A stretch of 64,000 nt of DNA from Bacteroidales bacterium (GTDB lineage Bacteria > Bacteroidota > Bacteroidia > Bacteroidales > UBA932): assembly GCA_017428945.1 (NCBI GenBank), contig JAFRPW010000034.1, positions 1 through 64,000 of the forward strand, written 5' to 3'. The notes under the pieces are model-generated. The model was not told where the DNA came from. It searched no databases and was given only the letters and a program-made list of their open reading frames with translations. Position 1 is the first letter of the stretch; every line of letters starts with the position of its first letter. A program made the translations under genes and the position numbers. Shown here piece by piece: positions 1 to 64,000 of this stretch.

Positions 1-823
1 CGGTAACGCCCAGATGAGTGAACTGGATCCTTCCGTACGTGAGAAGACAGACATCCTTGACTCCCTCGGTAACACCACCGCCGCAACCGGAAAGGGCTTT
101 GCCATCGGCTCTGCTGCCCTCACGGCCCTGGCCCTCCTGGCATCCTATATTGAGGAAATCAAGATCGGCTTCGGCCACCTTGCCGCAAAGGGCGGCGAAA
201 TGGCCGCGGAATTCTCCCGCCTCGCTCACGGCAGCATCACCGACATTGTGGAGCACTATGACATCACCCTTATGAACCCTATGGTGCTGGTTGGCATTTT
301 CATCGGCTCAATGATGGCGTTCCTCTTCTGCGGTCTTACCATGAACGCCGTTGGACGTGCCGCAGAGAAGATGGTCATAGAGGTACGCCGCCAGTTCCGT
401 GAAATTGCCGGCATCCTTGAAGGAAAACAGCGCCCGGACTACACCAGTTGCGTGCGCATCTCCACCAAGGCTGCCCAGCACGAGATGATTTTCCCGTCCC
501 TCCTTGCCATCATCGTCCCCATGCTTGTGGGTGTCATCCTTGGCCCTGCAGGTGTTATCGGCCTCCTTGCCGGCGGCCTTGGCGCAGGCTTCGTCCTGGC
601 CATCTTCCTGGCCAACTCCGGCGGCGCCTGGGACAACGCCAAGAAATACGTTGAGGAAGGCCACTTCGGCGGCAAGAACTCCTCCAGCCACCACGCCACC
701 GTGGTAGGCGACACCGTGGGAGACCCCTTCAAGGACACCTCCGGCCCTTCCATCAACATCCTTATCAAGCTCATGAGCATGGTCTCCATTGTCATGGCCG
801 GCCTTACTGTGATGCTGCACTAG
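1..823 (+). CDS. hppA: Membrane-bound proton/sodium-translocating pyrophosphatase, C-terminal part
   Basis: The gene is cut by the left edge; the reading frame is open from base 2 and ends at TAG 821-823. About 273 C-terminal residues of a protein usually near 700-800 residues are present. The family couples hydrolysis of pyrophosphate to pumping of H+ or Na+ across the inner membrane. Visible family signatures are the [10 protein letters not shown] block, several hydrophobic helices, the DNAKKYVE segment and the conserved C-terminal [14 protein letters not shown] stretch. The Ala in GNTTAA, where K+-independent enzymes carry Lys, points to the K+-dependent class, which includes the Na+ pumps. 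Ion specificity cannot be decided without the N-terminal half. No clear terminator follows; the next element is the hip operator. Confidence 0.95.
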
Positions 824-859
824 TCTTTTTTACTGGGCATTCGGAAAATATTGGATGTA

Positions 860-932
860 CCAACATATTGTGATTTTTTTGTTGCAAATCTAGTTTTATT
901 GTATTATTTTTGCAAAAATCACAATATGTTGG
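860..932. promoter_or_regulatory. Perfect 19-bp inverted repeat, probable HipB operator
   Basis: CCAACATATTGTGATTTTT at 860-878 is repeated exactly as its reverse complement at 914-932, with 35 bases between. The second arm ends 4 bases before the hipB ATG. The spacer holds a -33-like TTTG (878-881) and a TAnnTTTG -7 element, so a dimeric repressor on each arm would flank the promoter. Autorepression by HipB is the rule for this family; its use of this repeat is inference. Confidence 0.75.
905..912 (+). promoter_or_regulatory. -7 element of the hip promoter
   Basis: TATTTTTG matches the Bacteroidota -7 consensus TAnnTTTG and lies 24 bases before the hipB ATG. A TTTG at 878-881 may be the -33 element, although its spacing (23) is slightly long. 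Both lie between or at the edge of the arms of the inverted repeat. Confidence 0.5.
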
Positions 933-935
933 GAT

Positions 936-1142
936 ATGGATAGTATCGGAAAGCAAATAAAAGAAAGGCGAAAAAGCCTCAAAGTAACCCAGCGGCAGCT
1001 GGCGGAACTGTCCGGGGTGGGAATTAATACGCTCACCAAGATTGAAAGGGATGAGGCCAACCCAAGTCTTAGAATCATTGAAAGGGTTCTTGACACGCTT
1101 GGGCTCGTTTTAACTACAAGCATTAAACCTGTCAATCTGTAA
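936..1142 (+). CDS. hipB: HipB-like XRE antitoxin/repressor
   Basis: A 68-residue protein that is almost entirely one Cro/C1-type helix-turn-helix: IGKQIKERRKSLKVTQRQLA, then LSGVGINTLTKIERDEANPS, then a short LxxVLDTLGL helix. The size and sequence fit HipB, the DNA-binding partner of HipA-family kinases. Its TAA overlaps the ATG of the next gene (TAATG at 1140-1144), so the genes are translationally coupled. It probably binds the inverted repeat just upstream. Confidence 0.88.
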   Translation: MDSIGKQIKERRKSLKVTQRQLAELSGVGINTLTKIERDEANPSLRIIERVLDTLGLVLTTSIKPVNL

Positions 1143-1462
1143 TGAGGCAAGCTCTTGTATACAACAACGGCCGTCTTGCCGGATTGCTTACGGAAGCCTC
1201 ACCGTCAGAATACATATTCCGCTACGATGATGCCTATTTTGCGGACAAAGAGGCTCCCGCAATTAGCCTGACAATACCCAAAAGCAGGCAGGAGCACCAT
1301 ATGCCGTTTTTATTTCCTTTCTTTGCCAATATGCTTTCTGAAGGGCACAACCGGACAGTCCAGGCGGCAATCCATAAACTTGACAGGGAAGACGATTTTG
1401 GAATTCTTCTGGCAACTGCTCAGACAGACACCCCAGGAGCAATAACAGTGAAACCATTATGA
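1142..1462 (+). CDS. hipS: HipS-like protein (free-standing HipA N-terminal subdomain)
   Basis: A 106-residue protein matching the N-terminal subdomain of HipA (VYNNGRLAGLLTEASPSEYIFRYDDAYF, then SLTIPKSRQ and FFANMLSEGHNR). In ordinary HipA this domain is fused to the kinase; here it is a separate gene between hipB and the kinase, the order of the tripartite HipBST systems, in which HipS rather than HipB neutralises the HipT kinase. It overlaps hipT by the four bases ATGA (1459-1462). The antitoxin role is inferred from the gene order and domain split. Confidence 0.82.
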   Translation: MRQALVYNNGRLAGLLTEASPSEYIFRYDDAYFADKEAPAISLTIPKSRQEHHMPFLFPFFANMLSEGHNRTVQAAIHKLDREDDFGILLATAQTDTPGAITVKPL

Positions 1463-2415
1463 CCAATATACCCTTTCATCATTATACTGCTACCCAGTTG
1501 CGGCATTTGACCGGAGGTATTGCGGTTTCACCAGTCCTTCCTTTCGAGAGTCCGTCGGCAGAAATATCAAGGTTAAACGAGAACAGAGGGAGATTATCTT
1601 TATCAGGAGCGCAGAGCAAGTATTCGGTTCTCATAAAGGACGGCAAGTTCCAGCTTACCTCTGAAGGAGAGCGGGGAACTCATATCCTTAAGCCGGCGCT
1701 CACAGATTTTGAGAATTGCACAGACAGCCCTGCCAATGAACACCTGACCATGGAAATTGCCAGGCAGGTTTTCCATATAAATACGGCCGCCAACTCCTTA
1801 TGTTTTTTCAAAAGCGGAGATGCGGCTTACATTACCCGCCGATATGACTATTCTCCAGACGGGAGCAAAATCCAGCAGGAAGATTTTGCTTCGCTTGGTG
1901 GTATCTCGGCCGACAGATACGGACGCGATTACAAATACACCGCACTCAGTTACCAGGATATAGGTGACTTGATAAAAAAGTATATCCCGGCCTGGAGGAT
2001 AGAAATCGTCAAATTTTTTGACCTGATTCTATTCAATTTCTTGTTCTCCAACGGAGACGCCCACTTGAAAAACTTTTCAGCATTGAGAAACAAAGCTGGA
2101 GACTACAGTCTTTCTCCTGCGTATGATCTCATAAACACAAGCATTCATCTGCCTGGTGACAGCGTGTTTGCCTTGCAAAAGGGTTTATTTGCCGACGGGC
2201 GCTCTTTCCCTCTTGGATTAGGAAACAAAGACTTTTATGAGTTTGGGCTGGCGCTGGATATCCCTGAAACAATTGTGAGGAGGGAATTAGATCGGTTTAC
2301 GGCCGATTATCCGGCAATTGAATCCATGGTCCATTCCTCATTCCTGTCAGACCATGCCAAACAATCATACTATTCACTTTATCATACACGCCTGGTCTCC
2401 TTTCTGAGGGTATGA
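1459..2415 (+). CDS. hipT: HipT-like serine/threonine kinase toxin (HipA C-terminal domain)
   Basis: A 318-residue HipA-type kinase without the N-terminal subdomain. The Gly-rich loop reads LSLSGAQSKYSVLI (about residues 47-60) with a Ser-x-Ser arrangement like the autophosphorylation site of HipT. The catalytic loop is SNGDAHLKNFS (about residues 194-204) and the metal-binding motif is LSPAYDLINT (about residues 214-223). HipA phosphorylates glutamyl-tRNA synthetase, whereas characterised HipT targets tryptophanyl-tRNA synthetase; the target here is unknown. It is the last gene of the hip operon, and the next gene has its own -7 element 12 bases after the stop. Confidence 0.87.
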   Translation: MTNIPFHHYTATQLRHLTGGIAVSPVLPFESPSAEISRLNENRGRLSLSGAQSKYSVLIKDGKFQLTSEGERGTHILKPALTDFENCTDSPANEHLTMEIARQVFHINTAANSLCFFKSGDAAYITRRYDYSPDGSKIQQEDFASLGGISADRYGRDYKYTALSYQDIGDLIKKYIPAWRIEIVKFFDLILFNFLFSNGDAHLKNFSALRNKAGDYSLSPAYDLINTSIHLPGDSVFALQKGLFADGRSFPLGLGNKDFYEFGLALDIPETIVRRELDRFTADYPAIESMVHSSFLSDHAKQSYYSLYHTRLVSFLRV

Positions 2416-2426
2416 GAGAAATTTAT

Positions 2427-2434
2427 TAAATTTG
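2427..2434 (+). promoter_or_regulatory. -7 element for the O-acetylation operon
   Basis: TAAATTTG is a perfect TAnnTTTG match 7 bases before the ATG at 2442, so the predicted transcript would have almost no leader. Confidence 0.5.
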
Positions 2435-2441
2435 CACACTT

Positions 2442-3836
2442 ATGCGCCCGCGGCAGGTACTCATATTTCTTCTTGGCGTATTCGCCCTCATCGGGGCGGG
2501 GTGGCTGGCGTTCCCTTCGGACGGCGTCAAGGCCGGTCCGGTGACGCTTCGCTTCCCGTCATTTGCCAAGATGGCGGCGGAGGCAAGGGAGAAGAAAGTG
2601 GACGTGGATTCCGTCCTCACTGCCGTAGAGGAGCGTTTCCACATGAGGGGAGACACCCTTGACTACTATCACCGCTTCTTCACGGAGAACCCGGACCGCA
2701 TATATCTCCCCGGAGACGATTATACCTTCTTCGACAGCGTCTTCATCCGCATGGCCGCGGCGGACACTTCCGTTGTGAGGGTAGTCCATTACGGAGACTC
2801 CCAGATAGAGATGGACCGCATGTCGCAAGATTTGCGTGATGCCCTCCAGGAGCGCTTCGGCGGCATTGGAACGGGCATGTTCCCGGCACTTTCCAACGTG
2901 CCGTCGGCAAGCATCCAGCGCTATTCCAGCGGCGGTTTTGTCCAGTACACCATGTACGGAGACTCCACCACCCAGCGTGCCGGCCACAGCCGTTACGGCC
3001 CCATGGCGCAGGTGGTGCAGATGACCGGCGGCGGCACAATAAGCCTCCGCGCCACCCGCAATAAAACGGCCAGGGAGCGCACCAAGACATTCCAGACCGT
3101 ATCCCTCCTTTACGGCAGGCCGGGCGGAGGTTTCCGGGCCAGGGCAACATCGGACACCCTGAGGCCTCAGGCAACGGTTCAGACATCCCCGGGAGGCACT
3201 ACGCTCATGACCTGGGATTTCGGACGCCCGGTGGAAAAGGCCAATATCGTCCTTGGCGGAAATGCGGAGATTTATGGCGTTTCGGCCGATGGCGCAGCCG
3301 GCGTCGCGGTAGACAATATCCCCCTCAGGGGCTGCTCCGGCACCATTTTCACCAGGATTAACGGAAACCTGATGGCAGAGTCCATGGAGCTGGAGAACGC
3401 TGCCCTCATCATCCTTCAGTTCGGAGGCAACTACATGCCCGTAACCACTTCCACGGAAAGGGTGGTCAATTACTGCAAGATGATTACGGACCAGATCCAG
3501 TACTTCCACAAGGTGGCTCCGCAGGCCCGGATTCTTTTCATCGGCCCGTCCGATATGGGGACTTCCCGCGGCGGCCGCATCGTCACAAGGCCGCGCCTGC
3601 CGGAGATGGTAGATTCTCTCAAGGCCACGGCTCTCCGGAACGATGCCGCCTACTGGGATATGTTCCGCATGATGGGCGGGGAAAACTCCATGGTGCAGTG
3701 GGTAAAGCACCAGCCTCCATATGCGGGAGCGGACTACACGCACTTTACTCCTGCCGGTGCCCAGAAGGTGGGGGAGGCCCTTAGCAAGTCTTTCCTCACA
3801 TACTATGACTATTATCTCCTGAGGAACGCCCGATGA
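2442..3836 (+). CDS. SGNH/GDSL-like esterase or acetyltransferase, membrane-anchored
   Basis: A 464-residue protein with an N-terminal hydrophobic segment (residues 6-24). The SGNH block I is VVHYGDSQIEMDR with the nucleophile Ser near residue 120; a FGGN block with the Asn lies in the middle, and the C-terminal block is DYTHFTPAGAQ with the catalytic Asp-x-x-His. A long beta-rich insertion separates block I from the rest. It is the first of three overlapping genes ending in an MBOAT acyltransferase, the arrangement of AlgI/AlgJ/AlgX-type systems that O-acetylate exported polysaccharides. The most likely role is periplasmic transfer or removal of acetyl groups; the substrate is unknown. Confidence 0.8.
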   Translation: MRPRQVLIFLLGVFALIGAGWLAFPSDGVKAGPVTLRFPSFAKMAAEAREKKVDVDSVLTAVEERFHMRGDTLDYYHRFFTENPDRIYLPGDDYTFFDSVFIRMAAADTSVVRVVHYGDSQIEMDRMSQDLRDALQERFGGIGTGMFPALSNVPSASIQRYSSGGFVQYTMYGDSTTQRAGHSRYGPMAQVVQMTGGGTISLRATRNKTARERTKTFQTVSLLYGRPGGGFRARATSDTLRPQATVQTSPGGTTLMTWDFGRPVEKANIVLGGNAEIYGVSADGAAGVAVDNIPLRGCSGTIFTRINGNLMAESMELENAALIILQFGGNYMPVTTSTERVVNYCKMITDQIQYFHKVAPQARILFIGPSDMGTSRGGRIVTRPRLPEMVDSLKATALRNDAAYWDMFRMMGGENSMVQWVKHQPPYAGADYTHFTPAGAQKVGEALSKSFLTYYDYYLLRNAR

Positions 3837-5011
3837 AAAAGTTCCTCGCCTGCATCCTTCTGATAATCATGGTGCTGCCCCTTCGGGCGCGGCGCTATCC
3901 CTTTGTGAGGGTAGAGAGGAACCAGGTGCAGTTCCCTGCAGGGGATTCCCCGGATTTCCGGCGTTTTCTCCGAAAGACAGATTCCCTGGTGCTCTTTGGC
4001 ACCGGAAGCGTGAGAGTGCTGCATGTGGGCGGCTCCCACGTCCATGGCGGCACATGGAGCGGACGGCTCCGCAACCATTTCCTGGCCCTCAGGTACGGCA
4101 TGGACGGCGGGCGCGGCCTGGTTTTCCCCTTTGCCGCGGCGGGAACCAATACTCCTGCAACGTACAACACATCGTCAACTGCCGGCTGGGAATATACCCG
4201 GTGCCTGAGCCCGGACTGGGACCTTGGCCTTGTGGGCGCGGGGATAAGGGGTGCCGATACATCGGCCCGCGCAACCATCGACCTTCTGCCCCGGGAAGTT
4301 CACGTGATGCAGCAGAGGTTCGCCTTCAACAGGGTCACGCTGCTTGGCTACGGAGACAGGGAGCCGGTTCTGCTGCTTTCCAAGAAAGATACCCTCTGGG
4401 GCTGGCAGGACGGCCCCATGTGGCGTTTCAACATGCCCTGCTACACGGACTGGGTGCAGATTGGCCTGTCCGCACAGTCTTCCGGCTCTTATACACTGGA
4501 AGGCGTTTATCTGGACAAATCCAGCGGAGGTTTTACGTACTCGGAGGCCGGGATTAACGGCGCATCCACAAGTTCCTGGCTCAAGTGCGACCACTGGGAA
4601 AGGGACATCCGCCTGGTTAGGCCGGACCTGGTGATTTTCTCCATCGGCATAAACGATATCCAGGGAACAAACTTCAACGCAGACCGCTTCAAGGCCAATT
4701 ACCGGGAGCTCATAAAGATGGTCCGGAAGGCCAATCCCCGCTGCGCAATCCTGTTTACCGGCATCAACGACAGCGTGGTGAGGCGGCACGTGAACCCCTA
4801 TACGGAAGAGGTTGAGACGGCATTTGCGGACCTTGCCCGCGAGTATAAGGGCGCCTTCTGGGACATGTACGACATCATGGGCGGCTATGGCTCCATGGCC
4901 ATCTGGAAAGAGGCCGGCCTTTCACAGGCGGACCAGGTTCACTTTACTGCCGACGGCTACAGGCTCCTTGGGGACCTGATGTTTGACGCCATAATGAACT
5001 GCAAGCGATGA
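3833..5011 (+). CDS. Second SGNH-hydrolase-fold protein, exported
   Basis: A 392-residue protein with a signal peptide (MKKFLACILLIIMVLPLRAR). Block I reads VLHVGGSHVHGG, so the usual Asp of GDS is Gly but the Ser (about residue 68) is kept. Block III reads SIGINDIQ with the expected Gly and Asn, and the last block is DQVHFTADGYRLLGDLM with Asp-x-x-His. It overlaps the first SGNH gene and the MBOAT gene by ATGA at each end, so all three are co-translated. The block I change may alter oxyanion-hole geometry but leaves the triad intact. It is probably a partner acetyltransferase or esterase acting on the same glycan. Confidence 0.78.
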   Translation: MKKFLACILLIIMVLPLRARRYPFVRVERNQVQFPAGDSPDFRRFLRKTDSLVLFGTGSVRVLHVGGSHVHGGTWSGRLRNHFLALRYGMDGGRGLVFPFAAAGTNTPATYNTSSTAGWEYTRCLSPDWDLGLVGAGIRGADTSARATIDLLPREVHVMQQRFAFNRVTLLGYGDREPVLLLSKKDTLWGWQDGPMWRFNMPCYTDWVQIGLSAQSSGSYTLEGVYLDKSSGGFTYSEAGINGASTSSWLKCDHWERDIRLVRPDLVIFSIGINDIQGTNFNADRFKANYRELIKMVRKANPRCAILFTGINDSVVRRHVNPYTEEVETAFADLAREYKGAFWDMYDIMGGYGSMAIWKEAGLSQADQVHFTADGYRLLGDLMFDAIMNCKR

Positions 5012-6900
5012 GCGGCCTCTGGGATGTCATACGGGAGTTTTTGCAGAACCTGTTCGCCTTTGACCAGGCGCACCCGCTGCTGTTCACCCAGTTTTACTTC
5101 TGGGCGTTCTTCGCGCTGGTTTTCGCGGTGTTCTCGCTGTTTCACAGCAAGCCGCTTCTGCGAAACGGCTACCTTTTTGCCTGCTCGCTGTTCTTCTATT
5201 ACAAGACAAGCGGCGTTTTCCTTGCGCTTCTGGTCTTTGTAATAGTATATAACTTCTTTGCGGCCAAGTGGTTACATAAGCTGAAAAAGGAGGGGTGGCG
5301 GAAGTTTGTCACTACTCTGAGCGTGGTGATAGACCTTGGAATACTGGCGTATTTCAAGTATGCATACTTCCTCACTGACTTTGTGAACAACCTCTTCGGG
5401 CTGTCTCTGGAGGTGCACGACGTTCTTGGAGAGTTCCTGAACATGTGCATGGGCTTGGAAGTTTTCAGGGTTGACGCCATTATACTTCCCGTGGGCATAT
5501 CGTTCTTCACCTTCCAGGCGGTGAGCTACATAGTGGATGTGAAGCGCCGGAAGATTGCCCCGGTGGGAAATTTCCTGGACTTCGGGTTCTACCTCAGCTT
5601 CTTCCCGCAGCTGGTGGCAGGGCCAATCGTGCGTGCCGTGGAGTTTGTGGAGCAGCTTCACAAGCCCTACAACCTTAGCCGCAGGTGGTTCGGGATAGCC
5701 GTTTTCTGGATAATGAACGGCCTCCTTAAAAAGCTCATCCTGGCAGACTACATGGCCGTGAATTTCGCAGACCGTGTGTTCGAGAACCCTCTCATGTTCA
5801 GCGGTTTCGAAAACCTGAGCGCGCTGTTCTGCTACTCCCTGCAGGTGTATGCAGACTTCTCCGGATACACGGACATCGCCACCGGCGTAGCCATGCTCAT
5901 GGGCTTCTACCTGCCCCAGAACTTCAACTCTCCGTACAAGGCCCGGAGCACCCAGGAGTTCTGGAGGCGCTGGCACATGACCCTTTCCCGCTGGCTCAGG
6001 GACTACCTTTACATTCCGCTTGGAGGCAACAGGAACGCATCGGCCGGAACGTTTATCATCATTGCCGCCGTGGCGGTGTTCGGAAGCTTCCTGAGCGGCT
6101 CCTGGTGGGTGGCGTTCGGCGTTGCCGTGCTGGCCGCGGGCATTGGCATCTGGGCCTGGCGTAAGCCCGGGGACCGCAAGCTCATCACCACCAACATCAA
6201 CAGCATGAACACCATGCTGCTTGGAGGCCTGTGGCACGGCGCCAGCTGGAATTTCATGATCTGGGGCGGCCTCAACGGCATAGGGATGGTGATTTACAAA
6301 ATCTGGACAAAGCGTTCCATGGGGGTGAAAGTGCTCATCATTTCACTTGTCACCCTGCTCTGCGGAACCCTGTCCCTCACCCTCCATTACCCGGTCTGGA
6401 ACATGTTCTTCGTCTGGACCCTCATCATCCTCGCCGGCACGCTGGTAAAGGCCCTGATCCGTGCCATCCCCCTCTCCCGTCATTGCCGACCTGATCGGCA
6501 ATCTCCCGCCCTCGCCTGGCTTGACCGCGCCTGGGACATCTTCCAGACCTTCGTGTTCATCACCTTCACCCGTCTTTTCTTCCGCAGCGGCTCCAACCTG
6601 GACCCTGCCCTTGCCAACGAAGAGGCCTGGAATACCGCCAAGAACATGGTAAATCAGATTGGCGGCCCCTGGGACATGTCCCTGGTTCCGTCAATGGCCG
6701 CCGCCCATTGGCAGGTTCTGGTGTTGTTTGTTCTGGGAATGATCATCCACTGGCTGCCGGAGCGATTCAAGCACCGCTACCGCATTGTCTTTGCCCGCCT
6801 TCCTCTCTTCTGGATGGCCGTGGTGGTTGCCCTCATCATATTCTTCTTCTGCCAGTTCATCACCGCAGACCTCCAGACCTTCATCTACTTCCAGTTCTAG
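5008..6900 (+). CDS. MBOAT family O-acyltransferase (AlgI/DltB-like)
   Basis: A 630-residue polytopic membrane protein. Family motifs are IILPVGISFFTFQAVSYI, FFPQLVAGPI, QVYADFSGYTDIATGVA, RWHMTLSRWLRDYLYIPLGG and GGLWHGASWNFMIWGG, which carries the invariant His. Such proteins move acyl groups from the cytoplasm to a periplasmic acceptor. The length exceeds AlgI (about 520); part of the excess is a short palindromic-repeat insertion (SRHCRPDRQSP, about residues 490-500) in a loop before the last helices. Its ATG overlaps the stop of the preceding SGNH gene. Confidence 0.9.
   Translation: MSGLWDVIREFLQNLFAFDQAHPLLFTQFYFWAFFALVFAVFSLFHSKPLLRNGYLFACSLFFYYKTSGVFLALLVFVIVYNFFAAKWLHKLKKEGWRKFVTTLSVVIDLGILAYFKYAYFLTDFVNNLFGLSLEVHDVLGEFLNMCMGLEVFRVDAIILPVGISFFTFQAVSYIVDVKRRKIAPVGNFLDFGFYLSFFPQLVAGPIVRAVEFVEQLHKPYNLSRRWFGIAVFWIMNGLLKKLILADYMAVNFADRVFENPLMFSGFENLSALFCYSLQVYADFSGYTDIATGVAMLMGFYLPQNFNSPYKARSTQEFWRRWHMTLSRWLRDYLYIPLGGNRNASAGTFIIIAAVAVFGSFLSGSWWVAFGVAVLAAGIGIWAWRKPGDRKLITTNINSMNTMLLGGLWHGASWNFMIWGGLNGIGMVIYKIWTKRSMGVKVLIISLVTLLCGTLSLTLHYPVWNMFFVWTLIILAGTLVKALIRAIPLSRHCRPDRQSPALAWLDRAWDIFQTFVFITFTRLFFRSGSNLDPALANEEAWNTAKNMVNQIGGPWDMSLVPSMAAAHWQVLVLFVLGMIIHWLPERFKHRYRIVFARLPLFWMAVVVALIIFFFCQFITADLQTFIYFQF
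6479..6505 (+). repeat. Short palindromic repeat inside the MBOAT gene
   Basis: GTC followed by ATTGCCGA (6482-6489), a 5-base loop and the perfect complement TCGGCAAT (6495-6502), then CTC. It is the opposite orientation of the GAG-arm-n5-arm-GACG elements in dapF and the M20 gene. It is translated in frame as about ten hydrophilic residues. Confidence 0.7.
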
Positions 6901-6926
6901 GCCCAGGCCCCGCTTCCCCCAGAATA

Positions 6927-7028
6927 GTCACGCCAGGCCACGAAAATGCCCAAAAACGTGGCCCGGGATGACAGACACGTCACGCGAGGCCACAAAAACG
7001 CCGCAAACCGTGGCCGGAGATGACAGAC
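6927..7028. repeat. Two tandem copies of a ~50-bp repeat
   Basis: Copy 1 (6927-6976) and copy 2 (6979-7028) both begin GTCACGC-AGGCCAC and end with GTGGCC, GGGATGACAGAC or GGAGATGACAGAC. Within each copy GGCCAC and GTGGCC can pair. They lie between the convergent MBOAT and rsmA genes and may act as transcript-end hairpins. With the following inverted repeat they account for most of the 305-base gap 6901-7205. Confidence 0.6.
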
Positions 7029-7065
7029 GAAGCATGTCAAGGCATGATCCACGCACTTATTTCTT

Positions 7066-7191
7066 CGCGAAACAGACGGACACGGCGTTTCATTTGTTTC
7101 GGCGTGCCTTAAACAGTGTAAAGAAGGCTTTTTGACCGGTAAGGGCAGCGTGAAACAGATGAACGTGCCCCGCGGTTTGTTTCGCGAAACA
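7066..7191. repeat. Imperfect ~38-bp inverted repeat
   Basis: The segment starting CGCGAAACAGAC at 7066-7104 is repeated with several differences as its reverse complement at 7150-7187 (GTGAAACAGATGAACGTGCC through TTTCGCG). No coding signal was seen in the gap. The element could fold into a long hairpin at the 3' ends of both neighbouring genes. Confidence 0.45.
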
Positions 7192-7205
7192 GCAGGTTTC
7201 CGGAT

Positions 7206-8000
7206 TCAGGCCAGGAGGTTGGTAAGAGCCACAAAGTCCTCTACGGAGAGCTGCTCCGGACGCTGGGAGAATACGGGCTGGGACAGGAAGTCTGCAAGCT
7301 GTTCGGAAGACCAGCCTTCACGTGATGCTTTGGCTGCTGCCAGTGGTTTCAGGGGGTTACGCATCATCTTGCGGCGCTGGCCGAAGGCCGTTTTCACAAC
7401 GTTCTTGAAGAGCTTTTCGTCGCAGCCAAGGGAAGTACGGCCATTACGCGTAAGGCGTATCACGGCGCTTTCAACCTTGGGCGGCGGGGCAAAGCAGCCG
7501 GAGCCCACTGTGAAGAGGTATTCGATATCGTACCAGGCTTGCAATAACACTGAAAGAATGCCGTACGTCTTGCTTCCCGGGCCTTCCGCAATGCGTTCCG
7601 CCACCTCTTTCTGCACCATGCCCACAACGCAGGGAACGCTTTCCTTATAGTCCAGCACCTTGAAGAATATCTGGGACGATATGTTATAGGGGAAGTTGCC
7701 TATGATATTGAATTTCCCGGGGAAAATCCTCTCCAGCGGCAGGCGCAGGAAGTCCGCTTCCATCAGCCGGCCTTCCATGCCGGAGAAGTGCGTGAGGAGG
7801 TACTCCACGCTTTCCGTGTCTATCTCTACCAGGCGGAGGTCAACATCGTCCCGCTGCAGAAGATACTGCGACAGTACCCCCATGCCGGGGCCAACCTCCA
7901 GTGCCGGCAGCCCGCCGGGAAGGGCGTCAACAATGGCGCGCGCAACCTTCTGGTCCGTCAGGAAATGCTGCCCCAGGGCCTTTTTTGCTCTTACTTCCAT
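7206..8000 (-). CDS. rsmA: 16S rRNA A1518/A1519 dimethyltransferase RsmA (KsgA)
   Basis: A 264-residue class I SAM methyltransferase. It has the N-terminal KKALGQHFLTDQ signature, the SAM loop VGPGMGVLSQYL, the catalytic NFPYNIS motif and the C-terminal FGQRRKMMRNPLK helix found in all KsgA proteins. It dimethylates two adjacent adenines in helix 45 of 16S rRNA during 30S maturation. Its ATG lies 10 bases inside the 3' end of the HepT-like gene, so its translation is probably coupled to the toxin-antitoxin operon upstream, an odd setting for a conserved ribosome-maturation gene. Confidence 0.96.
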   Translation of the reverse strand: MEVRAKKALGQHFLTDQKVARAIVDALPGGLPALEVGPGMGVLSQYLLQRDDVDLRLVEIDTESVEYLLTHFSGMEGRLMEADFLRLPLERIFPGKFNIIGNFPYNISSQIFFKVLDYKESVPCVVGMVQKEVAERIAEGPGSKTYGILSVLLQAWYDIEYLFTVGSGCFAPPPKVESAVIRLTRNGRTSLGCDEKLFKNVVKTAFGQRRKMMRNPLKPLAAAKASREGWSSEQLADFLSQPVFSQRPEQLSVEDFVALTNLLA

Positions 8001-8371
8001 GTTATATTGTCTTTAATAGTCCGTGTTACTTCCAGCAGTTGTGGAATATCTGTCTTAACTGTATTGAAGATACCTTCTGCATCAACTTCACCATACTCGT
8101 GCGAAAGAAAGTTGCGCATTCCAAATACCTTTTCCCAGGGGACAGCCGTGTACGGCTGAAAGAAGCCCCTGCCGGCAAGGTTTCTAATCTTGACAAAGCT
8201 CTCCGTGATATACTGAAGGCTCATTCCGCAAGCCCTGTAAACAGTCATGCCATGCAGGCTGGTAATAAAGTCGTCCGGATTGTCAATATCCCCGCTCATC
8301 TTGCCCAGCAGTTCCATTTCTTTGATTGCGGCATCGAGAAGAAAGGATATTCGCTGCTTATTCTGTAACAT
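7991..8371 (-). CDS. hepT: HepT-like HEPN toxin (DUF86)
   Basis: A 126-residue all-helical protein with the HEPN RNase motif RNFLSHEY, an exact RX4HXY match. ATG 8371 was chosen; the longer frame to 8377 would need TTG. It overlaps the 3' end of the nucleotidyltransferase gene by 14 bases. In characterised MntA-HepT modules HepT is the toxin and MntA inactivates it by adding AMP to the Tyr of this motif, which is present here. A second overlap at its 3' end leads into rsmA. Confidence 0.85.
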   Translation of the reverse strand: MLQNKQRISFLLDAAIKEMELLGKMSGDIDNPDDFITSLHGMTVYRACGMSLQYITESFVKIRNLAGRGFFQPYTAVPWEKVFGMRNFLSHEYGEVDAEGIFNTVKTDIPQLLEVTRTIKDNITWK

Positions 8372-8858
8372 ATACAAGATCCTTTTCTATGCTTTCCAAA
8401 AAACCTTCCTGGAAATGAGACTTTGCCGACACAAGGTCTATCTTGCGGCCAAAGACGGTTTCCAGTTGCTGAGAGATGGTATAATACTTATATAGATCCG
8501 GGGTTTCCAACGATATCAGGATATCGATATCGCTTCCTGCACCAGCCTCGTTCCTTGCAAAACTGCCAAACAAGCCGATACGTTCTATTCCAAGGCTGGT
8601 CTTGTTGTATAAATAGTAAACTTTTAGTATGGATAAAACCGTTTCCCGGTTAAGAGTCCTGCTTGTCCGTTCATCCACATAACTGATAACGGGACGATAG
8701 CCAAGAGCGTTCAGAACTCTCGAAAAAGTCTCCGGGCTGCCCAGTTTACCGCTCTCCATGCGCGAAATCTGGGATTTACTCATCCCGGCAAGTATTCCTA
8801 CCTGCTCCTGGGTCATCCCCCTGGCCCGTCGCATGCTCCGTATATCAGGTTCAAACAT
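8358..8858 (-). CDS. mntA: MntA-like nucleotidyltransferase antitoxin fused to an XRE helix-turn-helix
   Basis: A 166-residue two-domain protein. Residues 5-60 form an XRE helix-turn-helix (IRSMRRARGMTQEQVG, GMSKSQISRMESGKLGSP). Residues 85-166 are a minimal nucleotidyltransferase with GSFARNEAGAGSDID, an exact GSX10DXD match. MntA AMPylates and silences HepT; the fused HTH lets the antitoxin repress its own promoter directly. It is the first gene of the mntA-hepT-rsmA overlap chain. Confidence 0.88.
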   Translation of the reverse strand: MFEPDIRSMRRARGMTQEQVGILAGMSKSQISRMESGKLGSPETFSRVLNALGYRPVISYVDERTSRTLNRETVLSILKVYYLYNKTSLGIERIGLFGSFARNEAGAGSDIDILISLETPDLYKYYTISQQLETVFGRKIDLVSAKSHFQEGFLESIEKDLVYVTE

Positions 8859-8872
8859 ATTACTCTTTTTTG

Positions 8873-8880
8873 CAAAGATA
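8873..8880 (-). promoter_or_regulatory. -7 element for mntA-hepT
   Basis: On the minus strand TATCTTTG matches TAnnTTTG, 14 bases before the mntA ATG. A short start-proximal leader follows. Confidence 0.5.
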
Positions 8881-8953
8881 TATTAAGTTTAATAATTATG
8901 CAACGTTTTGGGTTATAAAACGCAGAACTCATTAGAATACGAGTATTTTTTGC

Positions 8954-8961
8954 TAATTTTG
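8954..8961 (+). promoter_or_regulatory. -7 element for aspS
   Basis: TAATTTTG matches TAnnTTTG 30 bases before the aspS ATG. A purine-rich stretch (AAAGGAAATAAC) lies in the leader. No -33 TTTG at the usual spacing was found. Confidence 0.45.
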
Positions 8962-8991
8962 TAGGATAAAGGAAATAACTCAAGACTCAAT

Positions 8992-10725
8992 ATGTACAGA
9001 ACTCACACATGCGGGGAACTCCGCATTGAAAACAAAGGACAGAAAGTGACTCTGGCGGGCTGGGTACAGAAGGCCCGCAAACTTGGCGGAATGACGTTCA
9101 TAGACCTCCGGGACCGTTACGGCATAACCCAGCTGGTGGTTGAGGACGATATTTCCCTTGGCCGCGAATACGTGATCCAGGCCACCGGAGAGGTCGTGGA
9201 GCGCCAGTCCAAGAACCCCAAGATGCCCACGGGAGACATAGAGATCAAACTGGAAAAGATAAACATCCTCAACAAGAGCGCCGTGCCGCCCTTCACAATT
9301 GAGGAAGAATCTGACGGCGGTGACGACCTCCGTATGAAGTACCGCTACCTGGACCTCCGCCGCGGCCCGCTGCAGCGCGCCCTGGCACTCCGCCACAGGA
9401 TAGCCCACGAGGTCCGCAATTACCTTGATGCCAAGGGCTTCATGGAGATTGAAACCCCTTACCTCATCAAGTCAACCCCGGAAGGCGCACGCGACTTCGT
9501 GGTTCCTTCCCGCATGAATCCCGGCCAGTTCTATGCCCTTCCGCAGAGCCCCCAGACCTTCAAGCAGCTACTGATGGTAGCCGGCTACGACCGCTACTTC
9601 CAGATTGTCCGCTGCTTCCGTGACGAGGACCTCCGCGCCGACCGCCAGCCGGAATTCACCCAGATAGACTGCGAAATGTCTTTCGTAGAGCAGGAAGACG
9701 TCCTGAACACCTTCGAGGGCATGATGCGAACCCTCTTCAAGAATGTCCTTGGCGTGGATATTCCAAACCCTCTCCCTCGCATGAGCTGGTACGATGCCAT
9801 GGACTTCTACGGCTCCGACAAGCCCGATGTCCGCTTCGGCATGAAGATCCACGAGATTACGGAAGCCTCCAAGGGCAAGGGCTTCGGCGTCCTTGACGGC
9901 GCTGCCTACATCGGCGCAATATGCGTTCCCGGCGCGGCGGAATACACCCGCAAGCAGGTTGACGAGCTCACCGAATGGGTAAAACGCCCCCAGGTAGGCG
10001 CCAAAGGCCTCATCTACATCCGCGTCAATGCGGACGGCACCTTCAAATCGTCCATCGACAAATTCTACGGGGCCGATGACCTCGCTAAGATTGCCGCCGC
10101 CGCAGAGGCAAAGCCCGGAGATCTTATCCTGGTGATGAGCGGCGATAACAAGCGCAAGGTCCAGACCATGCTCGGCGTCCTCCGTCTTGAAATGGGCAAC
10201 CGCCTTGACCTCCGCAACCCCAAGGAGTTCGCTCCCCTCTGGATAGTAGACTTCCCGCTCCTTGAGTGGGACGATGAAACCCAGCGCTTCTACGCCATGC
10301 ACCACCCCTTCACCGCCCCCAAGCCGGAGCACGAAAAGTGGTTCTACAGCAATGAGAAGGCAGACCTTGAGCGCGTCTGCGCCAACGCCTACGACTTCGT
10401 CCTCAACGGCACGGAGCTCGGCGGCGGCAGCATCCGTATCCACAATGCAGACATGCAGAAGCGCATGTTCGAGGTTCTTGGCATAGGCCCTGAAGAGGCA
10501 GAGTACAAGTTCGGCTTCATCATCAATGCCTTCAAGTTCGGCGCACCGCCTCACGGAGGCCTCGCCTTCGGCTTCGACCGCGTCTGCGCCCTCTTCGGCG
10601 GCCAGGACACCATCCGTGACTACATCGCCTTCCCCAAGAACAACCAGGGCCGCGACGTCATGATTGACTCCCCGTCAGAGATAGACCAGTCCCAGCTGGA
10701 CGAACTTCAGATAGCATTGAAATAG
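8992..10725 (+). CDS. aspS: Aspartyl-tRNA synthetase
   Basis: A 577-residue class II synthetase of the long bacterial type. The N-terminal OB fold ([19 protein letters not shown] and [20 protein letters not shown]) binds the anticodon. Motif 2 is [18 protein letters not shown] and motif 3 is [19 protein letters not shown] insertion domain lies in the middle. It charges tRNA-Asp with aspartate in the cytoplasm. Its stop is followed within 3 bases by a palindromic repeat and then murB. Confidence 0.97.
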
Positions 10726-10727
10726 AC

Positions 10728-10757
10728 GTCATGCCCGGCCCCGACCGGGCATCTCCC
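10728..10757. repeat. Short palindromic repeat between aspS and murB
   Basis: GTC, ATGCCCGG (10731-10738), 6-base loop, CCGGGCAT (10745-10752), CTCCC. It fills almost the whole aspS-murB junction. The ATG in its left arm is in frame with murB but is part of the repeat, not the native start. Confidence 0.7.
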
Positions 10758-11756
10758 ATGATAACCAAAACGCCGTCATACGACCTCTCTCCCCGCAACA
10801 CCTTTCGTATGAAGGTGAAATGCGCCCTGTACGTTGAGGTCACGGAAGAGGCGGACCTCCCGGCCCTTGACTGGGACTCCCTGCCGCAGCCAGTCTTTGT
10901 TATGGGCGGCGGCTCCAACCTCCTTTTCCGCGGCGACTTCCCGGGAACCGTGCTGCATTTCGGTGTTACTGGCCTTGGCAGTGCCACCGTCCCCGCCGGA
11001 ACCGTCTTTGACGATTTCTGTGCCTGGGCGGCGTCAGAGAACCTCTGGGGGCCGGAGAACCTGTCCCTGATACCCGGAGAGTGCGGAGCCAGCGCCGTGC
11101 AGAACATTGGTGCCTATGGCGTGGAGGCCAAGGACATAATTGCCGGCATCCGTGCCTGGGACATGCTGGAGCGCAAATTCGTTGACATAGACCCTGCAGA
11201 CTGCCAGTACGGCTACCGTACCTCCCGCTTCAAGACGGAGTGGAAAGGCCGCTTCATCATCACCTCCGTCACCTACAAGCTTTCCAAAGAGCCCAAACCC
11301 ATACTTGACTACGGTGGAGTGCGCAAAGCGGTCCCTGATGTTCCGATTACGCCGCAGTTGATCCGCGACACCATCATAGCTATACGCCGCAAAAAACTTC
11401 CTGACCCTGAAGAGATTGGGAGTGCCGGAAGCTTTTTCTGCAACCCTGTCATAAGCAAGGAACATTTTGAGCAGATAGTAAAGACGGCTAAAGAAGACAA
11501 CGGCCCGGACTACGAGGTTCCTCACTACGAAGTCCCCGGCGGAATCAAAGTCCCTGCAGCGTGGATGATAGAGCAGTGCGGCTTCAAGGGCGCCACGAAC
11601 GGCGGTGCGCAGGTATACCATAACCAGCCGCTTGTCATAGTCAACGCCAGCGGAAATGCCACGCCGGAGGAAATCATCGGCCTTGAGCAGAGAGTAATAG
11701 ATACCATATACACTAAATACGGAATAACCCTTCACCCAGAAGTAGAGCATGTCTAA
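10758..11756 (+). CDS. murB: UDP-N-acetylenolpyruvoylglucosamine reductase
   Basis: A 332-residue FAD enzyme that reduces the enolpyruvyl ether to UDP-N-acetylmuramic acid. FAD-binding motifs are VMGGGSNLLFRGDFPG and PGECGASAVQNIGAYG. The catalytic Ser is in GSAGSFFCNPV and the Glu in HPEVEHV at the C-terminus. ATG 10758 (MITKTPSYDLSPRNTF) was chosen because the upstream in-frame ATG at 10731 lies in a palindromic repeat and homologues start close to the xxNTF motif. It overlaps murA by 8 bases. Confidence 0.95.
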   Translation: MITKTPSYDLSPRNTFRMKVKCALYVEVTEEADLPALDWDSLPQPVFVMGGGSNLLFRGDFPGTVLHFGVTGLGSATVPAGTVFDDFCAWAASENLWGPENLSLIPGECGASAVQNIGAYGVEAKDIIAGIRAWDMLERKFVDIDPADCQYGYRTSRFKTEWKGRFIITSVTYKLSKEPKPILDYGGVRKAVPDVPITPQLIRDTIIAIRRKKLPDPEEIGSAGSFFCNPVISKEHFEQIVKTAKEDNGPDYEVPHYEVPGGIKVPAAWMIEQCGFKGATNGGAQVYHNQPLVIVNASGNATPEEIIGLEQRVIDTIYTKYGITLHPEVEHV

Positions 11757-13056
11757 ATTCATCATCGAGGGCGGACACAAGCTGTCCGGAAGCATTACCC
11801 CGCAGGGCGCAAAGAACGAGGCCCTGGAAGTAATCAGCGCAGTACTCCTTACCGCGGAGCCGGTCACCATCAGCAACATCCCGGAAATCCTTGACGTCAA
11901 GAATCTTATAGAGCTCCTCAGGAACATGGGCGTGAAGGTTACCCGTCACGTCAAGGGCACCTACACCTTCCAGTCCGACGACCTTGACACATCGTACATA
12001 GAGACGGAGGAATTCGTGGCCAAGTGCGCAGCTCTCCGCGGAAGCGTGATGGTTGTGGGACCGCTCCTGACCCGTTTTGGCAGCGCATGGTTCGCCAAAC
12101 CCGGCGGAGACAAGATAGGCCGCCGCAGGGTGGACACCCACCTGGACGGCATGATGAAGCTTGGCGCCAAGATGGAATACGAACCCACCAGAAGGGCCTT
12201 CCACCTCACCTCCGAAGGCCGCCTCACGGGCCGGTACATGCTCCTTGACGAGGCTTCCGTCACCGGTACCGCCAACATCGTCATGGCCGCCGTTCTTGCC
12301 AAAGGCACCACCACCATCTACAACGCCGCCTGCGAGCCGTACCTCCAGCAGCTTTGCAAGATGCTCAACCGCATGGGCGCCTTCATCGACGGAGTGGGCT
12401 CCAACCTCCTCCGTATCCACGGCGTAGAGCGCCTGGGCGGCACCCAGCACAAGATTCTGCCGGATATGATCGAGGTGGGCTCCTTCATCGGCATGGCCGC
12501 CATCTGCCGCAGCAGCATCACCATCAAGGACGTATCGTACTATGACCTGGGCATCATCCCGGACGCCTTCCGCCGCCTGGGCATAAACCTGGAGCAAAGA
12601 GGGGACGATATTTTTGTCCCCGAGCAGGAAAGCTACGAGATAGAGTCCTTCCTGGACGGATCCATCATGACCCTTGCCGATGCCCCCTGGCCCGGCCTCA
12701 CCCCGGACCTCCTGTCCGTTATGCTGGTGGTTGCCACCCAGTGCAAGGGCAGTGTCCTCATTCACCAGAAGATGTTCGAGAGCAGGCTCTTCTTCGTTGA
12801 CCGCCTCATAGATATGGGCGCCCAGATTATTCTCTGCGACCCTCACAGGGCCGTCGTCATCGGCCACGACCACCGTATCACCCTCAAGGCCGCACGCCTT
12901 GTGAGCCCCGATATCCGCGCCGGTATTGCCATGCTCCTTGCCGCCATGAGCGCCAAGGGCACATCAACCATAGACAATATAGAGCAGATAGACCGCGGCT
13001 ACGAGGACATCGAAGGCCGTCTCAACGCCCTTGGTGCACATATCACCAGAGCGTAA
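11749..13056 (+). CDS. murA: UDP-N-acetylglucosamine 1-carboxyvinyltransferase (Asp-type active site)
   Basis: A 435-residue two-domain enolpyruvyl transferase. It joins phosphoenolpyruvate to UDP-GlcNAc, the first committed step of peptidoglycan synthesis, and MurB acts next. Motifs are GAKNEALEVISAVLLT near the N-terminus and the loop KPGGDKIGRRRVDTHLDG. The position of the usual active-site Cys (Cys115 in E. coli) is Asp121 here. Cys-to-Asp is known to keep activity and block fosfomycin alkylation, so intrinsic fosfomycin resistance is expected. Confidence 0.95.
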   Translation: MSKFIIEGGHKLSGSITPQGAKNEALEVISAVLLTAEPVTISNIPEILDVKNLIELLRNMGVKVTRHVKGTYTFQSDDLDTSYIETEEFVAKCAALRGSVMVVGPLLTRFGSAWFAKPGGDKIGRRRVDTHLDGMMKLGAKMEYEPTRRAFHLTSEGRLTGRYMLLDEASVTGTANIVMAAVLAKGTTTIYNAACEPYLQQLCKMLNRMGAFIDGVGSNLLRIHGVERLGGTQHKILPDMIEVGSFIGMAAICRSSITIKDVSYYDLGIIPDAFRRLGINLEQRGDDIFVPEQESYEIESFLDGSIMTLADAPWPGLTPDLLSVMLVVATQCKGSVLIHQKMFESRLFFVDRLIDMGAQIILCDPHRAVVIGHDHRITLKAARLVSPDIRAGIAMLLAAMSAKGTSTIDNIEQIDRGYEDIEGRLNALGAHITRA

Positions 13057-13100
13057 TTAACATTTCTTCATCTTTTGCGTCTATTATGCAGACCGGTCAG

Positions 13101-13148
13101 ATGAAGACAATGAAAAAACTGTTTTATTTGCTTGCAAATAATGACTGA
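13101..13148 (+). other. 15-codon leader ORF / remnant signal peptide overlapping the sigma-factor start
   Basis: The frame ATG 13101 to TGA 13148 encodes MKTMKKLFYLLANND. It overlaps the ATG of the sigma gene (13141). The 40 bases 13084-13123 are nearly identical to 20371-20410, where the same start continues into a full signal peptide of a DUF4252 protein. It is probably a recombination relic, but it could couple or attenuate sigma translation. Confidence 0.4.
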
Positions 13149-13629
13149 GGCAGCGTTTCATACCGTTTGGATGCCGCTGCAGGAGCATTTCTGGCGCATC
13201 GCGTACTATATCCTTGAAAACAGGGACGATGCCTCCGACGCCGTGCAGGACCTTTACCTAAAGCTCTGGAACCTCCGGGATTCCCTGGACATGATCCAAA
13301 GCCCTAAAGCCTATGGCGGCATGCTCCTGAAGAACCTCTGCATAGACAGGGTGCGGCGCGCAAGACCATCGGCCCCTCTGGAGGACGATACCCTCCCGGG
13401 AAAGGAACCGCCGGACCGGGAGCTGTCCGCAAAGGAAGACGTCGCTTTCATAGGGAAAGCCATACTGGAGCTTCCGCCCGGGCAGCAAAGGCTTCTCACC
13501 CTCAGGGTGGTGCAGGGTCTCTCATACGAGGAAATATCAAAGAAAACGGGCCTCAGCGGCCTCAATGCGAGAGTCCAGATCTCTCAGGCAAGAAAAAAAC
13601 TGAAGAAAAAGTATGAAGAATATCGATGA
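13141..13629 (+). CDS. ECF-type RNA polymerase sigma factor
   Basis: A 162-residue protein with sigma region 2 (WRIAYYILENRDDASDAVQDLYLKLW and KAYGGMLLKNLCIDRVRR) and region 4 (LPPGQQRLLTLRVVQGLSYEEISKKTGLS). ATG 13141 is used because the upstream in-frame codon 13132 is TTG. Such sigma factors redirect RNA polymerase to small regulons and are usually held by a co-transcribed membrane anti-sigma. The next gene overlaps it by 17 bases and encodes a single-pass protein. The leader region is a duplicate of that of the DUF4252 gene at 20.4 kb. Confidence 0.9.
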   Translation: MTEAAFHTVWMPLQEHFWRIAYYILENRDDASDAVQDLYLKLWNLRDSLDMIQSPKAYGGMLLKNLCIDRVRRARPSAPLEDDTLPGKEPPDRELSAKEDVAFIGKAILELPPGQQRLLTLRVVQGLSYEEISKKTGLSGLNARVQISQARKKLKKKYEEYR

Positions 13630-13942
13630 AATATCAAGGCTCAGTGCCGATGACCTTGAAAGAATAGGGCAGGATGAGAGCATCCAGGTCCCCCAGGATT
13701 TCAGGGTAAGGCTTCCCCGCCGCAGCAGGGCTGTGTGGGCAGTGGCCGCATCGGTTGCCGTACTGCTTGGCGTTGGTATCTGGGCAATGCCCAAGCCTCC
13801 AAAGGACACGTTTGACGATCCATATCTTGCCTATGCAGCACTTGAGCAGGCTCTTGGCCGCATGGGAGACGCCATAGCCCTCGGCGCCCGGAAAGTAGAG
13901 GCTGCAGAAGTTGAATTTGATAAAATGAATTATTGGAAATGA
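13613..13942 (+). CDS. Single-pass membrane protein, candidate anti-sigma factor
   Basis: A 109-residue protein with an N-terminal cytoplasmic part of about 40 residues, one membrane segment (AVWAVAASVAVLLGVGIWAM, about 40-59) and a short outer tail. No zinc-binding anti-sigma motif is visible. Position between an ECF sigma factor (17-base overlap) and a DUF4252 gene (ATGA overlap) suggests it holds or senses for the sigma factor. The family was not recognised from sequence. Confidence 0.65.
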   Translation: MKNIDEISRLSADDLERIGQDESIQVPQDFRVRLPRRSRAVWAVAASVAVLLGVGIWAMPKPPKDTFDDPYLAYAALEQALGRMGDAIALGARKVEAAEVEFDKMNYWK

Positions 13943-14424
13943 AACGGTTATACATAATATTGATACTGCTCCTTGTGAGCATCTCCGCCATTGCCCAGGA
14001 TGGCCGGGCCATCTACAACAAGTACTCCGACCTTCCTGGCGTGGAGGCGGTCTACATCTCCTCCGCCATGTTCCGCCTCATAGGCAAGATCCCGGAGGTG
14101 GAGATGGGCGACGAAGACGTTGACCTTGCCCCTATCATCAAGAACCTCAAGGGTTTCTATATCATCAGCACGGAAGAGAAGGCTATCGGAGACGACCTTT
14201 ATGCCGATGTCAAAAAGCGTCTGGACCGCGGTGAGTACGAGATGCTCATGGAAGCCAAGGAAGACGGCGAGGTGATGCGCCTTTACACCGCCGGCGACGA
14301 CTTCACTGTACGTTCCTTCATAATGCTCACGCGCGATGCCGCGGAAGTGTCCTTCATCGGCCTGGACGGCGAAATGCCGCGAGACCAGCTGGAGGATATA
14401 GTAATGAAGGCTGTGGAAAATTAG
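13939..14424 (+). CDS. DUF4252 exported protein
   Basis: A 161-residue protein with a signal peptide (MKRLYIILILLLVSISAIAQ). The rest follows the DUF4252 pattern: DLPGVEAVYISSAMFRLIGK, a middle IKNLKGFYIISTEEKAI, then YEMLMEAKEDGEVMRLYTAG and a C-terminal EVSFIGLDGEM segment. ATG 13939 overlaps the stop of the preceding gene; the upstream in-frame TTG was rejected. Function of the family is unknown; it is often linked to ECF sigma operons. A 60-base stretch (14191-14250) recurs exactly at 17636-17695. Confidence 0.82.
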   Translation: MKRLYIILILLLVSISAIAQDGRAIYNKYSDLPGVEAVYISSAMFRLIGKIPEVEMGDEDVDLAPIIKNLKGFYIISTEEKAIGDDLYADVKKRLDRGEYEMLMEAKEDGEVMRLYTAGDDFTVRSFIMLTRDAAEVSFIGLDGEMPRDQLEDIVMKAVEN

Positions 14425-14435
14425 CGCCAAGTGTC

Positions 14436-14464
14436 GGAGATGTCCCAAAATCTGGGACATCTCC
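14436..14464. terminator. Bidirectional hairpin between convergent genes
   Basis: GGAGATGTCCC (14436-14446) and GGGACATCTCC (14454-14464) form a perfect 11-bp stem with a 7-base loop, placed between the stop of the DUF4252 gene and the stop of the minus-strand lipoprotein gene. There is no strong T tract. Confidence 0.6.
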
Positions 14465-14483
14465 TGCACTTTATAGGGGTGAG

Positions 14484-15188
14484 TTATTTGATCCAGGTAA
14501 TATCCAGGGTCTTGTCGAAGGCGGAATCCGGGACGCCCATAACAAAGGCGGTGCATTCGCTCTGGACTTTGCCGTTCACTTTGGTGCGGAGGGTGAGACC
14601 GTTCCAGACGGCGAACTCGCCGGTGTTGCCGTCCTTGGCGGTCATCTGGCCGTAAGTGGACACGCCCCAGGCGTGGTCACCTTTTTCATATGTGCCGCTC
14701 CAGACGTCGCAGGGCAGGCCCAGGATCTTTTCCGTTCCGGTCTTGGAGAAGCCGTAGCTGGAAAGGAGCTCGTGGGAATCGGCAATCCAGTCGCCGTTGA
14801 GGTTGTTCAGGGTCTGCTGGGTGCGGTAGTAGTCGGTGTCTTCCCATTCCTCGTCGTAATACGTGCAAGCGGATTCGGAGTTGCGGAAGTAGATGTAGAC
14901 GGTGTGGTCGTCGTTCTCTATGGTGTCCCAGCGGTAGGCGTTGAGACGGGTGCCGTCTTCCTTCTTGTAGTACTTGTGGGTGAAGACGAAGGTGCCAGTG
15001 TGTGAGCCGTCTCCAAAGTAGGTGAACTTCATAGAATAACCGGCCTCGTCAAGCTGGTCCATAGTGGTATCGGCCTTGATGGAACCGGCATTGCCGCCTT
15101 CTTCACCGTTCTCGGTGCCGTTGCCGCCGCCGAATGAGCAGGACACTACTCCTGCAGCGCACATAAGTGCAATGAATAACTTTTTCAT
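14484..15188 (-). CDS. Lipoprotein of unknown function
   Basis: A 234-residue protein with a lipoprotein signal (MKKLFIALMCAAGVVSC; Cys at 17) and a Gly/Glu-rich linker. The mature part is rich in Tyr, Asp and beta-type segments (MKFTYFGDGSHTGTFVF, KILGLPCDVWSGTYEKGDHA). No family was recognised. Its ATG lies 10 bases downstream of the small LuxR-type HTH gene, so it is the last gene of a peptide-lipoprotein-HTH-lipoprotein operon. Confidence 0.72.
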   Translation of the reverse strand: MKKLFIALMCAAGVVSCSFGGGNGTENGEEGGNAGSIKADTTMDQLDEAGYSMKFTYFGDGSHTGTFVFTHKYYKKEDGTRLNAYRWDTIENDDHTVYIYFRNSESACTYYDEEWEDTDYYRTQQTLNNLNGDWIADSHELLSSYGFSKTGTEKILGLPCDVWSGTYEKGDHAWGVSTYGQMTAKDGNTGEFAVWNGLTLRTKVNGKVQSECTAFVMGVPDSAFDKTLDITWIK

Positions 15189-15198
15189 ATTGATTGTG

Positions 15199-15405
15199 TT
15201 AAATAAGTCCTTGCTTCATAGCCTTCCGTACCATCTCCACGGAGGTGTTGGCCTCGAACTTGGCGCGAAGCTTCTTTCTGTACCACTTAATGGTAGGCAG
15301 ACTCAGGCACATCTTCTCTGCAATCTCAGGGCTTTTGAGCCCGTCCGCCAGGAGCTGCAGGATCTGCAGCTCCTTAGGGGAAAGGCGGATAGGTGTGGGT
15401 TCCAT
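15199..15405 (-). CDS. Stand-alone LuxR-type helix-turn-helix protein
   Basis: A 68-residue protein that is only a GerE/LuxR C-terminal domain (RLSPKELQILQLLADGLKSP, then EIAEKMCLSLPTIKWYRKKL). ATG 15405 was chosen; the longer frame would begin with TTG inside the preceding gene. It closely resembles the C-terminal domain of the TPR regulator at 17.7-18.9 kb (both share LSLPT-KWYRK), so the two may bind related sites. It starts 6 bases after the stop of the large lipoprotein gene and has no sensor domain of its own. Confidence 0.8.
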   Translation of the reverse strand: MEPTPIRLSPKELQILQLLADGLKSPEIAEKMCLSLPTIKWYRKKLRAKFEANTSVEMVRKAMKQGLI

Positions 15406-15410
15406 ATGTA

Positions 15411-17297
15411 TTACATTTTCTCGCAACGGACGGGATAGGCAGCAGACGTAAAGACTTCTTGTGCTACGCCGTAATTGCCTCCATTATGATTCATATAATC
15501 TACTCGGAAGGCCTCTCCATCAAGATAGGCATTGCTGGTCCAGTGCGCGCTTATGCCCCCCATTAACTCTCCCGTGGTAAACGAAATGAGGGATCCCCAG
15601 GCACCAAAGTTAAACAGTCCGGAATTGAGGCCATTTGTGTCGATGGCAGTTTTGAAATCACTGGCATTCATTACCTTCCACCCGGAAGGACAAGGGTCAT
15701 AGATGGTTTTTGAATCCTCTTTCCACAAGTTGATTCTCTCTGCCGGAGTCAAGTCATTGTCCCAATAATAAACTGGAGCAGCATAGTAATATGACGTAGG
15801 ATACTTTATGGAATTAGCAACGCTGACAGATCCACCATAAGAAGAGGTCGGGTGAACCGTTCCTTCTATGTATTCGGCCACATTATAAGTTGCATATCTA
15901 TAGAAGGGATCCTTGCGGCCCCACTGATAGTATAACGGTACGCCAGACAGTTCCGTGGTTCCCAGGGAAGCTTTCATCATCCGTAAGCCGGGGGCATATG
16001 CAGTTAGGTCAACGGGGGTTGTAAGGCCGTCTATGTCAGTTACCCAAATGTGCCAGCTCCAGAGGATGTTGCCGGTTCCGTTCTCTCCGTCATACACTGC
16101 GATTACGGCATTGCCCTTGTTGGTGAACGGGACCCTGAAGTACACGTATCCGTCCAGATAAGTCACGTTGGTAATGATGTCACCGGGATTGGGAGCAGTG
16201 TGCGTATTGAATGACTCCCAAAGCACCTTGGCGCTTAAAGGCGTTCCCACGGATTCAAGGCTGTTGCCCTTCACGGAAGCATTGAACTTCTTGTTGCCGG
16301 CGGACTGGACGATGTAGCAGTTTGCCGTTCCGGCCGAACTCAGATTGGAAATGGTTGTACCGACAGTCCTTTCGGGAAGCTTGAGAACCGTGTTGCGCTT
16401 GATCTGGTACACCTGTTCAGTTGTATTGATAGTCTGCGAGGTGCCGTCGGCATATTCAATGGTGAGGATGAAGCCCTTGGACATTGTGCAGGGAGGAAGA
16501 GTGATATAAAAATCGGTCGGCGTTGATGTATTCAGCTGTGCGTACGGAGCGCTTATGCTAAGTTTTCTGTCTAATCCATTAAGGCCATCTTCATAACCCA
16601 AATTGGGCGTGCCGGCCATATTCTCCACATATACTTCGCTCATAGAAATGGGGAAGATAAAGCCTACGTTGCTTGTAATCTTGATGGACTTCACTTTCTG
16701 TGTTCCCTTCAACTGAAGCCTGAGCCAGCCCACGCAACTTTTGAAGACCAGTTTTTCGCTCAGGTCGTCAACGGCGGCTATCATAATGTTATTATAACCG
16801 TAAGCGCCGTTTTTGTCAGGGCCGGCAACTGTATAATTCCAGCTGATAGGAGTCGCGATAAATGGCGGAGTACTGGTCCACATATTGGCGTAACCGTCAT
16901 CAATCTCGTTGCCGTCATCGGAAAGCTCTGAATTGTAAATGGCGTATGCTTTGTCCATAGCCGTAGCGGAGCCCGTTCTGTCTTTGAGCAGGGTAAAAGC
17001 GCCGGCAGAAGCATCGGTACAATTATATATGTCATATCTGTCTTCTTTAGGGAAAACATAAATATGGTCCCCGGCATTCCAGTAATGGTCATAATGACCG
17101 GCGCCGTCATAGGTGAAGCCGGCCTTGGTGTCAATCTCGTTGGTCTCAAATGACGCGTACAGGACGGGTGCGGCGGTGGATTCCGGAACGATCTCCGTTT
17201 GATCAATCTTGTTGTTCTCTTCAGGAACGACGGGTTCGTAGGTGCAGGCTACGGCTGCGGTAAGAAGGGCAGCAATGCAGAATAAATACTTTTTCAT
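15411..17297 (-). CDS. Large cell-surface lipoprotein, fimbrillin-like N-terminus with C-terminal FISUMP domain
   Basis: A 628-residue protein with a lipoprotein signal (MKKYLFCIAALLTAAVAC). Residues 60-330 resemble the fimbrillin/Mfa-like fold (ETNEIDTKAGFTYDG, NAGDHIYVFPKED, FKSCVGWLRLQLKG, FYITLPPCTMSKGF). The C-terminal third has the Fibrobacter-type major paralogous domain pattern (IYDPCPSGWKVMNASDF, ending AYPVRCEKM). Such proteins are surface adhesin or fimbrial components. It is second in an operon led by a 42-residue peptide gene. Confidence 0.78.
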   Translation of the reverse strand: MKKYLFCIAALLTAAVACTYEPVVPEENNKIDQTEIVPESTAAPVLYASFETNEIDTKAGFTYDGAGHYDHYWNAGDHIYVFPKEDRYDIYNCTDASAGAFTLLKDRTGSATAMDKAYAIYNSELSDDGNEIDDGYANMWTSTPPFIATPISWNYTVAGPDKNGAYGYNNIMIAAVDDLSEKLVFKSCVGWLRLQLKGTQKVKSIKITSNVGFIFPISMSEVYVENMAGTPNLGYEDGLNGLDRKLSISAPYAQLNTSTPTDFYITLPPCTMSKGFILTIEYADGTSQTINTTEQVYQIKRNTVLKLPERTVGTTISNLSSAGTANCYIVQSAGNKKFNASVKGNSLESVGTPLSAKVLWESFNTHTAPNPGDIITNVTYLDGYVYFRVPFTNKGNAVIAVYDGENGTGNILWSWHIWVTDIDGLTTPVDLTAYAPGLRMMKASLGTTELSGVPLYYQWGRKDPFYRYATYNVAEYIEGTVHPTSSYGGSVSVANSIKYPTSYYYAAPVYYWDNDLTPAERINLWKEDSKTIYDPCPSGWKVMNASDFKTAIDTNGLNSGLFNFGAWGSLISFTTGELMGGISAHWTSNAYLDGEAFRVDYMNHNGGNYGVAQEVFTSAAYPVRCEKM

Positions 17298-17312
17298 AGT
17301 CTCTTCCCTCCT

Positions 17313-17441
17313 TTACCAACCAATGGTTTCTTCTCCGGTTTGTTCAAATCCTCCGGACAATGGAACAACGCAGAAATGGTCCGTCACCATTTCCACCACC
17401 TCTGTTTCGGGCGAGAGGTAAGCCTGTTTCTGATCTTTCAT
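17313..17441 (-). CDS. 42-residue small protein of the Bacteroidales PE-VVE type
   Basis: ATG 17441 to TAA 17313 encodes a 42-residue product beginning MKDQKQAYLSPETEVVEMV and containing DHFCVVPLSGGF. The pattern (charged start, Y-x-x-PE-x-E-VVE, one Cys, Ser/Gly-rich tail) recurs in tiny proteins found at the head of fimbrillin and lipoprotein operons in Bacteroidales; I know of no established function. It is 15 bases upstream of the lipoprotein gene. Confidence 0.7.
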   Translation of the reverse strand: MKDQKQAYLSPETEVVEMVTDHFCVVPLSGGFEQTGEETIGW

Positions 17442-17508
17442 AGTATAGTGTTTTGGTTGTTAGCGGTTACGAATGACAAAGTTCGTCAATCGGCCGTCCA
17501 AAAACACC

Positions 17509-17547
17509 ATCCCAAAGGATAGAATAAACTATCCCAAGGTATAGAAT
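17509..17547. promoter_or_regulatory. Two 17-bp direct repeats spaced by two helical turns
   Basis: ATCCCAAAGGATAGAAT (17509-17525) and ATCCCAAGGTATAGAAT (17531-17547) differ at two positions and start 22 bases apart. They lie about 70 bases upstream of the peptide gene start. Spacing by two turns suggests cooperative binding of an activator; the two LuxR-type proteins nearby are obvious candidates, which is inference. Confidence 0.5.
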
Positions 17548-17596
17548 TCCAGTGTGATAAGGCTATTTACGGCATTTTTGCGTAACTTCGCAGCAT

Positions 17597-17713
17597 ATGA
17601 AATAACTGCTCTATTCGCTTGCAAATAATGACTGAGACGACCTTTATGCCGATGTCAAAAAGCGTCTGGACCGCGGTGAGTACGAGATGCTCATGAAAGC
17701 CGTGGAAGAATAG
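17597..17713 (+). pseudogene. Deletion scar of a duplicated sigma/DUF4252 operon
   Basis: 17597-17636 matches 13110-13149 (leader and start of the ECF sigma gene) at 36 of 40 bases. It is joined directly to 17636-17695, a 60-base exact copy of 14191-14250 from inside the DUF4252 gene, followed by a short tail ending in TAG. The roughly 1 kb in between is missing, so this is the remnant of a second copy of the operon after internal deletion. Confidence 0.75.
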
Positions 17714-17719
17714 TCTCAG

Positions 17720-18925
17720 CTAAACCAGGCCTTTTTCCTTGGCCCTGGAAATGAGTTCGGCCACGTTTGCGGCCCCAATCTTTTCAAACAGCCTCTTGCG
17801 GTACCACTTCACGGTGGGAAGCGAGAGGTATATTTTATCTGCAATCTGCTGGCTGGTGAGACCGGCGGCAATGAGAGGGAGGATTTCCCGCTCGCGGCCT
17901 GTAAGCTCCTCTGCGGCAGGACTTTCCGCCAGGGCCTCTTCAATGACTACATCGGCCGCTTCCTTTTCTCTGGAGAGTTTGCGGTTGCAGACCAAGACAA
18001 AAATCACCGTGGCCAGGAGCAGAAGGAGTACGGCGCCTCCAATGGCAAGATACCTCCAGAGCTGTTTCTGGCGGTCCAGGATGCGGTTCAAAAGGCCCAG
18101 TGTCTCAATCCTTGCGCGGAATTCCTGGTCTTCGTGAAGGGAGTAGTAGGAATCGGCCTCCTGGATATACTTTACGGCCTTGCCTATCTTTCCCTTTGCC
18201 AGATAGTAGGTTCCCAGCCCCTTGTAAGCCGTTGACAGCTGCAGGGAATCTCCGCTGGCGCGGGCATAATCAAGGCTGGTCTGGTAGCAGGGGAAAGCCT
18301 TCTTAAGGTCTCCTTCCTCAAACCAGATTTCTCCCATATTGTACCAGAGTATGGCATTGCTCTCATTCCAGCCGTATTTTGTGAAGATTTCCCCGGCCTT
18401 TTTGTAATACTCCATTGCCTTTGGAATGGAATCCATCATTGCGTACATGTTGCCTATTGCTCCGTACAGGCCGGAGTAATTGTCGTCGACAGAATCCTGA
18501 TCGTACGGGGTGTCGCTGGCAAATGGAGTTTCCCCGGCGGCCATACGGTCCGTTATGGCAAGGGCCCTGTTGTAGTAGACAAGGGCGCTGTCGTACTGTT
18601 CTACGCCATAGTGGATTATGCCAATGCCGGTAAGGGCGTCGCTCATGGCTCCAAGCCAGTTCCACCTTTTTGCCAGGTTGTAGCTCTTCCTTGCAAAATG
18701 GACGGACCTTTCCCCGTTTATCTGCCTGTATCCGGACATCAGGTCCCAGTATGCATGGACCAGCTTTTCTGCCTCTTCGCGTGAAGCGGCAGCCTCACGT
18801 TCCGGAGTCCACCCGGCCACCACTCTCTCCAGGGAGTCCAGATTATGGCCCCTGTGGTCTGAGTATTCTGCCCTTGCGGCTACGCTGGCAATGGCCAGCA
18901 GGCAGATCAGTGTCAGTTTTTTCAT
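17720..18925 (-). CDS. TPR-repeat membrane regulator with C-terminal LuxR helix-turn-helix
   Basis: A 401-residue protein with a signal peptide (residues 1-19), tetratricopeptide repeats (about 90-285; for example ALVYYNRALAITDRM, AMEYYKKAGEIFTKYGW, YLAKGKIGKAVKYIQEADSY), one membrane helix (about 294-315) and a cytoplasmic LuxR-type HTH (ELTGREREILPLIAAGL, IADKIYLSLPTVKWYRKRL). This is a one-protein sensor architecture common in Bacteroidota. Its HTH resembles the small HTH protein at 15.2 kb. Ligand and regulon are unknown. Confidence 0.85.
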   Translation of the reverse strand: MKKLTLICLLAIASVAARAEYSDHRGHNLDSLERVVAGWTPEREAAASREEAEKLVHAYWDLMSGYRQINGERSVHFARKSYNLAKRWNWLGAMSDALTGIGIIHYGVEQYDSALVYYNRALAITDRMAAGETPFASDTPYDQDSVDDNYSGLYGAIGNMYAMMDSIPKAMEYYKKAGEIFTKYGWNESNAILWYNMGEIWFEEGDLKKAFPCYQTSLDYARASGDSLQLSTAYKGLGTYYLAKGKIGKAVKYIQEADSYYSLHEDQEFRARIETLGLLNRILDRQKQLWRYLAIGGAVLLLLLATVIFVLVCNRKLSREKEAADVVIEEALAESPAAEELTGREREILPLIAAGLTSQQIADKIYLSLPTVKWYRKRLFEKIGAANVAELISRAKEKGLV

Positions 18926-18955
18926 ATATGCGAATATAGTAAAAGAAATGTAATC

Positions 18956-19591
18956 CTAAACCAGCCTCTCCGGATCACAGTGGAGGGCGTGGGCAAGGCC
19001 GAGGACTGAAGAAGCCTCGGCCTTTCCTATGCCCTGTCGGCCCTGTTCGTATGCGCGGATCATCCTCAGGGAAACGCCTGATTTTTCCGCGAGTTCCCGC
19101 TGGGTGAGCCCGTTGAGTTTTCTGAGTTCTTTGATGGAAAGAGGAGCCGGATGGTACCATGAGTCAAAGACCTCGAAGACCTTGGTGATATCGGCCTCAT
19201 GGAGTGGATAGTAAAGCTCATGGACTTTCTCTATGGGCAGTCCGTTCCGGTCCAGGGATGCAAAACTGGCGTTTCTGTACCACTGATACTGGCATATGGC
19301 CCATCCTGTCCAGAAATAAGATGAATCTGTCCAGGGGAAGGAATATGAGTTATCTAGCGGAAGGGTGCCGCCAGTACACTCCATTACATTTAGGGCCAGA
19401 TCTATTCCGCTCATTCCCAGCGTGTATTTTGGATGCCCGTCTGCAAGCATGTCGGCTATTCCGCTGCAGAGGAATCTGTTATAAAACTCTCTCAGATCTA
19501 TGCCGCACCAGGTTACGGCGTAGTCAACCATAACCGCAAGGTTATCCCGGGCCTGAAGCATCATGTCTTTATCGTAAGCGTGGGTCATCAT
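18956..19591 (-). CDS. Antitoxin-like protein: conserved N-terminal domain plus XRE helix-turn-helix
   Basis: A 211-residue protein. The N-terminal 140 residues match a domain often seen beside DUF3990 genes (ARDNLAVMVDYAV, PKYTLGMSGIDLA, FWTGWAICQYQWY, LHEADITKVFEVFDSWY). Residues 150-211 are an XRE HTH (IKELRKLNGLTQRELAEKSG, MIRAYEQGRQGIGKAEASS). It overlaps the upstream DUF3990-like gene by 23 bases. By order and architecture it is the antitoxin and autorepressor of the pair; this role is inferred. Confidence 0.72.
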   Translation of the reverse strand: MMTHAYDKDMMLQARDNLAVMVDYAVTWCGIDLREFYNRFLCSGIADMLADGHPKYTLGMSGIDLALNVMECTGGTLPLDNSYSFPWTDSSYFWTGWAICQYQWYRNASFASLDRNGLPIEKVHELYYPLHEADITKVFEVFDSWYHPAPLSIKELRKLNGLTQRELAEKSGVSLRMIRAYEQGRQGIGKAEASSVLGLAHALHCDPERLV

Positions 19592-20249
19592 TCTTTATTT
19601 TGTTACGAAAGATGTCAATTGCATACAATCCATCGGCCCCCATACCTGCCCCCTCAATCTGGCTGAAAGCCTTTCTGGCATCACTGTCCCTTTTTAATCT
19701 TCTTGGATAGTAAATGCTTTTATCCACTGGTTCCGAGGAGATGAAGACAAGGGCATCAAAAGCGCGCTTCGATTTCAGGAACACTTGTTCGCCCAGATTC
19801 CCCAGACGGAGTGCCCTCTCCAGCCATTTGACACTCAATGTTCCTTCCAGAAAGGATTTGGCAATACTGAAATATGAATCATCTGCCCTGTATCCACGGA
19901 TAATATCGATGCCGGATAAGTCCGGTAAGAATTCAGACAGAATGTATTCCTTTATTTTCCGGGTTATGTCATGAGGCGTATCAAATACTCTATTTGCCAT
20001 CAAAACCGCAATCCAGTTGAGGACATGATAACTCCGGCCCGATAAATCGCATACTTCAAGGTTGTAAGATGGCTCAAAACTATAATGATTCACAAAGGCT
20101 GACGGCTCTTTTGAGCATGCCCACTCTTTGGCCAGTTCAATATCAGGAGTACAGTAGAAACCTTGACCAAAGTCGTTGTGAATCCTTCCTCCGGCTTTGG
20201 TGGGGTTGTCTATGACTTTGTCAGATCCGTGAAACAGAATTCCCCCCAT
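19569..20249 (-). CDS. DUF3990-like ADP-ribosyltransferase-fold protein, probable toxin
   Basis: A 226-residue protein starting MGGILFHGSDKVIDNP (ATG 20249; a longer frame starts upstream of the predicted promoter). The GRIHNDFGQGFYCTPDIELAKEWAC block is diagnostic of DUF3990, placed in the ADP-ribosyltransferase superfamily. A possible H-Y-E/Q triad is His in LFHGS, Tyr in GFYCT and Gln in GEQVFLKSKRAFD. Activity has not been shown for this protein. The following overlapping gene is the HTH partner; the small DUF3791 gene often present in such loci is absent. Confidence 0.72.
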   Translation of the reverse strand: MGGILFHGSDKVIDNPTKAGGRIHNDFGQGFYCTPDIELAKEWACSKEPSAFVNHYSFEPSYNLEVCDLSGRSYHVLNWIAVLMANRVFDTPHDITRKIKEYILSEFLPDLSGIDIIRGYRADDSYFSIAKSFLEGTLSVKWLERALRLGNLGEQVFLKSKRAFDALVFISSEPVDKSIYYPRRLKRDSDARKAFSQIEGAGMGADGLYAIDIFRNKIKNDDPRLR

Positions 20250-20260
20250 GGTAAATAATG

Positions 20261-20272
20261 ACGTTATAACGT
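20261..20272. promoter_or_regulatory. 12-bp palindrome downstream of the toxin-antitoxin promoter
   Basis: ACGTTATAACGT is its own reverse complement and lies between the predicted transcription start and the ATG of the DUF3990-like gene, a typical place for an autorepressor operator. Confidence 0.5.
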
Positions 20273-20279
20273 TACTTTG

Positions 20280-20311
20280 CAAATATATAAACAGGGGATG
20301 AGATTTCCAAA
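20280..20311 (-). promoter_or_regulatory. Promoter of the DUF3990/HTH pair
   Basis: On the minus strand a TTTG (20311-20308) and a perfect TAnnTTTG, TATATTTG (20287-20280), are separated by 20 bases, matching the Bacteroidota -33/-7 consensus. Confidence 0.65.
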
Positions 20312-20332
20312 TATTACAAGCCGGACTTTTTG

Positions 20333-20340
20333 TATCTTTG
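20333..20340 (+). promoter_or_regulatory. -7 element of the second DUF4252 gene
   Basis: TATCTTTG matches TAnnTTTG, 48 bases before ATG 20388. It places the transcription start downstream of the longest possible frame and so supports one of the ATGs at 20373, 20388 or 20397. Confidence 0.5.
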
Positions 20341-20387
20341 CCGTTAACATTTCCAACGCTTTTGCGTCAGTTATGCAGACCGGTCAG

Positions 20388-20873
20388 ATGAAGACAATGA
20401 AAAAACTGTTAGTCACACTTGTTTTGACACTCCAGATGGTTGGATGCGCCATGGCGGGTCCGGCCGGAATCCAGAACCTTGTAAGCCAGTACAGGTACAG
20501 GGAAGATGTTGACGTAATAAGCGTCGGCCCCATGGGCATGAGCCTTTTGAGAATGGTGGCAGGCGCTTCATCGGGCCTTGACAGGGAAGTCCTTGACCTT
20601 CTTCGCGTTACACGCGATATCAGGAGAATCACGATAGTGGATTTTGAGGATTCAGCCGTCAGGGATCACCTGGCCGGAAAGATAGAGAGGGCGCTGGAGG
20701 GTATGGAGCTTATTATGGAAGCCAAGGATGACGGCGAGCGCGTTCAGATCTTCGGTCACGATGACGGAAAGACCATCCGCGACTTCATTCTTTACACTTC
20801 CGAGGGCACGCTCATCATGACCCGCGGAAAAGTGGACGCAGACAAGATAATCGCTCTTATGTCAAAATACTGA
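20388..20873 (+). CDS. DUF4252 exported protein, paralogue
   Basis: A protein of about 161 residues with a signal peptide (MKTMKKLLVTLVLTLQMVGC; Cys 20 makes a lipoprotein possible). It follows the DUF4252 pattern: VDVISVGPMGMSLLRM, then DIRRITIVDFED, MELIMEAKDDGERVQIFGH, and LIMTRGKVDADKIIALM. ATGs at 20373, 20388 and 20397 are all possible. The leader and first codons are copied at 13.08-13.12 kb in front of the ECF sigma gene, tying this orphan to that operon's history. A strong terminator follows. Confidence 0.8.
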   Translation: MKTMKKLLVTLVLTLQMVGCAMAGPAGIQNLVSQYRYREDVDVISVGPMGMSLLRMVAGASSGLDREVLDLLRVTRDIRRITIVDFEDSAVRDHLAGKIERALEGMELIMEAKDDGERVQIFGHDDGKTIRDFILYTSEGTLIMTRGKVDADKIIALMSKY

Positions 20874-20901
20874 GGCCACGGCCATCGTTTAAAAACGAAC
20901 T

Positions 20902-21399
20902 CTAACAATTCTGTCCGGCCCCTCCCTGTGGCCGGACTTTTTTTCCTATAAGCCATAGTGCTTCTTCCCTGGAATAACCATTAAGGGACAGATGTGACAG
21001 GATTTCTTCCAGTAGGTCGGCCTGGCCATCTTTATATCCAGCCCGGTACATTTTAACCGGATTGTCTTCTGGACCAGGCTGTGCAAGGGCATAAGAAGCA
21101 TTTGACGTTTTAGGGTTATAACCTGCCACCAACTCTGCCGGCCTGATTCTGTCAATGTTATAGTTCTGTTGAAGATTCATCCACACGTGAGCCGGAATAT
21201 TAAGCGCTTCTTCCAGTCGAAGAGCAAGTTGTGGCGTAATATTTCTGCCTCCCTGCAGCAAGGCGTTCAAATGTGACGGCTGCATACCTATCTGTTCTGC
21301 AAAGGCTTTCTGCTTAATACCTCTTTCTCTCAGCTCTTCCTTAAGAATAGAGCCAGGATGTGATGGTAGAAAAGGCCGGATTCTATTTTTTGTTTCCAT
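20902..21399 (-). CDS. HigA/VapI-type XRE regulator
   Basis: A 165-residue protein. Residues 8-75 are the HigA-type HTH (SHPGSILKEELRERGIKQ, FAEQIGMQPSHLNALLQGGR, ITPQLALRLEEALNIPAHVW). The C-terminal half is unusually long for HigA and of unknown fold (PVKMYRAGYKDGQADLLEEI). ATG 21399 was chosen over an upstream TTG. No HigB-type toxin gene was found on either side; only a 23-codon frame precedes it. It may be an orphan antitoxin or a plain regulator. Confidence 0.8.
   Translation of the reverse strand: METKNRIRPFLPSHPGSILKEELRERGIKQKAFAEQIGMQPSHLNALLQGGRNITPQLALRLEEALNIPAHVWMNLQQNYNIDRIRPAELVAGYNPKTSNASYALAQPGPEDNPVKMYRAGYKDGQADLLEEILSHLSLNGYSREEALWLIGKKVRPQGGAGQNC
20913..20945 (+). terminator. 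Rho-independent terminator inside the 3' end of the convergent HigA-like gene
   Basis: GTCCGGCC (20913-20920), 9-base loop, GGCCGGAC (20930-20937), then an eight-T run. It ends the DUF4252 transcript. The same bases, read on the minus strand, encode the last dozen residues of the HigA-like protein. Confidence 0.8.
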
Positions 21400-21426
21400 A
21401 ATGCGTATCGTCAATTGTTATGAGTT

Positions 21427-21498
21427 TCAGAGTAATAAGATCTTACTATCTCCATCATGAATCAACTCTTCGAGTTCCTTTTCCATTTCTACAATCAT
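21427..21498 (-). CDS. Possible 23-residue leader peptide
   Basis: ATG 21498 to TGA 21427 encodes a 23-residue acidic helix-like product starting MIVEMEKELEELIHDG. The ATG is preceded by TGAGGAACGT, a fair ribosome-binding site, and by a consensus -7 element. The next gene (HigA-like) starts 27 bases after its stop. It may be a leader, a small partner or chance. Confidence 0.3.
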   Translation of the reverse strand: MIVEMEKELEELIHDGDSKILLL

Positions 21499-21518
21499 AC
21501 GTTCCTCAGTTCTTTGGG

Positions 21519-21553
21519 CAAAGATAATAAAAATTACCTAAAAATGGTAATTT
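21519..21553 (-). promoter_or_regulatory. Promoter and inverted repeat of the HigA-like gene
   Basis: On the minus strand TATCTTTG (21526-21519) matches TAnnTTTG. AAATTACC (21531-21538) and GGTAATTT (21546-21553) form a perfect 8-bp inverted repeat around the expected -33 position, a likely operator. The rest of the gap 21499-21657 shows no other gene. Confidence 0.5.
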
Positions 21554-21657
21554 GTTCAAAATTATTATCAATGTCCAGATTCTTTAGGGAATCCTCATGT
21601 TTTGTTCATGAGGAATTATTTTTTTAATTTTGTTTTCCAATAGCGAACTATTACCCT

Positions 21658-22761
21658 ATGAAAAGAATCTTGATGATACTTGCCCAGGCTTTTTCTTGCG
21701 CCATTGTGCAGGCTCAGACTTACGAGGAAAGTATGAGATACTGGACCGACGGCCCGCTTACCTGGGATGAACTTACGCTAAAGTCGCCAAAGGATATGTT
21801 CTGTACCAATAACCTGGTCTTCAGATGGACAAGCGAAACAGAGAAGACCAAGCCGTACTGGAACACGATACAGAGTGTCCCCAAATACTCGGCGGCACTG
21901 GACAAGTCCGTGTCCTGGCATAATGCCGGCAGGGTGTATGACTACACCTTGCAGTACGACCAGCTTATATTTGACCTGAACGAGCTGTATTTCAGGAAAA
22001 TGTTGAACGAGTTCTATTCCAAGGATAACAGGCGGTCTTCAAACGAATTGTATTCCTTCTACACCAACCAACTTCAGTCCAAATGGCAGGAGATGGAAGA
22101 GGAGACGGACGATGGTATGGACTCTTTGGCCGTGGCGAACAATGCCGCCAAAGTTCTTGAAGAGTTGGCGGCCATTTCTTATCCGGAACACGACGAGCGC
22201 CGTCAAGTTTATGGAATGACCCAAATCCCAGGCCTATATATGGATATGGGCATCAATGCCGCATACAGTTTCCTTTTAGGAGAGTGGGCCGATACTTTCC
22301 TGCCTGGTTTTGGATTAGGTATGGATTTGACTTTCGGTTATAAGAAACATCTCTTCACCTGCATTGTGAACGCCGGAACCGGAACTATGGGAGCCGATTT
22401 CACCAACCAGGGCGTCCTCTGGCCCAATGGGGGCAGCGTAAATCACGCATATACCGGGATTGCCTATGGCTATATGGTTTATGACAGTCCTTTCTTTTCC
22501 GTAATTCCAAGGGCAGGCGTGGCGGGAAGACAGTTCATCCTGGTGAACAACTCAAAAGAAAAGAATACCAATCCGGAGAGTTTCACCAACACCGTGGCAC
22601 TTGCCGGAGCAGAGTTCAGGTTCAAGTTCTGCAGATTACTGACACTGTATAATAACCACGAACACTGCCTTGCTCTTAGATGTCTCGCCGGAAGAGACTT
22701 CGGTGAAATGAACGCTTTCTCCTTCAATATTACCCTTGGCTACATCTGGAGTTTGAGATAA
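21658..22761 (+). CDS. Exported protein, probable outer-membrane beta-barrel, family unknown
   Basis: A 367-residue protein with a signal peptide (MKRILMILAQAFSCAIVQAQ). The first half is soluble and mostly helical (TLQYDQLIFDLNELYFRKML), the second half alternates Gly-rich amphipathic strands (GFGLGMDLTFGYKKHLFTCI, YTGIAYGYMVYDSPFFSVIP) and ends in an aromatic residue near the C-terminus, as in barrels. Its TAA overlaps the ATG of the aminotransferase (TAATG), so it heads the aminotransferase-dap operon; the link to lysine synthesis is unexplained. Confidence 0.6.
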   Translation: MKRILMILAQAFSCAIVQAQTYEESMRYWTDGPLTWDELTLKSPKDMFCTNNLVFRWTSETEKTKPYWNTIQSVPKYSAALDKSVSWHNAGRVYDYTLQYDQLIFDLNELYFRKMLNEFYSKDNRRSSNELYSFYTNQLQSKWQEMEEETDDGMDSLAVANNAAKVLEELAAISYPEHDERRQVYGMTQIPGLYMDMGINAAYSFLLGEWADTFLPGFGLGMDLTFGYKKHLFTCIVNAGTGTMGADFTNQGVLWPNGGSVNHAYTGIAYGYMVYDSPFFSVIPRAGVAGRQFILVNNSKEKNTNPESFTNTVALAGAEFRFKFCRLLTLYNNHEHCLALRCLAGRDFGEMNAFSFNITLGYIWSLR

Positions 22762-23894
22762 TGGATTACGGTAAGTACTTTTCGGCCGATGTGCCGTCGT
22801 TTCTTAGGAGTCCGGTGAGGGAGATTTTCCGGAAGGTGGACCTTTCGGCAATTTGTTCCTTTGCGGGAGGGTACCCCGCTGCGTCCACTTTTCCAGTGGA
22901 GCAGATTCCTGGTCTGGCGGAGAAAGTGCTATCCAAATACGGCACCAAAGCACTCCAGTACGGTGCCACACAGGGCGTTCCGGAGCTCCGGGAAATCATT
23001 GCCCGCCGCTACGGAGTGCCTGTTTCCCAAGTCCAGATCACCACATCGTCCCAGCAGGGCATTGATGTCTGCTCCAGGGTTTTCCTTGACCCCGGAGACA
23101 TAGTCCTTGCCAATAACCCTGTCTACCTTGGCGCGTTGCAGAGCTTCAAGGCATATAGGGCAGAGGTGGAACCTATAGGAATAGATACCACCTCCGCCAA
23201 GTTCATCTATGTGATCCCGGACTTCAATAATCCTTCCGGAAAGACTATGACGCTTGAGGAGAGGGAGGAGATTGTGAGGATTGCCAGGGATCTGGATGTA
23301 CTCATCGTGGAGGACAGCCCCTACAGGGAGTTGCGTTACAGCGGAGAGCCGGTAAAGACCATCCGTGAACTGGCTCCGGAAAGGACGCTGCACCTTGGGA
23401 GCTTCTCCAAGATATTCGCCCCTGGCTTCAGGCTGGGGTGGATAATAGGCCCTGAGCCGCTTCTGGAGCAGATTTACGTGTGCAAGCAGTGCCTTGACCT
23501 GTGCCCGCCTGTGCTGGACCAGTACATGGCGGCGGAGTTCATGGGAAGCGGCGCGCTGGATGCCAACCTTGAGAAAACCATTGCTGAGTATCGGCACAGA
23601 AGGGACCTCATGGTGGGTCTTTTAGAGAAGTATATGCCTGAAGGAGTGTCCTGGACATACCCTGAAGGCGGTCTTTTCCTCTGGCTCACGCTTCCGGAAA
23701 GTGTAGACACCGTGGCCATGTATGATGAAGCCCTGTCCAAGGGCGTCGCATACGTTGCCGGCAGTTTCTTCTACACCGACGGCAGCCACCGCAACACCAT
23801 GCGGCTCAATTTCTCCTTTGTGGAGGAAGCGAAGATGGAACCGGGAATCAAGACCTTGGCGAGCGTGGTGCGTAACCGGCTGGTTAATAGGTGA
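22761..23894 (+). CDS. PLP-dependent aminotransferase, candidate succinyl-DAP aminotransferase
   Basis: A 377-residue fold-type I aminotransferase like 2-aminoadipate aminotransferases and the catalytic part of MocR proteins, without an HTH. PLP Lys is in GSFSKIFAPGFRLGW; other family blocks are YGATQGVPELREIIARRYG, IPDFNNPSGKTM and PEGGLFLWLTLPE. It precedes dapF, dapA and dapD. DapD indicates the succinylase route, which needs an aminotransferase (DapC), and no other candidate is present, so that role is likely but inferred. Confidence 0.82.
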   Translation: MDYGKYFSADVPSFLRSPVREIFRKVDLSAICSFAGGYPAASTFPVEQIPGLAEKVLSKYGTKALQYGATQGVPELREIIARRYGVPVSQVQITTSSQQGIDVCSRVFLDPGDIVLANNPVYLGALQSFKAYRAEVEPIGIDTTSAKFIYVIPDFNNPSGKTMTLEEREEIVRIARDLDVLIVEDSPYRELRYSGEPVKTIRELAPERTLHLGSFSKIFAPGFRLGWIIGPEPLLEQIYVCKQCLDLCPPVLDQYMAAEFMGSGALDANLEKTIAEYRHRRDLMVGLLEKYMPEGVSWTYPEGGLFLWLTLPESVDTVAMYDEALSKGVAYVAGSFFYTDGSHRNTMRLNFSFVEEAKMEPGIKTLASVVRNRLVNR

Positions 23895-23950
23895 TTAGAC
23901 ATTTGTCCCCCCGGCGGTTTTCCCAGGGACAATCATTTAAGTGATTAATA

Positions 23951-24811
23951 ATGAGCAATATAGACACCACGCTTTTCTTATTCACCGGAGCCGGAAACAA
24001 CTTTGTGGTCATAGATGGCCGCAAAGGGGATGCGGACAAGTACCGCCAGGTACCGGTGATACAGGAACTGTGCAGCAAGTACGGAACCGACGGGCTCATG
24101 ATCCTCACGGAGATGCCCGGTCAGGCCGGGCATGACGCAGGAGCCGGTCATGCGGACTTTGTGATGGACTTTTTCAACCCGGACGGCTCAGGCGGAATGA
24201 TGTGCGGCAACGGCGGCCGGTGCATAGTGGCCTTTGCCGATTACCTTGGCCTGAAGCCCGCCTCCGAGGACGGCGTCTGGCATTTCATGGCCCCGGACGG
24301 ACCCCATGAGGCCAGAATCCTTTCCCACGAAGCGGGAAAGTGGACCGTGCGCCTGAAAATGATTGACGTAGAGGGTGTTACGCCCATAAAGAACGGCTTC
24401 TTCCTGAACACCGGTACCCGCCACTACGTGGAGTTCAGGGACGATGTAGACTCCATAGACATGGAGAAGGATGCTAAACCAATAAGGTGGGACCCCGCCT
24501 TCCAGCCGGAAGGAACCAACGTGAATTTTGTGGAGCGCACGCCTCAGGGCCTCAAGGTGCGTACGTTCGAAAAGGGCGTCGAGGGCGAGACCCTTGCCTG
24601 CGGCACGGGCATCACGGCAAGTGCCATTGCGGCGAGGTATGAGATGCCCGGTCAAGCCGGGCATGACGCAGAAGCCGGGCATGACGGGCTTAAGCTGCAG
24701 TGCCGCCGCGGGGACTGGCTCAGCGTGGAATTCACGCAGGAGGGCTCCAGTTACCATGACGTTTACCTCACCGGACCGGCAGAATTAATAAAAACAACAG
24801 ATATATGTTAA
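23951..24811 (+). CDS. dapF: Diaminopimelate epimerase with two repeat-derived insertions
   Basis: A 286-residue epimerase converting LL- to meso-diaminopimelate. Catalytic Cys residues are in MMCGNGGRC (first) and GETLACGTGITASA (second); the N-terminal FTGAGNNFVVIDGR is also typical. Two peptides, EMPGQAGHDAGAGHA (about residues 55-68) and EMPGQAGHDAEAGHDG (about 231-246), are encoded by short palindromic repeats and are not found in normal DapF; they lie in surface loops between strands. The second copy is followed by an extra half repeat. It overlaps dapA by 7 bases. Confidence 0.93.
   Translation: MSNIDTTLFLFTGAGNNFVVIDGRKGDADKYRQVPVIQELCSKYGTDGLMILTEMPGQAGHDAGAGHADFVMDFFNPDGSGGMMCGNGGRCIVAFADYLGLKPASEDGVWHFMAPDGPHEARILSHEAGKWTVRLKMIDVEGVTPIKNGFFLNTGTRHYVEFRDDVDSIDMEKDAKPIRWDPAFQPEGTNVNFVERTPQGLKVRTFEKGVEGETLACGTGITASAIAARYEMPGQAGHDAEAGHDGLKLQCRRGDWLSVEFTQEGSSYHDVYLTGPAELIKTTDIC
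24111..24137 (+). repeat. Short palindromic repeat in dapF, copy 1
   Basis: GAG, ATGCCCGG (24113-24120), loop TCAGG, CCGGGCAT (24126-24133), GACG. In frame, read as EMPGQAGHD. Confidence 0.8.
24642..24686 (+). repeat. Short palindromic repeat in dapF, copy 2 plus a half copy
   Basis: ATGCCCGG (24644-24651), loop TCAAG, CCGGGCAT (24657-24664), GACG, then CAGAAG and a second right arm CCGGGCATGACG (24675-24686). In frame, read as MPGQAGHDAEAGHD. Confidence 0.8.
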
Positions 24812-25668
24812 AAGGATTAGGAACAGCGCTGCTTACTCCGTTCAAGGGCGGAGAGGTGGACTACAGTGCATTTGCTGCCACGGTGGACTGGCAGGTAGAG
24901 GCAGGAACGGATTTCCTGGTGCCTCTGGGAACAACCGGGGAGACCCCTACGCTCAGTGACTCAGAGAAACTTCAGGTCCTGCAGGTTACCCTGAAGCACG
25001 CCCAGGGCAGGCCCGTTATGGCCGGAGTGGGTACAAACTCCGTGTCCGGAACCCTTGCCAACCTGAAGCTCCTCCAGGATGCCGATGCCTTCCTGGTGGT
25101 TGTCCCTTACTACAACAAGCCGCCCCAGAGAGGTATCTACGAGTATTTCAAGGCCGTTGCAGGCGCTACGGCAAAGCCCGTTTACATCTATAACGTGCCT
25201 GGCCGAACCGGCTCCAATATTGAGGCGGAAACCACCCTGGCCCTTGCCCGTGATATCCCCAACATAGCCGGTATCAAGGAGGCAAGCGGCAACATGGCCC
25301 AGATAAAGGCCATCCTGGAAGGCCGTCCGCGCGGATTCAGCGTGCTTTCCGGCAATGACGATGACACTTGCGCCCTTATGAAGGACGGCGCAGACGGCGT
25401 CATCTCCGTAGCCTCCAACGTAATGCCGTCGGCAATGGCCGACTTTGTGCACGCCCTCCAGGCCGGCAAGTTTGCAGAGGCGGAGGAGATGGACAAGAAG
25501 CTGCATCCCTTCTTCAAGGCCCTTTTCGTAGAGCCCAATCCCATCCCTGCCAAGGCCGCCATGGCCCAGCTGGGTCTCATGGAAAACAGCCTCAGGCTCC
25601 CCCTGGTCAAGGCTACCCCGCAGACAGAACAACTCCTTAAAGACATCCTTGACAAGCCATGGATCTAG
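24805..25668 (+). CDS. dapA: 4-hydroxy-tetrahydrodipicolinate synthase
   Basis: A 287-residue (beta/alpha)8 aldolase that condenses pyruvate and aspartate semialdehyde. Motifs are GTALLTPF, PLGTTGETPTLSDSEK, YYNKPPQRGIYEYF, PVYIYNVPGRTG and GIKEASGN with the Schiff-base Lys. It overlaps dapF upstream and dapD downstream (10 bases), so the three genes are one transcription unit. Confidence 0.95.
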   Translation: MLKGLGTALLTPFKGGEVDYSAFAATVDWQVEAGTDFLVPLGTTGETPTLSDSEKLQVLQVTLKHAQGRPVMAGVGTNSVSGTLANLKLLQDADAFLVVVPYYNKPPQRGIYEYFKAVAGATAKPVYIYNVPGRTGSNIEAETTLALARDIPNIAGIKEASGNMAQIKAILEGRPRGFSVLSGNDDDTCALMKDGADGVISVASNVMPSAMADFVHALQAGKFAEAEEMDKKLHPFFKALFVEPNPIPAKAAMAQLGLMENSLRLPLVKATPQTEQLLKDILDKPWI

Positions 25669-26429
25669 AATATTTCAATGAGGTAATGGACGCCCTGGAA
25701 AGGGGCGAAATCCGCGTCGCCAACAAGATTGATGGCAAGTGGACCGTAAACCGCCAGATTAAGGAAACCATTCTGGAAGGCTTCAAGCTGGGTGTCATCC
25801 ACAACATGTCCGAGGGCCAGTTCTGCTTCTTCGACAAAGACACCTTCCCGGTAAGGGAATTCAAGGCCGAGGACGGCGTCCGCATCGTCCCGGGCGGCAC
25901 TTCCATCAGGCGCGGCGCTTTCCTTGCCAAGGGAAGCATCGTCATGCCCCCGGCCTATATAAACGTGGGCGCTTACGTAGACAGCGGAACCATGGTTGAC
26001 AGCCATGTGACAATAGGCTCATGTGCGCAGGTGGGGAAGAATATCCACATATCGGCCAGTACCCAGATTGGGGGCGTGCTGGAGCCGGCGGGGGCCCTGC
26101 CCACCATCATCGAGGACGGAGCCTTCATTGGCGGAAACTGCGGAATCTACGAGGGAACCATCGTCCAGGAAGGCGCCGTGATTGCCTCCGGCGTCATCAT
26201 AACATCGTCGACGCCCATCTTCGACGCCACCACCGGGGAGTTCATCCGCCGGAACGAGGACGGCCGCATCGTGGTCCCCGGGAACGCGGTAGTGGTTAGC
26301 GGCAGCAAGCCCATCGTCAGGGACGGCAAACCCCTGGAAAGCGGCGTTCACCTGTACTGCCCCGTCATCGTCAAGTACAGGGACGAGAAGACGGCCGGAA
26401 GTATCCACCTTGAAGACATGCTCCGATGA
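25659..26429 (+). CDS. dapD: Tetrahydrodipicolinate N-succinyltransferase
   Basis: A 256-residue left-handed parallel beta-helix acyltransferase. Hexapeptide-type turns run from VRIVPGGTSIRRGAFLAKGS through VGAYVDSGTMVDSHVTIGS to GAFIGGNCGIYEG. It succinylates tetrahydrodipicolinate, marking the succinylase branch of DAP/lysine synthesis. It overlaps the GH97 gene by ATGA. Confidence 0.95.
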   Translation: MDLEYFNEVMDALERGEIRVANKIDGKWTVNRQIKETILEGFKLGVIHNMSEGQFCFFDKDTFPVREFKAEDGVRIVPGGTSIRRGAFLAKGSIVMPPAYINVGAYVDSGTMVDSHVTIGSCAQVGKNIHISASTQIGGVLEPAGALPTIIEDGAFIGGNCGIYEGTIVQEGAVIASGVIITSSTPIFDATTGEFIRRNEDGRIVVPGNAVVVSGSKPIVRDGKPLESGVHLYCPVIVKYRDEKTAGSIHLEDMLR

Positions 26430-28411
26430 AAAAACTTCTCCTTGCGGCGCTCCTGCTTGCATTTGCCTGCACGCCCAGAACCAGTGTCACTTCCCCCGAC
26501 GGAAAGATTGCGGTATCCTTTGACCCTCAGGCGTTTGCCTACTCCGTTACCGTTGACGGACAGCCCTTCATAGAGGCGTCTCCGCTTGGCCTTGCGGCCC
26601 TGGAGGCAGACTTGAAAGACGGCTTTGTCCTGAAGGGCTCATCGGTGAAAAGCGAGAGGAGCACCTGGACCCAGCCGTGGGGAGAGAACAAAACCGTCCG
26701 GGACAGCCACAGGGAGCTTTCCCTCAAGCTGGAAAACGCTTCCGGAGTGCGCCTGAATCTTGTTTTCAGGGTGTTCGACGACGGCCTTGGCTTCCGCTAT
26801 GAGTACGATGTTCCCGGCGCGGACAGCATCACCGTCACGGACGAACTCACCAGCTTCAACTTTGCCTCGGACGCTGCATCCTGGTCCATTCCTGCCGATT
26901 TCAACTCCTACGAGCACCTCTACCGCAAAATGCCCCTGAGCCGGCTCCAGGACGCCAATACCCCGGTCACCATGAAGTTTGCCGATAACCTTTACGCATC
27001 GGTCCACGAGGCTGCAATCTACGCTTTCCCGGAGATGGTTCTCCGCCGTGCGGAAGGCCTTTCCTTCAAGGCGGACCTTGCCCCCGGGGATATACGCAAT
27101 ACGGAGGTGAAGGCAGTTGCGGGCGGCAGTTTCCGTACCCCTTGGCGCACAGTGCAGATTGCCCACAGCGCCGTGGGGCTCATAAACTCCTCCCTTATCC
27201 TGAACCTTAACGAGCCCTGCGCCATAAAGGACGTTTCCTGGATAAAGCCAATGAAATACATAGGCGTATGGTGGAGCATGCACCTTGGCATTGAGTCCTG
27301 GGGCGGGGAGCATCATGGGGCAACCACGGAGCAGGCGCTTCGCTACATAGACTTTGCTGCCGATAACAACATCCAGGGCGTGCTCTTCGAGGGCTGGAAC
27401 GATGCCTGGCGCGGCTCTGACGCCCTTCCTGCGTTTGATTTCACAAGCGCAGCACCGGACTATGACGTTGAGAAAGTAGCGGCGTATGCCAGGGAAAAAG
27501 GCATCGCCCTCATAACCCACAACGAGACCGGCGGCAACTTCCGCCGCTTTGACAGCCAGTTGGAGAGTTCCATGGAGTGGGCAGAGAACCTTGGCATCCA
27601 CGCCGTCAAGACAGGCTATGCCGGCGGCGGCATGCACGACTATGTCACAAAGCACAGCCAGGCAGCCGTAGAGCACTTCCAGAGGGTTATAGAAACCGCA
27701 GCAAAGCACAAGATGATGGTGGATGCCCATGAGACAATAAAGCCTACCGGTATCCGGCGCACCTGGCCCAATTTCATGACCCGCGAGTGCGTGAGGGGCA
27801 TGGAATACAATGGCTGGAGCGAGGGCAACCCGCCCTCCCATCACGAGATTCTGCCATATACCCGCCTTCTTGGCGGCCCCGTGGATTACACTCCCGGCGT
27901 ATTTGACATAGAGTACCGCAGCATAGACGGAATGCCGCAGGTTCGCGGCTGGGGCAAACCCGGCACGGAGTGCAGGGTAAACACCACGCTGGCAAAGCAG
28001 ATAGCCAATTGGGTGGTCCTTTACTCTCCCATGCAGATGGCCTGCGACCTTCTGCAGAACTATGAGAACCATCCCGCTTTCCAGTTCTTCAGGGACTTTG
28101 ATCCGGACTGTGACTGGTCCTGCGCCCTGCAGGGAGAGGTAGGCGAGTGGATAGCCGTCGTGCGCCGCGCAGGGAACAAGTTCTTCCTTGGCGCCACCAC
28201 TGACGAAAACGCCCGCACAGTTGTCCAGAAGCTGGATTTCCTTCCCAAGGGAGAGGAATATACCATGACAGTTTATGCCGACGCCCCGGAAGCAGACTGG
28301 GTTTCCAACCCCTATGCATACCAGATTATCACCCGTAAAGTGACCTCTGAAGATACGCTTACCCTTGCCCTTGCACCCGGCGGCGGAGCGGCCGTAACTT
28401 TCCTCAAATAA
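26426..28411 (+). CDS. GH97 glycoside hydrolase, inverting type (SusB-like)
   Basis: A 661-residue lipoprotein ([15 protein letters not shown]). The N-terminal beta-sandwich starts with SPDGKI, and the barrel carries [45 protein letters not shown] and RGMEYN. The Glu of the HE motif is present, as in inverting alpha-glucosidase members; in the second GH97 of this window the same position is Gly. It is coupled to dapD although it has no obvious lysine role, and has no SusC/SusD beside it. Confidence 0.88.
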
Positions 28412-28436
28412 ATTTCCGCGAAAGGGATTTTTTGAT

Positions 28437-28444
28437 TAACTTTG
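28437..28444 (+). promoter_or_regulatory. -7 element for guaB-guaA
   Basis: TAACTTTG matches TAnnTTTG, 23 bases before the guaB ATG at 28468. It rules out the longer in-frame start at 28432. Confidence 0.5.
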
Positions 28445-28467
28445 CACGCATTACAAACCGTAATGCG

Positions 28468-29532
28468 ATGTCCCGCTTTGCAAACAGAATAATCCAGGAA
28501 GGAATCACTTTCGATGATGTCCTCCTTGTGCCCGCGTATTCCGAGGTCCTCCCCAAGGACGTCTCCCTCCAGACGCGTTTTTCCAGAAACATAACCCTTG
28601 ACGTGCCGTTTGTGTCCGCCGCCATGGACACCGTCACGGAGGCCAAAATGGCAATAGCCATGGCTAAGGCCGGCGGAATTGGCGTCATCCATAAGAATAT
28701 GCCGGCAGAGCAGCAGGCCGCGGAAGTGGCCGCGGTAAAGGCGGAAGGCCTTAAGGTTGCGGCAGGCGCAGGCATTACTACGGACATCCTGGAAAGGGTG
28801 TCCCTTCTTGTTCAGGCCGGTGCCGATGCCATTGTCCTGGACAGCGCCCACGGCCATACAAAGGGCGTAGTGAATGCCCTCAAGGCCGTCAAGGCCGCTT
28901 TCCCGGGCGTGGACGTGGTGGTTGGTAACATAGCCACCGCCAAGGCCGCCAGGGACCTCATCGCAGCGGGCGCAGACGCCCTGAAGGTGGGAATCGGCCC
29001 CGGGTCCATTTGCACCACCCGCATAGTTGCAGGCGTGGGAATGCCCCAGCTCACGGCCATTGCCAATGTGGCCGAGGTCGCCGGAGACGTCCCCGTCATT
29101 GCCGACGGCGGCCTCCGCTACTCCGGAGACATCGTCAAGGCCCTTGCCGCCGGTGCATCCACCGTTATGTGCGGCTCCATGTTCGCCGGAACGGATGAAG
29201 CCCCCGGAGAGGTTGTAGACGGCATGAAGTGCTACCGCGGCATGGGATCCATCGACGCCATGCAGCAGGGAAGTGCAGACCGCTATTTCCAGAAAGGCGG
29301 CGGAAAACTGGTCCCGGAAGGCGTCGTGGCCAAGGTCCCGTACAAGGGCTCGGTTGCCGATATCCTCTTCCAGCTTGCCGGCGGCCTCCGCTCCGGAATG
29401 GGCTACACCGGCAGTGCTACCATAGAGCAGCTGTGGAAAGCGGAGTTCGTGAAGATCTCCCCGGCCACGGTGAAGGAGAATCATCCGCACGATGTGACGA
29501 TAGCGAAAAAGGCACCTAATTATAATGGATAA
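28468..29532 (+). CDS. guaB: IMP dehydrogenase lacking the CBS (Bateman) domain
   Basis: A 354-residue protein starting [20 protein letters not shown]; normal bacterial IMPDH is about 490. The barrel is complete: [29 protein letters not shown], the catalytic-Cys loop [23 protein letters not shown] and [10 protein letters not shown]. Where two CBS domains are usually inserted, the chain passes from [11 protein letters not shown] directly to LKVAAGAG (about residues 86-101). It makes XMP from IMP; GuaA, overlapping by 8 bases, makes GMP. Loss of the Bateman module should remove nucleotide control of activity or assembly. Confidence 0.92.
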
Positions 29533-31057
29533 GATAATTGTACTGGACTTTGGATCGCAGGTGACGCAGCTCATTGGGCGGCGCCTGAGGGAGCTCAACG
29601 TGTACTGCGAGATTTACCCTTACAACAAGGTGCCGGAAATGGGACCGGATGTGAAGGGAATCATCCTTTCCGGCAGTCCCTGCTCCGTGAGGGACGCCAA
29701 TGCGCCGCAGGTAGAGATTCCCGGGACAAGCCCGAGAATGACGCCCATCCCAATCCTTGGCATCTGCTACGGCGCGCAGTACCTTGCGCACACAAGGGGC
29801 GGAAAGGTGGAGGCCAGTGACAGCCGCGAGTACGGCAGGGCAACGCTCACCGTCGTCAAGGATTCGCCTCTTTTCAAGGGCGTGAGCCGGAGCAGCCAGG
29901 TATGGATGTCCCACGGAGATACCATTTCCAAGTTGCCGGAAGGGGCCGAGGTCCTTGCCTCTACAGAAGACGTTGAGAACGCGGCATATCGTTTCGTAAA
30001 TGAACCCACCTACGCCGTCCAGTTCCATCCGGAGGTGTACCACACGGACGAAGGCTCAAAGATCCTGGAAAACTTTGCCAAGGGCATCTGCGGCTGCAGC
30101 GGGGACTGGACCCCGGACTCGTTCATAGAGAGTACGGTGGCGGAGCTGAAGGCCACCCTTGGGCAGGACAAGGTGATCCTGGGCCTTTCCGGTGGAGTGG
30201 ATTCCACGGTGACCGCGGTGCTTCTGAACAGGGCCATCGGCCATAACCTCACCTGCATCTTCGTGAACCACGGACTCCTCCGCAAGAACGAGTTCCGGGA
30301 CGTCCTGGAGTCGTACAAAGATATGGGCCTCAACGTGATAGGGGCCGATGCCTCGGCGGAATTCCTGGCCGCTCTGAAAGGCGTGGAGGAGCCGGAGGCA
30401 AAGCGCAAGACCATCGGCCGCCTCTTTGTGGAGACCTTTGACAAATACGCGCATACCGTGGAGGGAGCCAAGTGGCTGGGCCAGGGCACCATCTATCCGG
30501 ACGTCATCGAGAGCGCCGGCATCCCGGGAATCGCCTCCAAAATCAAGTCCCACCATAACGTTGGCGGCCTTCCGGAGGGAATGGACCTCAAGGTGGTGGA
30601 ACCCCTCCGTATGCTCTTCAAGGACGAGGTCCGCCGCGTGGGAAGGGCCCTGGGCATAAAGGACGAGCTCATCGGCAGGCATCCTTTCCCCGGTCCGGGA
30701 CTTGGGATCCGCGTCCTTGGGGAAGTGACCCCGGAGAAGCTGGAAATCCTCCGCGAGGCCGATGACATCTTCGTCCGCGCCCTCCGCGACGCCGGCCTCT
30801 ACAACAAAATCTGGCAGGCGGGCGCCATCCTCCTTCCCGTCCGCAGCGTTGGCGTAATGGGTGACGAGCGCACATACGAGTACTGCATCGCCCTCCGCGC
30901 CGTGGTCTCCACGGACGCAATGACCGCTGACTGGTACCCCCTCCCGTACGATTTCCTCTCCGACGTCTCCAACCGAATCATCCGCAAAGTACGCGGCGTG
31001 AACCGCGTAGTCTACGACATATCCTCCAAACCACCGGCAACAATTGAATGGGAATGA
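29525..31057 (+). CDS. guaA: GMP synthase (glutamine-hydrolysing)
   Basis: A 510-residue two-domain enzyme. The N-terminal glutamine amidotransferase has the nucleophile Cys in [10 protein letters not shown] and the His-Glu pair in FHPEVYHTD. The ATP pyrophosphatase domain has the P-loop [10 protein letters not shown]; the dimerisation domain ends in [10 protein letters not shown] short palindromic repeat adds a loop ([11 protein letters not shown], about residues 64-74) just before the Cys strand. Its last bases are part of a 27-bp repeat that recurs 30 kb away, and a strong terminator follows. Confidence 0.96.
29715..29743 (+). repeat. Diverged short palindromic repeat in guaA
   Basis: ATTCCCGGG (29717-29725), loop ACAAG, CCCGAGAAT (29731-29739), GACG; one mismatch in the stem. 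It is in the same translation phase as the dapF and M20 copies. Confidence 0.65.
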
Positions 31058-31064
31058 TGACACA
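31038..31064. repeat. Left 27-bp direct repeat (att-like) at the guaA 3' end
   Basis: The 27 bases starting CAACAATTGAATGGGAATGA and ending TGACACA are identical to 61072-61098. They contain the end of guaA (through its TGA) plus ATGATGACACA, the first bases of the adenosine-deaminase gene now 30 kb away. Confidence 0.85.
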
Positions 31065-31104
31065 CCCCGTTAACGATTTGACTGTTAGCGGGGTTTTCTT
31101 TTTA
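31065..31104 (+). terminator. Rho-independent terminator after guaA
   Basis: CCCCGTTAAC (31065-31074) and GTTAGCGGGG (31084-31093) form a 10-bp stem with one G-U pair, followed by TTTTCTTTTT. It begins at the base after the direct repeat. Confidence 0.85.
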
Positions 31105-31550
31105 TATCACTGGGCGAAATCTATCTCAACCTTGCCGAAGCCGTCAATGAGTACGAAGGACCTACGACGGAGTGCTACGATGCCATTAATGCCATCCGTA
31201 ACCGCGCCGGTCTTCCGAATCTCCCTGCCGGCCTCACACAAGAGGAAATGCGCAACAGGATCAAGCATGAGCGCCGTATCGAGCTCGCATTCGAAACTCA
31301 CCGTTTCTTTGACGTGCGCCGTTGGCTTGATGCTGAGAGAACGGAGTGTCAGCCGGTTTACTCAATGAACATCTATGTAGGCACGAGTCTTCAGGATACG
31401 GAATACTATCAGAGAATCAAGATCGAAGACCGCGTGTTCGAGGCTCCGAAGCACTATTTCTTCCCTATCAGCCAGACGGAGATCAACAAGAACCAGAAAG
31501 GGCGTCTTGTCCAGAATCTCGGATGGATTACGCAGAAAGTTGAAGAGTGA
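31101..31550 (+). pseudogene. 3' fragment of a susD-like gene
   Basis: An open frame of about 149 codons without a proper start. It matches only the C-terminal third of SusD/RagB proteins: LGEIYLNLAEAVNEYEG, AINAIRNRAGLP, HERRIELAFETHRFFDVRRW and APKHYFFPISQTEINKN, ending LVQNLGWITQKVEE. The intact susD in this window has the same blocks but is clearly different, so this is not a recent duplicate. The upstream edge falls in the T tract of the guaA terminator, consistent with a recombination boundary. Confidence 0.88.
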
Positions 31551-31556
31551 TCATGT

Positions 31557-33686
31557 TTACTGCTTTTCCAAAACGACTCTGTCCAAGCCGAAGAAGCAGG
31601 TTGAGAAAGTCTGATGAGGCCTTATGGCCTTGACCTTAATGGTGTTCTTACCCAGAACGACCGGCATCTGGCCGTAGTCGGACCACTCAGTGTGGAGATC
31701 GGCGTCATACAGGTCACGGCCGGTTTCAATCTTCGTGTCGTTGAACCAGATGTCGAATGTGCCGTAGTCCCAGGAGAAGGCATATAACATCTTCAACTTG
31801 TAATTGCCTTCATAGGGGCTTTCGAAAGAAAGGACCATTTCCGAGCCTGTCGGCGCATTGCTCCAGAAGACTTGCATACCGTTGCTCCAGTGCTCGCCGA
31901 ATGCGCTTTGGGTCTCATAATTGCCTCCGGTCATTCTTTCAAGCTTCATGTACTCCGCCTCGATATCCATTATGTCTTCTTTGAAATCGACGAATTCCAT
32001 CGGAGACAAGGTGGTCTTGGCGATGACACCGGACAGATCCCGCTCATTGCGGACATTGCCTCCGGGAAGCATGTAAAAGTAGTTGGAGACCCCGACATCC
32101 ATGGTCGACTGATTCCAGTGCCAGATTTCCATGTCGAAGACCAGCTTTGTGCTGAAGGCTATGCGATCCAGGCAACGATGGCGGGAATTAAAAGTGTATC
32201 CCGGGGAAAGGTTGCCGGATCCTGACGGCTGAGACGTGAAGGGATGGTCAACGATAGTGTTGGGGTGGCACCATGCGTATCCGTAGTAGTCTTCAGTGCC
32301 AGTTCCGAAAATGGAAGGGAAAGTGTCGTCGTCGATGTATATCTTTTCGTCTCCTTCGCCCCACCATCCCGAAGAGATGTCAAAAAGGCTCATGGAATCA
32401 CCCATATACACACCTTTTCCTTCGAGAGTAACGAAGTTCAGATCATAGTGCTCACAGGACTTGCCCATGACGGGGTCTTTTCTTGTGTCCAGTCGAGGAT
32501 ACATTTTCCAAATTGCGTGGAAATACATCGATCTGGAGTCAAACACCCAACTTGAGTGGCTGACGTGGGCATCGCTCAGACTGACTTGCTGCTTGCCGTA
32601 GTTGATGATTCTGATTGTTGCCTCACGGTTGAACGGCATTACCCATCTGGCGGTCATTGCGTTCCGTGCATTTGCGTCTACATACCACATTTTCGTGTAA
32701 AGAGGCATATACCCGATGCCGAAGAATTCGCCTACGGGGATAAAGACAGTGCTTTCTCCGTCAAAAGATATTTCAAGGACAGTGGATCTAAGTGCCTGGT
32801 TCATATCTCCGGCATCCAGCTTCATGGCAATTTCACGGATGGCTGCGGGACCTTCCAGACCAACCTCGAAAGACTCGCCAGGGTTAAGAGTGCAATTGAG
32901 ACTATTCTCGGATGAAGATGCGGCTGTCTCGCTCTGACTGAGGGCCCTGGCCGCATCCCTTGCTGCTTCGGTATATTTTGCAGCGTTCTTTTCCGAATAG
33001 GATTCCACGACGGTTCCGCGCGCGTATGTGCGATATTCTATGTTATAGTAAATACATTCATCGCTTATGATGTGCATATCGCCGTCGGGGTTGAGGTTGT
33101 ATGAACAATAGGTGATTTTGCAATGCTTGTTGTAGGGTATGGGATAGAAAAGATTATGCCCGCGCTGTTCGAGGGGGGTAAGTTGCGAGACGGAACTCGC
33201 CAGCGGAGAAATGGTGACTTTGTTGCCACTCAGGATCTGGAAGGGTGTACCTGAGAGGGCTGGAGTCTCTTCGTCGTCGATGTATACTCGCAAGTAGCCT
33301 GCGCCTCCGTTGACACCGGCAAATGTCATCCACCAGCGTGTTACGGCTCCGGGACCGTCGGCGTCGAAAAGAACGAACTCCTGCCTGTTGGAGATGGTTT
33401 CATGGCGAAGGAACCAGTTGTTGTCGCCATTTGCAAACCAGTCATGGCTTTTTGATGTGGAATTGCGGTCATAGCTGCTGAACGAGGCCGATCTGTATTC
33501 CAGTTCGGGGTAGCGGGCCACTGCATCGCGGTCGACCATTTCCTCGAGCAGGGTGCCGATCGTAACCTGAGCTTTGGATTCATCCGGTTTGACTTGCTCT
33601 CCGTTTTCACGACAGGAGGCAAAAGACATCGTACAAATAATGGCGCCGCAGAGGCAAACAGCAGAAAGGAGGGCATTTATTTTCAT
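31557..33686 (-). CDS. GH172 (DUF2961) family glycoside hydrolase, large form
   Basis: A 709-residue lipoprotein (signal with Cys in MSFASCRENG). The DUF2961 barrel-like jelly roll has GPGAVTRWWMTFAG, VGEFFGIGYMPL, SGWWGEGDEKIYIDDD and FGTGTEDYYGYAW, which carries the conserved acidic motif. Residues from about 560 form an extra beta domain (EAEYMKLERMTGGNYETQ) that looks like a carbohydrate-binding module. GH172 includes exo-acting alpha-D-arabinofuranosidases and alpha-D-fructofuranosidases. It is divergent from the GH43/GH2 genes and has a LacI-type operator at its start. Base composition looks lower in GC than the PUL core. Confidence 0.85.
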   Translation of the reverse strand: MKINALLSAVCLCGAIICTMSFASCRENGEQVKPDESKAQVTIGTLLEEMVDRDAVARYPELEYRSASFSSYDRNSTSKSHDWFANGDNNWFLRHETISNRQEFVLFDADGPGAVTRWWMTFAGVNGGAGYLRVYIDDEETPALSGTPFQILSGNKVTISPLASSVSQLTPLEQRGHNLFYPIPYNKHCKITYCSYNLNPDGDMHIISDECIYYNIEYRTYARGTVVESYSEKNAAKYTEAARDAARALSQSETAASSSENSLNCTLNPGESFEVGLEGPAAIREIAMKLDAGDMNQALRSTVLEISFDGESTVFIPVGEFFGIGYMPLYTKMWYVDANARNAMTARWVMPFNREATIRIINYGKQQVSLSDAHVSHSSWVFDSRSMYFHAIWKMYPRLDTRKDPVMGKSCEHYDLNFVTLEGKGVYMGDSMSLFDISSGWWGEGDEKIYIDDDTFPSIFGTGTEDYYGYAWCHPNTIVDHPFTSQPSGSGNLSPGYTFNSRHRCLDRIAFSTKLVFDMEIWHWNQSTMDVGVSNYFYMLPGGNVRNERDLSGVIAKTTLSPMEFVDFKEDIMDIEAEYMKLERMTGGNYETQSAFGEHWSNGMQVFWSNAPTGSEMVLSFESPYEGNYKLKMLYAFSWDYGTFDIWFNDTKIETGRDLYDADLHTEWSDYGQMPVVLGKNTIKVKAIRPHQTFSTCFFGLDRVVLEKQ

Positions 33687-33688
33687 AC

Positions 33689-33704
33689 ACTAATACGATT
33701 TAGC
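33689..33704. promoter_or_regulatory. LacI-type operator candidate 1
   Basis: ACTAATACGATTTAGC, an imperfect palindrome centred on CG with the ATTTAGC arm shared by three other sites. It lies between the -7 element and the ATG of the minus-strand GH172 gene, where bound repressor would block transcription. Confidence 0.6.
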
Positions 33705-33706
33705 TA

Positions 33707-33714
33707 CAAATATA
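33707..33714 (-). promoter_or_regulatory. -7 element for the GH172 gene
   Basis: TATATTTG on the minus strand, a perfect TAnnTTTG match, 20 bases before the ATG and directly upstream of the operator. Confidence 0.55.
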
Positions 33715-33737
33715 GTAATGATATCCCAATTAATTAA

Positions 33738-33745
33738 TATCTTTG
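33738..33745 (+). promoter_or_regulatory. -7 element for the GH43 gene
   Basis: TATCTTTG matches TAnnTTTG, 31 bases before ATG 33777. It argues against the GTG at 33753, which would fall at the transcription start. Confidence 0.5.
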
Positions 33746-33776
33746 GATATTCGTGGAAATCAATTCGCCTTTCAAT

Positions 33777-34883
33777 ATGAGAAAATTTGTTCGCTTCGTG
33801 CTGTTTTGCAATGTCGTCACCATTCTCTGTCTGTTCTCCTGCTCCAACCAGGAAACCGGTAAGGACACCAGCCAGGAAGCCAACAAGGAGGTGAGTGAGG
33901 AGACTACTCAGGAGACTCCGGGTGAAGAAATAGTACAGGAGGAGATCCCGACATATCATAACCCAGTGATGCCATACGATAGGCCTGACCCTACCATCTG
34001 GTACGACGGCAGTCGCTTTTATACCGTTTCCACCGGAATAGGATCCATTTTTGCCAGCAAAGATATGGTCAACTGGTACAAATTGAATTCTCTGCCTCTT
34101 AGCAGGACGGCGCAGGGGCAAGCCAAGGCCCAAGGTACCTATTTCTGGGCACCCGATGTAGTGAAAGTGGGCGAAAAGTGGATGCTATATCTTACATGCT
34201 ACAATTCTGCCAGCGATTGCGGAATAGCCGCTCTTTCCAGCGATAAGGCTTCCGGCCCATTTGAATGGGAAGGCATAATTACCCATAGCAAGACAACAGG
34301 TATAAAGGACACAATCGATCCGGAAGTGGTATACGACGAGGAAAGTTCGAAACTGTGGCTCTTCTTCGGCAGTATCGGCAGTATTCACCGCGTTCTGCTT
34401 GCCCCTGATGGACGAAGTATCGCTCCCGGCGCCGAATACATAAAGGTGGCGGGGCTCACCTATTCTCAGGACAAGTCCAGGGCAAAGGTTTTTGAAGGAT
34501 CATATCTTTACCGTCATGGTTCATATTGGTATCTTTTCGTCAGCTCGGGCAACTACGGCGATGCCTCCTACAGGATAAAGGTCGGACGCAGCGCCACACT
34601 TGAGGGAGAGTTTGTGGACAAAGATGGTAATAAGATGCTTGACGGGTACGCCAGTGAGATTCTGACCAGCGTCAGCAGTGATAAGTACTATGGACCTGGT
34701 CACAACGGCGAGATCTTCACTGACCTCAGGGGCCAGGAGTATATGTTCTATCATTGTCACGATTCTTCAACCGGTAATAATTCCCGATATATCTTCCTCC
34801 AGCGCATATTCTGGGATAGGGACGAATGGCCGTATTTTGAAGGCGGAAAGCCCGTTGGTGAAGATTATATGCCCAAATTTTAA
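33777..34883 (+). CDS. GH43-type glycosidase lipoprotein
   Basis: A 368-residue lipoprotein (Cys in LCLFSCSNQ) with a Glu/Thr-rich linker and a five-bladed beta-propeller. The GH43 acidic residues are visible: Asp in RPDPTIWYDG, Asp in DTIDPEVVYDE and Glu in KVFEGSYLYR. Members cleave alpha-L-arabinofuranosyl, beta-xylosyl or beta-D-galactofuranosyl bonds; the substrate here is not clear. It is followed after 20 bases by a GH2 enzyme. Confidence 0.87.
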   Translation: MRKFVRFVLFCNVVTILCLFSCSNQETGKDTSQEANKEVSEETTQETPGEEIVQEEIPTYHNPVMPYDRPDPTIWYDGSRFYTVSTGIGSIFASKDMVNWYKLNSLPLSRTAQGQAKAQGTYFWAPDVVKVGEKWMLYLTCYNSASDCGIAALSSDKASGPFEWEGIITHSKTTGIKDTIDPEVVYDEESSKLWLFFGSIGSIHRVLLAPDGRSIAPGAEYIKVAGLTYSQDKSRAKVFEGSYLYRHGSYWYLFVSSGNYGDASYRIKVGRSATLEGEFVDKDGNKMLDGYASEILTSVSSDKYYGPGHNGEIFTDLRGQEYMFYHCHDSSTGNNSRYIFLQRIFWDRDEWPYFEGGKPVGEDYMPKF

Positions 34884-34903
34884 ATCGATCAAATAGTCAA
34901 TAA

Positions 34904-36748
34904 ATGAAACTGATTACAAAAGTACTGGTCACAGTCGCAATGCTTGCGATTGGTTGTGCAGCCCGCGCGCTCCCGAGGGCGGAGTATCCCCGGCCGCAGT
35001 TCGAGAGGGCAAGTTGGATTAATCTCAATGGAGAATGGGATTACTCGTTGGACCTTGCGTGCACGGGTTGGGACCGCGGTCTGGCTTCGGGCAATTTCTC
35101 GGACGGGAAGATTAATGTGCCTTTTGCTCCCGAATGCAAACTCTCCGGAGTCGAATACAAGGAGTTTATTCCAAGCATATGGTACAAGAGAGAGATTTCA
35201 GTCCCTGCCGAGTGGGCCGGCCGCGACATAGTGCTCAATTTCGGGGCTGTGTATTACTGTTCGGAGGTTTATATCGACGGCAAATTCATCTGCCGGCACT
35301 TTGGCGGTTCCGATTCATATAGTGTCGATATCACGGATTTCGTGACTCCCGGCAGCACAAATACTCTGGTCGTCAACGCCACAAGCAATCTTCGTTCCAG
35401 GCAGCAGACTGCAGGTAAGCAGTCGCTCCGTGCCGGAAACTTCGAGTGTATGTACACCCGTACGACCGGAATCTGGCAGACCGTGTGGATGGAGGCCGTT
35501 GCGCCTCAGGGTCTTTCCAGAGTGAAAACGACCACGGATATCGACCGCTCGACCGTGAGTTTCCAGACCTGGTTCCGCGCTCCGGCGGCAACAAAACTCA
35601 ATGTCATGGTGTATGACGGCTCCAAGCTGGTGGCCAAACAGAGCGGAGCTGCGTCGAACGGTTCGGTTTTCACTATCTCGTTAAAAAAGGCGAAACTGTG
35701 GAGCCCTTCGAGTCCTTTCCTGTACGATGTTGTTTTCGAGGTGCTTGATGCCTCGGGAAAGGTGGTAGACAAGGTGAAATCTTATTTCGGAATGAGGAAG
35801 ATACATATCGAGGGAAATCGCATTTTTCTCAACAATCAGCCTTTCTACCAGCGTCTGGTCCTCGATCAGGGCTTCTATCCCGACGGAATATGGACCGCAC
35901 CTTCCGATGAGGCTCTCCGTCACGATATAGAGATGTCGATGGAGGTGGGTTTCAACGGTGCGCGTCTGCATCAGAAGGTATTTGAGGAGCGTTTCCATTA
36001 TTGGGCTGACAAACTGGGATATATTACCTGGGGAGAGTGCCCGAGCTGGGGTCTGGATTGCAATGATCCCATTGCCGCCCGCAATTATCTAAGCGAGTGG
36101 ACCAATGTGGTGACCCGCGATTTGAATCATCCTTCTATAGTCACCTGGACTCCCTTCAACGAGGAGTTCTGGCCTGACAACATACAATATCCCAGATTCA
36201 TTGCCGATGTCTACGACATAACCAAGAACATAGATCCCACCCGCCCGATTAATACTGTCAGCGGCGGGGTCATAATAAAGACCGACATCTGGGCCGTTCA
36301 CCACTACGAGCAGGATCCCGCACGGCTCAAGGAGATTATCTGGAACGACGGCAAATTGTTCCTCTACCGCGGAGAGCGTCAGCTCCTGTACCGTGGCAAT
36401 GTCGGCTTCAACCGTCCCGAACTGGATACTCCTTCCAATTTCCCCGAATACGACGGAAGCGCTCCATACATAGTGGATGAATTTGGCGGCATACGCTGTA
36501 TGGAGGTGAATCCTCCGGAAGACGGCGCCTGGGGATACGGATCGGCTCCCCAGACAAAAGAGGAGTTCTATACCCGCCTGGAAGGTCAGGTCCGTGCTCT
36601 GATTGAGCTAAGCGACAACGTTTGGGGATATTGCTACACACAGCTTACCGACGTCCAGCAGGAGCAGAACGGCATCTTCTACTTCGACCGCGGCGTTAAG
36701 TATGATTCTTCAAGGCTGAAAGCGATTTTCGGGATGCCCGTGCCTTGA
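34904..36748 (+). CDS. GH2 glycoside hydrolase
   Basis: A 614-residue exported enzyme. The N-terminal jelly roll (LNGEWDYSLDLACTGW), an Ig-like domain and a barrel follow the GH2 order. The acid/base Glu is in NHPSIVTWTPFNEEFW and the nucleophile Glu in YIVDEFGGI. It is shorter than LacZ, like beta-galactosidase/glucuronidase members of PULs. With GH43 it could remove side groups, for example galactosyl, from an arabinan-containing polymer; this is inference. Confidence 0.87.
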   Translation: MKLITKVLVTVAMLAIGCAARALPRAEYPRPQFERASWINLNGEWDYSLDLACTGWDRGLASGNFSDGKINVPFAPECKLSGVEYKEFIPSIWYKREISVPAEWAGRDIVLNFGAVYYCSEVYIDGKFICRHFGGSDSYSVDITDFVTPGSTNTLVVNATSNLRSRQQTAGKQSLRAGNFECMYTRTTGIWQTVWMEAVAPQGLSRVKTTTDIDRSTVSFQTWFRAPAATKLNVMVYDGSKLVAKQSGAASNGSVFTISLKKAKLWSPSSPFLYDVVFEVLDASGKVVDKVKSYFGMRKIHIEGNRIFLNNQPFYQRLVLDQGFYPDGIWTAPSDEALRHDIEMSMEVGFNGARLHQKVFEERFHYWADKLGYITWGECPSWGLDCNDPIAARNYLSEWTNVVTRDLNHPSIVTWTPFNEEFWPDNIQYPRFIADVYDITKNIDPTRPINTVSGGVIIKTDIWAVHHYEQDPARLKEIIWNDGKLFLYRGERQLLYRGNVGFNRPELDTPSNFPEYDGSAPYIVDEFGGIRCMEVNPPEDGAWGYGSAPQTKEEFYTRLEGQVRALIELSDNVWGYCYTQLTDVQQEQNGIFYFDRGVKYDSSRLKAIFGMPVP

Positions 36749-36750
36749 CC

Positions 36751-36891
36751 GATAGCATTGAAACAAGACTGGAGTTGCGAGACTCGCTCAACCTCAATGG
36801 TGGAATAGACTCTCTAGTCTTCCATTACAAGATAATAGACGGACAAGCGACACTTAAAGAAAAACTGGTAATCCCGCTTGATGTTTTATAA
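36751..36891 (+). pseudogene. C-terminal gene remnant, family unknown
   Basis: An open stretch of 46 codons without a start (containing SLNLNGGIDSLVFHYKIIDG and ending VIPLDVL), in a different frame from the GH2 gene it touches. It reads like real coding sequence but no family was recognised. Confidence 0.35.
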
Positions 36892-37000
36892 CCCAGATTT
36901 AACTCTAGTTATATCTTCTTGAACGAGGAAGTTCAGTTGAATGAAACTATATAGTAAGATAGTTAAAAGAAGTTGAAATCACAACTTTATCACAACTCAT

Positions 37001-37096
37001 AATCGCCAAGCCTTTAAAGCCCGTCTGGACTCCTCCAAAGACAAGATGGAGCTCACCGACGAAACAGGAAAAGTACGTTACCTGAAGCGGGATTAA
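37001..37096 (+). pseudogene. Second C-terminal gene remnant
   Basis: A short open stretch ending in TAA (containing AFKARLDSSKDKMELTDETG). Together with the preceding remnant it shows that the 450-base gap between GH2 and the sugar kinase is decayed coding DNA. Confidence 0.3.
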
Positions 37097-37148
37097 TCAC
37101 CAGTTCTTTATAACACCACTCTGCATCGTGCTGCAATTATTTTGGAAT

Positions 37149-37164
37149 ATTAAAACGATTTAGC
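37149..37164. promoter_or_regulatory. LacI-type operator candidate 2 with -7 element
   Basis: ATTAAAACGATTTAGC, the same CGATTTAGC arm as the other sites, followed immediately by TATATTCG (37165-37172), one base off TAnnTTTG. It controls the kinase-isomerase pair by position. Confidence 0.55.
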
Positions 37165-37201
37165 TATATTCGCAGCATGATCATCAAAGTGTTATAGAAT
37201 T

Positions 37202-38197
37202 ATGCATAAAAAACCCAGAATTCTGGTGGTTGGAAGCTTCATGATGGACCTGGTGGCATTGGCCGGCAGGGCTCCGGAGCTGGGAGAGACTGTAATTGGA
37301 TCAGGCTTCAGGACCGCTCCCGGCGGGAAAGGCGCCAACCAGGCTGTACAGGCTGCACTGCTGGGGGCCGTCACCCACATGGCAGGATGCGTAGGGGACG
37401 ATTCCTTCGGCAAGGAGATGGTAGGTGCACTGAACGCCTCCGGAGTTGATACCGGACACGTGAAAACAAGCCACGATCACCCCTCCGGAGTAGGGCACAT
37501 AGAGATTCAGTCCGGACCAACCGGCGTCCAGAACAGAATAATCGTCGTTCCCGGTGCAAACTATGACCTTAAACCGGCAGACCTGGGCTGGCTCAAAGAT
37601 GAGATAAAGTCCTATGACATTGTGATCATGCAGTTGGAGCTGGAAATGGGCACAACGGAATATGTGGCCAGGCTGGCCCACGATGCCGGCGTACCTGTAA
37701 TGCTGAATCCGGCCCCCGCGGCTCCCCTATCGGACGCTCTCCTGTCCAACGTCACCTTCCTTTCTCCAAATGAGACGGAAGCCGCCTTGCTTTCCGGCGT
37801 CAAGACGGACAGCGAAGGCAGACTCTCTGAAGATGCCCTCAAGGCGGCAGCCGCAGTTCTGATGGGCAAGGGCGTCACCAACGTTATCATTACCCTTGGA
37901 GACAAAGGCGCCGCCCTTTGTATGGAAGATGGAATCAAGGTGGTCCCCAGCGTAAAGATGACCGATGTAAAAGACCCCACAGCCGCAGGAGACTCCTTCA
38001 TAGGCGCTTTCTGTGCCGGTTATGCAGCGGGCCTTTCCATAGAAGACGCAATGAAGCTTGCTGTGAACGCGGCCGCCATAACCGTCTGCGGTTTCGGCGC
38101 AATTCCTTCCCTGCCCACACTGGACAAGGTTACTGAACTCATTAAGGAAAGAGGGACCGATGAACTCTTGCTCACAAAACTTGGGAATCTGCTATGA
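37202..38197 (+). CDS. PfkB-family sugar kinase, ribokinase type
   Basis: A 331-residue kinase. PfkB signatures are APGGKGANQAVQAALLGA near the N-terminus and DPTAAGDSFIGAFCAGYAAG with the catalytic Asp. It most resembles ribokinase, which makes aldopentose-5-phosphates. It overlaps the next gene by ATGA. Because that gene encodes an arabinose-5-phosphate isomerase, the expected reaction is D-arabinose (or D-ribose) to the 5-phosphate; specificity is inferred. Confidence 0.88.
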   Translation: MHKKPRILVVGSFMMDLVALAGRAPELGETVIGSGFRTAPGGKGANQAVQAALLGAVTHMAGCVGDDSFGKEMVGALNASGVDTGHVKTSHDHPSGVGHIEIQSGPTGVQNRIIVVPGANYDLKPADLGWLKDEIKSYDIVIMQLELEMGTTEYVARLAHDAGVPVMLNPAPAAPLSDALLSNVTFLSPNETEAALLSGVKTDSEGRLSEDALKAAAAVLMGKGVTNVIITLGDKGAALCMEDGIKVVPSVKMTDVKDPTAAGDSFIGAFCAGYAAGLSIEDAMKLAVNAAAITVCGFGAIPSLPTLDKVTELIKERGTDELLLTKLGNLL

Positions 38198-38808
38198 TAC
38201 AGGAAAAGAGCATGAAGGCCCTTGACGCCTTCCTTGATTCGGCCCAAAAGAGCTTCTCCTCCTTCGTGGACAGTATAGACCCCAAGCCCTGCCGGGAGGC
38301 CGCTCAGCTCATCCTGGACTCCCAGGCCAAGGGCGGCAGGATTCACGTTACCGGTATTGGTAAGCCCGGACACGTTGCGGCCTACGCAGCTTCTCTCCTG
38401 GCATCCACAGGCAATCCCGCCGTTTTCCTTCACGGAACGGAAGCCGTACACGGCTCCTGCGGACAGCTGGTAGGAGGCGATGTTGTCATAGCCATCTCCA
38501 ATTCCGGAGAGACCATGGAGCTCAAGTCTACCGTCAATGCCATTCACGCAAACGGATGCAAGGTAATAGCCGTAACAGGCAATCCAAACAGCTGGCTGGC
38601 AACACATTCTGAGTGCACACTCCTAGCCGGGGTAAAGGAAGAAGGCGGTCCACTGAACCGCGCCCCCCGCAATTCCGTTAATGCGGAAATGCTTATACTC
38701 CAGGCCCTCAGCGTCGTCCTTCAGGTGGAAAAAGACTGGAATCCGGAAAAGTATGTACGCTGCCACCCCGGTGGCAAACTTGGTGAAATCAGAGAGAATG
38801 AAAAATAA
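38194..38808 (+). CDS. Stand-alone SIS-domain D-arabinose-5-phosphate isomerase
   Basis: A 204-residue SIS protein like the N-terminal half of KdsD/GutQ, without CBS domains. All four residues important in E. coli KdsD have matches: Lys in GIGKPGH, Glu in ISNSGETME, Glu in VKEEGGP and His in CHPGGKLGE. The enzyme interconverts D-arabinose-5-P and D-ribulose-5-P. In LPS biosynthesis it runs toward arabinose-5-P; here, coupled to a ribokinase in a PUL, it probably runs the other way, feeding the pentose phosphate pathway. Confidence 0.85.
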   Translation: MIQEKSMKALDAFLDSAQKSFSSFVDSIDPKPCREAAQLILDSQAKGGRIHVTGIGKPGHVAAYAASLLASTGNPAVFLHGTEAVHGSCGQLVGGDVVIAISNSGETMELKSTVNAIHANGCKVIAVTGNPNSWLATHSECTLLAGVKEEGGPLNRAPRNSVNAEMLILQALSVVLQVEKDWNPEKYVRCHPGGKLGEIRENEK

Positions 38809-38814
38809 ATTGGC

Positions 38815-38822
38815 TATATTTG
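38815..38822 (+). promoter_or_regulatory. -7 element for the LacI gene
   Basis: TATATTTG matches TAnnTTTG, 19 bases before the ATG. The bases before it (ATTGGCTA) weakly resemble the operator arm. Confidence 0.45.
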
Positions 38823-38841
38823 TCGTCCAATCACATCTCTG

Positions 38842-39861
38842 ATGAAAACCACTAAGACTCACGCATCCCTAAAAGACATTGCCAATTACGTAGGAGTATC
38901 CATCTCCCTTGTATCTTTCGTCCTCAACGACAAGGCCCGCCAGCACAGGGTGAGCGAGGAAATGGTCCGGAAAATCAAGGAAGCCGCGGAGAAACTGAAC
39001 TACCAGCCAAATATATTCGCAAAGAGCCTCCGTGAAGGGAAAAGCCATGTTATAGGCGTAGTACTGTCGGACATCTCAAACCCTTTCTTCTCCTCAATTG
39101 CCCGCTGCCTTGAAGACGAGGCGGAAAAATACGGCTATTCCGTCCTGTTCTCCAGCTCCGATGAAAACCGGGAAAGGTCTGAAAAGCAGATTGCCCACCT
39201 TATCAACAGGGGGGTTGACGGTCTTATCCTGGTCCCCTGCGAAAAATCCCAGAGCACGGTAAGGGCGGTCCTGGAGACGGGAAAGCCCCTGGTCCTTATC
39301 GACAGATATTTTCCCGATGTCCATACCAATTACGTATGTCTTAACAACAGGGAGATGAGCCGCCTGGCTACGTCAACTATCCTTGCATCGGGTTACAGCC
39401 ATCCCGGGACAATTGCTTACGACACAACGCTTCAGCACATGCTGGACAGAAGAAGCGGGTACAGGCAGGCCATGGAAGATGCCGGGAAGGCGGCCTTTGT
39501 AAGCGAAAGCCTTATAAGGGAGTGTGACTTGCACCAGTCCATCTCATCGGCCATAGACAAATTGCTGGCGGAGGGTGTGGACTCCCTGCTGTTCGCAACC
39601 AATAATATCGCTACGGAATCCCTTATGGTCATTAAGAATAAGGGTATCAACGTCCCTGGAGAGCTGGGTATCATAGGTTTTGACGGAGGCAGCGCCTTCG
39701 ACCTGTTCCAGGTACCTATATCTTATATACAGCAGCCCGTTGCCCTTATGGCACAAAAGACCGTGGAAATCATTATGGACGAAATCCTAGTTGGCCAGAG
39801 ACTTACCCACCAGATAGAAGTCCAGGGCACCCTTGTCATAAAAGAGTCTACAAAAAAGTAA
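38842..39861 (+). CDS. LacI-family transcription regulator
   Basis: A 339-residue regulator. HTH residues 9-29 (SLKDIANYVGVSISLVSFVL), hinge NYQPNIFAKSLREGKS, then a periplasmic-binding-protein-like sensor domain (VIGVVLSDISNPFFSSIARC, GVDGLILVP, GIIGFDGGSAFDLFQVPISY). It lies inside the PUL between the catabolic pair and the GH172 operon. Palindromes centred on CG or TTAA and ending in TTTAGC at four promoters around it are its likely operators. Effector may be D-arabinose or its phosphate. Confidence 0.92.
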   Translation: MKTTKTHASLKDIANYVGVSISLVSFVLNDKARQHRVSEEMVRKIKEAAEKLNYQPNIFAKSLREGKSHVIGVVLSDISNPFFSSIARCLEDEAEKYGYSVLFSSSDENRERSEKQIAHLINRGVDGLILVPCEKSQSTVRAVLETGKPLVLIDRYFPDVHTNYVCLNNREMSRLATSTILASGYSHPGTIAYDTTLQHMLDRRSGYRQAMEDAGKAAFVSESLIRECDLHQSISSAIDKLLAEGVDSLLFATNNIATESLMVIKNKGINVPGELGIIGFDGGSAFDLFQVPISYIQQPVALMAQKTVEIIMDEILVGQRLTHQIEVQGTLVIKESTKK

Positions 39862-39887
39862 AGTTTTTCACCGCCGCCCTTGCAAAA

Positions 39888-39903
39888 GCTAAATTAATTT
39901 AGC
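39888..39903. promoter_or_regulatory. LacI-type operator candidate 3 (perfect palindrome)
   Basis: GCTAAATTAATTTAGC is a perfect 16-bp palindrome, followed by CATCTTTG (39903-39910), one base off the -7 consensus, upstream of the GH172-DUF4185 operon. Confidence 0.65.
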
Positions 39904-39963
39904 ATCTTTGTATGTCGGGATTTCTTTTGTTGCCAATTATTTAAATAATAAACAAATGGCAAT

Positions 39964-41124
39964 ATGAAAAAAGGAATCATCTTATCTGTCGTAGCCGTTT
40001 TCCTTGCGGTTACGGGTTCTTATGCTCAGAAATTTAACGGCTTGGACATGAATCTAGGTAACCTCTCCAGGTTGTCAGATGCCAAAACCCGTTCCATTTC
40101 CCCGGAGAATTTCACCGGTGAAAAGGGCAAAGGCGGCATGGCCCAGCCTTCCCTTCCTCCAACCCGCAACGTGAATAACGCCTCCTGGGCCGCAAGGGAC
40201 CTTGGAAAAACATGGAAGGTCAATCCTTACATTACCATCAACTCCGGCGAAACCGTCACAATTGCAGAGATGGAAGGCCCCGGCGCCATCCAGCACATCT
40301 GGATGACCCCCACCGGCGTCTGGCGCTGGACCATAATCAGGATATATTGGGACGATGAACCCACCCCCTCCGTCGAATGCCCTATCGCAGACTTCTTCTG
40401 CATGGGATGGAACGAATATTCTCCCCTGGTGTCCCTCCCCATCTGCGTCAATCCCGGAAGCGCCTTCAACAGCTACTGGCAGATGCCTTTCCGCAAGAAA
40501 TGCAAGATTACCATGGAGAACGTCAACGACAAGGATTCCATGAACCTTTACTATCAGATTGATTACACCCTCACTGAGGTCCCTGACGATGCAGCCTACT
40601 TCCACGCCCAGTTCAGAAGGACTCCCTACAATGAGACATCGGATTTCACAATCATTGACGGGATCAAGGGAAAAGGCCAGTACGTGGGTGTTTACGTTGC
40701 CTTTGGCGTCCACAACAACGGTTGGTGGGGCGAAGGTGAAATCAAGTTCTTCATCGACGGAGACAAGGATTATCCCACCATCTGCGCAACCGGCACGGAG
40801 GACTATTTCTGCGGCTCCTACAACTTCGACCGCAACGGCCGATTCACTGAGTTCACCACTCCTTATTCCGGCCTCTGCCAGGTAATCCGCCCGGACGGGA
40901 CCTATCGTTCCCAGGAAAGGTTCGGCATGTACCGCTGGCACATCGTAGACCCTATCCGCTTTGAAAAGAACCTGAAGGTTACCCTGCAGGATCTTGGCTG
41001 GATGCACGACGGCCGCTACCTCCCCCAGCACTCGGACATTGCCGCAACCGTGTTCTGGTACCAGACGGAGCCCCATGCCAAGTTCCCCAAATTCCCCACC
41101 TGGCGTGAACTGGAAGTCAACTGA
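39964..41124 (+). CDS. GH172 (DUF2961) family glycoside hydrolase
   Basis: A 386-residue exported enzyme (signal MKKGIILSVVAVFLAVTGSYA). Core motifs are EGPGAIQHIWMTPTG, PIADFFCMGWNEYSPL, NNGWWGEGEIKFFIDGD and CATGTEDYFCGSYNF with the conserved Glu. The length is the usual single-domain GH172 size. GH172 members release D-arabinofuranose from mycobacterial arabinan or D-fructofuranose from difructose anhydride. It is first of four genes with 2-base or overlapping spacing, two of which are DUF4185 enzymes. Confidence 0.9.
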   Translation: MKKGIILSVVAVFLAVTGSYAQKFNGLDMNLGNLSRLSDAKTRSISPENFTGEKGKGGMAQPSLPPTRNVNNASWAARDLGKTWKVNPYITINSGETVTIAEMEGPGAIQHIWMTPTGVWRWTIIRIYWDDEPTPSVECPIADFFCMGWNEYSPLVSLPICVNPGSAFNSYWQMPFRKKCKITMENVNDKDSMNLYYQIDYTLTEVPDDAAYFHAQFRRTPYNETSDFTIIDGIKGKGQYVGVYVAFGVHNNGWWGEGEIKFFIDGDKDYPTICATGTEDYFCGSYNFDRNGRFTEFTTPYSGLCQVIRPDGTYRSQERFGMYRWHIVDPIRFEKNLKVTLQDLGWMHDGRYLPQHSDIAATVFWYQTEPHAKFPKFPTWRELEVN

Positions 41125-41126
41125 TT

Positions 41127-42188
41127 ATGAATAGGTTATTCACGGCTCTGTGCTGCATCCTCTGCAGCACGGTTGCCTTTGCCCAGTATGAAATAGACGG
41201 CGTACGCCTTCAGCCTCCGGCGCAGGACGGCATCTGGGTGCGCCCGGCTGACGGCGTCCCCGCCCAGGCCATCTGGGGCTTCGCGGACGGAATACGGGTT
41301 GGCATAAACCCTCCCGGCCGTCCCCGCGGCCTGCTTGACATCTTCTGCCCGTACCTTGGGGACGGAGAGAGAAGTATTATCAACTACATCGCCATGGAAC
41401 CCATAGTTGCGGGAACACGCAACAGGGGTCTGTCGGAGCTGGAAAAAAGCTCCATCGACGGAGGGCAGGGCAAAGTATTCATAAGCAGCGACGTCCCCCA
41501 GAGGCCGTCGCAGTGGGACAAACTCCATCCGGCCCGCGGAACCGTTACCGTGGAGGACGGAAAACAAACCCTCACCGTCTGGATTTACTGCGAGCGTTTT
41601 GACAACGGTGCCGATGTCTACGTCCGCCTGCGCTTCATAGAGGACAACCCCTATCAGTTTGAACTCCAGGCCTTTGCCGGCACAGAATCGGCCCCTCTTG
41701 AATCTTTCATCCTAACCGCCACCATGGGCAACAAGATGAGGCTCAGGAAACTGTACACCGCCAATGAGGTCAAGCTCTCCACAGAAATCTGGCCGGACTA
41801 CAAGGACAAATGGTTCTCCCCCTATGACCGCACTCCTCTGCAGGGTATGATAAGGGACCGCAAAGGCGGCGCCTGGGCCTTTTCAGAGCCCTCCGAAACA
41901 CAGCAGGACTACATAAACGCCCAGTATGAGGATGGCACCTCCAACGGCTGGAAGTACAAAGGAAAAACCGCAACCCAGTACTGGTACGCTCCTGTTCCCC
42001 ACCCTGAGCTTCAGACTGTGGTTAACGGCCGTTACACCTACTGGGCCATATTCAAGAAGCTTCCCGGAGGCATCGCCTTTGAGAATTTCGAACTTGTGGA
42101 GCCCTTCCGCCAGGGCACCATCTACTACTTTGGAGTATCTCCTGAAAAGCCCGGCAAGCTCATTAAACAGATAAACAAGATCAAATGA
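41127..42188 (+). CDS. Exported protein of unknown family in the GH172/DUF4185 operon
   Basis: A 353-residue protein with a signal peptide (MNRLFTALCCILCSTVAFAQ). It is rich in beta strands and aromatic residues (DGIWVRPADGVPAQAIWGF, GKTATQYWYAPVPHPELQ). No family was recognised. It starts 2 bases after the GH172 gene and overlaps the first DUF4185 gene by ATGA. A debranching or glycan-processing role is possible. Confidence 0.65.
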   Translation: MNRLFTALCCILCSTVAFAQYEIDGVRLQPPAQDGIWVRPADGVPAQAIWGFADGIRVGINPPGRPRGLLDIFCPYLGDGERSIINYIAMEPIVAGTRNRGLSELEKSSIDGGQGKVFISSDVPQRPSQWDKLHPARGTVTVEDGKQTLTVWIYCERFDNGADVYVRLRFIEDNPYQFELQAFAGTESAPLESFILTATMGNKMRLRKLYTANEVKLSTEIWPDYKDKWFSPYDRTPLQGMIRDRKGGAWAFSEPSETQQDYINAQYEDGTSNGWKYKGKTATQYWYAPVPHPELQTVVNGRYTYWAIFKKLPGGIAFENFELVEPFRQGTIYYFGVSPEKPGKLIKQINKIK

Positions 42189-43627
42189 CAACCAAAAGAC
42201 TACTGGCATACGCGCTGCTCCCCACGCTGTTGTTCGCCTCCTGTAACCCTGAGCCGGAAGACCCCGTGGTTCCTCCGGAGGAACTTGCCCTGGAGCTTGT
42301 CTTCCAGACCGTCACTCCCCAGGACGGCCGTGTGGAAGTGCCCATGACCATTTATGGCCTTGAGCAGCTGAACTATATGTCCATAGACAAGATTTCCGAA
42401 TCCGGCGCGCAGAACATCAAGTACTACAAGAAGGTTCTACGCAAGGAATACGTATACAACTATATTATGCTTCCCACGGACCCGGAAGAGTTCTATCTGG
42501 AATTCACTCTGGTTGGCATGGACGGTAAGGAATCCAACAGAGTCAGGGCCACGGTGGACAATCACAAAGAGGAAGAAGGCCCCAAGTACTCTATCCTCAA
42601 GATATCCAACCTGCGCGTAATGTCCAGGGTCACCGGCAAGGAGGACAACGGACACGACGGTCTCCCCGCCGTCCGGTACACCCTTTACAACAACACGGAC
42701 AGCAAGTACAACGTGGGCGGAACCGACCTTGGCATCTGCTGGGAAATCTCCACCGGCTACTACGGCCTCTTCTTCGGCGACACATTCGGGGCCGATTTCA
42801 AACCCAACTTCAGCGCCCCCGGTCCCAACGGAGGCTCCTGGAGGAGCAACGTCCTCCTCTACTCCGACGATACGGACCTGGAAGACGGCATGAAGGTGAC
42901 CGGCGCCGCCCTTGACCAGTGGGGAAACGCCCGCCAGATATGCTACAGCGCCCACATCACCAACGGCCAGGGAGACTACACGTCCATCCCTACTGCGGCC
43001 GTCCATGCCGCCGGCAAGGAGTATGTCCACTATTTCAACATACGCACCTGGGACGGCTGGGTTACCAATTTCTCCGGAATGTACCGTTCCCTTGACGGCG
43101 GCGCCACTTGGGAACAGGTAAGCGGAATAAGGTGGGGGTCGGACAGCTTCTTCGGCCAGGCAGGCTTCTGCAACATAGGCGACGGATTCGTCTATATGGT
43201 AGGCACCCAGACCGGCCGGTCCTCCAGGCCCAAACTTGCAAGGGTAAGGGAAACGGACATCGAGAACCAGGGCAAATATGAATTCTGGAACGGTTCGGAC
43301 TGGATTAAAGGGGACGAAAATGCCGCCACCACCCTTATTGACGACATTGCCGGAGAACTGTCCATAGAATACCTCCCGGAATTCCAGAAATGGGTAATCC
43401 TCTATTTCAACGGGGACCGGTATGAAATAACCATGAGGTATGCGGACAAGATAACCGGCCCCTGGAGCAACCCTGTCACCGTTGCTTCCGGCCGGGATTA
43501 TCCCCAGCTCTACGGCTCGTTCATTCATCCCCTCTCCAAGCAGGAGGGCGGCAAGCTTTACTTCATTATGTCAATGTGGCTTCCCTACAACACTTATCTC
43601 ATGTCCATTGACGTAACAGGTATCTGA
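42185..43627 (+). CDS. DUF4185 (GH183-type) surface lipoprotein, copy 1
   Basis: A 480-residue lipoprotein (Cys in LLFASCNPEPEDP; the acidic residues after Cys resemble a surface-export signal). An N-terminal Ig-like part is followed by the DUF4185 propeller: YNVGGTDLGICWE, YYGLFFGDTFGADF, GGSWRSNVLLYS, VHAAGKEYVHYFNI and ELSIEYLPEFQKWVILYF. DUF4185 includes endo-D-arabinanases (GH183). It shares SRVTGKEDNGHDGLP and other blocks with the following gene, showing tandem duplication, and overlaps it by one base. Confidence 0.82.
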   Translation: MTTKRLLAYALLPTLLFASCNPEPEDPVVPPEELALELVFQTVTPQDGRVEVPMTIYGLEQLNYMSIDKISESGAQNIKYYKKVLRKEYVYNYIMLPTDPEEFYLEFTLVGMDGKESNRVRATVDNHKEEEGPKYSILKISNLRVMSRVTGKEDNGHDGLPAVRYTLYNNTDSKYNVGGTDLGICWEISTGYYGLFFGDTFGADFKPNFSAPGPNGGSWRSNVLLYSDDTDLEDGMKVTGAALDQWGNARQICYSAHITNGQGDYTSIPTAAVHAAGKEYVHYFNIRTWDGWVTNFSGMYRSLDGGATWEQVSGIRWGSDSFFGQAGFCNIGDGFVYMVGTQTGRSSRPKLARVRETDIENQGKYEFWNGSDWIKGDENAATTLIDDIAGELSIEYLPEFQKWVILYFNGDRYEITMRYADKITGPWSNPVTVASGRDYPQLYGSFIHPLSKQEGGKLYFIMSMWLPYNTYLMSIDVTGI

Positions 43628-45045
43628 TGAACGAGAAAATATTGGTGTTGTTTGCCCTTCTGGTGGGCTGCTCGTCTTCCGGAGAAGGACCCGTCAACGG
43701 AGAGAATCCCAATCTGAAGGTGGTTCTCTCCCAGGACTGGGTTCAACCGGACGGCCAGGGCCTTGTTGAAGTAGGCATTACATTCACAGGCCTTTCCAAC
43801 TGCTCTTCCCTGGTCGTTACCAAAAAGGGCCGCCTGGGAGACGAAGACAAAAAATACGGCACCGGAATCCTTTCGGACGACTTCCTCTTTCAGTACGCCG
43901 TCCTCCCGGACGATCCGCAGGAGCTTGTCTTTACCTTCCGCCTCAACGGCAAGGACGGGCGCCCGTCTCCGGAGAGCGTCCTCACCGTGGACAATTCCGC
44001 CGGGAAAGAGTCCACCTCCCTCACATTCAGCAATTTCAAGGTGGTGTCAAGGGTGACCGGCAAGGAAGACAACGGCCACGACGGCCTCCCCAGCGTCCAG
44101 TATGAAGTATTCAACAACACCCACACAAGGTTCGATGTGGGCGGTACGGATTTGGGCATAACCTGGGAAATCTCCACCGGGAAATACGGCATGTTTTTCG
44201 GCGACACCTTCGGGGCCGATTTTACCCCAAACCTCACCAACCCCGCCCCCGGAGGGTCCAACTGGAGAGGAAACGTCCTCCTTTTCTCCGAGGATGAAAA
44301 CCTTGCCGATGGCCTGAGAGTATCCGGGGCCGTGACCGATTATCTTGGCCGCGCCAAGGAAATATGCTTCAGCGCCCATATCACCGACGGCACCAGCGAC
44401 TACACGTCAATCCCTACCGGCGCCGTACATGCCGCAGGTGCGGAGTACGTGCACTACATGAACATCAAGACATGGTACGGCTGGGTTTCCAACTTCTCCA
44501 GCTACTTCAAGTCCTCCGACGGCGGTGAGACGTGGTCCAGGGTAAGGGACGTCGTCTTTGAGTCCAGAAGCAACTTCGGCCAGGTTGGCATGTTCAACCA
44601 TCAGGGGTATGTGTATATTGTGGGCACCGTCACCGGACGTTCATCCAAGCCCTGCCTGGCCAGGGTGGAAGAAAGCAAGATGGAACAGCAGGACCAGTAC
44701 GAATTCTGGAATGGCCTTGGCTGGGTAAAGGACAAGGAATTCGCCGCCGTCCCAATATTTGACGATTACAGCGGAGAACTGTCCTTCGCCTGGTTCCCTC
44801 AACACCAAAAATGGATACTGCTCTACCTTAACGAACAGCGCAACGACCAGATAACCATGCGCTACGCAGACAACATAATAGGCCCCTGGAGCGAACCCCA
44901 GGTCCTTACCGACGGCAATTACTTCTGGCGCCCTTACGGAAGCTTCATACATCCCATATCCCTCAAGGGTGGTAATAACCTGTATTTCATTATGTCTGCG
45001 TGGAACGCCTACAACACTTATCTGATTTCCGGCCAATTGAGGTAA
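43627..45045 (+). CDS. DUF4185 (GH183-type) surface lipoprotein, copy 2
   Basis: A 472-residue lipoprotein (Cys in LLVGCSSSGEG). The propeller repeats the features of copy 1: FDVGGTDLGITWE, KYGMFFGDTFGADF, GGSNWRGNVLLFS, VHAAGAEYVHYMNI and ELSFAWFPQHQKWILLYL. N-terminal regions of the two copies differ more than the catalytic part. Likely an endo-acting D-arabinofuranosidase at the cell surface, generating oligosaccharides for SusC/SusD; this is inferred from the family. Confidence 0.82.
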   Translation: MNEKILVLFALLVGCSSSGEGPVNGENPNLKVVLSQDWVQPDGQGLVEVGITFTGLSNCSSLVVTKKGRLGDEDKKYGTGILSDDFLFQYAVLPDDPQELVFTFRLNGKDGRPSPESVLTVDNSAGKESTSLTFSNFKVVSRVTGKEDNGHDGLPSVQYEVFNNTHTRFDVGGTDLGITWEISTGKYGMFFGDTFGADFTPNLTNPAPGGSNWRGNVLLFSEDENLADGLRVSGAVTDYLGRAKEICFSAHITDGTSDYTSIPTGAVHAAGAEYVHYMNIKTWYGWVSNFSSYFKSSDGGETWSRVRDVVFESRSNFGQVGMFNHQGYVYIVGTVTGRSSKPCLARVEESKMEQQDQYEFWNGLGWVKDKEFAAVPIFDDYSGELSFAWFPQHQKWILLYLNEQRNDQITMRYADNIIGPWSEPQVLTDGNYFWRPYGSFIHPISLKGGNNLYFIMSAWNAYNTYLISGQLR

Positions 45046-45223
45046 AATGTTTTAGCTTTCTCTTGCATTTTTGAAAATATCTATGCATATTTGCAGCAGC
45101 AACAATGAGAAATCCCGACAGACCAATTGTTGCGGTTATTATTTAATTAACTGAAACCTAAGCTATAGCGCAGCAATGCATAATTAACGGCAGCAGGGAG
45201 TAGGTTTATATTTTTACATAATT

Positions 45224-45239
45224 GCTATAACGATTTAGC
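45224..45239. promoter_or_regulatory. LacI-type operator candidate 4, upstream of susC
   Basis: GCTATAACGATTTAGC, two bases short of a perfect CG-centred palindrome, 33 bases before the susC ATG. The rest of the gap 45046-45272 holds no gene; a clear -33/-7 pair was not found. Confidence 0.6.
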
Positions 45240-45272
45240 TAAAGGGACACAAAGCTTTTTATTCTATTTATT

Positions 45273-48200
45273 ATGTCATTAAGAAACAAGATCTGCGGCA
45301 TTTCCGGCAAGGTGGTTATTGTTGCTCTCCTCCTCGTGCTGGTTCTGTCTGCATTCTCTTCGCCCACTCAGGCGCAAAGGAGGAAGTCCCTGACCGTCTC
45401 AGGTACGGTTACGGACGCGGAAACCGGCGAGCCCCTCGTAGGAGTCGGAGTCATGCTCAAGGCTTCAATCGTGGGTACCGTCACAGACATTGACGGAACA
45501 TACCTTATCACAGTTAGTGACCCCAACGGTATCCTTGTGGTATCCGCCATCGGCTATGTGGATCAGGAAATCAAGATTGGAGGCAGGTCTACCATCGACG
45601 TCCGTCTGGAAGCCAATGTGGAGTCCCTGCAGGACGCTGTTGTGGTAGGTTATGGTAATCAGAAGAAGATTACCGTTACCGGCGCCCTTACTGTCGTCAA
45701 TACGGAACTGGTTTCCAAAGTAACCACGCCCACACTGGCCAACGCCTTGGGCGGTACGGTCCCGGGCCTTATCTCACGCCAGTCTTCCGGAGAACCCGGC
45801 TATGACGGTGCAACACTCCTCATCCGCGGACTTGGTTCCTGGGTGAACTCCACCCCGCTTGTCCTGGTGGACGGCATAGAGCGTAACATAAACCTTGTAA
45901 ACACGGACGAAATAGAGTCTTTCTCCATCCTGAAAGACGCGTCCGCAACGGCGGTTTACGGTATGCGCGGAGCAAACGGCGTTATCCTTATCAACACCAA
46001 GAAGGGTGTATCGGGCAAGCCGCATGTGTCGTTCCGTACGGAGTCTACGCTGCTTCACGGCCTTCGCTTCCCCAGTTATATTGAAGGCTGGGAATTCGCC
46101 ACCCTCATGAACGAGGCCTGCGAAACCGGCGGCGTAGCCATCCCCTGGTCGGACGAAGACATAGCAACTTTCAAGGACGGCTCTGACCCCTACAACTATC
46201 CAAGCGTAAACTGGACAGATGCCGTTCTCAAGAAAAACGCCTTCCAGACCATCAACACCATTTCCGTCACCGGCGGTAATGAACTTGTAAGATATTATGT
46301 AAGTGCAGGCTTCTCTTCCCAGAGCGGTCTGTTCAAGGAAGACCCTTCTTACGACTACAGGACCAACTCCCTGTCCCAGAGGTACAACTTCCGCACAAAC
46401 GTGGACGTAAACATAACCAAGAACTTCTCGCTGTCCCTGGGCCTTGCAGAAATAGTGGAGAACAGGACCTATCCCGGAACTGCCGCAGCCAATATTTTCC
46501 AATCCCTCAAGATAGTCAACCCCATAACTTATCCCATCCGCAACCCGGACGGCTCCTTCGGCTCATCCAACACATCGTATGAAAAGGCAAGCCCTTACGT
46601 GCTGGCAACCAACAGCGGATTCTCCAAGCAGTTCCGCTCCACCACCCAGGGCACTTTCGGAGGCAAATGGGATCTTGGTACCGTCATTACTCCGGGCCTC
46701 ACCCTGGAAGGTAATTTCGGCTACGACCACTGGTATTTCAACGAGGTCACAAGAAACAAGACACCGGAGCTCAAGAAGTTCCTGGGCTCTGACCCCGTCA
46801 CCGGAGAGGACAAATACACCCTCATATCTGAGGAGACCGCAATGGGCTACCGCATCGCTTACAATAACTCCAACCGCGCGTATTATGCCGATGCTCGTAT
46901 CAACTATAACCGCGGTTTTGAGGGCCACAACATCTCCGCCCTTGCAATGGTAAACATCAGGGATTACGTGGACCTCACCGTTGGTTCTTCCATAGCAAAC
47001 CTCCCTTACCGCCGCCAGGGATTTGCGGGACGTTTCGCATACAACTACATGCAGCGCTACCTGTTTGAATTCAACTTCGGTTACAACGGTTCGGAAAACT
47101 TCGCACGCGGTCACCGTTACGGATTCTTCCCTGCCTTCTCCGCAGGTTGGGTGGCGTCGGAAGAGAAATGGTGGGACGTCCCTTTCGTGGACCACCTCAA
47201 GATAAGGGGCTCCCACGGTAAGGTGGGTAACGACGCCGCAGGCGCAGCTGGCCGATTCTTCTATCTGTCAACCATCAATAAAACCGCCACTGGCTACCGT
47301 TTCGGCGAATCCCAGCAGTATGAGGCCGGTATGGCGGAATCAGCCATGGGATTCTCCTCCGCCACCTGGGAAGTCTCAAACAAGACGGACGTCGGCTTCG
47401 ACCTGGAAATGTTCGACCGCAAGCTGAGGATGAGCGCGGACTATTTCTATGAGCATCGTACCAACATTCTGCTGCAGAGGGCTTCCATCCCCGCTTCCTT
47501 CGGTGCTCCCGCCGGTTCCCTGCCCTGGGCCAATATCGGAATAATGGACAACTTCGGTGTGGACGCTTCCATAGAGTTCACCAACACAACGGCCTCCGGA
47601 CTGTATTATTCCATCAGAGGCAACTACACCTTCGCCCGCAACAAGGTTATTGAGGACGATACCGCACAGGCCCTCTGGAGCTATCAGAACACCCGCGGTA
47701 AGTCCGCAAAAGTGCCTCTTGGATACATAGCTTTGGGCCTGTTCCAGAGTGAGGAGGAAATTGAGAATTCACCCAAACAGGAGCTTGGCACATACACTGT
47801 TGGTGACATCAAGTACAAGGACGTCAACAACGACAACGTCATCAACGCCTACGACCGCGTATTCATAGGTTACGCGCGTGAGCCGGAAATAATGTACGGC
47901 TTCGGCTTCACCCTTGCGTGGAAGGGCTTCGACATTGGGGCCAACTTCACCGGCGCCGGCAACACCACCATCCTTCTGGATGCGGCCGGCATGTGGCCTT
48001 TCCAGCTGGACTATCCGGGATACAACATCTATCGTGAGTACTACGACAACCGGTTCATTCCCGGTGCAGACAACTCCAAAGCAATCTACCCTGTTGTGCA
48101 CAACGGTACTTCCACCAACAACTACCAGATTAACACCCTGTACCTGCACGACGCCTCTTACCTTAAGCTCAAGACCGCGGAAGTGGGTTACACCTTCCCC

Positions 48201-48374
48201 AAACGCGTTTCCTCCAGAGCCGGACTGGACAAGTTGAGAATATTCATCAACGGTAACAACCTTCTCTGCTTTGACAAGCTGAACGGTATGGTAGACCCGG
48301 AATCCAACCACCTTGGAGCCAGCACCTATCCCACCCAGCTCCAGGCAACTCTTGGTGTAGAAGTAGGTTTCTAA
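45273..48374 (+). CDS. susC: SusC/RagA-type TonB-dependent outer-membrane transporter
   Basis: A 1033-residue protein with a signal, an N-terminal carboxypeptidase-like domain (VSGTVTDAETGEPLVGVGVM), a plug (ALGGTVPGLISRQSSG, LLIRGLGSW, ILKDASATAVYGMRGANGVI) and a large barrel ending in a terminal Phe (LGVEVGF). It imports oligosaccharides in a TonB-dependent way with the SusD lid encoded next. Confidence 0.96.
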   Translation: MSLRNKICGISGKVVIVALLLVLVLSAFSSPTQAQRRKSLTVSGTVTDAETGEPLVGVGVMLKASIVGTVTDIDGTYLITVSDPNGILVVSAIGYVDQEIKIGGRSTIDVRLEANVESLQDAVVVGYGNQKKITVTGALTVVNTELVSKVTTPTLANALGGTVPGLISRQSSGEPGYDGATLLIRGLGSWVNSTPLVLVDGIERNINLVNTDEIESFSILKDASATAVYGMRGANGVILINTKKGVSGKPHVSFRTESTLLHGLRFPSYIEGWEFATLMNEACETGGVAIPWSDEDIATFKDGSDPYNYPSVNWTDAVLKKNAFQTINTISVTGGNELVRYYVSAGFSSQSGLFKEDPSYDYRTNSLSQRYNFRTNVDVNITKNFSLSLGLAEIVENRTYPGTAAANIFQSLKIVNPITYPIRNPDGSFGSSNTSYEKASPYVLATNSGFSKQFRSTTQGTFGGKWDLGTVITPGLTLEGNFGYDHWYFNEVTRNKTPELKKFLGSDPVTGEDKYTLISEETAMGYRIAYNNSNRAYYADARINYNRGFEGHNISALAMVNIRDYVDLTVGSSIANLPYRRQGFAGRFAYNYMQRYLFEFNFGYNGSENFARGHRYGFFPAFSAGWVASEEKWWDVPFVDHLKIRGSHGKVGNDAAGAAGRFFYLSTINKTATGYRFGESQQYEAGMAESAMGFSSATWEVSNKTDVGFDLEMFDRKLRMSADYFYEHRTNILLQRASIPASFGAPAGSLPWANIGIMDNFGVDASIEFTNTTASGLYYSIRGNYTFARNKVIEDDTAQALWSYQNTRGKSAKVPLGYIALGLFQSEEEIENSPKQELGTYTVGDIKYKDVNNDNVINAYDRVFIGYAREPEIMYGFGFTLAWKGFDIGANFTGAGNTTILLDAAGMWPFQLDYPGYNIYREYYDNRFIPGADNSKAIYPVVHNGTSTNNYQINTLYLHDASYLKLKTAEVGYTFPKRVSSRAGLDKLRIFINGNNLLCFDKLNGMVDPESNHLGASTYPTQLQATLGVEVGF

Positions 48375-48393
48375 TGCAAAAATGACTGAAAGT

Positions 48394-50232
48394 ATGAAAA
48401 AGATAGCAGCAATATTGGCAGCCATATTCTCATTGGTATCCTGCGAGTCATTCCTTGATATGGCTCCCGATGAGAACCTCACTCTGGACGACGTGTTTGT
48501 AAACCGCCTTTATACCAGGGCGTTCTTGAACAACGTGTATTCGTATTGTCCCTATCAGGCAGATATGAACTGGGACAACAACTATACAGGCGCCTGCGAT
48601 GAAATGGAGATTGCCTATGGTGCCCACACCACTCACGACATGTGCAGCGGCGCCTGGGATCCCACGTCCGGCTTCGTAGGGGCCATCTGGACAGACATGT
48701 ACGCCGGCATCCGCAAAGCCAACCAGTTCCTGGAGAACATAGACAAGTGTACGGATGCGGAACCTGCCGTCATCCGCCGCTGGAAAGGAGAGGCCTACTT
48801 CCTCCGCGCCTTCTACCATTTCCTTATCTTCAAGGCCTATGGCCCCATCCCCATTGCAGACCACGCCCTTGATATAACGGAAGACCTCAACGCCATAGTA
48901 AGGCAGCCTGCCGACGATGTAATCGACTTCATAGTAGACGACTGCGACAGGGCAGCGGAAGCTCTTGTGGACATGGACGTCTGGTCCACAAACGATACCG
49001 GCCGCGCCACCAGGATTGCGGCGCTTGCCCTCAAATCCCGCGCACTCCTGTACATTGCCTCCCCCCTGTATAACGGCAACCCTATGCTTGCAGACCTCAA
49101 GGATCCCGCTACAGGCAAGAACCTCATTTCCCAGACCTATGATCCTGAGAAATGGAAACGTGCGGCCGATGCGGCTAAGGATTGCATAGATGCGGCTATC
49201 GCCGCAGGGCACAAACTGTACGACAACGAGCTTGCTGTAGACCCTGTCACCAACTACCAGAATATTTTCAACGTAAACTGGAATGAGGAGGTTCTATGGG
49301 GCAGGAACAACGCTAACGGAGACCACTGGCTCAATTGCTCAGACCCCACTTCCTTCGGCTGCTATGCAATCTTCGACCCTACTCAGGAGCTTGTAGACGC
49401 TTATGAGATGGAAGACGGCTCAACACCCATAACAGGTTACAAGGACAATGGCCTCACCCCCATCATCAATCCTGATTCCGGATATGAGGATTCAGGTTTC
49501 TCCACAGATTCCTACCCGAACCGCTGGAACGTGAACGTGTGTAAGATGTACACTCACCGTGAACCCAGGTTCTATGCTTCCATCAACTTTGCCGGAGCAG
49601 TATGGAAAACAACACGAGCCAGCAACTGGACCACTCCTCATGTGAATGAGTTCTGGTATAACGGTATAGACGGAAAAGGCAACGCCGGCTCTGACTACTG
49701 CAAGACCGGTTACCTTATGAAGAAGCTCCACTATCCCACACGTATCCCCTGGCAATATACCCCCAACCAGGTATGGATATATATTCGTCTGGGAGAAATT
49801 TACCTCAACTACGCAGAAGCCCTGAACGAGTATTCCGGCCCCGTGCCTGACGTTTACACTTATGTGAACGCAATCCGCACCCGCGCCGCCCTTCCCGGCC
49901 TGGCTTCCGGACTTGACAAGGACCAGATGAGGGAAAGGATTCACCACGAGCGCCGCATAGAGCTTGCGTTCGAAACCCACCGCTGGTCCGACGTAAGGCG
50001 CTGGCTGGAAGGAGAGACTCAAGGGCAGCCCATCCACTCCATGAACATCTGGGAAGGCATAAGCCAGACAGACCCCGCCTTCTACAAGCGCTTCTTCGTG
50101 GAGAACCGCGTATTTGAGTCACCCAAGCATTATTTCTACCCTATTCCACAGTCTGAAATTGACAAGAACGCAAAGCACCTTCTTGTCCAGAACCTTGGCT
50201 GGATTACGGAAACCGCAGGCGTTCCTGAATAA
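48394..50232 (+). CDS. susD: SusD/RagB-type glycan-binding lipoprotein
   Basis: A 612-residue lipoprotein (Cys in FSLVSCESFLDMAPDE). SusD features are the early FLDMAPDENLTL, the TPR-containing middle (IRKANQFLENIDKC, AYFLRAFYHFLIFKAYGPIP) and the C-terminal YIRLGEIYLNYAEALNEY, HERRIELAFETHRWSDVRRW and FYPIPQSEIDKN. ATG 48394 was chosen over 48382. It forms the lid on the SusC barrel. Its C-terminal third aligns with the fragment at 31.1-31.55 kb. Confidence 0.95.
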   Translation: MKKIAAILAAIFSLVSCESFLDMAPDENLTLDDVFVNRLYTRAFLNNVYSYCPYQADMNWDNNYTGACDEMEIAYGAHTTHDMCSGAWDPTSGFVGAIWTDMYAGIRKANQFLENIDKCTDAEPAVIRRWKGEAYFLRAFYHFLIFKAYGPIPIADHALDITEDLNAIVRQPADDVIDFIVDDCDRAAEALVDMDVWSTNDTGRATRIAALALKSRALLYIASPLYNGNPMLADLKDPATGKNLISQTYDPEKWKRAADAAKDCIDAAIAAGHKLYDNELAVDPVTNYQNIFNVNWNEEVLWGRNNANGDHWLNCSDPTSFGCYAIFDPTQELVDAYEMEDGSTPITGYKDNGLTPIINPDSGYEDSGFSTDSYPNRWNVNVCKMYTHREPRFYASINFAGAVWKTTRASNWTTPHVNEFWYNGIDGKGNAGSDYCKTGYLMKKLHYPTRIPWQYTPNQVWIYIRLGEIYLNYAEALNEYSGPVPDVYTYVNAIRTRAALPGLASGLDKDQMRERIHHERRIELAFETHRWSDVRRWLEGETQGQPIHSMNIWEGISQTDPAFYKRFFVENRVFESPKHYFYPIPQSEIDKNAKHLLVQNLGWITETAGVPE

Positions 50233-50249
50233 AAATCTTAAATCAAGAT

Positions 50250-51449
50250 ATGAAAAGGTTAATACTTGCAACGGCAGCGGTCCTCTGCATAGCCGGCTGC
50301 GAAAAAAAGTACGAAATGGGAACATACGGATATGATGCCGCTTATTTCGCAAAGCACAACATCGGCTTTGTGGAGCTTGTGGACGGCAGTTCAAAGGTGA
50401 TGGTGATTCCTGCCTGGCAGGGACGCGTCCAAACGTCCACCACGGACGGAGACAACGGCACCAGCTACGGCTGGACCAATTACCGCTTCATAGATGCGGA
50501 AAAGGTAAGCCCTCAGTTTAACCCGTTTGGGGGTGAAGAAAGGTTCTGGATAGGGCCGGAAGGCGGTCCTTTCTCCTGGTATTTCAAAAAGGGAGAAGAA
50601 CAGGTTTATGAGAACTGGAAAGTTCCTTCGTATATAGATACCGATGCTTATGAAGTGGAGGAGGTGAGCCCTTCCAAGGTTGTCCTCACAAAGGAATTCG
50701 ACGCCGTGAATGCATCGGACAACAATTTCCGGATTGGCGTACGCCGCACGGTGGCCCTTGTGGACGCATCGGAACTGAAGGATCTTCTGGGAGTGGATAT
50801 TCCCCAGGGCCTCAAGTCCCTTGCCTACAAAACGGAAAACACCCTTATCAACAAGGGTGAAGCCGCATGGGACAAGAAAACCGGCATGCCTTCAGTATGG
50901 CTCCTGGGCTCATTCAATCCCACTCCCACCACAACGGTGTTCATCCCCTGCAACGCCGGATTCCAGGGCAGAAAAATCAATGACGAGTACTTCGGCAAAG
51001 TCCCCGCAGACCGCCTGGTCTATGACGATGGGATGTTCTTCTTCAAGATTGACGGCAAGTACCGTTCAAAGATAGGCCTTCCCGCCGGCAGCGCCAAGGA
51101 CATCTGCGGAAGCTACGATTCAGCGCAGGGCGTCCTTAACATCCTAAAATACACCGTCCCCAGCGGAGACGTGGATTATGTGAACGGCCAGTGGGGCCCT
51201 CAGGAGAATCCTTTCGGCGGAGACGTAATCAACTCCTACAACGACGGCCCTACGGAAACGGGCTTCGTCCAGGGACCTTTCTATGAAATTGAGACCTCCT
51301 CTCCCGCCGCCGCTCTGGCACCCGGAGAGTGCCTTACCCACGTACAGTATACAATTCACATTCAGGGCAACAAGGAAATGCTCTCTGCCATTGCAGAGCA
51401 GGTGTTCGGAGTTGGTCTGGAAAAGATTGATAGCGTATTCAAAAAGTAA
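50250..51449 (+). CDS. DUF6786-type lipoprotein
   Basis: A 399-residue lipoprotein (Cys in CIAGCEKKYE). The recognisable block is VMVIPAWQGRVQTSTTDGDN with YGWTNYRFI, followed by FWIGPEGGPFSWYF, a pattern seen in Bacteroidota PUL proteins labelled DUF6786, possibly related to the mutarotase-like fold. Function is unknown; it may bind or open a released sugar. It sits between susD and the permease gene with 6-17 base gaps. Confidence 0.68.
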   Translation: MKRLILATAAVLCIAGCEKKYEMGTYGYDAAYFAKHNIGFVELVDGSSKVMVIPAWQGRVQTSTTDGDNGTSYGWTNYRFIDAEKVSPQFNPFGGEERFWIGPEGGPFSWYFKKGEEQVYENWKVPSYIDTDAYEVEEVSPSKVVLTKEFDAVNASDNNFRIGVRRTVALVDASELKDLLGVDIPQGLKSLAYKTENTLINKGEAAWDKKTGMPSVWLLGSFNPTPTTTVFIPCNAGFQGRKINDEYFGKVPADRLVYDDGMFFFKIDGKYRSKIGLPAGSAKDICGSYDSAQGVLNILKYTVPSGDVDYVNGQWGPQENPFGGDVINSYNDGPTETGFVQGPFYEIETSSPAAALAPGECLTHVQYTIHIQGNKEMLSAIAEQVFGVGLEKIDSVFKK

Positions 51450-51455
51450 AGCACC

Positions 51456-52889
51456 ATGGCAGAAAAATCAAGACTTGTTCCCAAAGGCATAGTATGGCCG
51501 TTCATACTTCTGACCTGCCTGTTCTTCGCATGGGCCGTGCCCAACAACCTCACGGACACCATGCTGGCGGCATTTAAGAGGATAATGAGCCTGTCAGACT
51601 CCAAGACGGCCTGGATTCAGGTGGTTTGCTACCTGCTGGGATATGGCTGCTTTGCCATCCCGGGAGCAATCTTCATCAAGAAGTATTCGTACAAGTCCGG
51701 CGTTCTGCTGGGCCTTGCCCTGTATTCCATGGGCACCTTCCTCTTCTATCCCGCGTCAAGGGTGGCTATCGGCAACAATGCCGTCGGCTATATTATGTTC
51801 CTGTTTGCCATACTGGTCCTGTTTGCCGGCCTCTCTATCCTTGAGACGGCAACCAATTCATACGTCCTGGCGCTTGGACCGGAAGACACGGCCACAAGGC
51901 GCCTGAACTTTGCCCAGTCCTTCAATCCCTTCGGTGCAATTACCGGTGTTGTAATATCACAGATATTCATTCTTTCTCAGCTGAACACCCTCACGGCGTC
52001 ACAGCGCGCAAACCTCAGCGAGGCCGACCTTGCCGCCATTCAGATGGGAGAGCTCAACGCGGTTACAACTACCTATATTATACTTGGCGTCATTATGCTG
52101 GTCATCCTGGCCGCAATATTCTTCACAAAGATGCCAAGCCTCAAGGAAGAAGGCGGTCCCATGAACCTCAAGGGCTCCGGAAAGCGCCTTCTCAAGAACA
52201 AGAATTACGTTTGGGGCGTGGTTGCCCAGTTCTTCGACATCGGCGCCCAGATTGCCGTGTGGTCCTATACCATCCGCTATGCCATGCATAACCTTCATTT
52301 TGACGATGTGATTGCATCGCTTGGCCCGGACGCTTCTACGGATTCCATAATCTCCGCACTCCGCGGAGTGGAGCCCATAGCTGCAGGATTCTACAACGTA
52401 TGCGACGCTGTTGGACTGGACGTCCTTCTTCCCCGAACCGCAGAGCAGGCCGGTGCAACTTACTACATTATGGCACTTATCCTCTTTGTGATAATGCGTT
52501 TTGTATGCACCGGACTCATGAAATGGATAAATCCCCGAAAGCTTCTTTCCATCCTTGCCGGTCTTGGCATACTGTTCTGCCTTGGCACCGTATTCGGCAC
52601 CGGCTTCTTTGGAGTATACTGCCTGATGTGTATAAGCGGATGCCTTTCCCTTATGTTCCCTACCATATACGGTTTGGGATGTAAGGGATTGGGTGAAGAC
52701 ACCAAGCTTGGTGGCTCCGGAATGGTCATGGCCATTGCCGGTGCCAGCGTGCTTACCCAGATAGAGGGAATTCTTTCGGACCAGTCCGGAAGCATTGCCC
52801 TTGCATACATAGTCCCGGCAATTGCGTTTGCCATTATCTTCTACTATGCGGCCGTCTTCTGCCGCAAGCAGGAAAAACTAAATGCCTAA
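51456..52889 (+). CDS. FucP-type major facilitator sugar:H+ symporter
   Basis: A 477-residue protein with about twelve membrane helices. FucP-like features are the N-terminal FILLTCLFFAWAVPNNLTD, AGLSILETATNSYVLALGP and LNFAQSFNPFGAITGV. E. coli FucP carries L-fucose and also D-arabinose, so the family suits uptake of D-arabinose released in the periplasm. It lies in the susC operon, which supports the substrate being the monosaccharide released by the locus. Confidence 0.9.
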   Translation: MAEKSRLVPKGIVWPFILLTCLFFAWAVPNNLTDTMLAAFKRIMSLSDSKTAWIQVVCYLLGYGCFAIPGAIFIKKYSYKSGVLLGLALYSMGTFLFYPASRVAIGNNAVGYIMFLFAILVLFAGLSILETATNSYVLALGPEDTATRRLNFAQSFNPFGAITGVVISQIFILSQLNTLTASQRANLSEADLAAIQMGELNAVTTTYIILGVIMLVILAAIFFTKMPSLKEEGGPMNLKGSGKRLLKNKNYVWGVVAQFFDIGAQIAVWSYTIRYAMHNLHFDDVIASLGPDASTDSIISALRGVEPIAAGFYNVCDAVGLDVLLPRTAEQAGATYYIMALILFVIMRFVCTGLMKWINPRKLLSILAGLGILFCLGTVFGTGFFGVYCLMCISGCLSLMFPTIYGLGCKGLGEDTKLGGSGMVMAIAGASVLTQIEGILSDQSGSIALAYIVPAIAFAIIFYYAAVFCRKQEKLNA

Positions 52890-52918
52890 ATAATTAAGTA
52901 ACTCTTAATAATAAACAA

Positions 52919-55102
52919 ATGAAAACATTCAGATTTTTCTTAATTGCGCTTGCAGCAGTAACACTGTATGCTTGCCAGGATCCCGAGGATCCGGAAAACA
53001 ACACTCCCGCAACGGCAGAAGACATGAGCTTTGAAGCCACTCTCACTGCCATAGCCGGAGGCCCTGAAGCCGTTTTTGCAAAGGGTGACGGCATTACCGT
53101 GTTCGACACCAAGGCCGGTAACGCATTTACCGCAGAAGGCGCCGGCGCCACCGCCACCTTCAAGGGTAAAGCCATCAAGTCCGAAGCTTATGCCGCCGTT
53201 TATCCTGCACTTCAGAACACCGCCCGCTACAGCGGCAAGGCCGGTGCATCCATCCCTTCAAACCAGACCGCAGTCCAGAACGCCGCTCCCGCAGGTGGAA
53301 TTGCCGTAGCTTACACAACAGACAACAAACTTCCCTTCAAGTTTGTAACCGCCCTCCTGAAGGTTAACGTCCCTGCAGACCAGAAGATTCTTGCAGTTGA
53401 AGTGAACGCCATTGGCGGAGAGATTCTTGCCGGCGATGCAAAGATATCCCTGGATGCCAATGCAGCGGTAGAAGTAACCGGTTCATCCAAGGTTGTCCTC
53501 AGCGCCAATTCCGCACTTGGCGGTGTCTACTATGCCGTAGTTGCTCCTGCAACCCTTGCCAGCGGTTATGAAATCACCGTTACTGATGTGCTCAGCCGCC
53601 GCGCCACCATCACGGTTGAAGGCCAGGCTAAGATTGAAGCCGGCAAGACCTTTGAGCTTGCCGCCCTCAACAACATCCAGTGGAGTGACGACGTTGAGAA
53701 TCCCAACCCCACCGCCGTTCCCGGCGCAGCCCTCTTCAAGGTTTCCTTCAACAGGGCGGAATTCAACATGATTTCCGACGGAGGCTTCGAGAACCTGAAT
53801 CCTGACAACATCAAGGCCCTTACCAACTGGCAGTTACCCAACGAGGCCTCTGCAGTGGAAGGACATACCGGCAACACTGCCATAAAGATTGACAATCCCA
53901 CTCCCGGCATATGGTTCCAGCTGGCACAGACATTGAGCCTTAGGATGGGACGCACTTACCAGTATTCTTCTTATATCAAGCGTACCACACCTCACATGTA
54001 CAACGGTGTTGTGAGCTATCTCAGCGGCTTCCGCAATGAGATTAACGGTCCAGACACCTATGTTGAGGGCGCAGACTGGACACTCTATGAATATGAATTC
54101 GTACAGCCTCAGAACGACAAGTGGGGAGACATGTTCATGGGTCTTTGGGGAGATGCGGGCGCTTACGCCATTTTGGATGACGTAAAGATTGTTCCTAAGG
54201 ATTATGCAGGAACTTCCATTGAAACCGCCTCAACCGCAGCCATTGAAACCTTCAACAACAAGACCTTCAGCGAGATTAATGCCGCATCTAAGGTCATCGC
54301 ATTCAAGGGCTTTGACGGAAAGTATGTGGTTGCATTCGCCGGCATCACGGTAGACAATGCTGAATATGGCAACGGCGTAGCCATTGCAGAATCTGCATCT
54401 CTGGCAGACGGCCTCAGCATCACAAAACTCATCAAGTCCGGAATCAAGCCCGTCTCCTTCCTGGAGCCCGCCGAGGATGAACTTGCAATAGTTCCCAACG
54501 CCGGTTTCGCCAAGGACGGCAAACTGTATATCCACTACTATGCCCTTGTTGGCGTAAATCCTGAAAACCCGGATGTATGGACAGTTTCCCGCGCCGGCTT
54601 CGTAGTATCTGCAGACGGCGGTGCAACCTGGACCAAGTGCGAAGGCGAATGGCTGTCCGGTGAAAGGTGGGTTGAGGCCTCCCTGTTTGAGAAAGACGGC
54701 GTCCTCTATATGGCCGGTTCCTATGCAGGACGCAACATCGGCTGGTTCAACACCTTCGGATTCGCACGCTGCGAACTTACCAAGGACTTCACAGATCCTA
54801 CCCAGTGGGAGTATCTCACTCCTCAGGGCTGGGTTGACACGGAAGTAGGTGACCTGCCGGTTGTCCTCATGGGCTCCAACGGTGAACCTGCACTTGTTTA
54901 CAACGCCAAATGGGGGCGCTGGATGCTCATCTACCGTGGCATACTGGGCGGCCTGGTCTTCCGTGATGCAGACAGTATTGACGGCGACTGGTCCGGCGAG
55001 AAGCTTCTTGTGGCCGATCCGGAAGGCGGCAAACTGCTTGCTCCTTCAGTACTTGAAGTCACGGCCGACGGTGACCTTATCCTCATGGCAACACGTGAAT
55101 AG
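52919..55102 (+). CDS. Surface lipoprotein: fimbrillin-like domain, CBM-like domain and DUF4185-like propeller
   Basis: A 727-residue lipoprotein (Cys in VTLYACQDPEDPEN, acidic after Cys). Residues 35-255 are fimbrillin-like (EAVFAKGDGITVFDTKAG, LPFKFVTALLKVNV). Residues 275-425 start SDGGFENLN and look like a jelly-roll carbohydrate-binding module. Residues 440-727 resemble the later blades of the DUF4185 propeller (AGFVVSADGGATWTKC, SLFEKDGVLYMAGSYAG, ALVYNAKWGRWMLIYRG), but the GTDLG and FGDTFG blocks are absent. It may bind glycan rather than cleave it. Confidence 0.7.
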   Translation: MKTFRFFLIALAAVTLYACQDPEDPENNTPATAEDMSFEATLTAIAGGPEAVFAKGDGITVFDTKAGNAFTAEGAGATATFKGKAIKSEAYAAVYPALQNTARYSGKAGASIPSNQTAVQNAAPAGGIAVAYTTDNKLPFKFVTALLKVNVPADQKILAVEVNAIGGEILAGDAKISLDANAAVEVTGSSKVVLSANSALGGVYYAVVAPATLASGYEITVTDVLSRRATITVEGQAKIEAGKTFELAALNNIQWSDDVENPNPTAVPGAALFKVSFNRAEFNMISDGGFENLNPDNIKALTNWQLPNEASAVEGHTGNTAIKIDNPTPGIWFQLAQTLSLRMGRTYQYSSYIKRTTPHMYNGVVSYLSGFRNEINGPDTYVEGADWTLYEYEFVQPQNDKWGDMFMGLWGDAGAYAILDDVKIVPKDYAGTSIETASTAAIETFNNKTFSEINAASKVIAFKGFDGKYVVAFAGITVDNAEYGNGVAIAESASLADGLSITKLIKSGIKPVSFLEPAEDELAIVPNAGFAKDGKLYIHYYALVGVNPENPDVWTVSRAGFVVSADGGATWTKCEGEWLSGERWVEASLFEKDGVLYMAGSYAGRNIGWFNTFGFARCELTKDFTDPTQWEYLTPQGWVDTEVGDLPVVLMGSNGEPALVYNAKWGRWMLIYRGILGGLVFRDADSIDGDWSGEKLLVADPEGGKLLAPSVLEVTADGDLILMATRE

Positions 55103-55120
55103 TTATTGCTGGTTTGTACC

Positions 55121-55158
55121 GGAGGTGCCATGCCACCAGCGTGGCACCTCCATTTTTT
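55121..55158 (+). terminator. Rho-independent terminator inside the PUL
   Basis: GGAGGTGCCA (55121-55130) and TGGCACCTCC (55142-55151) form a perfect 10-bp stem followed by ATTTTTTAA. It separates the susC operon from the GH116/GH97 pair, which starts only 10 bases later. Confidence 0.82.
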
Positions 55159-55168
55159 AATTAATAAT

Positions 55169-57652
55169 ATGCGTAAGCCCATACTCGCCGTCGTCGTAGC
55201 CGTGTTCGTTGCGGTCTGCGGCATTGCAAGACCCCACCACCGCAATTACGTTGGGGACAGCAAGGACCACATAGCCTATCCTATAGGCGGGCTTGGTTCC
55301 GGAATGTTCTGCATAGAGGGCTCCGGAGCCATTTCCAATATGTCCGTGCATCATTTCCCGGACCTTTTCCACGAGCCCTGCACTTATGCCGCCATTTACG
55401 TAAACGGCAAGGCAAAGGTCTTGGAAAGCGCCGTGCCGGGGTACAAGATATTCGGACGGAACGAGGGCGGAATGGGAGTAGGCGGCACCACCTGGGGCCT
55501 TCCCCGCTATGCAGAAGGCTCTTTCTCCGCAAGGTTCCCCTTTGCATCGGTGCGCCTGTTTGACAAGGACATGCCCATAAGCGTGGAGCTCAAGGCGTGG
55601 AACCCTTTCATCCCCGGCGATGAGGACGACTCCGGCCTTCCCGTCGCAGGCCTTGAATACACATTCACAAACGTTAGCAAGGACGATGTAGAATGCATCT
55701 TCTCCTTCAACACCCGGAACTTCATGTTCCGTTCAGAGCATGCAAGAAGCGCCGTTGAGGCCTTCCCGGGAGGCTTCGTCCTCCTTCAGGAACCTCCACA
55801 GAACCAGCCGGACATAGAAGGCAAGTTTGCCATCTGGACAACGGCAGAAAACGTTTCCGTGGACCACTGCATGTTCCGCGGAGGGTGGTTCGACCCTCTT
55901 ACAATGTCCTGGAACAAAGTAGCCTCCGGCGACACCACCTCCGTGGCTCCTGCCGAAGGCGCTCCCGGAGCGGCCCTTTATGTGCCGCTAACAATAAAGG
56001 CCGGTGAGCAGAAGACCGTGTGTCTGAGATTTGCGTGGTACGTCCCCCACTCAGTGCACCGCATTGGTCTCCTGGCTCAAAATGACAATGACCGCGGTCC
56101 GGTCTACAATGCCGACGACTGGAAAGACGTCCCGGACCGTTACGAACCCTATTACAGCCGCCGATTCTCCGGCGTGGAGGATGTTGCGGCATATTGGAAC
56201 GACAATTACGAAAGGCTGAAAGCGAAAACTTCGCTCTTTACGAAGACGTTTTACGACACCACCCTCCCGGAGGAAGTAGTGGAAGCGGTATCGGCCAATC
56301 TCACCATATTGAAATCCCCCACCGTAATGCGCCAGCACGACGGGCGTTTCTGGGTGTGGGAAGGTAGCGGAGACCGTTGGGGCAGTTGCCACGGCTCCTG
56401 CACACATGTATGGAATTATGCCCAGGCAATTCCACACCTCTTCCCGCGCATGGAGCGTTCCCTGAGAGAAACTGAATTCCTTGTGGACCAGGCGCTTGAC
56501 GGGCATCAGGTATTCCGTGCAAATATCCCCATCAGCCCCGTCCACCATGACTTCCATTCCGCCTGCGACGGCCAGCTTGGCGGAATACTCAAGGTCTACA
56601 GGGACTGGAGGATAAGCGGCAACACAGAATGGATTAAGAAACTGTATCCCCGCATCAAGGAGAGCATTGATTACTGCATCCGTACCTGGGACCCACGTCA
56701 TACCGGAGCCCTTGAAGAGCCCCATCACAACACGTACGACATTGAGTTCTGGGGGCCTGACGGCATGTGCACCAGTTTATATGCCGGGGCGCTTAACAGT
56801 TTCGTGAAAATAAGCAAGGCCCTCAAAAAGCCTTGCAAGGAATATGAGGCGCTTTTGGAGAAATCCGGAAAATATTTGACGGAACAGCTCTGGAACGGGG
56901 AATACTTCTACCAGAAAGTGCGCTGGAAGGACCTCAGTGCAGGCAATCCGGCAACGGCCCAGATGTTCCATGCCGGCTATTCCCCTGAGGCACTTGCAAT
57001 ACTTGAAAAGGAAGGCCCCAAATACCAGTATGGCACCGGATGCATATCGGACGGCGTAATTGGCTGCTGGCTCTCCCTGGTGTGCGGTCTGGACGAACCC
57101 ATCGGCAAAGATTATGTGCGGTCACACCTGGAATCGATCTACAAGTACAACCTTAAACACGACCTTTCAGACCACGCAAATCCCCAGCGTCCGGGATATG
57201 CGGTAGGGCATGACGGCGGCCTTCTCCTTTGCACCTGGCCCCACGGCGGCAAGCCGGAACTTCCCTTCGTGTATAGTGACGAAGTCTGGACAGGTATCGA
57301 GTATCAGGTTGCCGCACACCTCATTTTTGAAGGCGAAGTTGAAAAGGGCCTGGACATTGTCCGCACCTGCCGTGAGCGCTACAACAGCGGCATGCGCAAT
57401 CCCTTCAACGAATATGAGTGTGGCTCGTGGTACGCCCGTGCCCTCTCCAGCTACAGCCTCATTCAGGCTCTCACCGGTGTGCGCTATGACGCCGTTGACA
57501 AAACCCTTACAATAGACTCCCGCATAGGCAACGACTTCCGCAGCTTCCTTTCCACCGAAACCGGCTACGGCACCGTCGGCCTCCGTTCCGGCCAACCCTT
57601 CCTAGAAGTCGTCCACGGCACCATCCCCGTAAAGAAATACATAGTCAAATGA
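55169..57652 (+). CDS. GH116-type glycoside hydrolase
   Basis: An 827-residue exported enzyme (MRKPILAVVVAVFVAVCGIA). The N-terminal beta domain has YPIGGLGSGMFCIEGSGA. The (alpha/alpha)6 barrel has EPHHNTYDIEFWGPDGMC, containing the candidate nucleophile, and CISDGVIGCW, containing the acid/base Asp. GH116 includes beta-glucosidases, xylosidases and glucosylceramidases. ATG 55169 was chosen because the upstream frame runs through the terminator. It overlaps the second GH97 by ATGA. Confidence 0.87.
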   Translation: MRKPILAVVVAVFVAVCGIARPHHRNYVGDSKDHIAYPIGGLGSGMFCIEGSGAISNMSVHHFPDLFHEPCTYAAIYVNGKAKVLESAVPGYKIFGRNEGGMGVGGTTWGLPRYAEGSFSARFPFASVRLFDKDMPISVELKAWNPFIPGDEDDSGLPVAGLEYTFTNVSKDDVECIFSFNTRNFMFRSEHARSAVEAFPGGFVLLQEPPQNQPDIEGKFAIWTTAENVSVDHCMFRGGWFDPLTMSWNKVASGDTTSVAPAEGAPGAALYVPLTIKAGEQKTVCLRFAWYVPHSVHRIGLLAQNDNDRGPVYNADDWKDVPDRYEPYYSRRFSGVEDVAAYWNDNYERLKAKTSLFTKTFYDTTLPEEVVEAVSANLTILKSPTVMRQHDGRFWVWEGSGDRWGSCHGSCTHVWNYAQAIPHLFPRMERSLRETEFLVDQALDGHQVFRANIPISPVHHDFHSACDGQLGGILKVYRDWRISGNTEWIKKLYPRIKESIDYCIRTWDPRHTGALEEPHHNTYDIEFWGPDGMCTSLYAGALNSFVKISKALKKPCKEYEALLEKSGKYLTEQLWNGEYFYQKVRWKDLSAGNPATAQMFHAGYSPEALAILEKEGPKYQYGTGCISDGVIGCWLSLVCGLDEPIGKDYVRSHLESIYKYNLKHDLSDHANPQRPGYAVGHDGGLLLCTWPHGGKPELPFVYSDEVWTGIEYQVAAHLIFEGEVEKGLDIVRTCRERYNSGMRNPFNEYECGSWYARALSSYSLIQALTGVRYDAVDKTLTIDSRIGNDFRSFLSTETGYGTVGLRSGQPFLEVVHGTIPVKKYIVK

Positions 57653-59607
57653 GAAAAATAGCAGTACTTGTTTTATTGGCCATTAGCGTAACGCCTTTGT
57701 TTGCGCATAGAGTGTCATCACCTTCCGGGAAGATAACTATTGAAGTTAAGGTGCAGTCAAAGAGGCCGGTGTATTCCATTTCTTATGCCGGGAAGACAGT
57801 TATTGCGCCATCGGAGGTAGGGTTTGACTTTGCCGAGGGATATTTTGGCGAAGGAGTTGCCATGGGGAAAGTCTCCAGAAGGAAAGTCAATGACGATTAT
57901 AACCTTCCGGTTGGCAAGACCTCCCATGTGCATGCCGTGAGCAATGAGATGACCGTTTCGCTGGTGGAGAAAACCGGCTTGAAGCGCCGCGTTAACATGG
58001 TTGTGAGAGCGTTTGACGATGCCGTTGCCTTCCGTTATGAATTCCCGGAGGGGAATAACCAGCTTGCCATTAAGAACGAAGTACTGGACATTAACCCTGC
58101 CGGGGATCCCATGTTCACAGCGCTGCCGTTACCGGCCTTTATCAATACCCACGAGGGCCGGTATACCATAGGAAAGATTGCTGCACTGGAAGAGGGCAAG
58201 ATAATGGATATGCCTATTACCATGGAGTTTCCTGGGCATATAATAATGTCCGTCACGGAAGCCAACCTTAGGGATTATTCGGGAATGTATCTGGTAAGGA
58301 AGGGCAATAAACTGACTTCACGCCTTTCGCCAAGGATGGACCATCCGGAACTGAGCGTTATTGCAAACCGCCCCCACAAGACTCCATGGAGGGTATTCTT
58401 TGTGAGTAATAAGGCCGGAGACATCATTGCCTCAAACGTGCTTACAACCCTTTGCGATCCCTGCACGGCGGAAGATTTATCCTGGCTGAAGCCCGGAAAG
58501 ACAACTTTCCCCTGGTGGAACGACACCTGCGTCCCGGACACCACCTTCCAGGCCGGAAACAACTTCCTTACGGCCAAGTACTACATTGACTTTGCCGCCG
58601 ACAGCGGCCTTGACTACCATTCTGTATACGGCTATGGAGACATGCCTTGGTACTTTGACGATGGCCCCAGCTTTGGCTGGGCCGGACCCAACGCGGACCT
58701 CACCAGGCCGGTTGGCCAGCTAGACTTCCCCGCAGTTTGCCGTTATGCCCACCACCGTGGGGTGGATATTCACGTTTGGCTTAACTGGCGCGCCCTGTAC
58801 AAGGATATTGACCGCGTTTTTGACAAGTTCAATGAATGGGGCGTCAAAGGGATGATGGTGGACTTTATGGACAGGGACGACCAGGAGATGATCCTGATTC
58901 AGGAGGACATCCTCCGGAAAGCGATGGAGCACAAGCTCTTCATACAGTTCCATGGGGCAAGCAAGCCCTCCGGCCTGGTCCGCACATATCCAAATGAATT
59001 CACCCGCGAGGGCACCCTCAACTATGAAGTCTACAAGTGGGACGGCCTCACGCTTGGCCCGGACCATGACATCAGCATGCCATTCACCAGAATGGTTGCC
59101 GGCGCCGCGGACTATCACCTTGGCGGGTTCCGCGCCGTTACCACGGAGGAATACAAGCCGCGTTTCCACCGGCCGCTTGTAACCTGCACCCGTGCCCATA
59201 TGCTTGGCATGTACATCGTCCTTGAAAGTTACCTCCAAATGGTGTGTGACGACCCCGAGGCCTACCGTAACCAGCCCGGATTCAAGTTCCTCTGCGGAAT
59301 CCCCACCAATTGGGACGAAACGGTGGTTCCTGCGGCGGAGGTAAACAAATACGCGGTCATTGCGCGCCGCCACGGAAAGGACTGGTTCATCGGTGCTATA
59401 AACAACAGCGAAGCAAGGACGCTGGAAATACCGCTGGACTTCCTTGGAAACGGTATCTTCACAGCGGAAATATGCAGCGACGCCCCTGATTCCGCAGAGA
59501 ATCCCAACCATATCCTTGAGTCCAGCATGGACGTTCAGGGCGGAACACTTACCATAAGCCTTGCCTCAGGCGGAGGCTTTGCGGCTAAAATAAGCCCTGC
59601 CAAGTGA
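57649..59607 (+). CDS. GH97 glycoside hydrolase, retaining type
   Basis: A 652-residue exported enzyme (signal MRKIAVLVLLAISVTPLFA). It starts SSPSGKITIEVKV and has KTTFPWWNDTC and HVWLNWRALYKD. At the HE position of inverting GH97s it reads FHGASKPSG (Gly), and VDFMDRDDQ offers an Asp nucleophile, as in the retaining alpha-galactosidase subgroup. It is the last intact gene of the PUL; a truncated frame is coupled to its stop. Confidence 0.88.
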   Translation: MRKIAVLVLLAISVTPLFAHRVSSPSGKITIEVKVQSKRPVYSISYAGKTVIAPSEVGFDFAEGYFGEGVAMGKVSRRKVNDDYNLPVGKTSHVHAVSNEMTVSLVEKTGLKRRVNMVVRAFDDAVAFRYEFPEGNNQLAIKNEVLDINPAGDPMFTALPLPAFINTHEGRYTIGKIAALEEGKIMDMPITMEFPGHIIMSVTEANLRDYSGMYLVRKGNKLTSRLSPRMDHPELSVIANRPHKTPWRVFFVSNKAGDIIASNVLTTLCDPCTAEDLSWLKPGKTTFPWWNDTCVPDTTFQAGNNFLTAKYYIDFAADSGLDYHSVYGYGDMPWYFDDGPSFGWAGPNADLTRPVGQLDFPAVCRYAHHRGVDIHVWLNWRALYKDIDRVFDKFNEWGVKGMMVDFMDRDDQEMILIQEDILRKAMEHKLFIQFHGASKPSGLVRTYPNEFTREGTLNYEVYKWDGLTLGPDHDISMPFTRMVAGAADYHLGGFRAVTTEEYKPRFHRPLVTCTRAHMLGMYIVLESYLQMVCDDPEAYRNQPGFKFLCGIPTNWDETVVPAAEVNKYAVIARRHGKDWFIGAINNSEARTLEIPLDFLGNGIFTAEICSDAPDSAENPNHILESSMDVQGGTLTISLASGGGFAAKISPAK

Positions 59608-59877
59608 ATCTCTGCCGTGCTCTCATATTGCTATTGTTCATGACGGCTGTTGCCGTTGACCTTGCCTTTGGGAACTGCGATTTCTTCAGCATGTATGGCC
59701 TGGATGCATCTCCTGCCGGAGGCCCAGGAAAAGAACTTCCAGCGCTGTCCAATCATAGGGCAACACGTCTGGCCCAACGCTAACGTGGCCAAAACCTACG
59801 CCGGCGAAGTGTTCTACCTCTGGTCCTTCTACTACACCCGCGTCCGCTGGATGGATTCACAAATACAGACATGGTGA
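59604..59877 (+). pseudogene. Broken exported-protein gene after GH97
   Basis: GTG 59604 overlaps the GH97 stop and opens a signal peptide (NLCRALILLLFMTAVAVDLAFG) that runs to TAA at about 59782. A second frame over the same region continues with coding-like sequence (PIIGQHVWPNANVAKTYAGE, FYYTRVRWMDSQIQTW) to 59877. This looks like one gene broken by a frameshift and cut short at the IS fragment. The family was not recognised. Confidence 0.5.
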
Positions 59878-59946
59878 AAAAACAGTTACAGGGCTACAGC
59901 TAGATTGATCTTTTCGGCACCGCCCTTGTTGCTCCAGGCAATGACA

Positions 59947-60444
59947 TTAATGTCCGAATTGGGGATATCCAGAATGTTGCCACTCGAAGCGAAGTTGTTG
60001 TTGCCAAAGGTCAGAAACCATGCTGACGGTCTCGAGTACTTCATAGATGCTCAACTCGGTTTTGGTCTCATGTTGAATGATTGCAACCATGCAGTAAGCG
60101 GTGATGGCAGCGTAGATTTGGATGCGAACAGCATTCTCCGTCTCGCCCCAGAACCTTTGGATATTGAGGTGCTGCTTCATCCATTTGAAGAACAGTTCAA
60201 TCTTCCATCTGCTTTTGTAAAGGTTTGCAACTTCCAGAGCATCAGGGCTTAGCGCATTTGTAAGGAACACAAAGATACGGTCTTGTTCGTCATCATGGTA
60301 CTCGATTCTACGAAGCACTTCCGGGTAGTCATGTCTGGACTTATAAACGGTAAGCCTGATAATGGAGTCCGAAAGGACATTCTTAGGCATCCGTCTCTTC
60401 CATCTGACATGTTGGTACTTGAGAGGGTTCTTGGCACGCACGAA
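59947..60444 (-). mobile_element. Truncated IS4-type transposase, C-terminal part
   Basis: About 166 codons of a DDE transposase. The C-terminal signature LYKSRWKIELFFKWMKQHLN with the catalytic Glu and the following RIQIYAAITAYCMVAI are typical of IS4-group elements. The N-terminal half with the two Asp residues is missing: homology stops at about 60444, where a divergent HNH gene starts. No terminal inverted repeats were identified. Confidence 0.85.
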
Positions 60445-60941
60445 TGTTTTCAGAAGAATGGAAAAGTATACCCGGATATGAGAATTTGTATTTACTGAAC
60501 GATCAGGCTCAAATTATGGCCCTTGATTATTTACGCAAGGGAATACGCAAGATCTTGGACCTATCTTGCAACAAGGGGCGTTATCTCAAGGTAACCCTGC
60601 GAGACAATAATAACGGACATAGAACATATTGGGTTCATCAATTAGTTGCCATTATTTTCGTCGATAACCCGGATGGTAAACCAGATGTGGATCACATAGA
60701 TGGAAACCGTTTGAATAACGCTGCTTCCAACTTGCGTTGGGTAACGCATCAAGAAAACGTCGATAATCCGAACACTAAGGAAAAAAGAAAAACGAGGTAT
60801 CACCGAGAAGGGGAGTTTGAAAGGCGTAGCGCTGGCCAGAAGAAAAGATTCCAACGGCCAGAAGAACTGGCGAAACTCCAAAAGGCTCGCGAAAAAAGAT
60901 GGCAAAAGAAGCGGAAAGAAAACCCTCCTACAGAAAAATAA
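60444..60941 (+). CDS. NUMOD4/HNH homing-type endonuclease
   Basis: A 165-residue protein. NUMOD4 motif at the start (EEWKSIPGYENLYLLNDQAQ), HNH core VWVHQLVAIIFVDNPDGKP-like with VDHIDGNRLNNAASNLRWVT, and a very basic tail. Such enzymes are mobile endonucleases of phages and introns. It directly abuts the truncated transposase, so it may have inserted into, or recombined with, the IS. Confidence 0.82.
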   Translation: MFSEEWKSIPGYENLYLLNDQAQIMALDYLRKGIRKILDLSCNKGRYLKVTLRDNNNGHRTYWVHQLVAIIFVDNPDGKPDVDHIDGNRLNNAASNLRWVTHQENVDNPNTKEKRKTRYHREGEFERRSAGQKKRFQRPEELAKLQKAREKRWQKKRKENPPTEK

Positions 60942-60954
60942 TCGCGAAAAACCG

Positions 60955-60962
60955 TATCTTTG
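60955..60962 (+). promoter_or_regulatory. -7 element at the right end of the 30-kb segment
   Basis: TATCTTTG matches TAnnTTTG. It lies about 125 bases before the adenosine-deaminase gene, which lost its operon promoter when separated from guaA. A 24-codon frame (60965-61039) follows, of unknown meaning. Confidence 0.4.
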
Positions 60963-60994
60963 TGATGAAAAATGCACTCGGGAATGAAAAAAGT

Positions 60995-61018
60995 TTTTGC
61001 ACCCCCATTTTGCACCCC
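60995..61018. repeat. Paired TTTTGCACCCC direct repeats
   Basis: TTTTGCACCCC occurs at 60995-61005 and 61008-61018, 13 bases apart, close to the right 27-bp repeat. Short spaced repeats next to an att site often bind a recombinase; here that is only a suggestion. Confidence 0.45.
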
Positions 61019-61071
61019 GTCACAAGACGGAAAATATAACAAATTGATTATAAATCAACTACATAAATCCC

Positions 61072-61098
61072 CAACAATTGAATGGGAATGATGACACA
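61072..61098. repeat. Right 27-bp direct repeat (att-like)
   Basis: Identical to 31038-31064. It contains the last 17 bases of guaA including its TGA, followed by the start of the adenosine-deaminase gene. Confidence 0.85.
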
Positions 61099-62344
61099 GC
61101 AATTTGAAAAGATGAAGGCCGATTTCAGGGCGCAGTTCGGCACTTCCTTCGACTTCCTCCGCGACACCGCAATCTACTCTACGCCTCTGTACAAGTTCCT
61201 TGAGCGTATGCCCAAGGGGGCGGACCTCCACGCCCACGCAGACGCCATACTCCCGATGGCTATGCAGGTGGAGTTCCTCCGGGACCATCCGGAACTGGTT
61301 ATTACGCCTGAGTGGCAGATCCGCTTCATCGGCCCTGGTGTGCCCTACGGCAGCCGTACTATGCAGGAATGCCTTGACGACGGCCTCACTGTAGAGGACT
61401 TCCGCCGCCAGTGGACTGTAGGGGGAGCACCCCGCAACGGATATATCTGGGACTGGTTCGAGGGCATTTTCACAAAGTGTGGAGCCATCTGCACCACCCC
61501 GGCCCTGGTTCAGGACTACTATACCCGAGTGATGCTTTACTACCATTCCATCGGTGTGGAGCATCTGGAGCTCAGGAGTCCTTTCTTCGGGACGCGCCAG
61601 GACGCCCAGGCACGTGCGGAGGCCTATATCAAGGCCCTTGCAGAGGTGCGTAAAGTCGATCCCGTGTTTACATTGTCGATTGTGGCCTGCGCCGGCAAGA
61701 ACGACGCCTGGGACCCGCTCTTCGACCTTCTGATGGACAACGCCGTCTGGGTCTGGAAGAATGTGAAGGACGGGGAGTACGACCTTGTGAAAGCAATCGA
61801 CGTTGTGAACGATGAAGACCGTTCCTACTCCCTTGCCCGCTATGAGGACCGCATCCGCAAGATCATCGTGGACAATCCCGGCCTTCGCCTTACCCTCCAT
61901 GCCGGAGAGAGCCTCCGCGGAGAGAACGAGGAAATTGCCATAGCCCTCCGCTGCGGCATTGACCGCCTTGGTCATGGGTTCAACCTTTACAGGTATCCTG
62001 AGCTTGAGAAGGCCGTGCTGGAAAAGGGCATTCCCATGGAAATCTGCCCCGTCTCCAACGCCGCCCTGGGCTATTGCAGGGACTTTTCCAAGCACCCTGC
62101 CAAGAAGTACTGGGAAGAGGGCATTCCAATTGTAATATGCTCTGACGATGCCGCTTACCAGGCTCATTCGGCACTGGTTGGAGACTACCTTGCCGTAGCT
62201 GTGGGCTGGGACCTCTCCCTTGCCCAGGTGCGCCAGCTCTGCCGCATCTCCATAGAAAACTCCTTCCTCATCCCCGCCCGCAAGCAGGTCCTGAGGACAT
62301 GGTTCAAGAACGCCTGGAAAAAATTCGAGGCCTCCTTTGAGTAG
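61088..62344 (+). CDS. Adenosine deaminase family protein
   Basis: A 418-residue metal-dependent deaminase. Zinc ligands and catalytic residues are in KGADLHAHADA, LTLHAGES, DRLGHGF and IVICSDDA; EICPVSNAALG is also typical. It is longer than E. coli Add (333), like the ADGF-type or adenosine-deaminase-like branch. ATG 61088 is preferred because in the ancestral order it would overlap the guaA stop by ATGA; ATGs at 61082 and 61091 are also possible. It fits purine salvage beside guaB and guaA. Confidence 0.9.
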   Translation: MMTQQFEKMKADFRAQFGTSFDFLRDTAIYSTPLYKFLERMPKGADLHAHADAILPMAMQVEFLRDHPELVITPEWQIRFIGPGVPYGSRTMQECLDDGLTVEDFRRQWTVGGAPRNGYIWDWFEGIFTKCGAICTTPALVQDYYTRVMLYYHSIGVEHLELRSPFFGTRQDAQARAEAYIKALAEVRKVDPVFTLSIVACAGKNDAWDPLFDLLMDNAVWVWKNVKDGEYDLVKAIDVVNDEDRSYSLARYEDRIRKIIVDNPGLRLTLHAGESLRGENEEIAIALRCGIDRLGHGFNLYRYPELEKAVLEKGIPMEICPVSNAALGYCRDFSKHPAKKYWEEGIPIVICSDDAAYQAHSALVGDYLAVAVGWDLSLAQVRQLCRISIENSFLIPARKQVLRTWFKNAWKKFEASFE

Positions 62345-62380
62345 CCCCCGCGGCTTCAGCAGCCCCCGTGTGACCATCTC

Positions 62381-62513
62381 CGTCCCTAAAAACGGCCGAT
62401 TTTAGGGATGAAAGCCCCGTTTGCCCCCCGCCGTCCGCAAAAATGGCGTTTTTCAGGGACGGCGGACCTATTTTGGGCCTTCCGTCCGCAAAAATGGCGT
62501 TTTTTAGGGACGA
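62381..62513. repeat. Three near-palindromic ~31-bp repeats upstream of asd
   Basis: Copies at 62431-62462 and 62482-62513 both start CCGTCCGCAAAAATGGCGTT and end AGGGACG(G); a diverged inverted copy is at 62381-62410 (CGTCCCTAAAAACGG to AGGGATG). The ends CCGTCC and GGGACGG can pair in each copy. They fill the gap between the adenosine-deaminase gene and the asd promoter and may serve as terminators or protein sites. Confidence 0.65.
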
Positions 62514-62518
62514 ATTGC

Positions 62519-62526
62519 TATCTTTG
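62519..62526 (+). promoter_or_regulatory. -7 element for asd
   Basis: TATCTTTG matches TAnnTTTG, 17 bases before ATG 62544. The GTG at 62526 that would extend asd falls within this element and was rejected. Confidence 0.55.
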
Positions 62527-62543
62527 TGAAAATTTTAACAGCT

Positions 62544-63530
62544 ATGAGAGTTGCAGTTGTTGGAGCTACGGGCCTGGTTGGGTCCAAGATGCTCCAAGTG
62601 CTTGAGGAAAGGAAGTTTCCGGTGACGGAACTGCTTGCAGTGGCGTCGCCCCGCTCCTGGGGAAAAAGAATCTGGTTCCGCGGCAGGGAGTGGACGGTAA
62701 TGAGTGCCGATGAGGCCATCGCTCAAAAGCCCGTTCTGGCCATTTTCAGCGCCGGAGGTGCCACCAGTGCGGAGCTTGCCCCCCGTTTTGCTGCCATCGG
62801 CTGCTACGTTGTGGACAACTCCTCCCAGTGGCGCATGGACCCTTCCGTGCCGCTGGTGGTGCCGGAAATCAACGCCGATGTCCTGGAGAAGGACAAGTAC
62901 ATTATTGCCAACCCCAACTGTTCCACTATCCAGATGGTGCTGCCCCTGGCTCCACTGCATAAGGCCTATGGTATAAAGAGAATAGTGGTGAGCACCTACC
63001 AGAGCGTCACCGGCGCCGGACAGAAAGGCCTGGACCAGCTCAACGCAGAGCGCGCCGGCGGCACCGGCACCAAGTTCCCCCACAGGATAGACATGAATGT
63101 GATCCCTCACATAGACGTCTTCCTCCCGGACGGCAGCACCAAGGAAGAGACCAAGATGGTGAACGAGACCAGAAAGATTCTCAGGGACGACAGCATCGCC
63201 GTCTCCGCCACCACCGTCCGCGTCCCCGTGATGGGCGGCCACTCGGAGAGCGTAAACATCGAATTCTCAAAACATTATGACCTTGTAGAGGCCCGTCGTC
63301 TTATGGCGGAGATGCCCGGTGTGGTCATCGAGGACGACCCCTCCACCAACCTCTACCCTATGCCCATAAACGCCTGGGAAAAGGACGACGTCTTCGTGGG
63401 CCGCATCCGCCGGGACAGCTCAGTAGAGAACGGCCTCAACATCTGGTGCGTGAGCGACAACATCCGTAAGGGCGCTGCCACAAACGCCGTCCAGATTGCC
63501 CAGGTGCTGTTAAACAACGGGTGGCTATGA
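62544..63530 (+). CDS. asd: Aspartate-semialdehyde dehydrogenase
   Basis: A 328-residue enzyme. NADP-binding GATGLVGSKM is at the N-terminus, the catalytic Cys is in IANPNCSTIQMV, and VSTYQSVTGAGQKG and VPVMGGHSESV are family blocks. It reduces aspartyl phosphate to the semialdehyde that feeds DapA, threonine and methionine. It overlaps the M20 peptidase gene by ATGA. Confidence 0.95.
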   Translation: MRVAVVGATGLVGSKMLQVLEERKFPVTELLAVASPRSWGKRIWFRGREWTVMSADEAIAQKPVLAIFSAGGATSAELAPRFAAIGCYVVDNSSQWRMDPSVPLVVPEINADVLEKDKYIIANPNCSTIQMVLPLAPLHKAYGIKRIVVSTYQSVTGAGQKGLDQLNAERAGGTGTKFPHRIDMNVIPHIDVFLPDGSTKEETKMVNETRKILRDDSIAVSATTVRVPVMGGHSESVNIEFSKHYDLVEARRLMAEMPGVVIEDDPSTNLYPMPINAWEKDDVFVGRIRRDSSVENGLNIWCVSDNIRKGAATNAVQIAQVLLNNGWL

Positions 63531-64000
63531 CCCTTTTCAAAGAAATATTGAGCATAGATTCCACCTCCGGAAAGGAGCGTGAGATGGCCCTGTGGCTCCA
63601 CGAGCACCTTGAGGCCCCTGAAAAGGAGCTAATGGAAGTTGGCGACGGTACGCTGAACCTTTTCCTGAGATGGGGATCTCCTAAAGTGGTTTTCTGCTCC
63701 CATATGGATACCGTGCCGCCATATATTCCGCCCACTTTTGAGATGCCCGAACGCACCGGGCATGACGGAGTGGTCCGCGGCCGCGGAAGCTGTGATGCCA
63801 AGGGTCAGGTCTTTGCCATGTACACCGCATGCAAGCAGCTGGAAGCAGCCGGAAATACCGGCTTCGGCCTCCTTATCCTTGCAGGTGAGGAAACAGGTTC
63901 ATGGGGTGCAAAGGCATTCTCAAAAACTGGCTTCGAAGCACCGTTCCTCATCGTTGGGGAACCAACTGAAAATAAGATGATAAGTGCCTCCAAGGGCACT
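63527..64000 (+). CDS. M20 peptidase/deacylase, probable succinyl-DAP desuccinylase (partial)
   Basis: The first 158 residues; the gene runs off the right edge. Zinc-site motifs are FCSHMDTVPP, GRGSCDAKGQ and LAGEETGS. M20 enzymes of this type are DapE, ArgE or related deacylases. Coupling to asd and the presence of dapD, dapA and dapF in the window favour DapE, but acetylornithine deacetylase cannot be excluded. A palindromic repeat inserts EMPERTGHDG at about residues 72-81, between two zinc-site motifs. Confidence 0.8.
   Translation, partial: MTLFKEILSIDSTSGKEREMALWLHEHLEAPEKELMEVGDGTLNLFLRWGSPKVVFCSHMDTVPPYIPPTFEMPERTGHDGVVRGRGSCDAKGQVFAMYTACKQLEAAGNTGFGLLILAGEETGSWGAKAFSKTGFEAPFLIVGEPTENKMISASKGT
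63741..63767 (+). repeat. Short palindromic repeat in the M20 peptidase gene
   Basis: GAG, ATGCCCGA (63743-63750), loop ACGCA, CCGGGCAT (63756-63763), GACG; one mismatch at the base of the loop. In frame with the same peptide phase as the dapF copies. Confidence 0.75.

Follow-up and report, generated by a model that had tools for sequence, protein, structure and literature searches.

A candidate D-arabinan utilization locus of Bacteroidales with a predicted kinase-first module for D-arabinose

Results

Gene content of the locus

D-Arabinan is an unusual sugar polymer of mycobacterial-type cell walls. The window analysed here is a stretch of 64,000 nucleotides from a Bacteroidales bacterium (assembly GCA_017428945.1, contig JAFRPW010000034.1). 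The source genome is 2.6 Mb in size and 96.8% complete, and metagenome-assembled genomes (MAGs) may miss genes. An earlier note on this DNA had placed a complete candidate D-arabinan utilization locus at positions 33689..59607. By profile search, we found all the families that it had named, namely GH172, DUF4185/GH183, SusC/SusD, FucP, PfkB, SIS, GH43, GH2, GH116 and GH97. Most of these genes lie in that interval and both GH172 copies are present, but the second copy is encoded beyond the interval, at 31557-33686 on the minus strand. Three further proteins belong to the locus: a LacI-family regulator (38842..39861; Pfam LacI and Peripla_BP), a DUF6786 lipoprotein (50250..51449) and a conserved unnamed protein (41127..42188). 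Gene spacing suggests four transcription units, all on the plus strand. Unit 1 is GH43-GH2, unit 2 is PfkB-SIS-LacI and unit 3 is GH172-unnamed protein-GH183-GH183. Unit 4, in which the gaps are 29 bp or less, is SusC-SusD-DUF6786-FucP-GH183c-GH116-GH97, where GH183c is the third DUF4185 protein. The divergent GH172 gene forms the left edge. The SusC-like TonB-dependent receptor (45273..48374) and the SusD-like lipoprotein (48382..50232), both assigned by profile search, adjoin co-directional CAZyme genes, which is the arrangement that marks a polysaccharide utilization locus (PUL) in Bacteroidota. Across the 2.6 Mb genome, no DUF4185 match was found beyond the three in the locus, and the gene set recurs in relatives. 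Thus, the content of the locus is not due to chance.

Lipobox-like motifs were detected by a script pattern in both GH183 enzymes, SusD, the DUF6786 protein and the 709-amino-acid GH172 protein encoded on the minus strand. Signal-like N-termini were seen by eye in the GH172 protein encoded from 39964, GH116, GH97 and the unnamed protein. The starts of GH183c and GH43 look lipoprotein-like by eye and were missed by the script, and a match of the script in GH2 looks spurious.

Predicted D-arabinan-degrading enzymes and accessory proteins

Two of the DUF4185 proteins are candidate GH183 endo-D-arabinanases (42185..43627 and 43627..45045, with lipobox-like motifs at Cys20 and Cys15, respectively). 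EndoMA1 possesses the nucleophile Asp33, the acid/base Asp51 and, in addition, Glu243, and mutation of this Asp/Asp/Glu set nearly abolished its activity. When aligned with EndoMA1 (192 bits), the 42185 protein keeps these residues as Asp181, Asp199 and Glu391; by sequence, this protein is closest to the Microbacterium D-arabinan enzyme among solved structures. The 43627 protein (Pfam 278.3 bits; 52% identical to its neighbour) keeps them as Asp175, Asp193 and Glu384. The third protein (52919..55102), which the earlier note had counted as a GH183 fusion, consists of a CBM4_9 domain and a degenerate DUF4185 domain with a weak match (84.5 bits, profile positions 51-296 of 309). When the DUF4185 domain was aligned alone, Ser and Gly were found at the two catalytic Asp positions, and the outcome was the same in three alignment modes. 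In its four homologues, one of the two Asp residues is absent in each (the nucleophile in three, the acid/base in one). Thus, three DUF4185 proteins are indeed present, but the fusion lacks the catalytic dyad and is ruled out as a third GH183 enzyme. It is probably a surface glycan-binding protein.

The GH172 protein encoded at 39964..41124, which has a signal-like N-terminus without a lipobox, is a candidate exo-alpha-D-arabinofuranosidase. Its score was 382.6 bits to ExoMA1, an exo-alpha-D-arabinofuranosidase, versus 150.2 bits to the difructose dianhydride enzyme 7v1v. Glu257 and Glu279 align with the conserved Glu residues of both enzymes; the catalytic glutamates of DgGH172c are E233 and E254. 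The divergent GH172 copy (31557..33686, minus strand; DUF2961, Pfam 192.2 bits; lipobox-like motif at Cys25) also has glutamates that align with those of ExoMA1, in the motifs WWGEG and GTGTED. However, its scores to ExoMA1 (71.8 bits) and to the fructose enzyme (70.9 bits) are too close to tell one specificity from the other. Matches with 81% identity to this copy exist in related loci L013-L015, and there is no close match in the stretch from genome G449.

The earlier note had assigned GH116 to galactan or decorations. The comparison with solved chains speaks against this: the GH116 protein (55106..57652; its true start is probably the ATG at 55169) gave 365.6 bits to ExoMA2, an exo-beta-D-arabinofuranosidase, versus 58.5 bits to the next solved chain. 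In the available text of PMC10509167, Glu431 and Asp557 of ExoMA2 are catalytic, and His446 and Arg483 recognize Araf and are the key difference in recognition; we worked out an offset of 4 between this numbering and that of the solved chain. All four residues are kept in the window protein (Glu419, Asp545, His434 and Arg471 in the alignment to ExoMA2), as in GH116 subfamily 4 exo-beta-D-arabinofuranosidases. We therefore regard GH116 as a candidate exo-beta-D-arabinofuranosidase rather than a decoration enzyme. A galactan role for GH43 (33753..34883; Pfam 153.7 bits) found no support, the nearest solved relatives being endo-alpha-1,5-L-arabinanases. The nearest solved relatives of the GH97 protein (57649..59607) are alpha-galactosidases. 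The GH2 protein (34904..36748) was assigned by Pfam. In the G449 stretch, there is no close match to GH43 or GH2, only a 25% identical GH2 homologue.

The DUF6786 protein gave a Pfam score of 487.7 bits. Its structure model (mean pLDDT 65.1) matched best to galactose-mutarotase-like folds (E 8.7e-8, TM 0.49 by target), which appear among unrelated beta proteins; a mutarotase-like fold is only a lead. The unnamed protein is 44-72% identical to its counterparts in four relatives, looks secreted and has no Pfam or NCBIfam match at E 0.001; its model (mean pLDDT 45.4) was too poor for use. The FucP-type sugar:H+ symporter (51456..52889) gave 407.8 bits against TIGR00885 (cut-off 280.4) and 255.2 bits to the solved FucP, and Asp46 and Glu135, two residues essential in FucP, are conserved in the alignment. 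E. coli FucP carries D-arabinose.

The kinase and the isomerase

The PfkB/ribokinase-like kinase (37202..38197) is predicted to be a D-arabinose 5-kinase. Its score against TIGR02152, 297.2 bits, is below the cut-off of 299.65. The ribose ligands of E. coli ribokinase are Asn14, Asp16, Gly42, Lys43, Asn46, Glu143 and Asp255 (PMC9604405, available text). When aligned to E. coli rbsK, the window kinase has Met14 instead of the ribose ligand Asn14. Gly98 together with Met or Ile at position 14 was found in all six kinases of the window type (about four lineages, as three are near-identical), and their other ribose ligands are kept. By comparison, Ala98 plus Asn14 was found in 30 of 31 comparators, namely E. 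coli rbsK, the genome's own kinase L006 and 29 other matches from the order given as loci. The exception, L138 of genome G360, has Gly98 and Leu14 and lacks Asp16; its neighbours are unrelated genes, and this case counts against the D-arabinose prediction. With a profile built from the six kinases, the window kinase scored 653.9 bits and the next match in the order 256.2 bits. L006 has the usual residues, which leaves the window kinase free to take a different substrate. As an argument against D-arabinose, however, the missing ribose ligand Asn14 may signal some other sugar.

Position 98 has been engineered in E. coli ribokinase. According to the available text of PMC9604405, the A98G mutation increased kcat for D-arabinose 15-fold and decreased KM 1.5-fold, and KM was still 310 mM. 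Therefore, Gly98 by itself is not enough for a good enzyme. In a Thermus ribokinase, activity for D-arabinose was about twice background (PMC5199209, in its available part), so that the parent family possesses a weak activity to build on. The window kinase is of the same family and naturally carries the engineered Gly98, which gives indirect support to the prediction. Two differences from E. coli ribokinase are that the window-type kinases have Met or Ile in place of Asn14 and that, within a D-arabinan locus, the window kinase gene forms a pair with that of an isomerase.

The single-domain SIS protein (38194..38808), whose gene shares 4 bp with that of the kinase, is predicted to be a D-arabinose-5-phosphate isomerase. 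It gave 129.6 bits against TIGR00393, short of the curated cut-off of 203.7, and matched only model positions 1-151 of 268. The SIS active-site residues of the KdsD/KpsF/GutQ isomerases, which are Lys59, His88, Glu111, Glu152 and His193 in E. coli KdsD, are all kept. However, the window protein lacks the CBS half, as do the single-domain SIS relatives in genomes G060 and G337 (34-36% identity), has HGSCG and RAPRNS for HGDLG and LAPTSS, and has no KdsA partner over cut-off.

Distribution of the pair among related loci

One scan of named genomes gave eight loci, of which four (L013-L016) share the window locus. These four come from Bacteroidales bacterium MAGs or isolates, and rumen or abomasum is named for two. 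In all five loci of the window type (the window and L013-L016), the PfkB and SIS genes are adjacent. Their position is one of two: before LacI in the window and L016, and between SusD and DUF6786 in L013-L015. Fucose isomerase (FucI) was found by profile search in none of the five genomes with these loci. In contrast, genomes G450 (locus L017), G452 (locus L019) and G230 have FucI over cut-off. In these three, TIGR00393 is matched only by frames of 499-602 amino acids, and never in its SIS half. The FucI gene of G450 is flanked by SusD and DUF6786, the slot of the PfkB-SIS pair in L013-L015, and a ribulokinase gene lies on the opposite side of FucP. The G230 locus is more distant (SusC 26% identical), and its FucI gene adjoins LacI and a GH172 homologue.

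Genome G451 (locus L018) has both FucI and the PfkB-SIS pair, on different contigs. The best NCBIfam names for the neighbours of its FucI gene are rhamnulokinase (below cut-off) and rhamnulose-1-phosphate aldolase; therefore, this FucI is probably in a deoxysugar operon. The pair in G451 adjoins nitrogen-assimilation genes. G060 and G337 each have a single GH183 gene: in G060, no FucI was found and the SIS gene is not of the window type, and G337 has FucI and a different KpsF-type SIS gene, both away from the GH183 gene. In summary, the 11 genomes examined comprise five of the kinase type, three of the FucI type, one with both and two unclassified (G060 and G337). DUF4185 matches occur in 26 of 393 genomes of the order, 13 of them over cut-off, and four of these genomes (G000, G230, G337 and G060, the window's own genome included) are among the 11. 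G008, from the genus of the window, has FucI and no DUF4185 match. Because three kinases are near-identical and G450 and G452 look closely related, the partition comprises few independent cases. Over its full length, FucP is 90-91% identical to that of the window in G446, L015 and L016, and 75% in G450 and L019. With such conservation across both locus types, the imported sugar is probably the same for either module.

Together with the proposal for the whole locus, we consider it probable that the PfkB-SIS pair does the work done in related loci by the fucose isomerase/ribulokinase module. In an alternative reading, D-arabinan is still the substrate of the locus, but the kinase and SIS protein serve for a different sugar (ribose, a ketose or a decoration sugar) and D-arabinose is handled by another isomerase encoded elsewhere. 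Consistent with this, both proteins are below the curated NCBIfam cut-offs, Asn14 is replaced in the kinase and our isomerase search covered FucI. However, the pair and FucI alternate between otherwise related loci, and the presence of Gly98 in the kinase and of the KdsD residues in the SIS protein agrees with D-arabinose and its 5-phosphate. We therefore judge this alternative to be unlikely.

Much less likely is that the SIS protein is an ordinary KdsD for Kdo synthesis that lies in the locus by chance. The protein is of the KpsF/KdsD family with the residues conserved, and its gene is the only such match in the genome. However, KdsA (Kdo-8-phosphate synthase) was over cut-off in none of the four genomes of the genus, the window's own included; in the family, it was over cut-off in 34 of 59 genomes, the four included. 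Moreover, the SIS gene overlaps the kinase gene and is downstream of an operator-like site (see below). The protein is also far from the other isomerases of the order: with a profile of six proteins it scored 418.8 bits, and the best other match listed from the 393 genomes scored 142.9 bits. Most of the other matches listed are in frames of about 320-375 amino acids. On the KdsA result, we reject a Kdo housekeeping role.

Operator-like sites

Strict CG-centred palindromes were absent from the promoters of the locus, and a looser comparison gave a LacI-type operator-like pattern, GCTAAAACGATTTAGC. Five sites were located: ACTAATACGATTTAGC between the divergent GH172 and GH43 genes (33689..33704), ATTAAAACGATTTAGC 37 bp before the kinase gene (37149..37164), GCTAAATTAATTTAGC before the GH172 operon (39888..39903), and two before SusC, of which the distal GGTAAAATGTTTTAGC (45041..45056) shares 5 bp with the end of the second GH183 gene and the proximal GCTATAACGATTTAGC (45224..45239) is 33 bp before SusC. 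When up to 3 mismatches are allowed, GCTAAAACGATTTAGC matches the window 8 times, counted by strand, at 5 places. None of these is outside the locus, and all are intergenic apart from the 5-bp overlap. The count is partly circular, as the pattern was derived by comparing the same promoters. In 100 dinucleotide shuffles, the mean was 0.29 and the largest count was 3. For the symmetric pattern, mononucleotide shuffles gave 2.9 sites per window when up to 3 mismatches were tolerated and 0.125 when the limit was 2; the five sites in the window all have 2 or fewer.

Because of the circularity, the independent support is recurrence in relatives. In G449, sites are found before PfkB, GH172 and SusC (two). 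In G446 and L015, they are found before GH172, before SusC (two) and between GH172 and GH43; G446 has one further site before another SusC. In the G446 type, where the pair is inside the SusC operon, the sites are still before this operon. Of the two sites in G450, one separates SusC from LacI and the other is within the reading frame of LacI itself, and G060 has one 52 bp from the LacI gene, with 3 mismatches. The G230 locus, L018 and the contig of the G451 pair yielded no operator-like site. LacI may bind the sites.

The sites also bear on the idea that the pair runs backwards or supplies arabinose 5-phosphate for building a surface glycan that contains D-arabinose. The reaction of the isomerase can run in either direction, but the operator-like sites are common to the pair, the secreted hydrolases and SusC, and no glycosyltransferase is among the scanned locus genes, so that anabolic use is highly improbable. 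Equally improbable is the fructan or difructose-anhydride substrate that the earlier note had kept as its alternative: GH172 does have a difructose dianhydride enzyme (7v1v) among its relatives, but we reject this substrate because the 39964 protein is far closer to ExoMA1 and no GH32 is among the scanned locus genes, and GH183 and a GH116 with both D-Araf-recognizing residues are present.

Discussion

The gene content, the conservation of residues, the partition of the two modules and the repetition of operator-like sites are results of computation. They are probably best explained by a LacI-controlled D-arabinan PUL in which a kinase-first D-arabinose module replaces fucI and ribulokinase. 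Two surface GH183 lipoproteins would cut D-arabinan, which SusD and the dyad-less DUF4185/CBM lipoprotein would bind, and SusC would import the oligosaccharides. In the periplasm, GH172 (alpha) and GH116 (beta) would release D-arabinose, and FucP would move it into the cytoplasm. The ribokinase-derived kinase would then form D-arabinose 5-phosphate, and the single-domain KdsD-like isomerase would convert this to D-ribulose 5-phosphate, which would feed the pentose phosphate pathway. Each activity and location in this scheme, the binding of LacI and the direction of flux are predictions. The earlier note had proposed the same order from D-arabinan through FucP, kinase and isomerase to ribulose 5-phosphate; several lines of sequence evidence agree with it, and its details concerning GH116, GH43 and the third GH183 protein were either wrong or found no support.

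With somewhat less confidence, we favour the broader view that this is a natural, dedicated kinase-first catabolism of D-arabinose, built from a ribokinase in which Gly98, the residue also selected by protein engineers, evolved naturally and from an arabinose-5-phosphate isomerase freed from Kdo synthesis, which swaps with the fucose isomerase/ribulokinase module in related Bacteroidales D-arabinan loci. If so, it would be a second natural route for D-arabinose, and an isomerase family known for its part in lipopolysaccharide synthesis would act in catabolism as well. The kinase would be a candidate enzyme for making D-arabinose 5-phosphate, which is used in cascades for arabinoside drugs (PMC9604405, available text). 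The two locus types form a matched pair for asking why one catabolic module replaces another. The locus further suggests that uncultured Bacteroidales, among them some from ruminants, break down D-arabinan, and our analysis corrects the choice of locus proteins relevant to mycobacterial-type arabinan.

Dysgonomonas gadei (PMC10115798) and Microbacterium (PMC10509167) are known to carry D-arabinan loci in which GH172, GH183 and GH116 occur, as far as the available parts of these papers go. PUL42 of D. gadei is likewise a Bacteroidota D-arabinan locus with GH172 and GH183, and a putative GH116 in it is noted in PMC10509167. In contrast to PUL42, which we compared by its published description, the window locus has a kinase and an arabinose-5-phosphate isomerase, and no fucI was found. 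The Microbacterium arabinogalactanolyticum cluster encodes EndoMA1, ExoMA1 and ExoMA2, the closest solved relatives of the window enzymes. This cluster also has a putative isomerase and kinase, for neither of which a family is named in the available text of PMC10509167; unlike the window locus, it has an ABC transporter and intracellular exo-enzymes. Our limited search of the open-access literature (titles and the starts of abstracts) yielded no D-arabinose 5-kinase or catabolic arabinose-5-phosphate route. Thus, the D-arabinan locus is of a known kind and, as far as this literature shows, its predicted kinase-first catabolic module is new.

Genes adjoining the predicted D-arabinan enzymes

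In kinase-type loci, which carry a PfkB-SIS pair, and in FucI-type loci alike, the gene for the FucP symporter is adjoined by a gene for a DUF6786 lipoprotein (window positions 50250-51449; L013-L017, L019 and L085 in related genomes). Because the DUF6786 fold shows a weak match to galactose mutarotases, this lipoprotein is suggested to be a candidate D-arabinose mutarotase.

Between GH172 and GH183, the window encodes a conserved protein (41127-42188), for which a search for a family match gave none. A homologue with 44% identity adjoins GH183 and GH116 in the FucI-type genome G230. The protein may represent a new family, either of enzymes or of binding proteins.

Additional genes were found in the relatives. 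CotH-domain proteins are encoded within or adjoining the D-arabinan loci of three of them (L075, 6953-8896; L079, 2332-4017; L081, 6624-8240), and none was seen among the locus genes of the window. In the FucI-type locus of G450, GH116 lies a few genes away from a protein (L082, 13172-14842) that weakly matches GH32-N and GH43.

Outside the locus, the window contains a second GH97 gene (26426-28411) within a cluster whose genes encode IMP dehydrogenase, GMP synthase and proteins of the lysine-biosynthesis type. Directly after the locus, there is an HNH endonuclease gene (60444-60941) with a weak NUMOD4 match. The plus-strand frame at 61082-62344 encodes a relative of adenosine deaminase; the longer frame on the minus strand, at 61055-62377, matches nothing in Pfam and probably represents a shadow frame.

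Kdo synthesis, PfkB-SIS pairs and ribokinase-like proteins

Kdo-8-P synthase did not exceed the cut-off in any of the four genomes of the window genome's genus (G000, G008, G368 and G445), and this result suggests that the LPS of this genus may be Kdo-free.

In G451, which possesses both FucI and a PfkB-SIS pair, the pair (L083, 7824-9443) adjoins glutamine synthetase III, glutamate synthase and DJ-1/PfpI genes, and the D-arabinan locus is on a different contig. In genome G360, the minus strand of locus L138 encodes a ribokinase-like protein (1489-2424), which has Gly98 and Leu14 and lacks Asp16 (E. coli ribokinase numbering). Its gene neighbours are a URO-D gene and an esterase-like gene. This protein may be another ribokinase with altered specificity.
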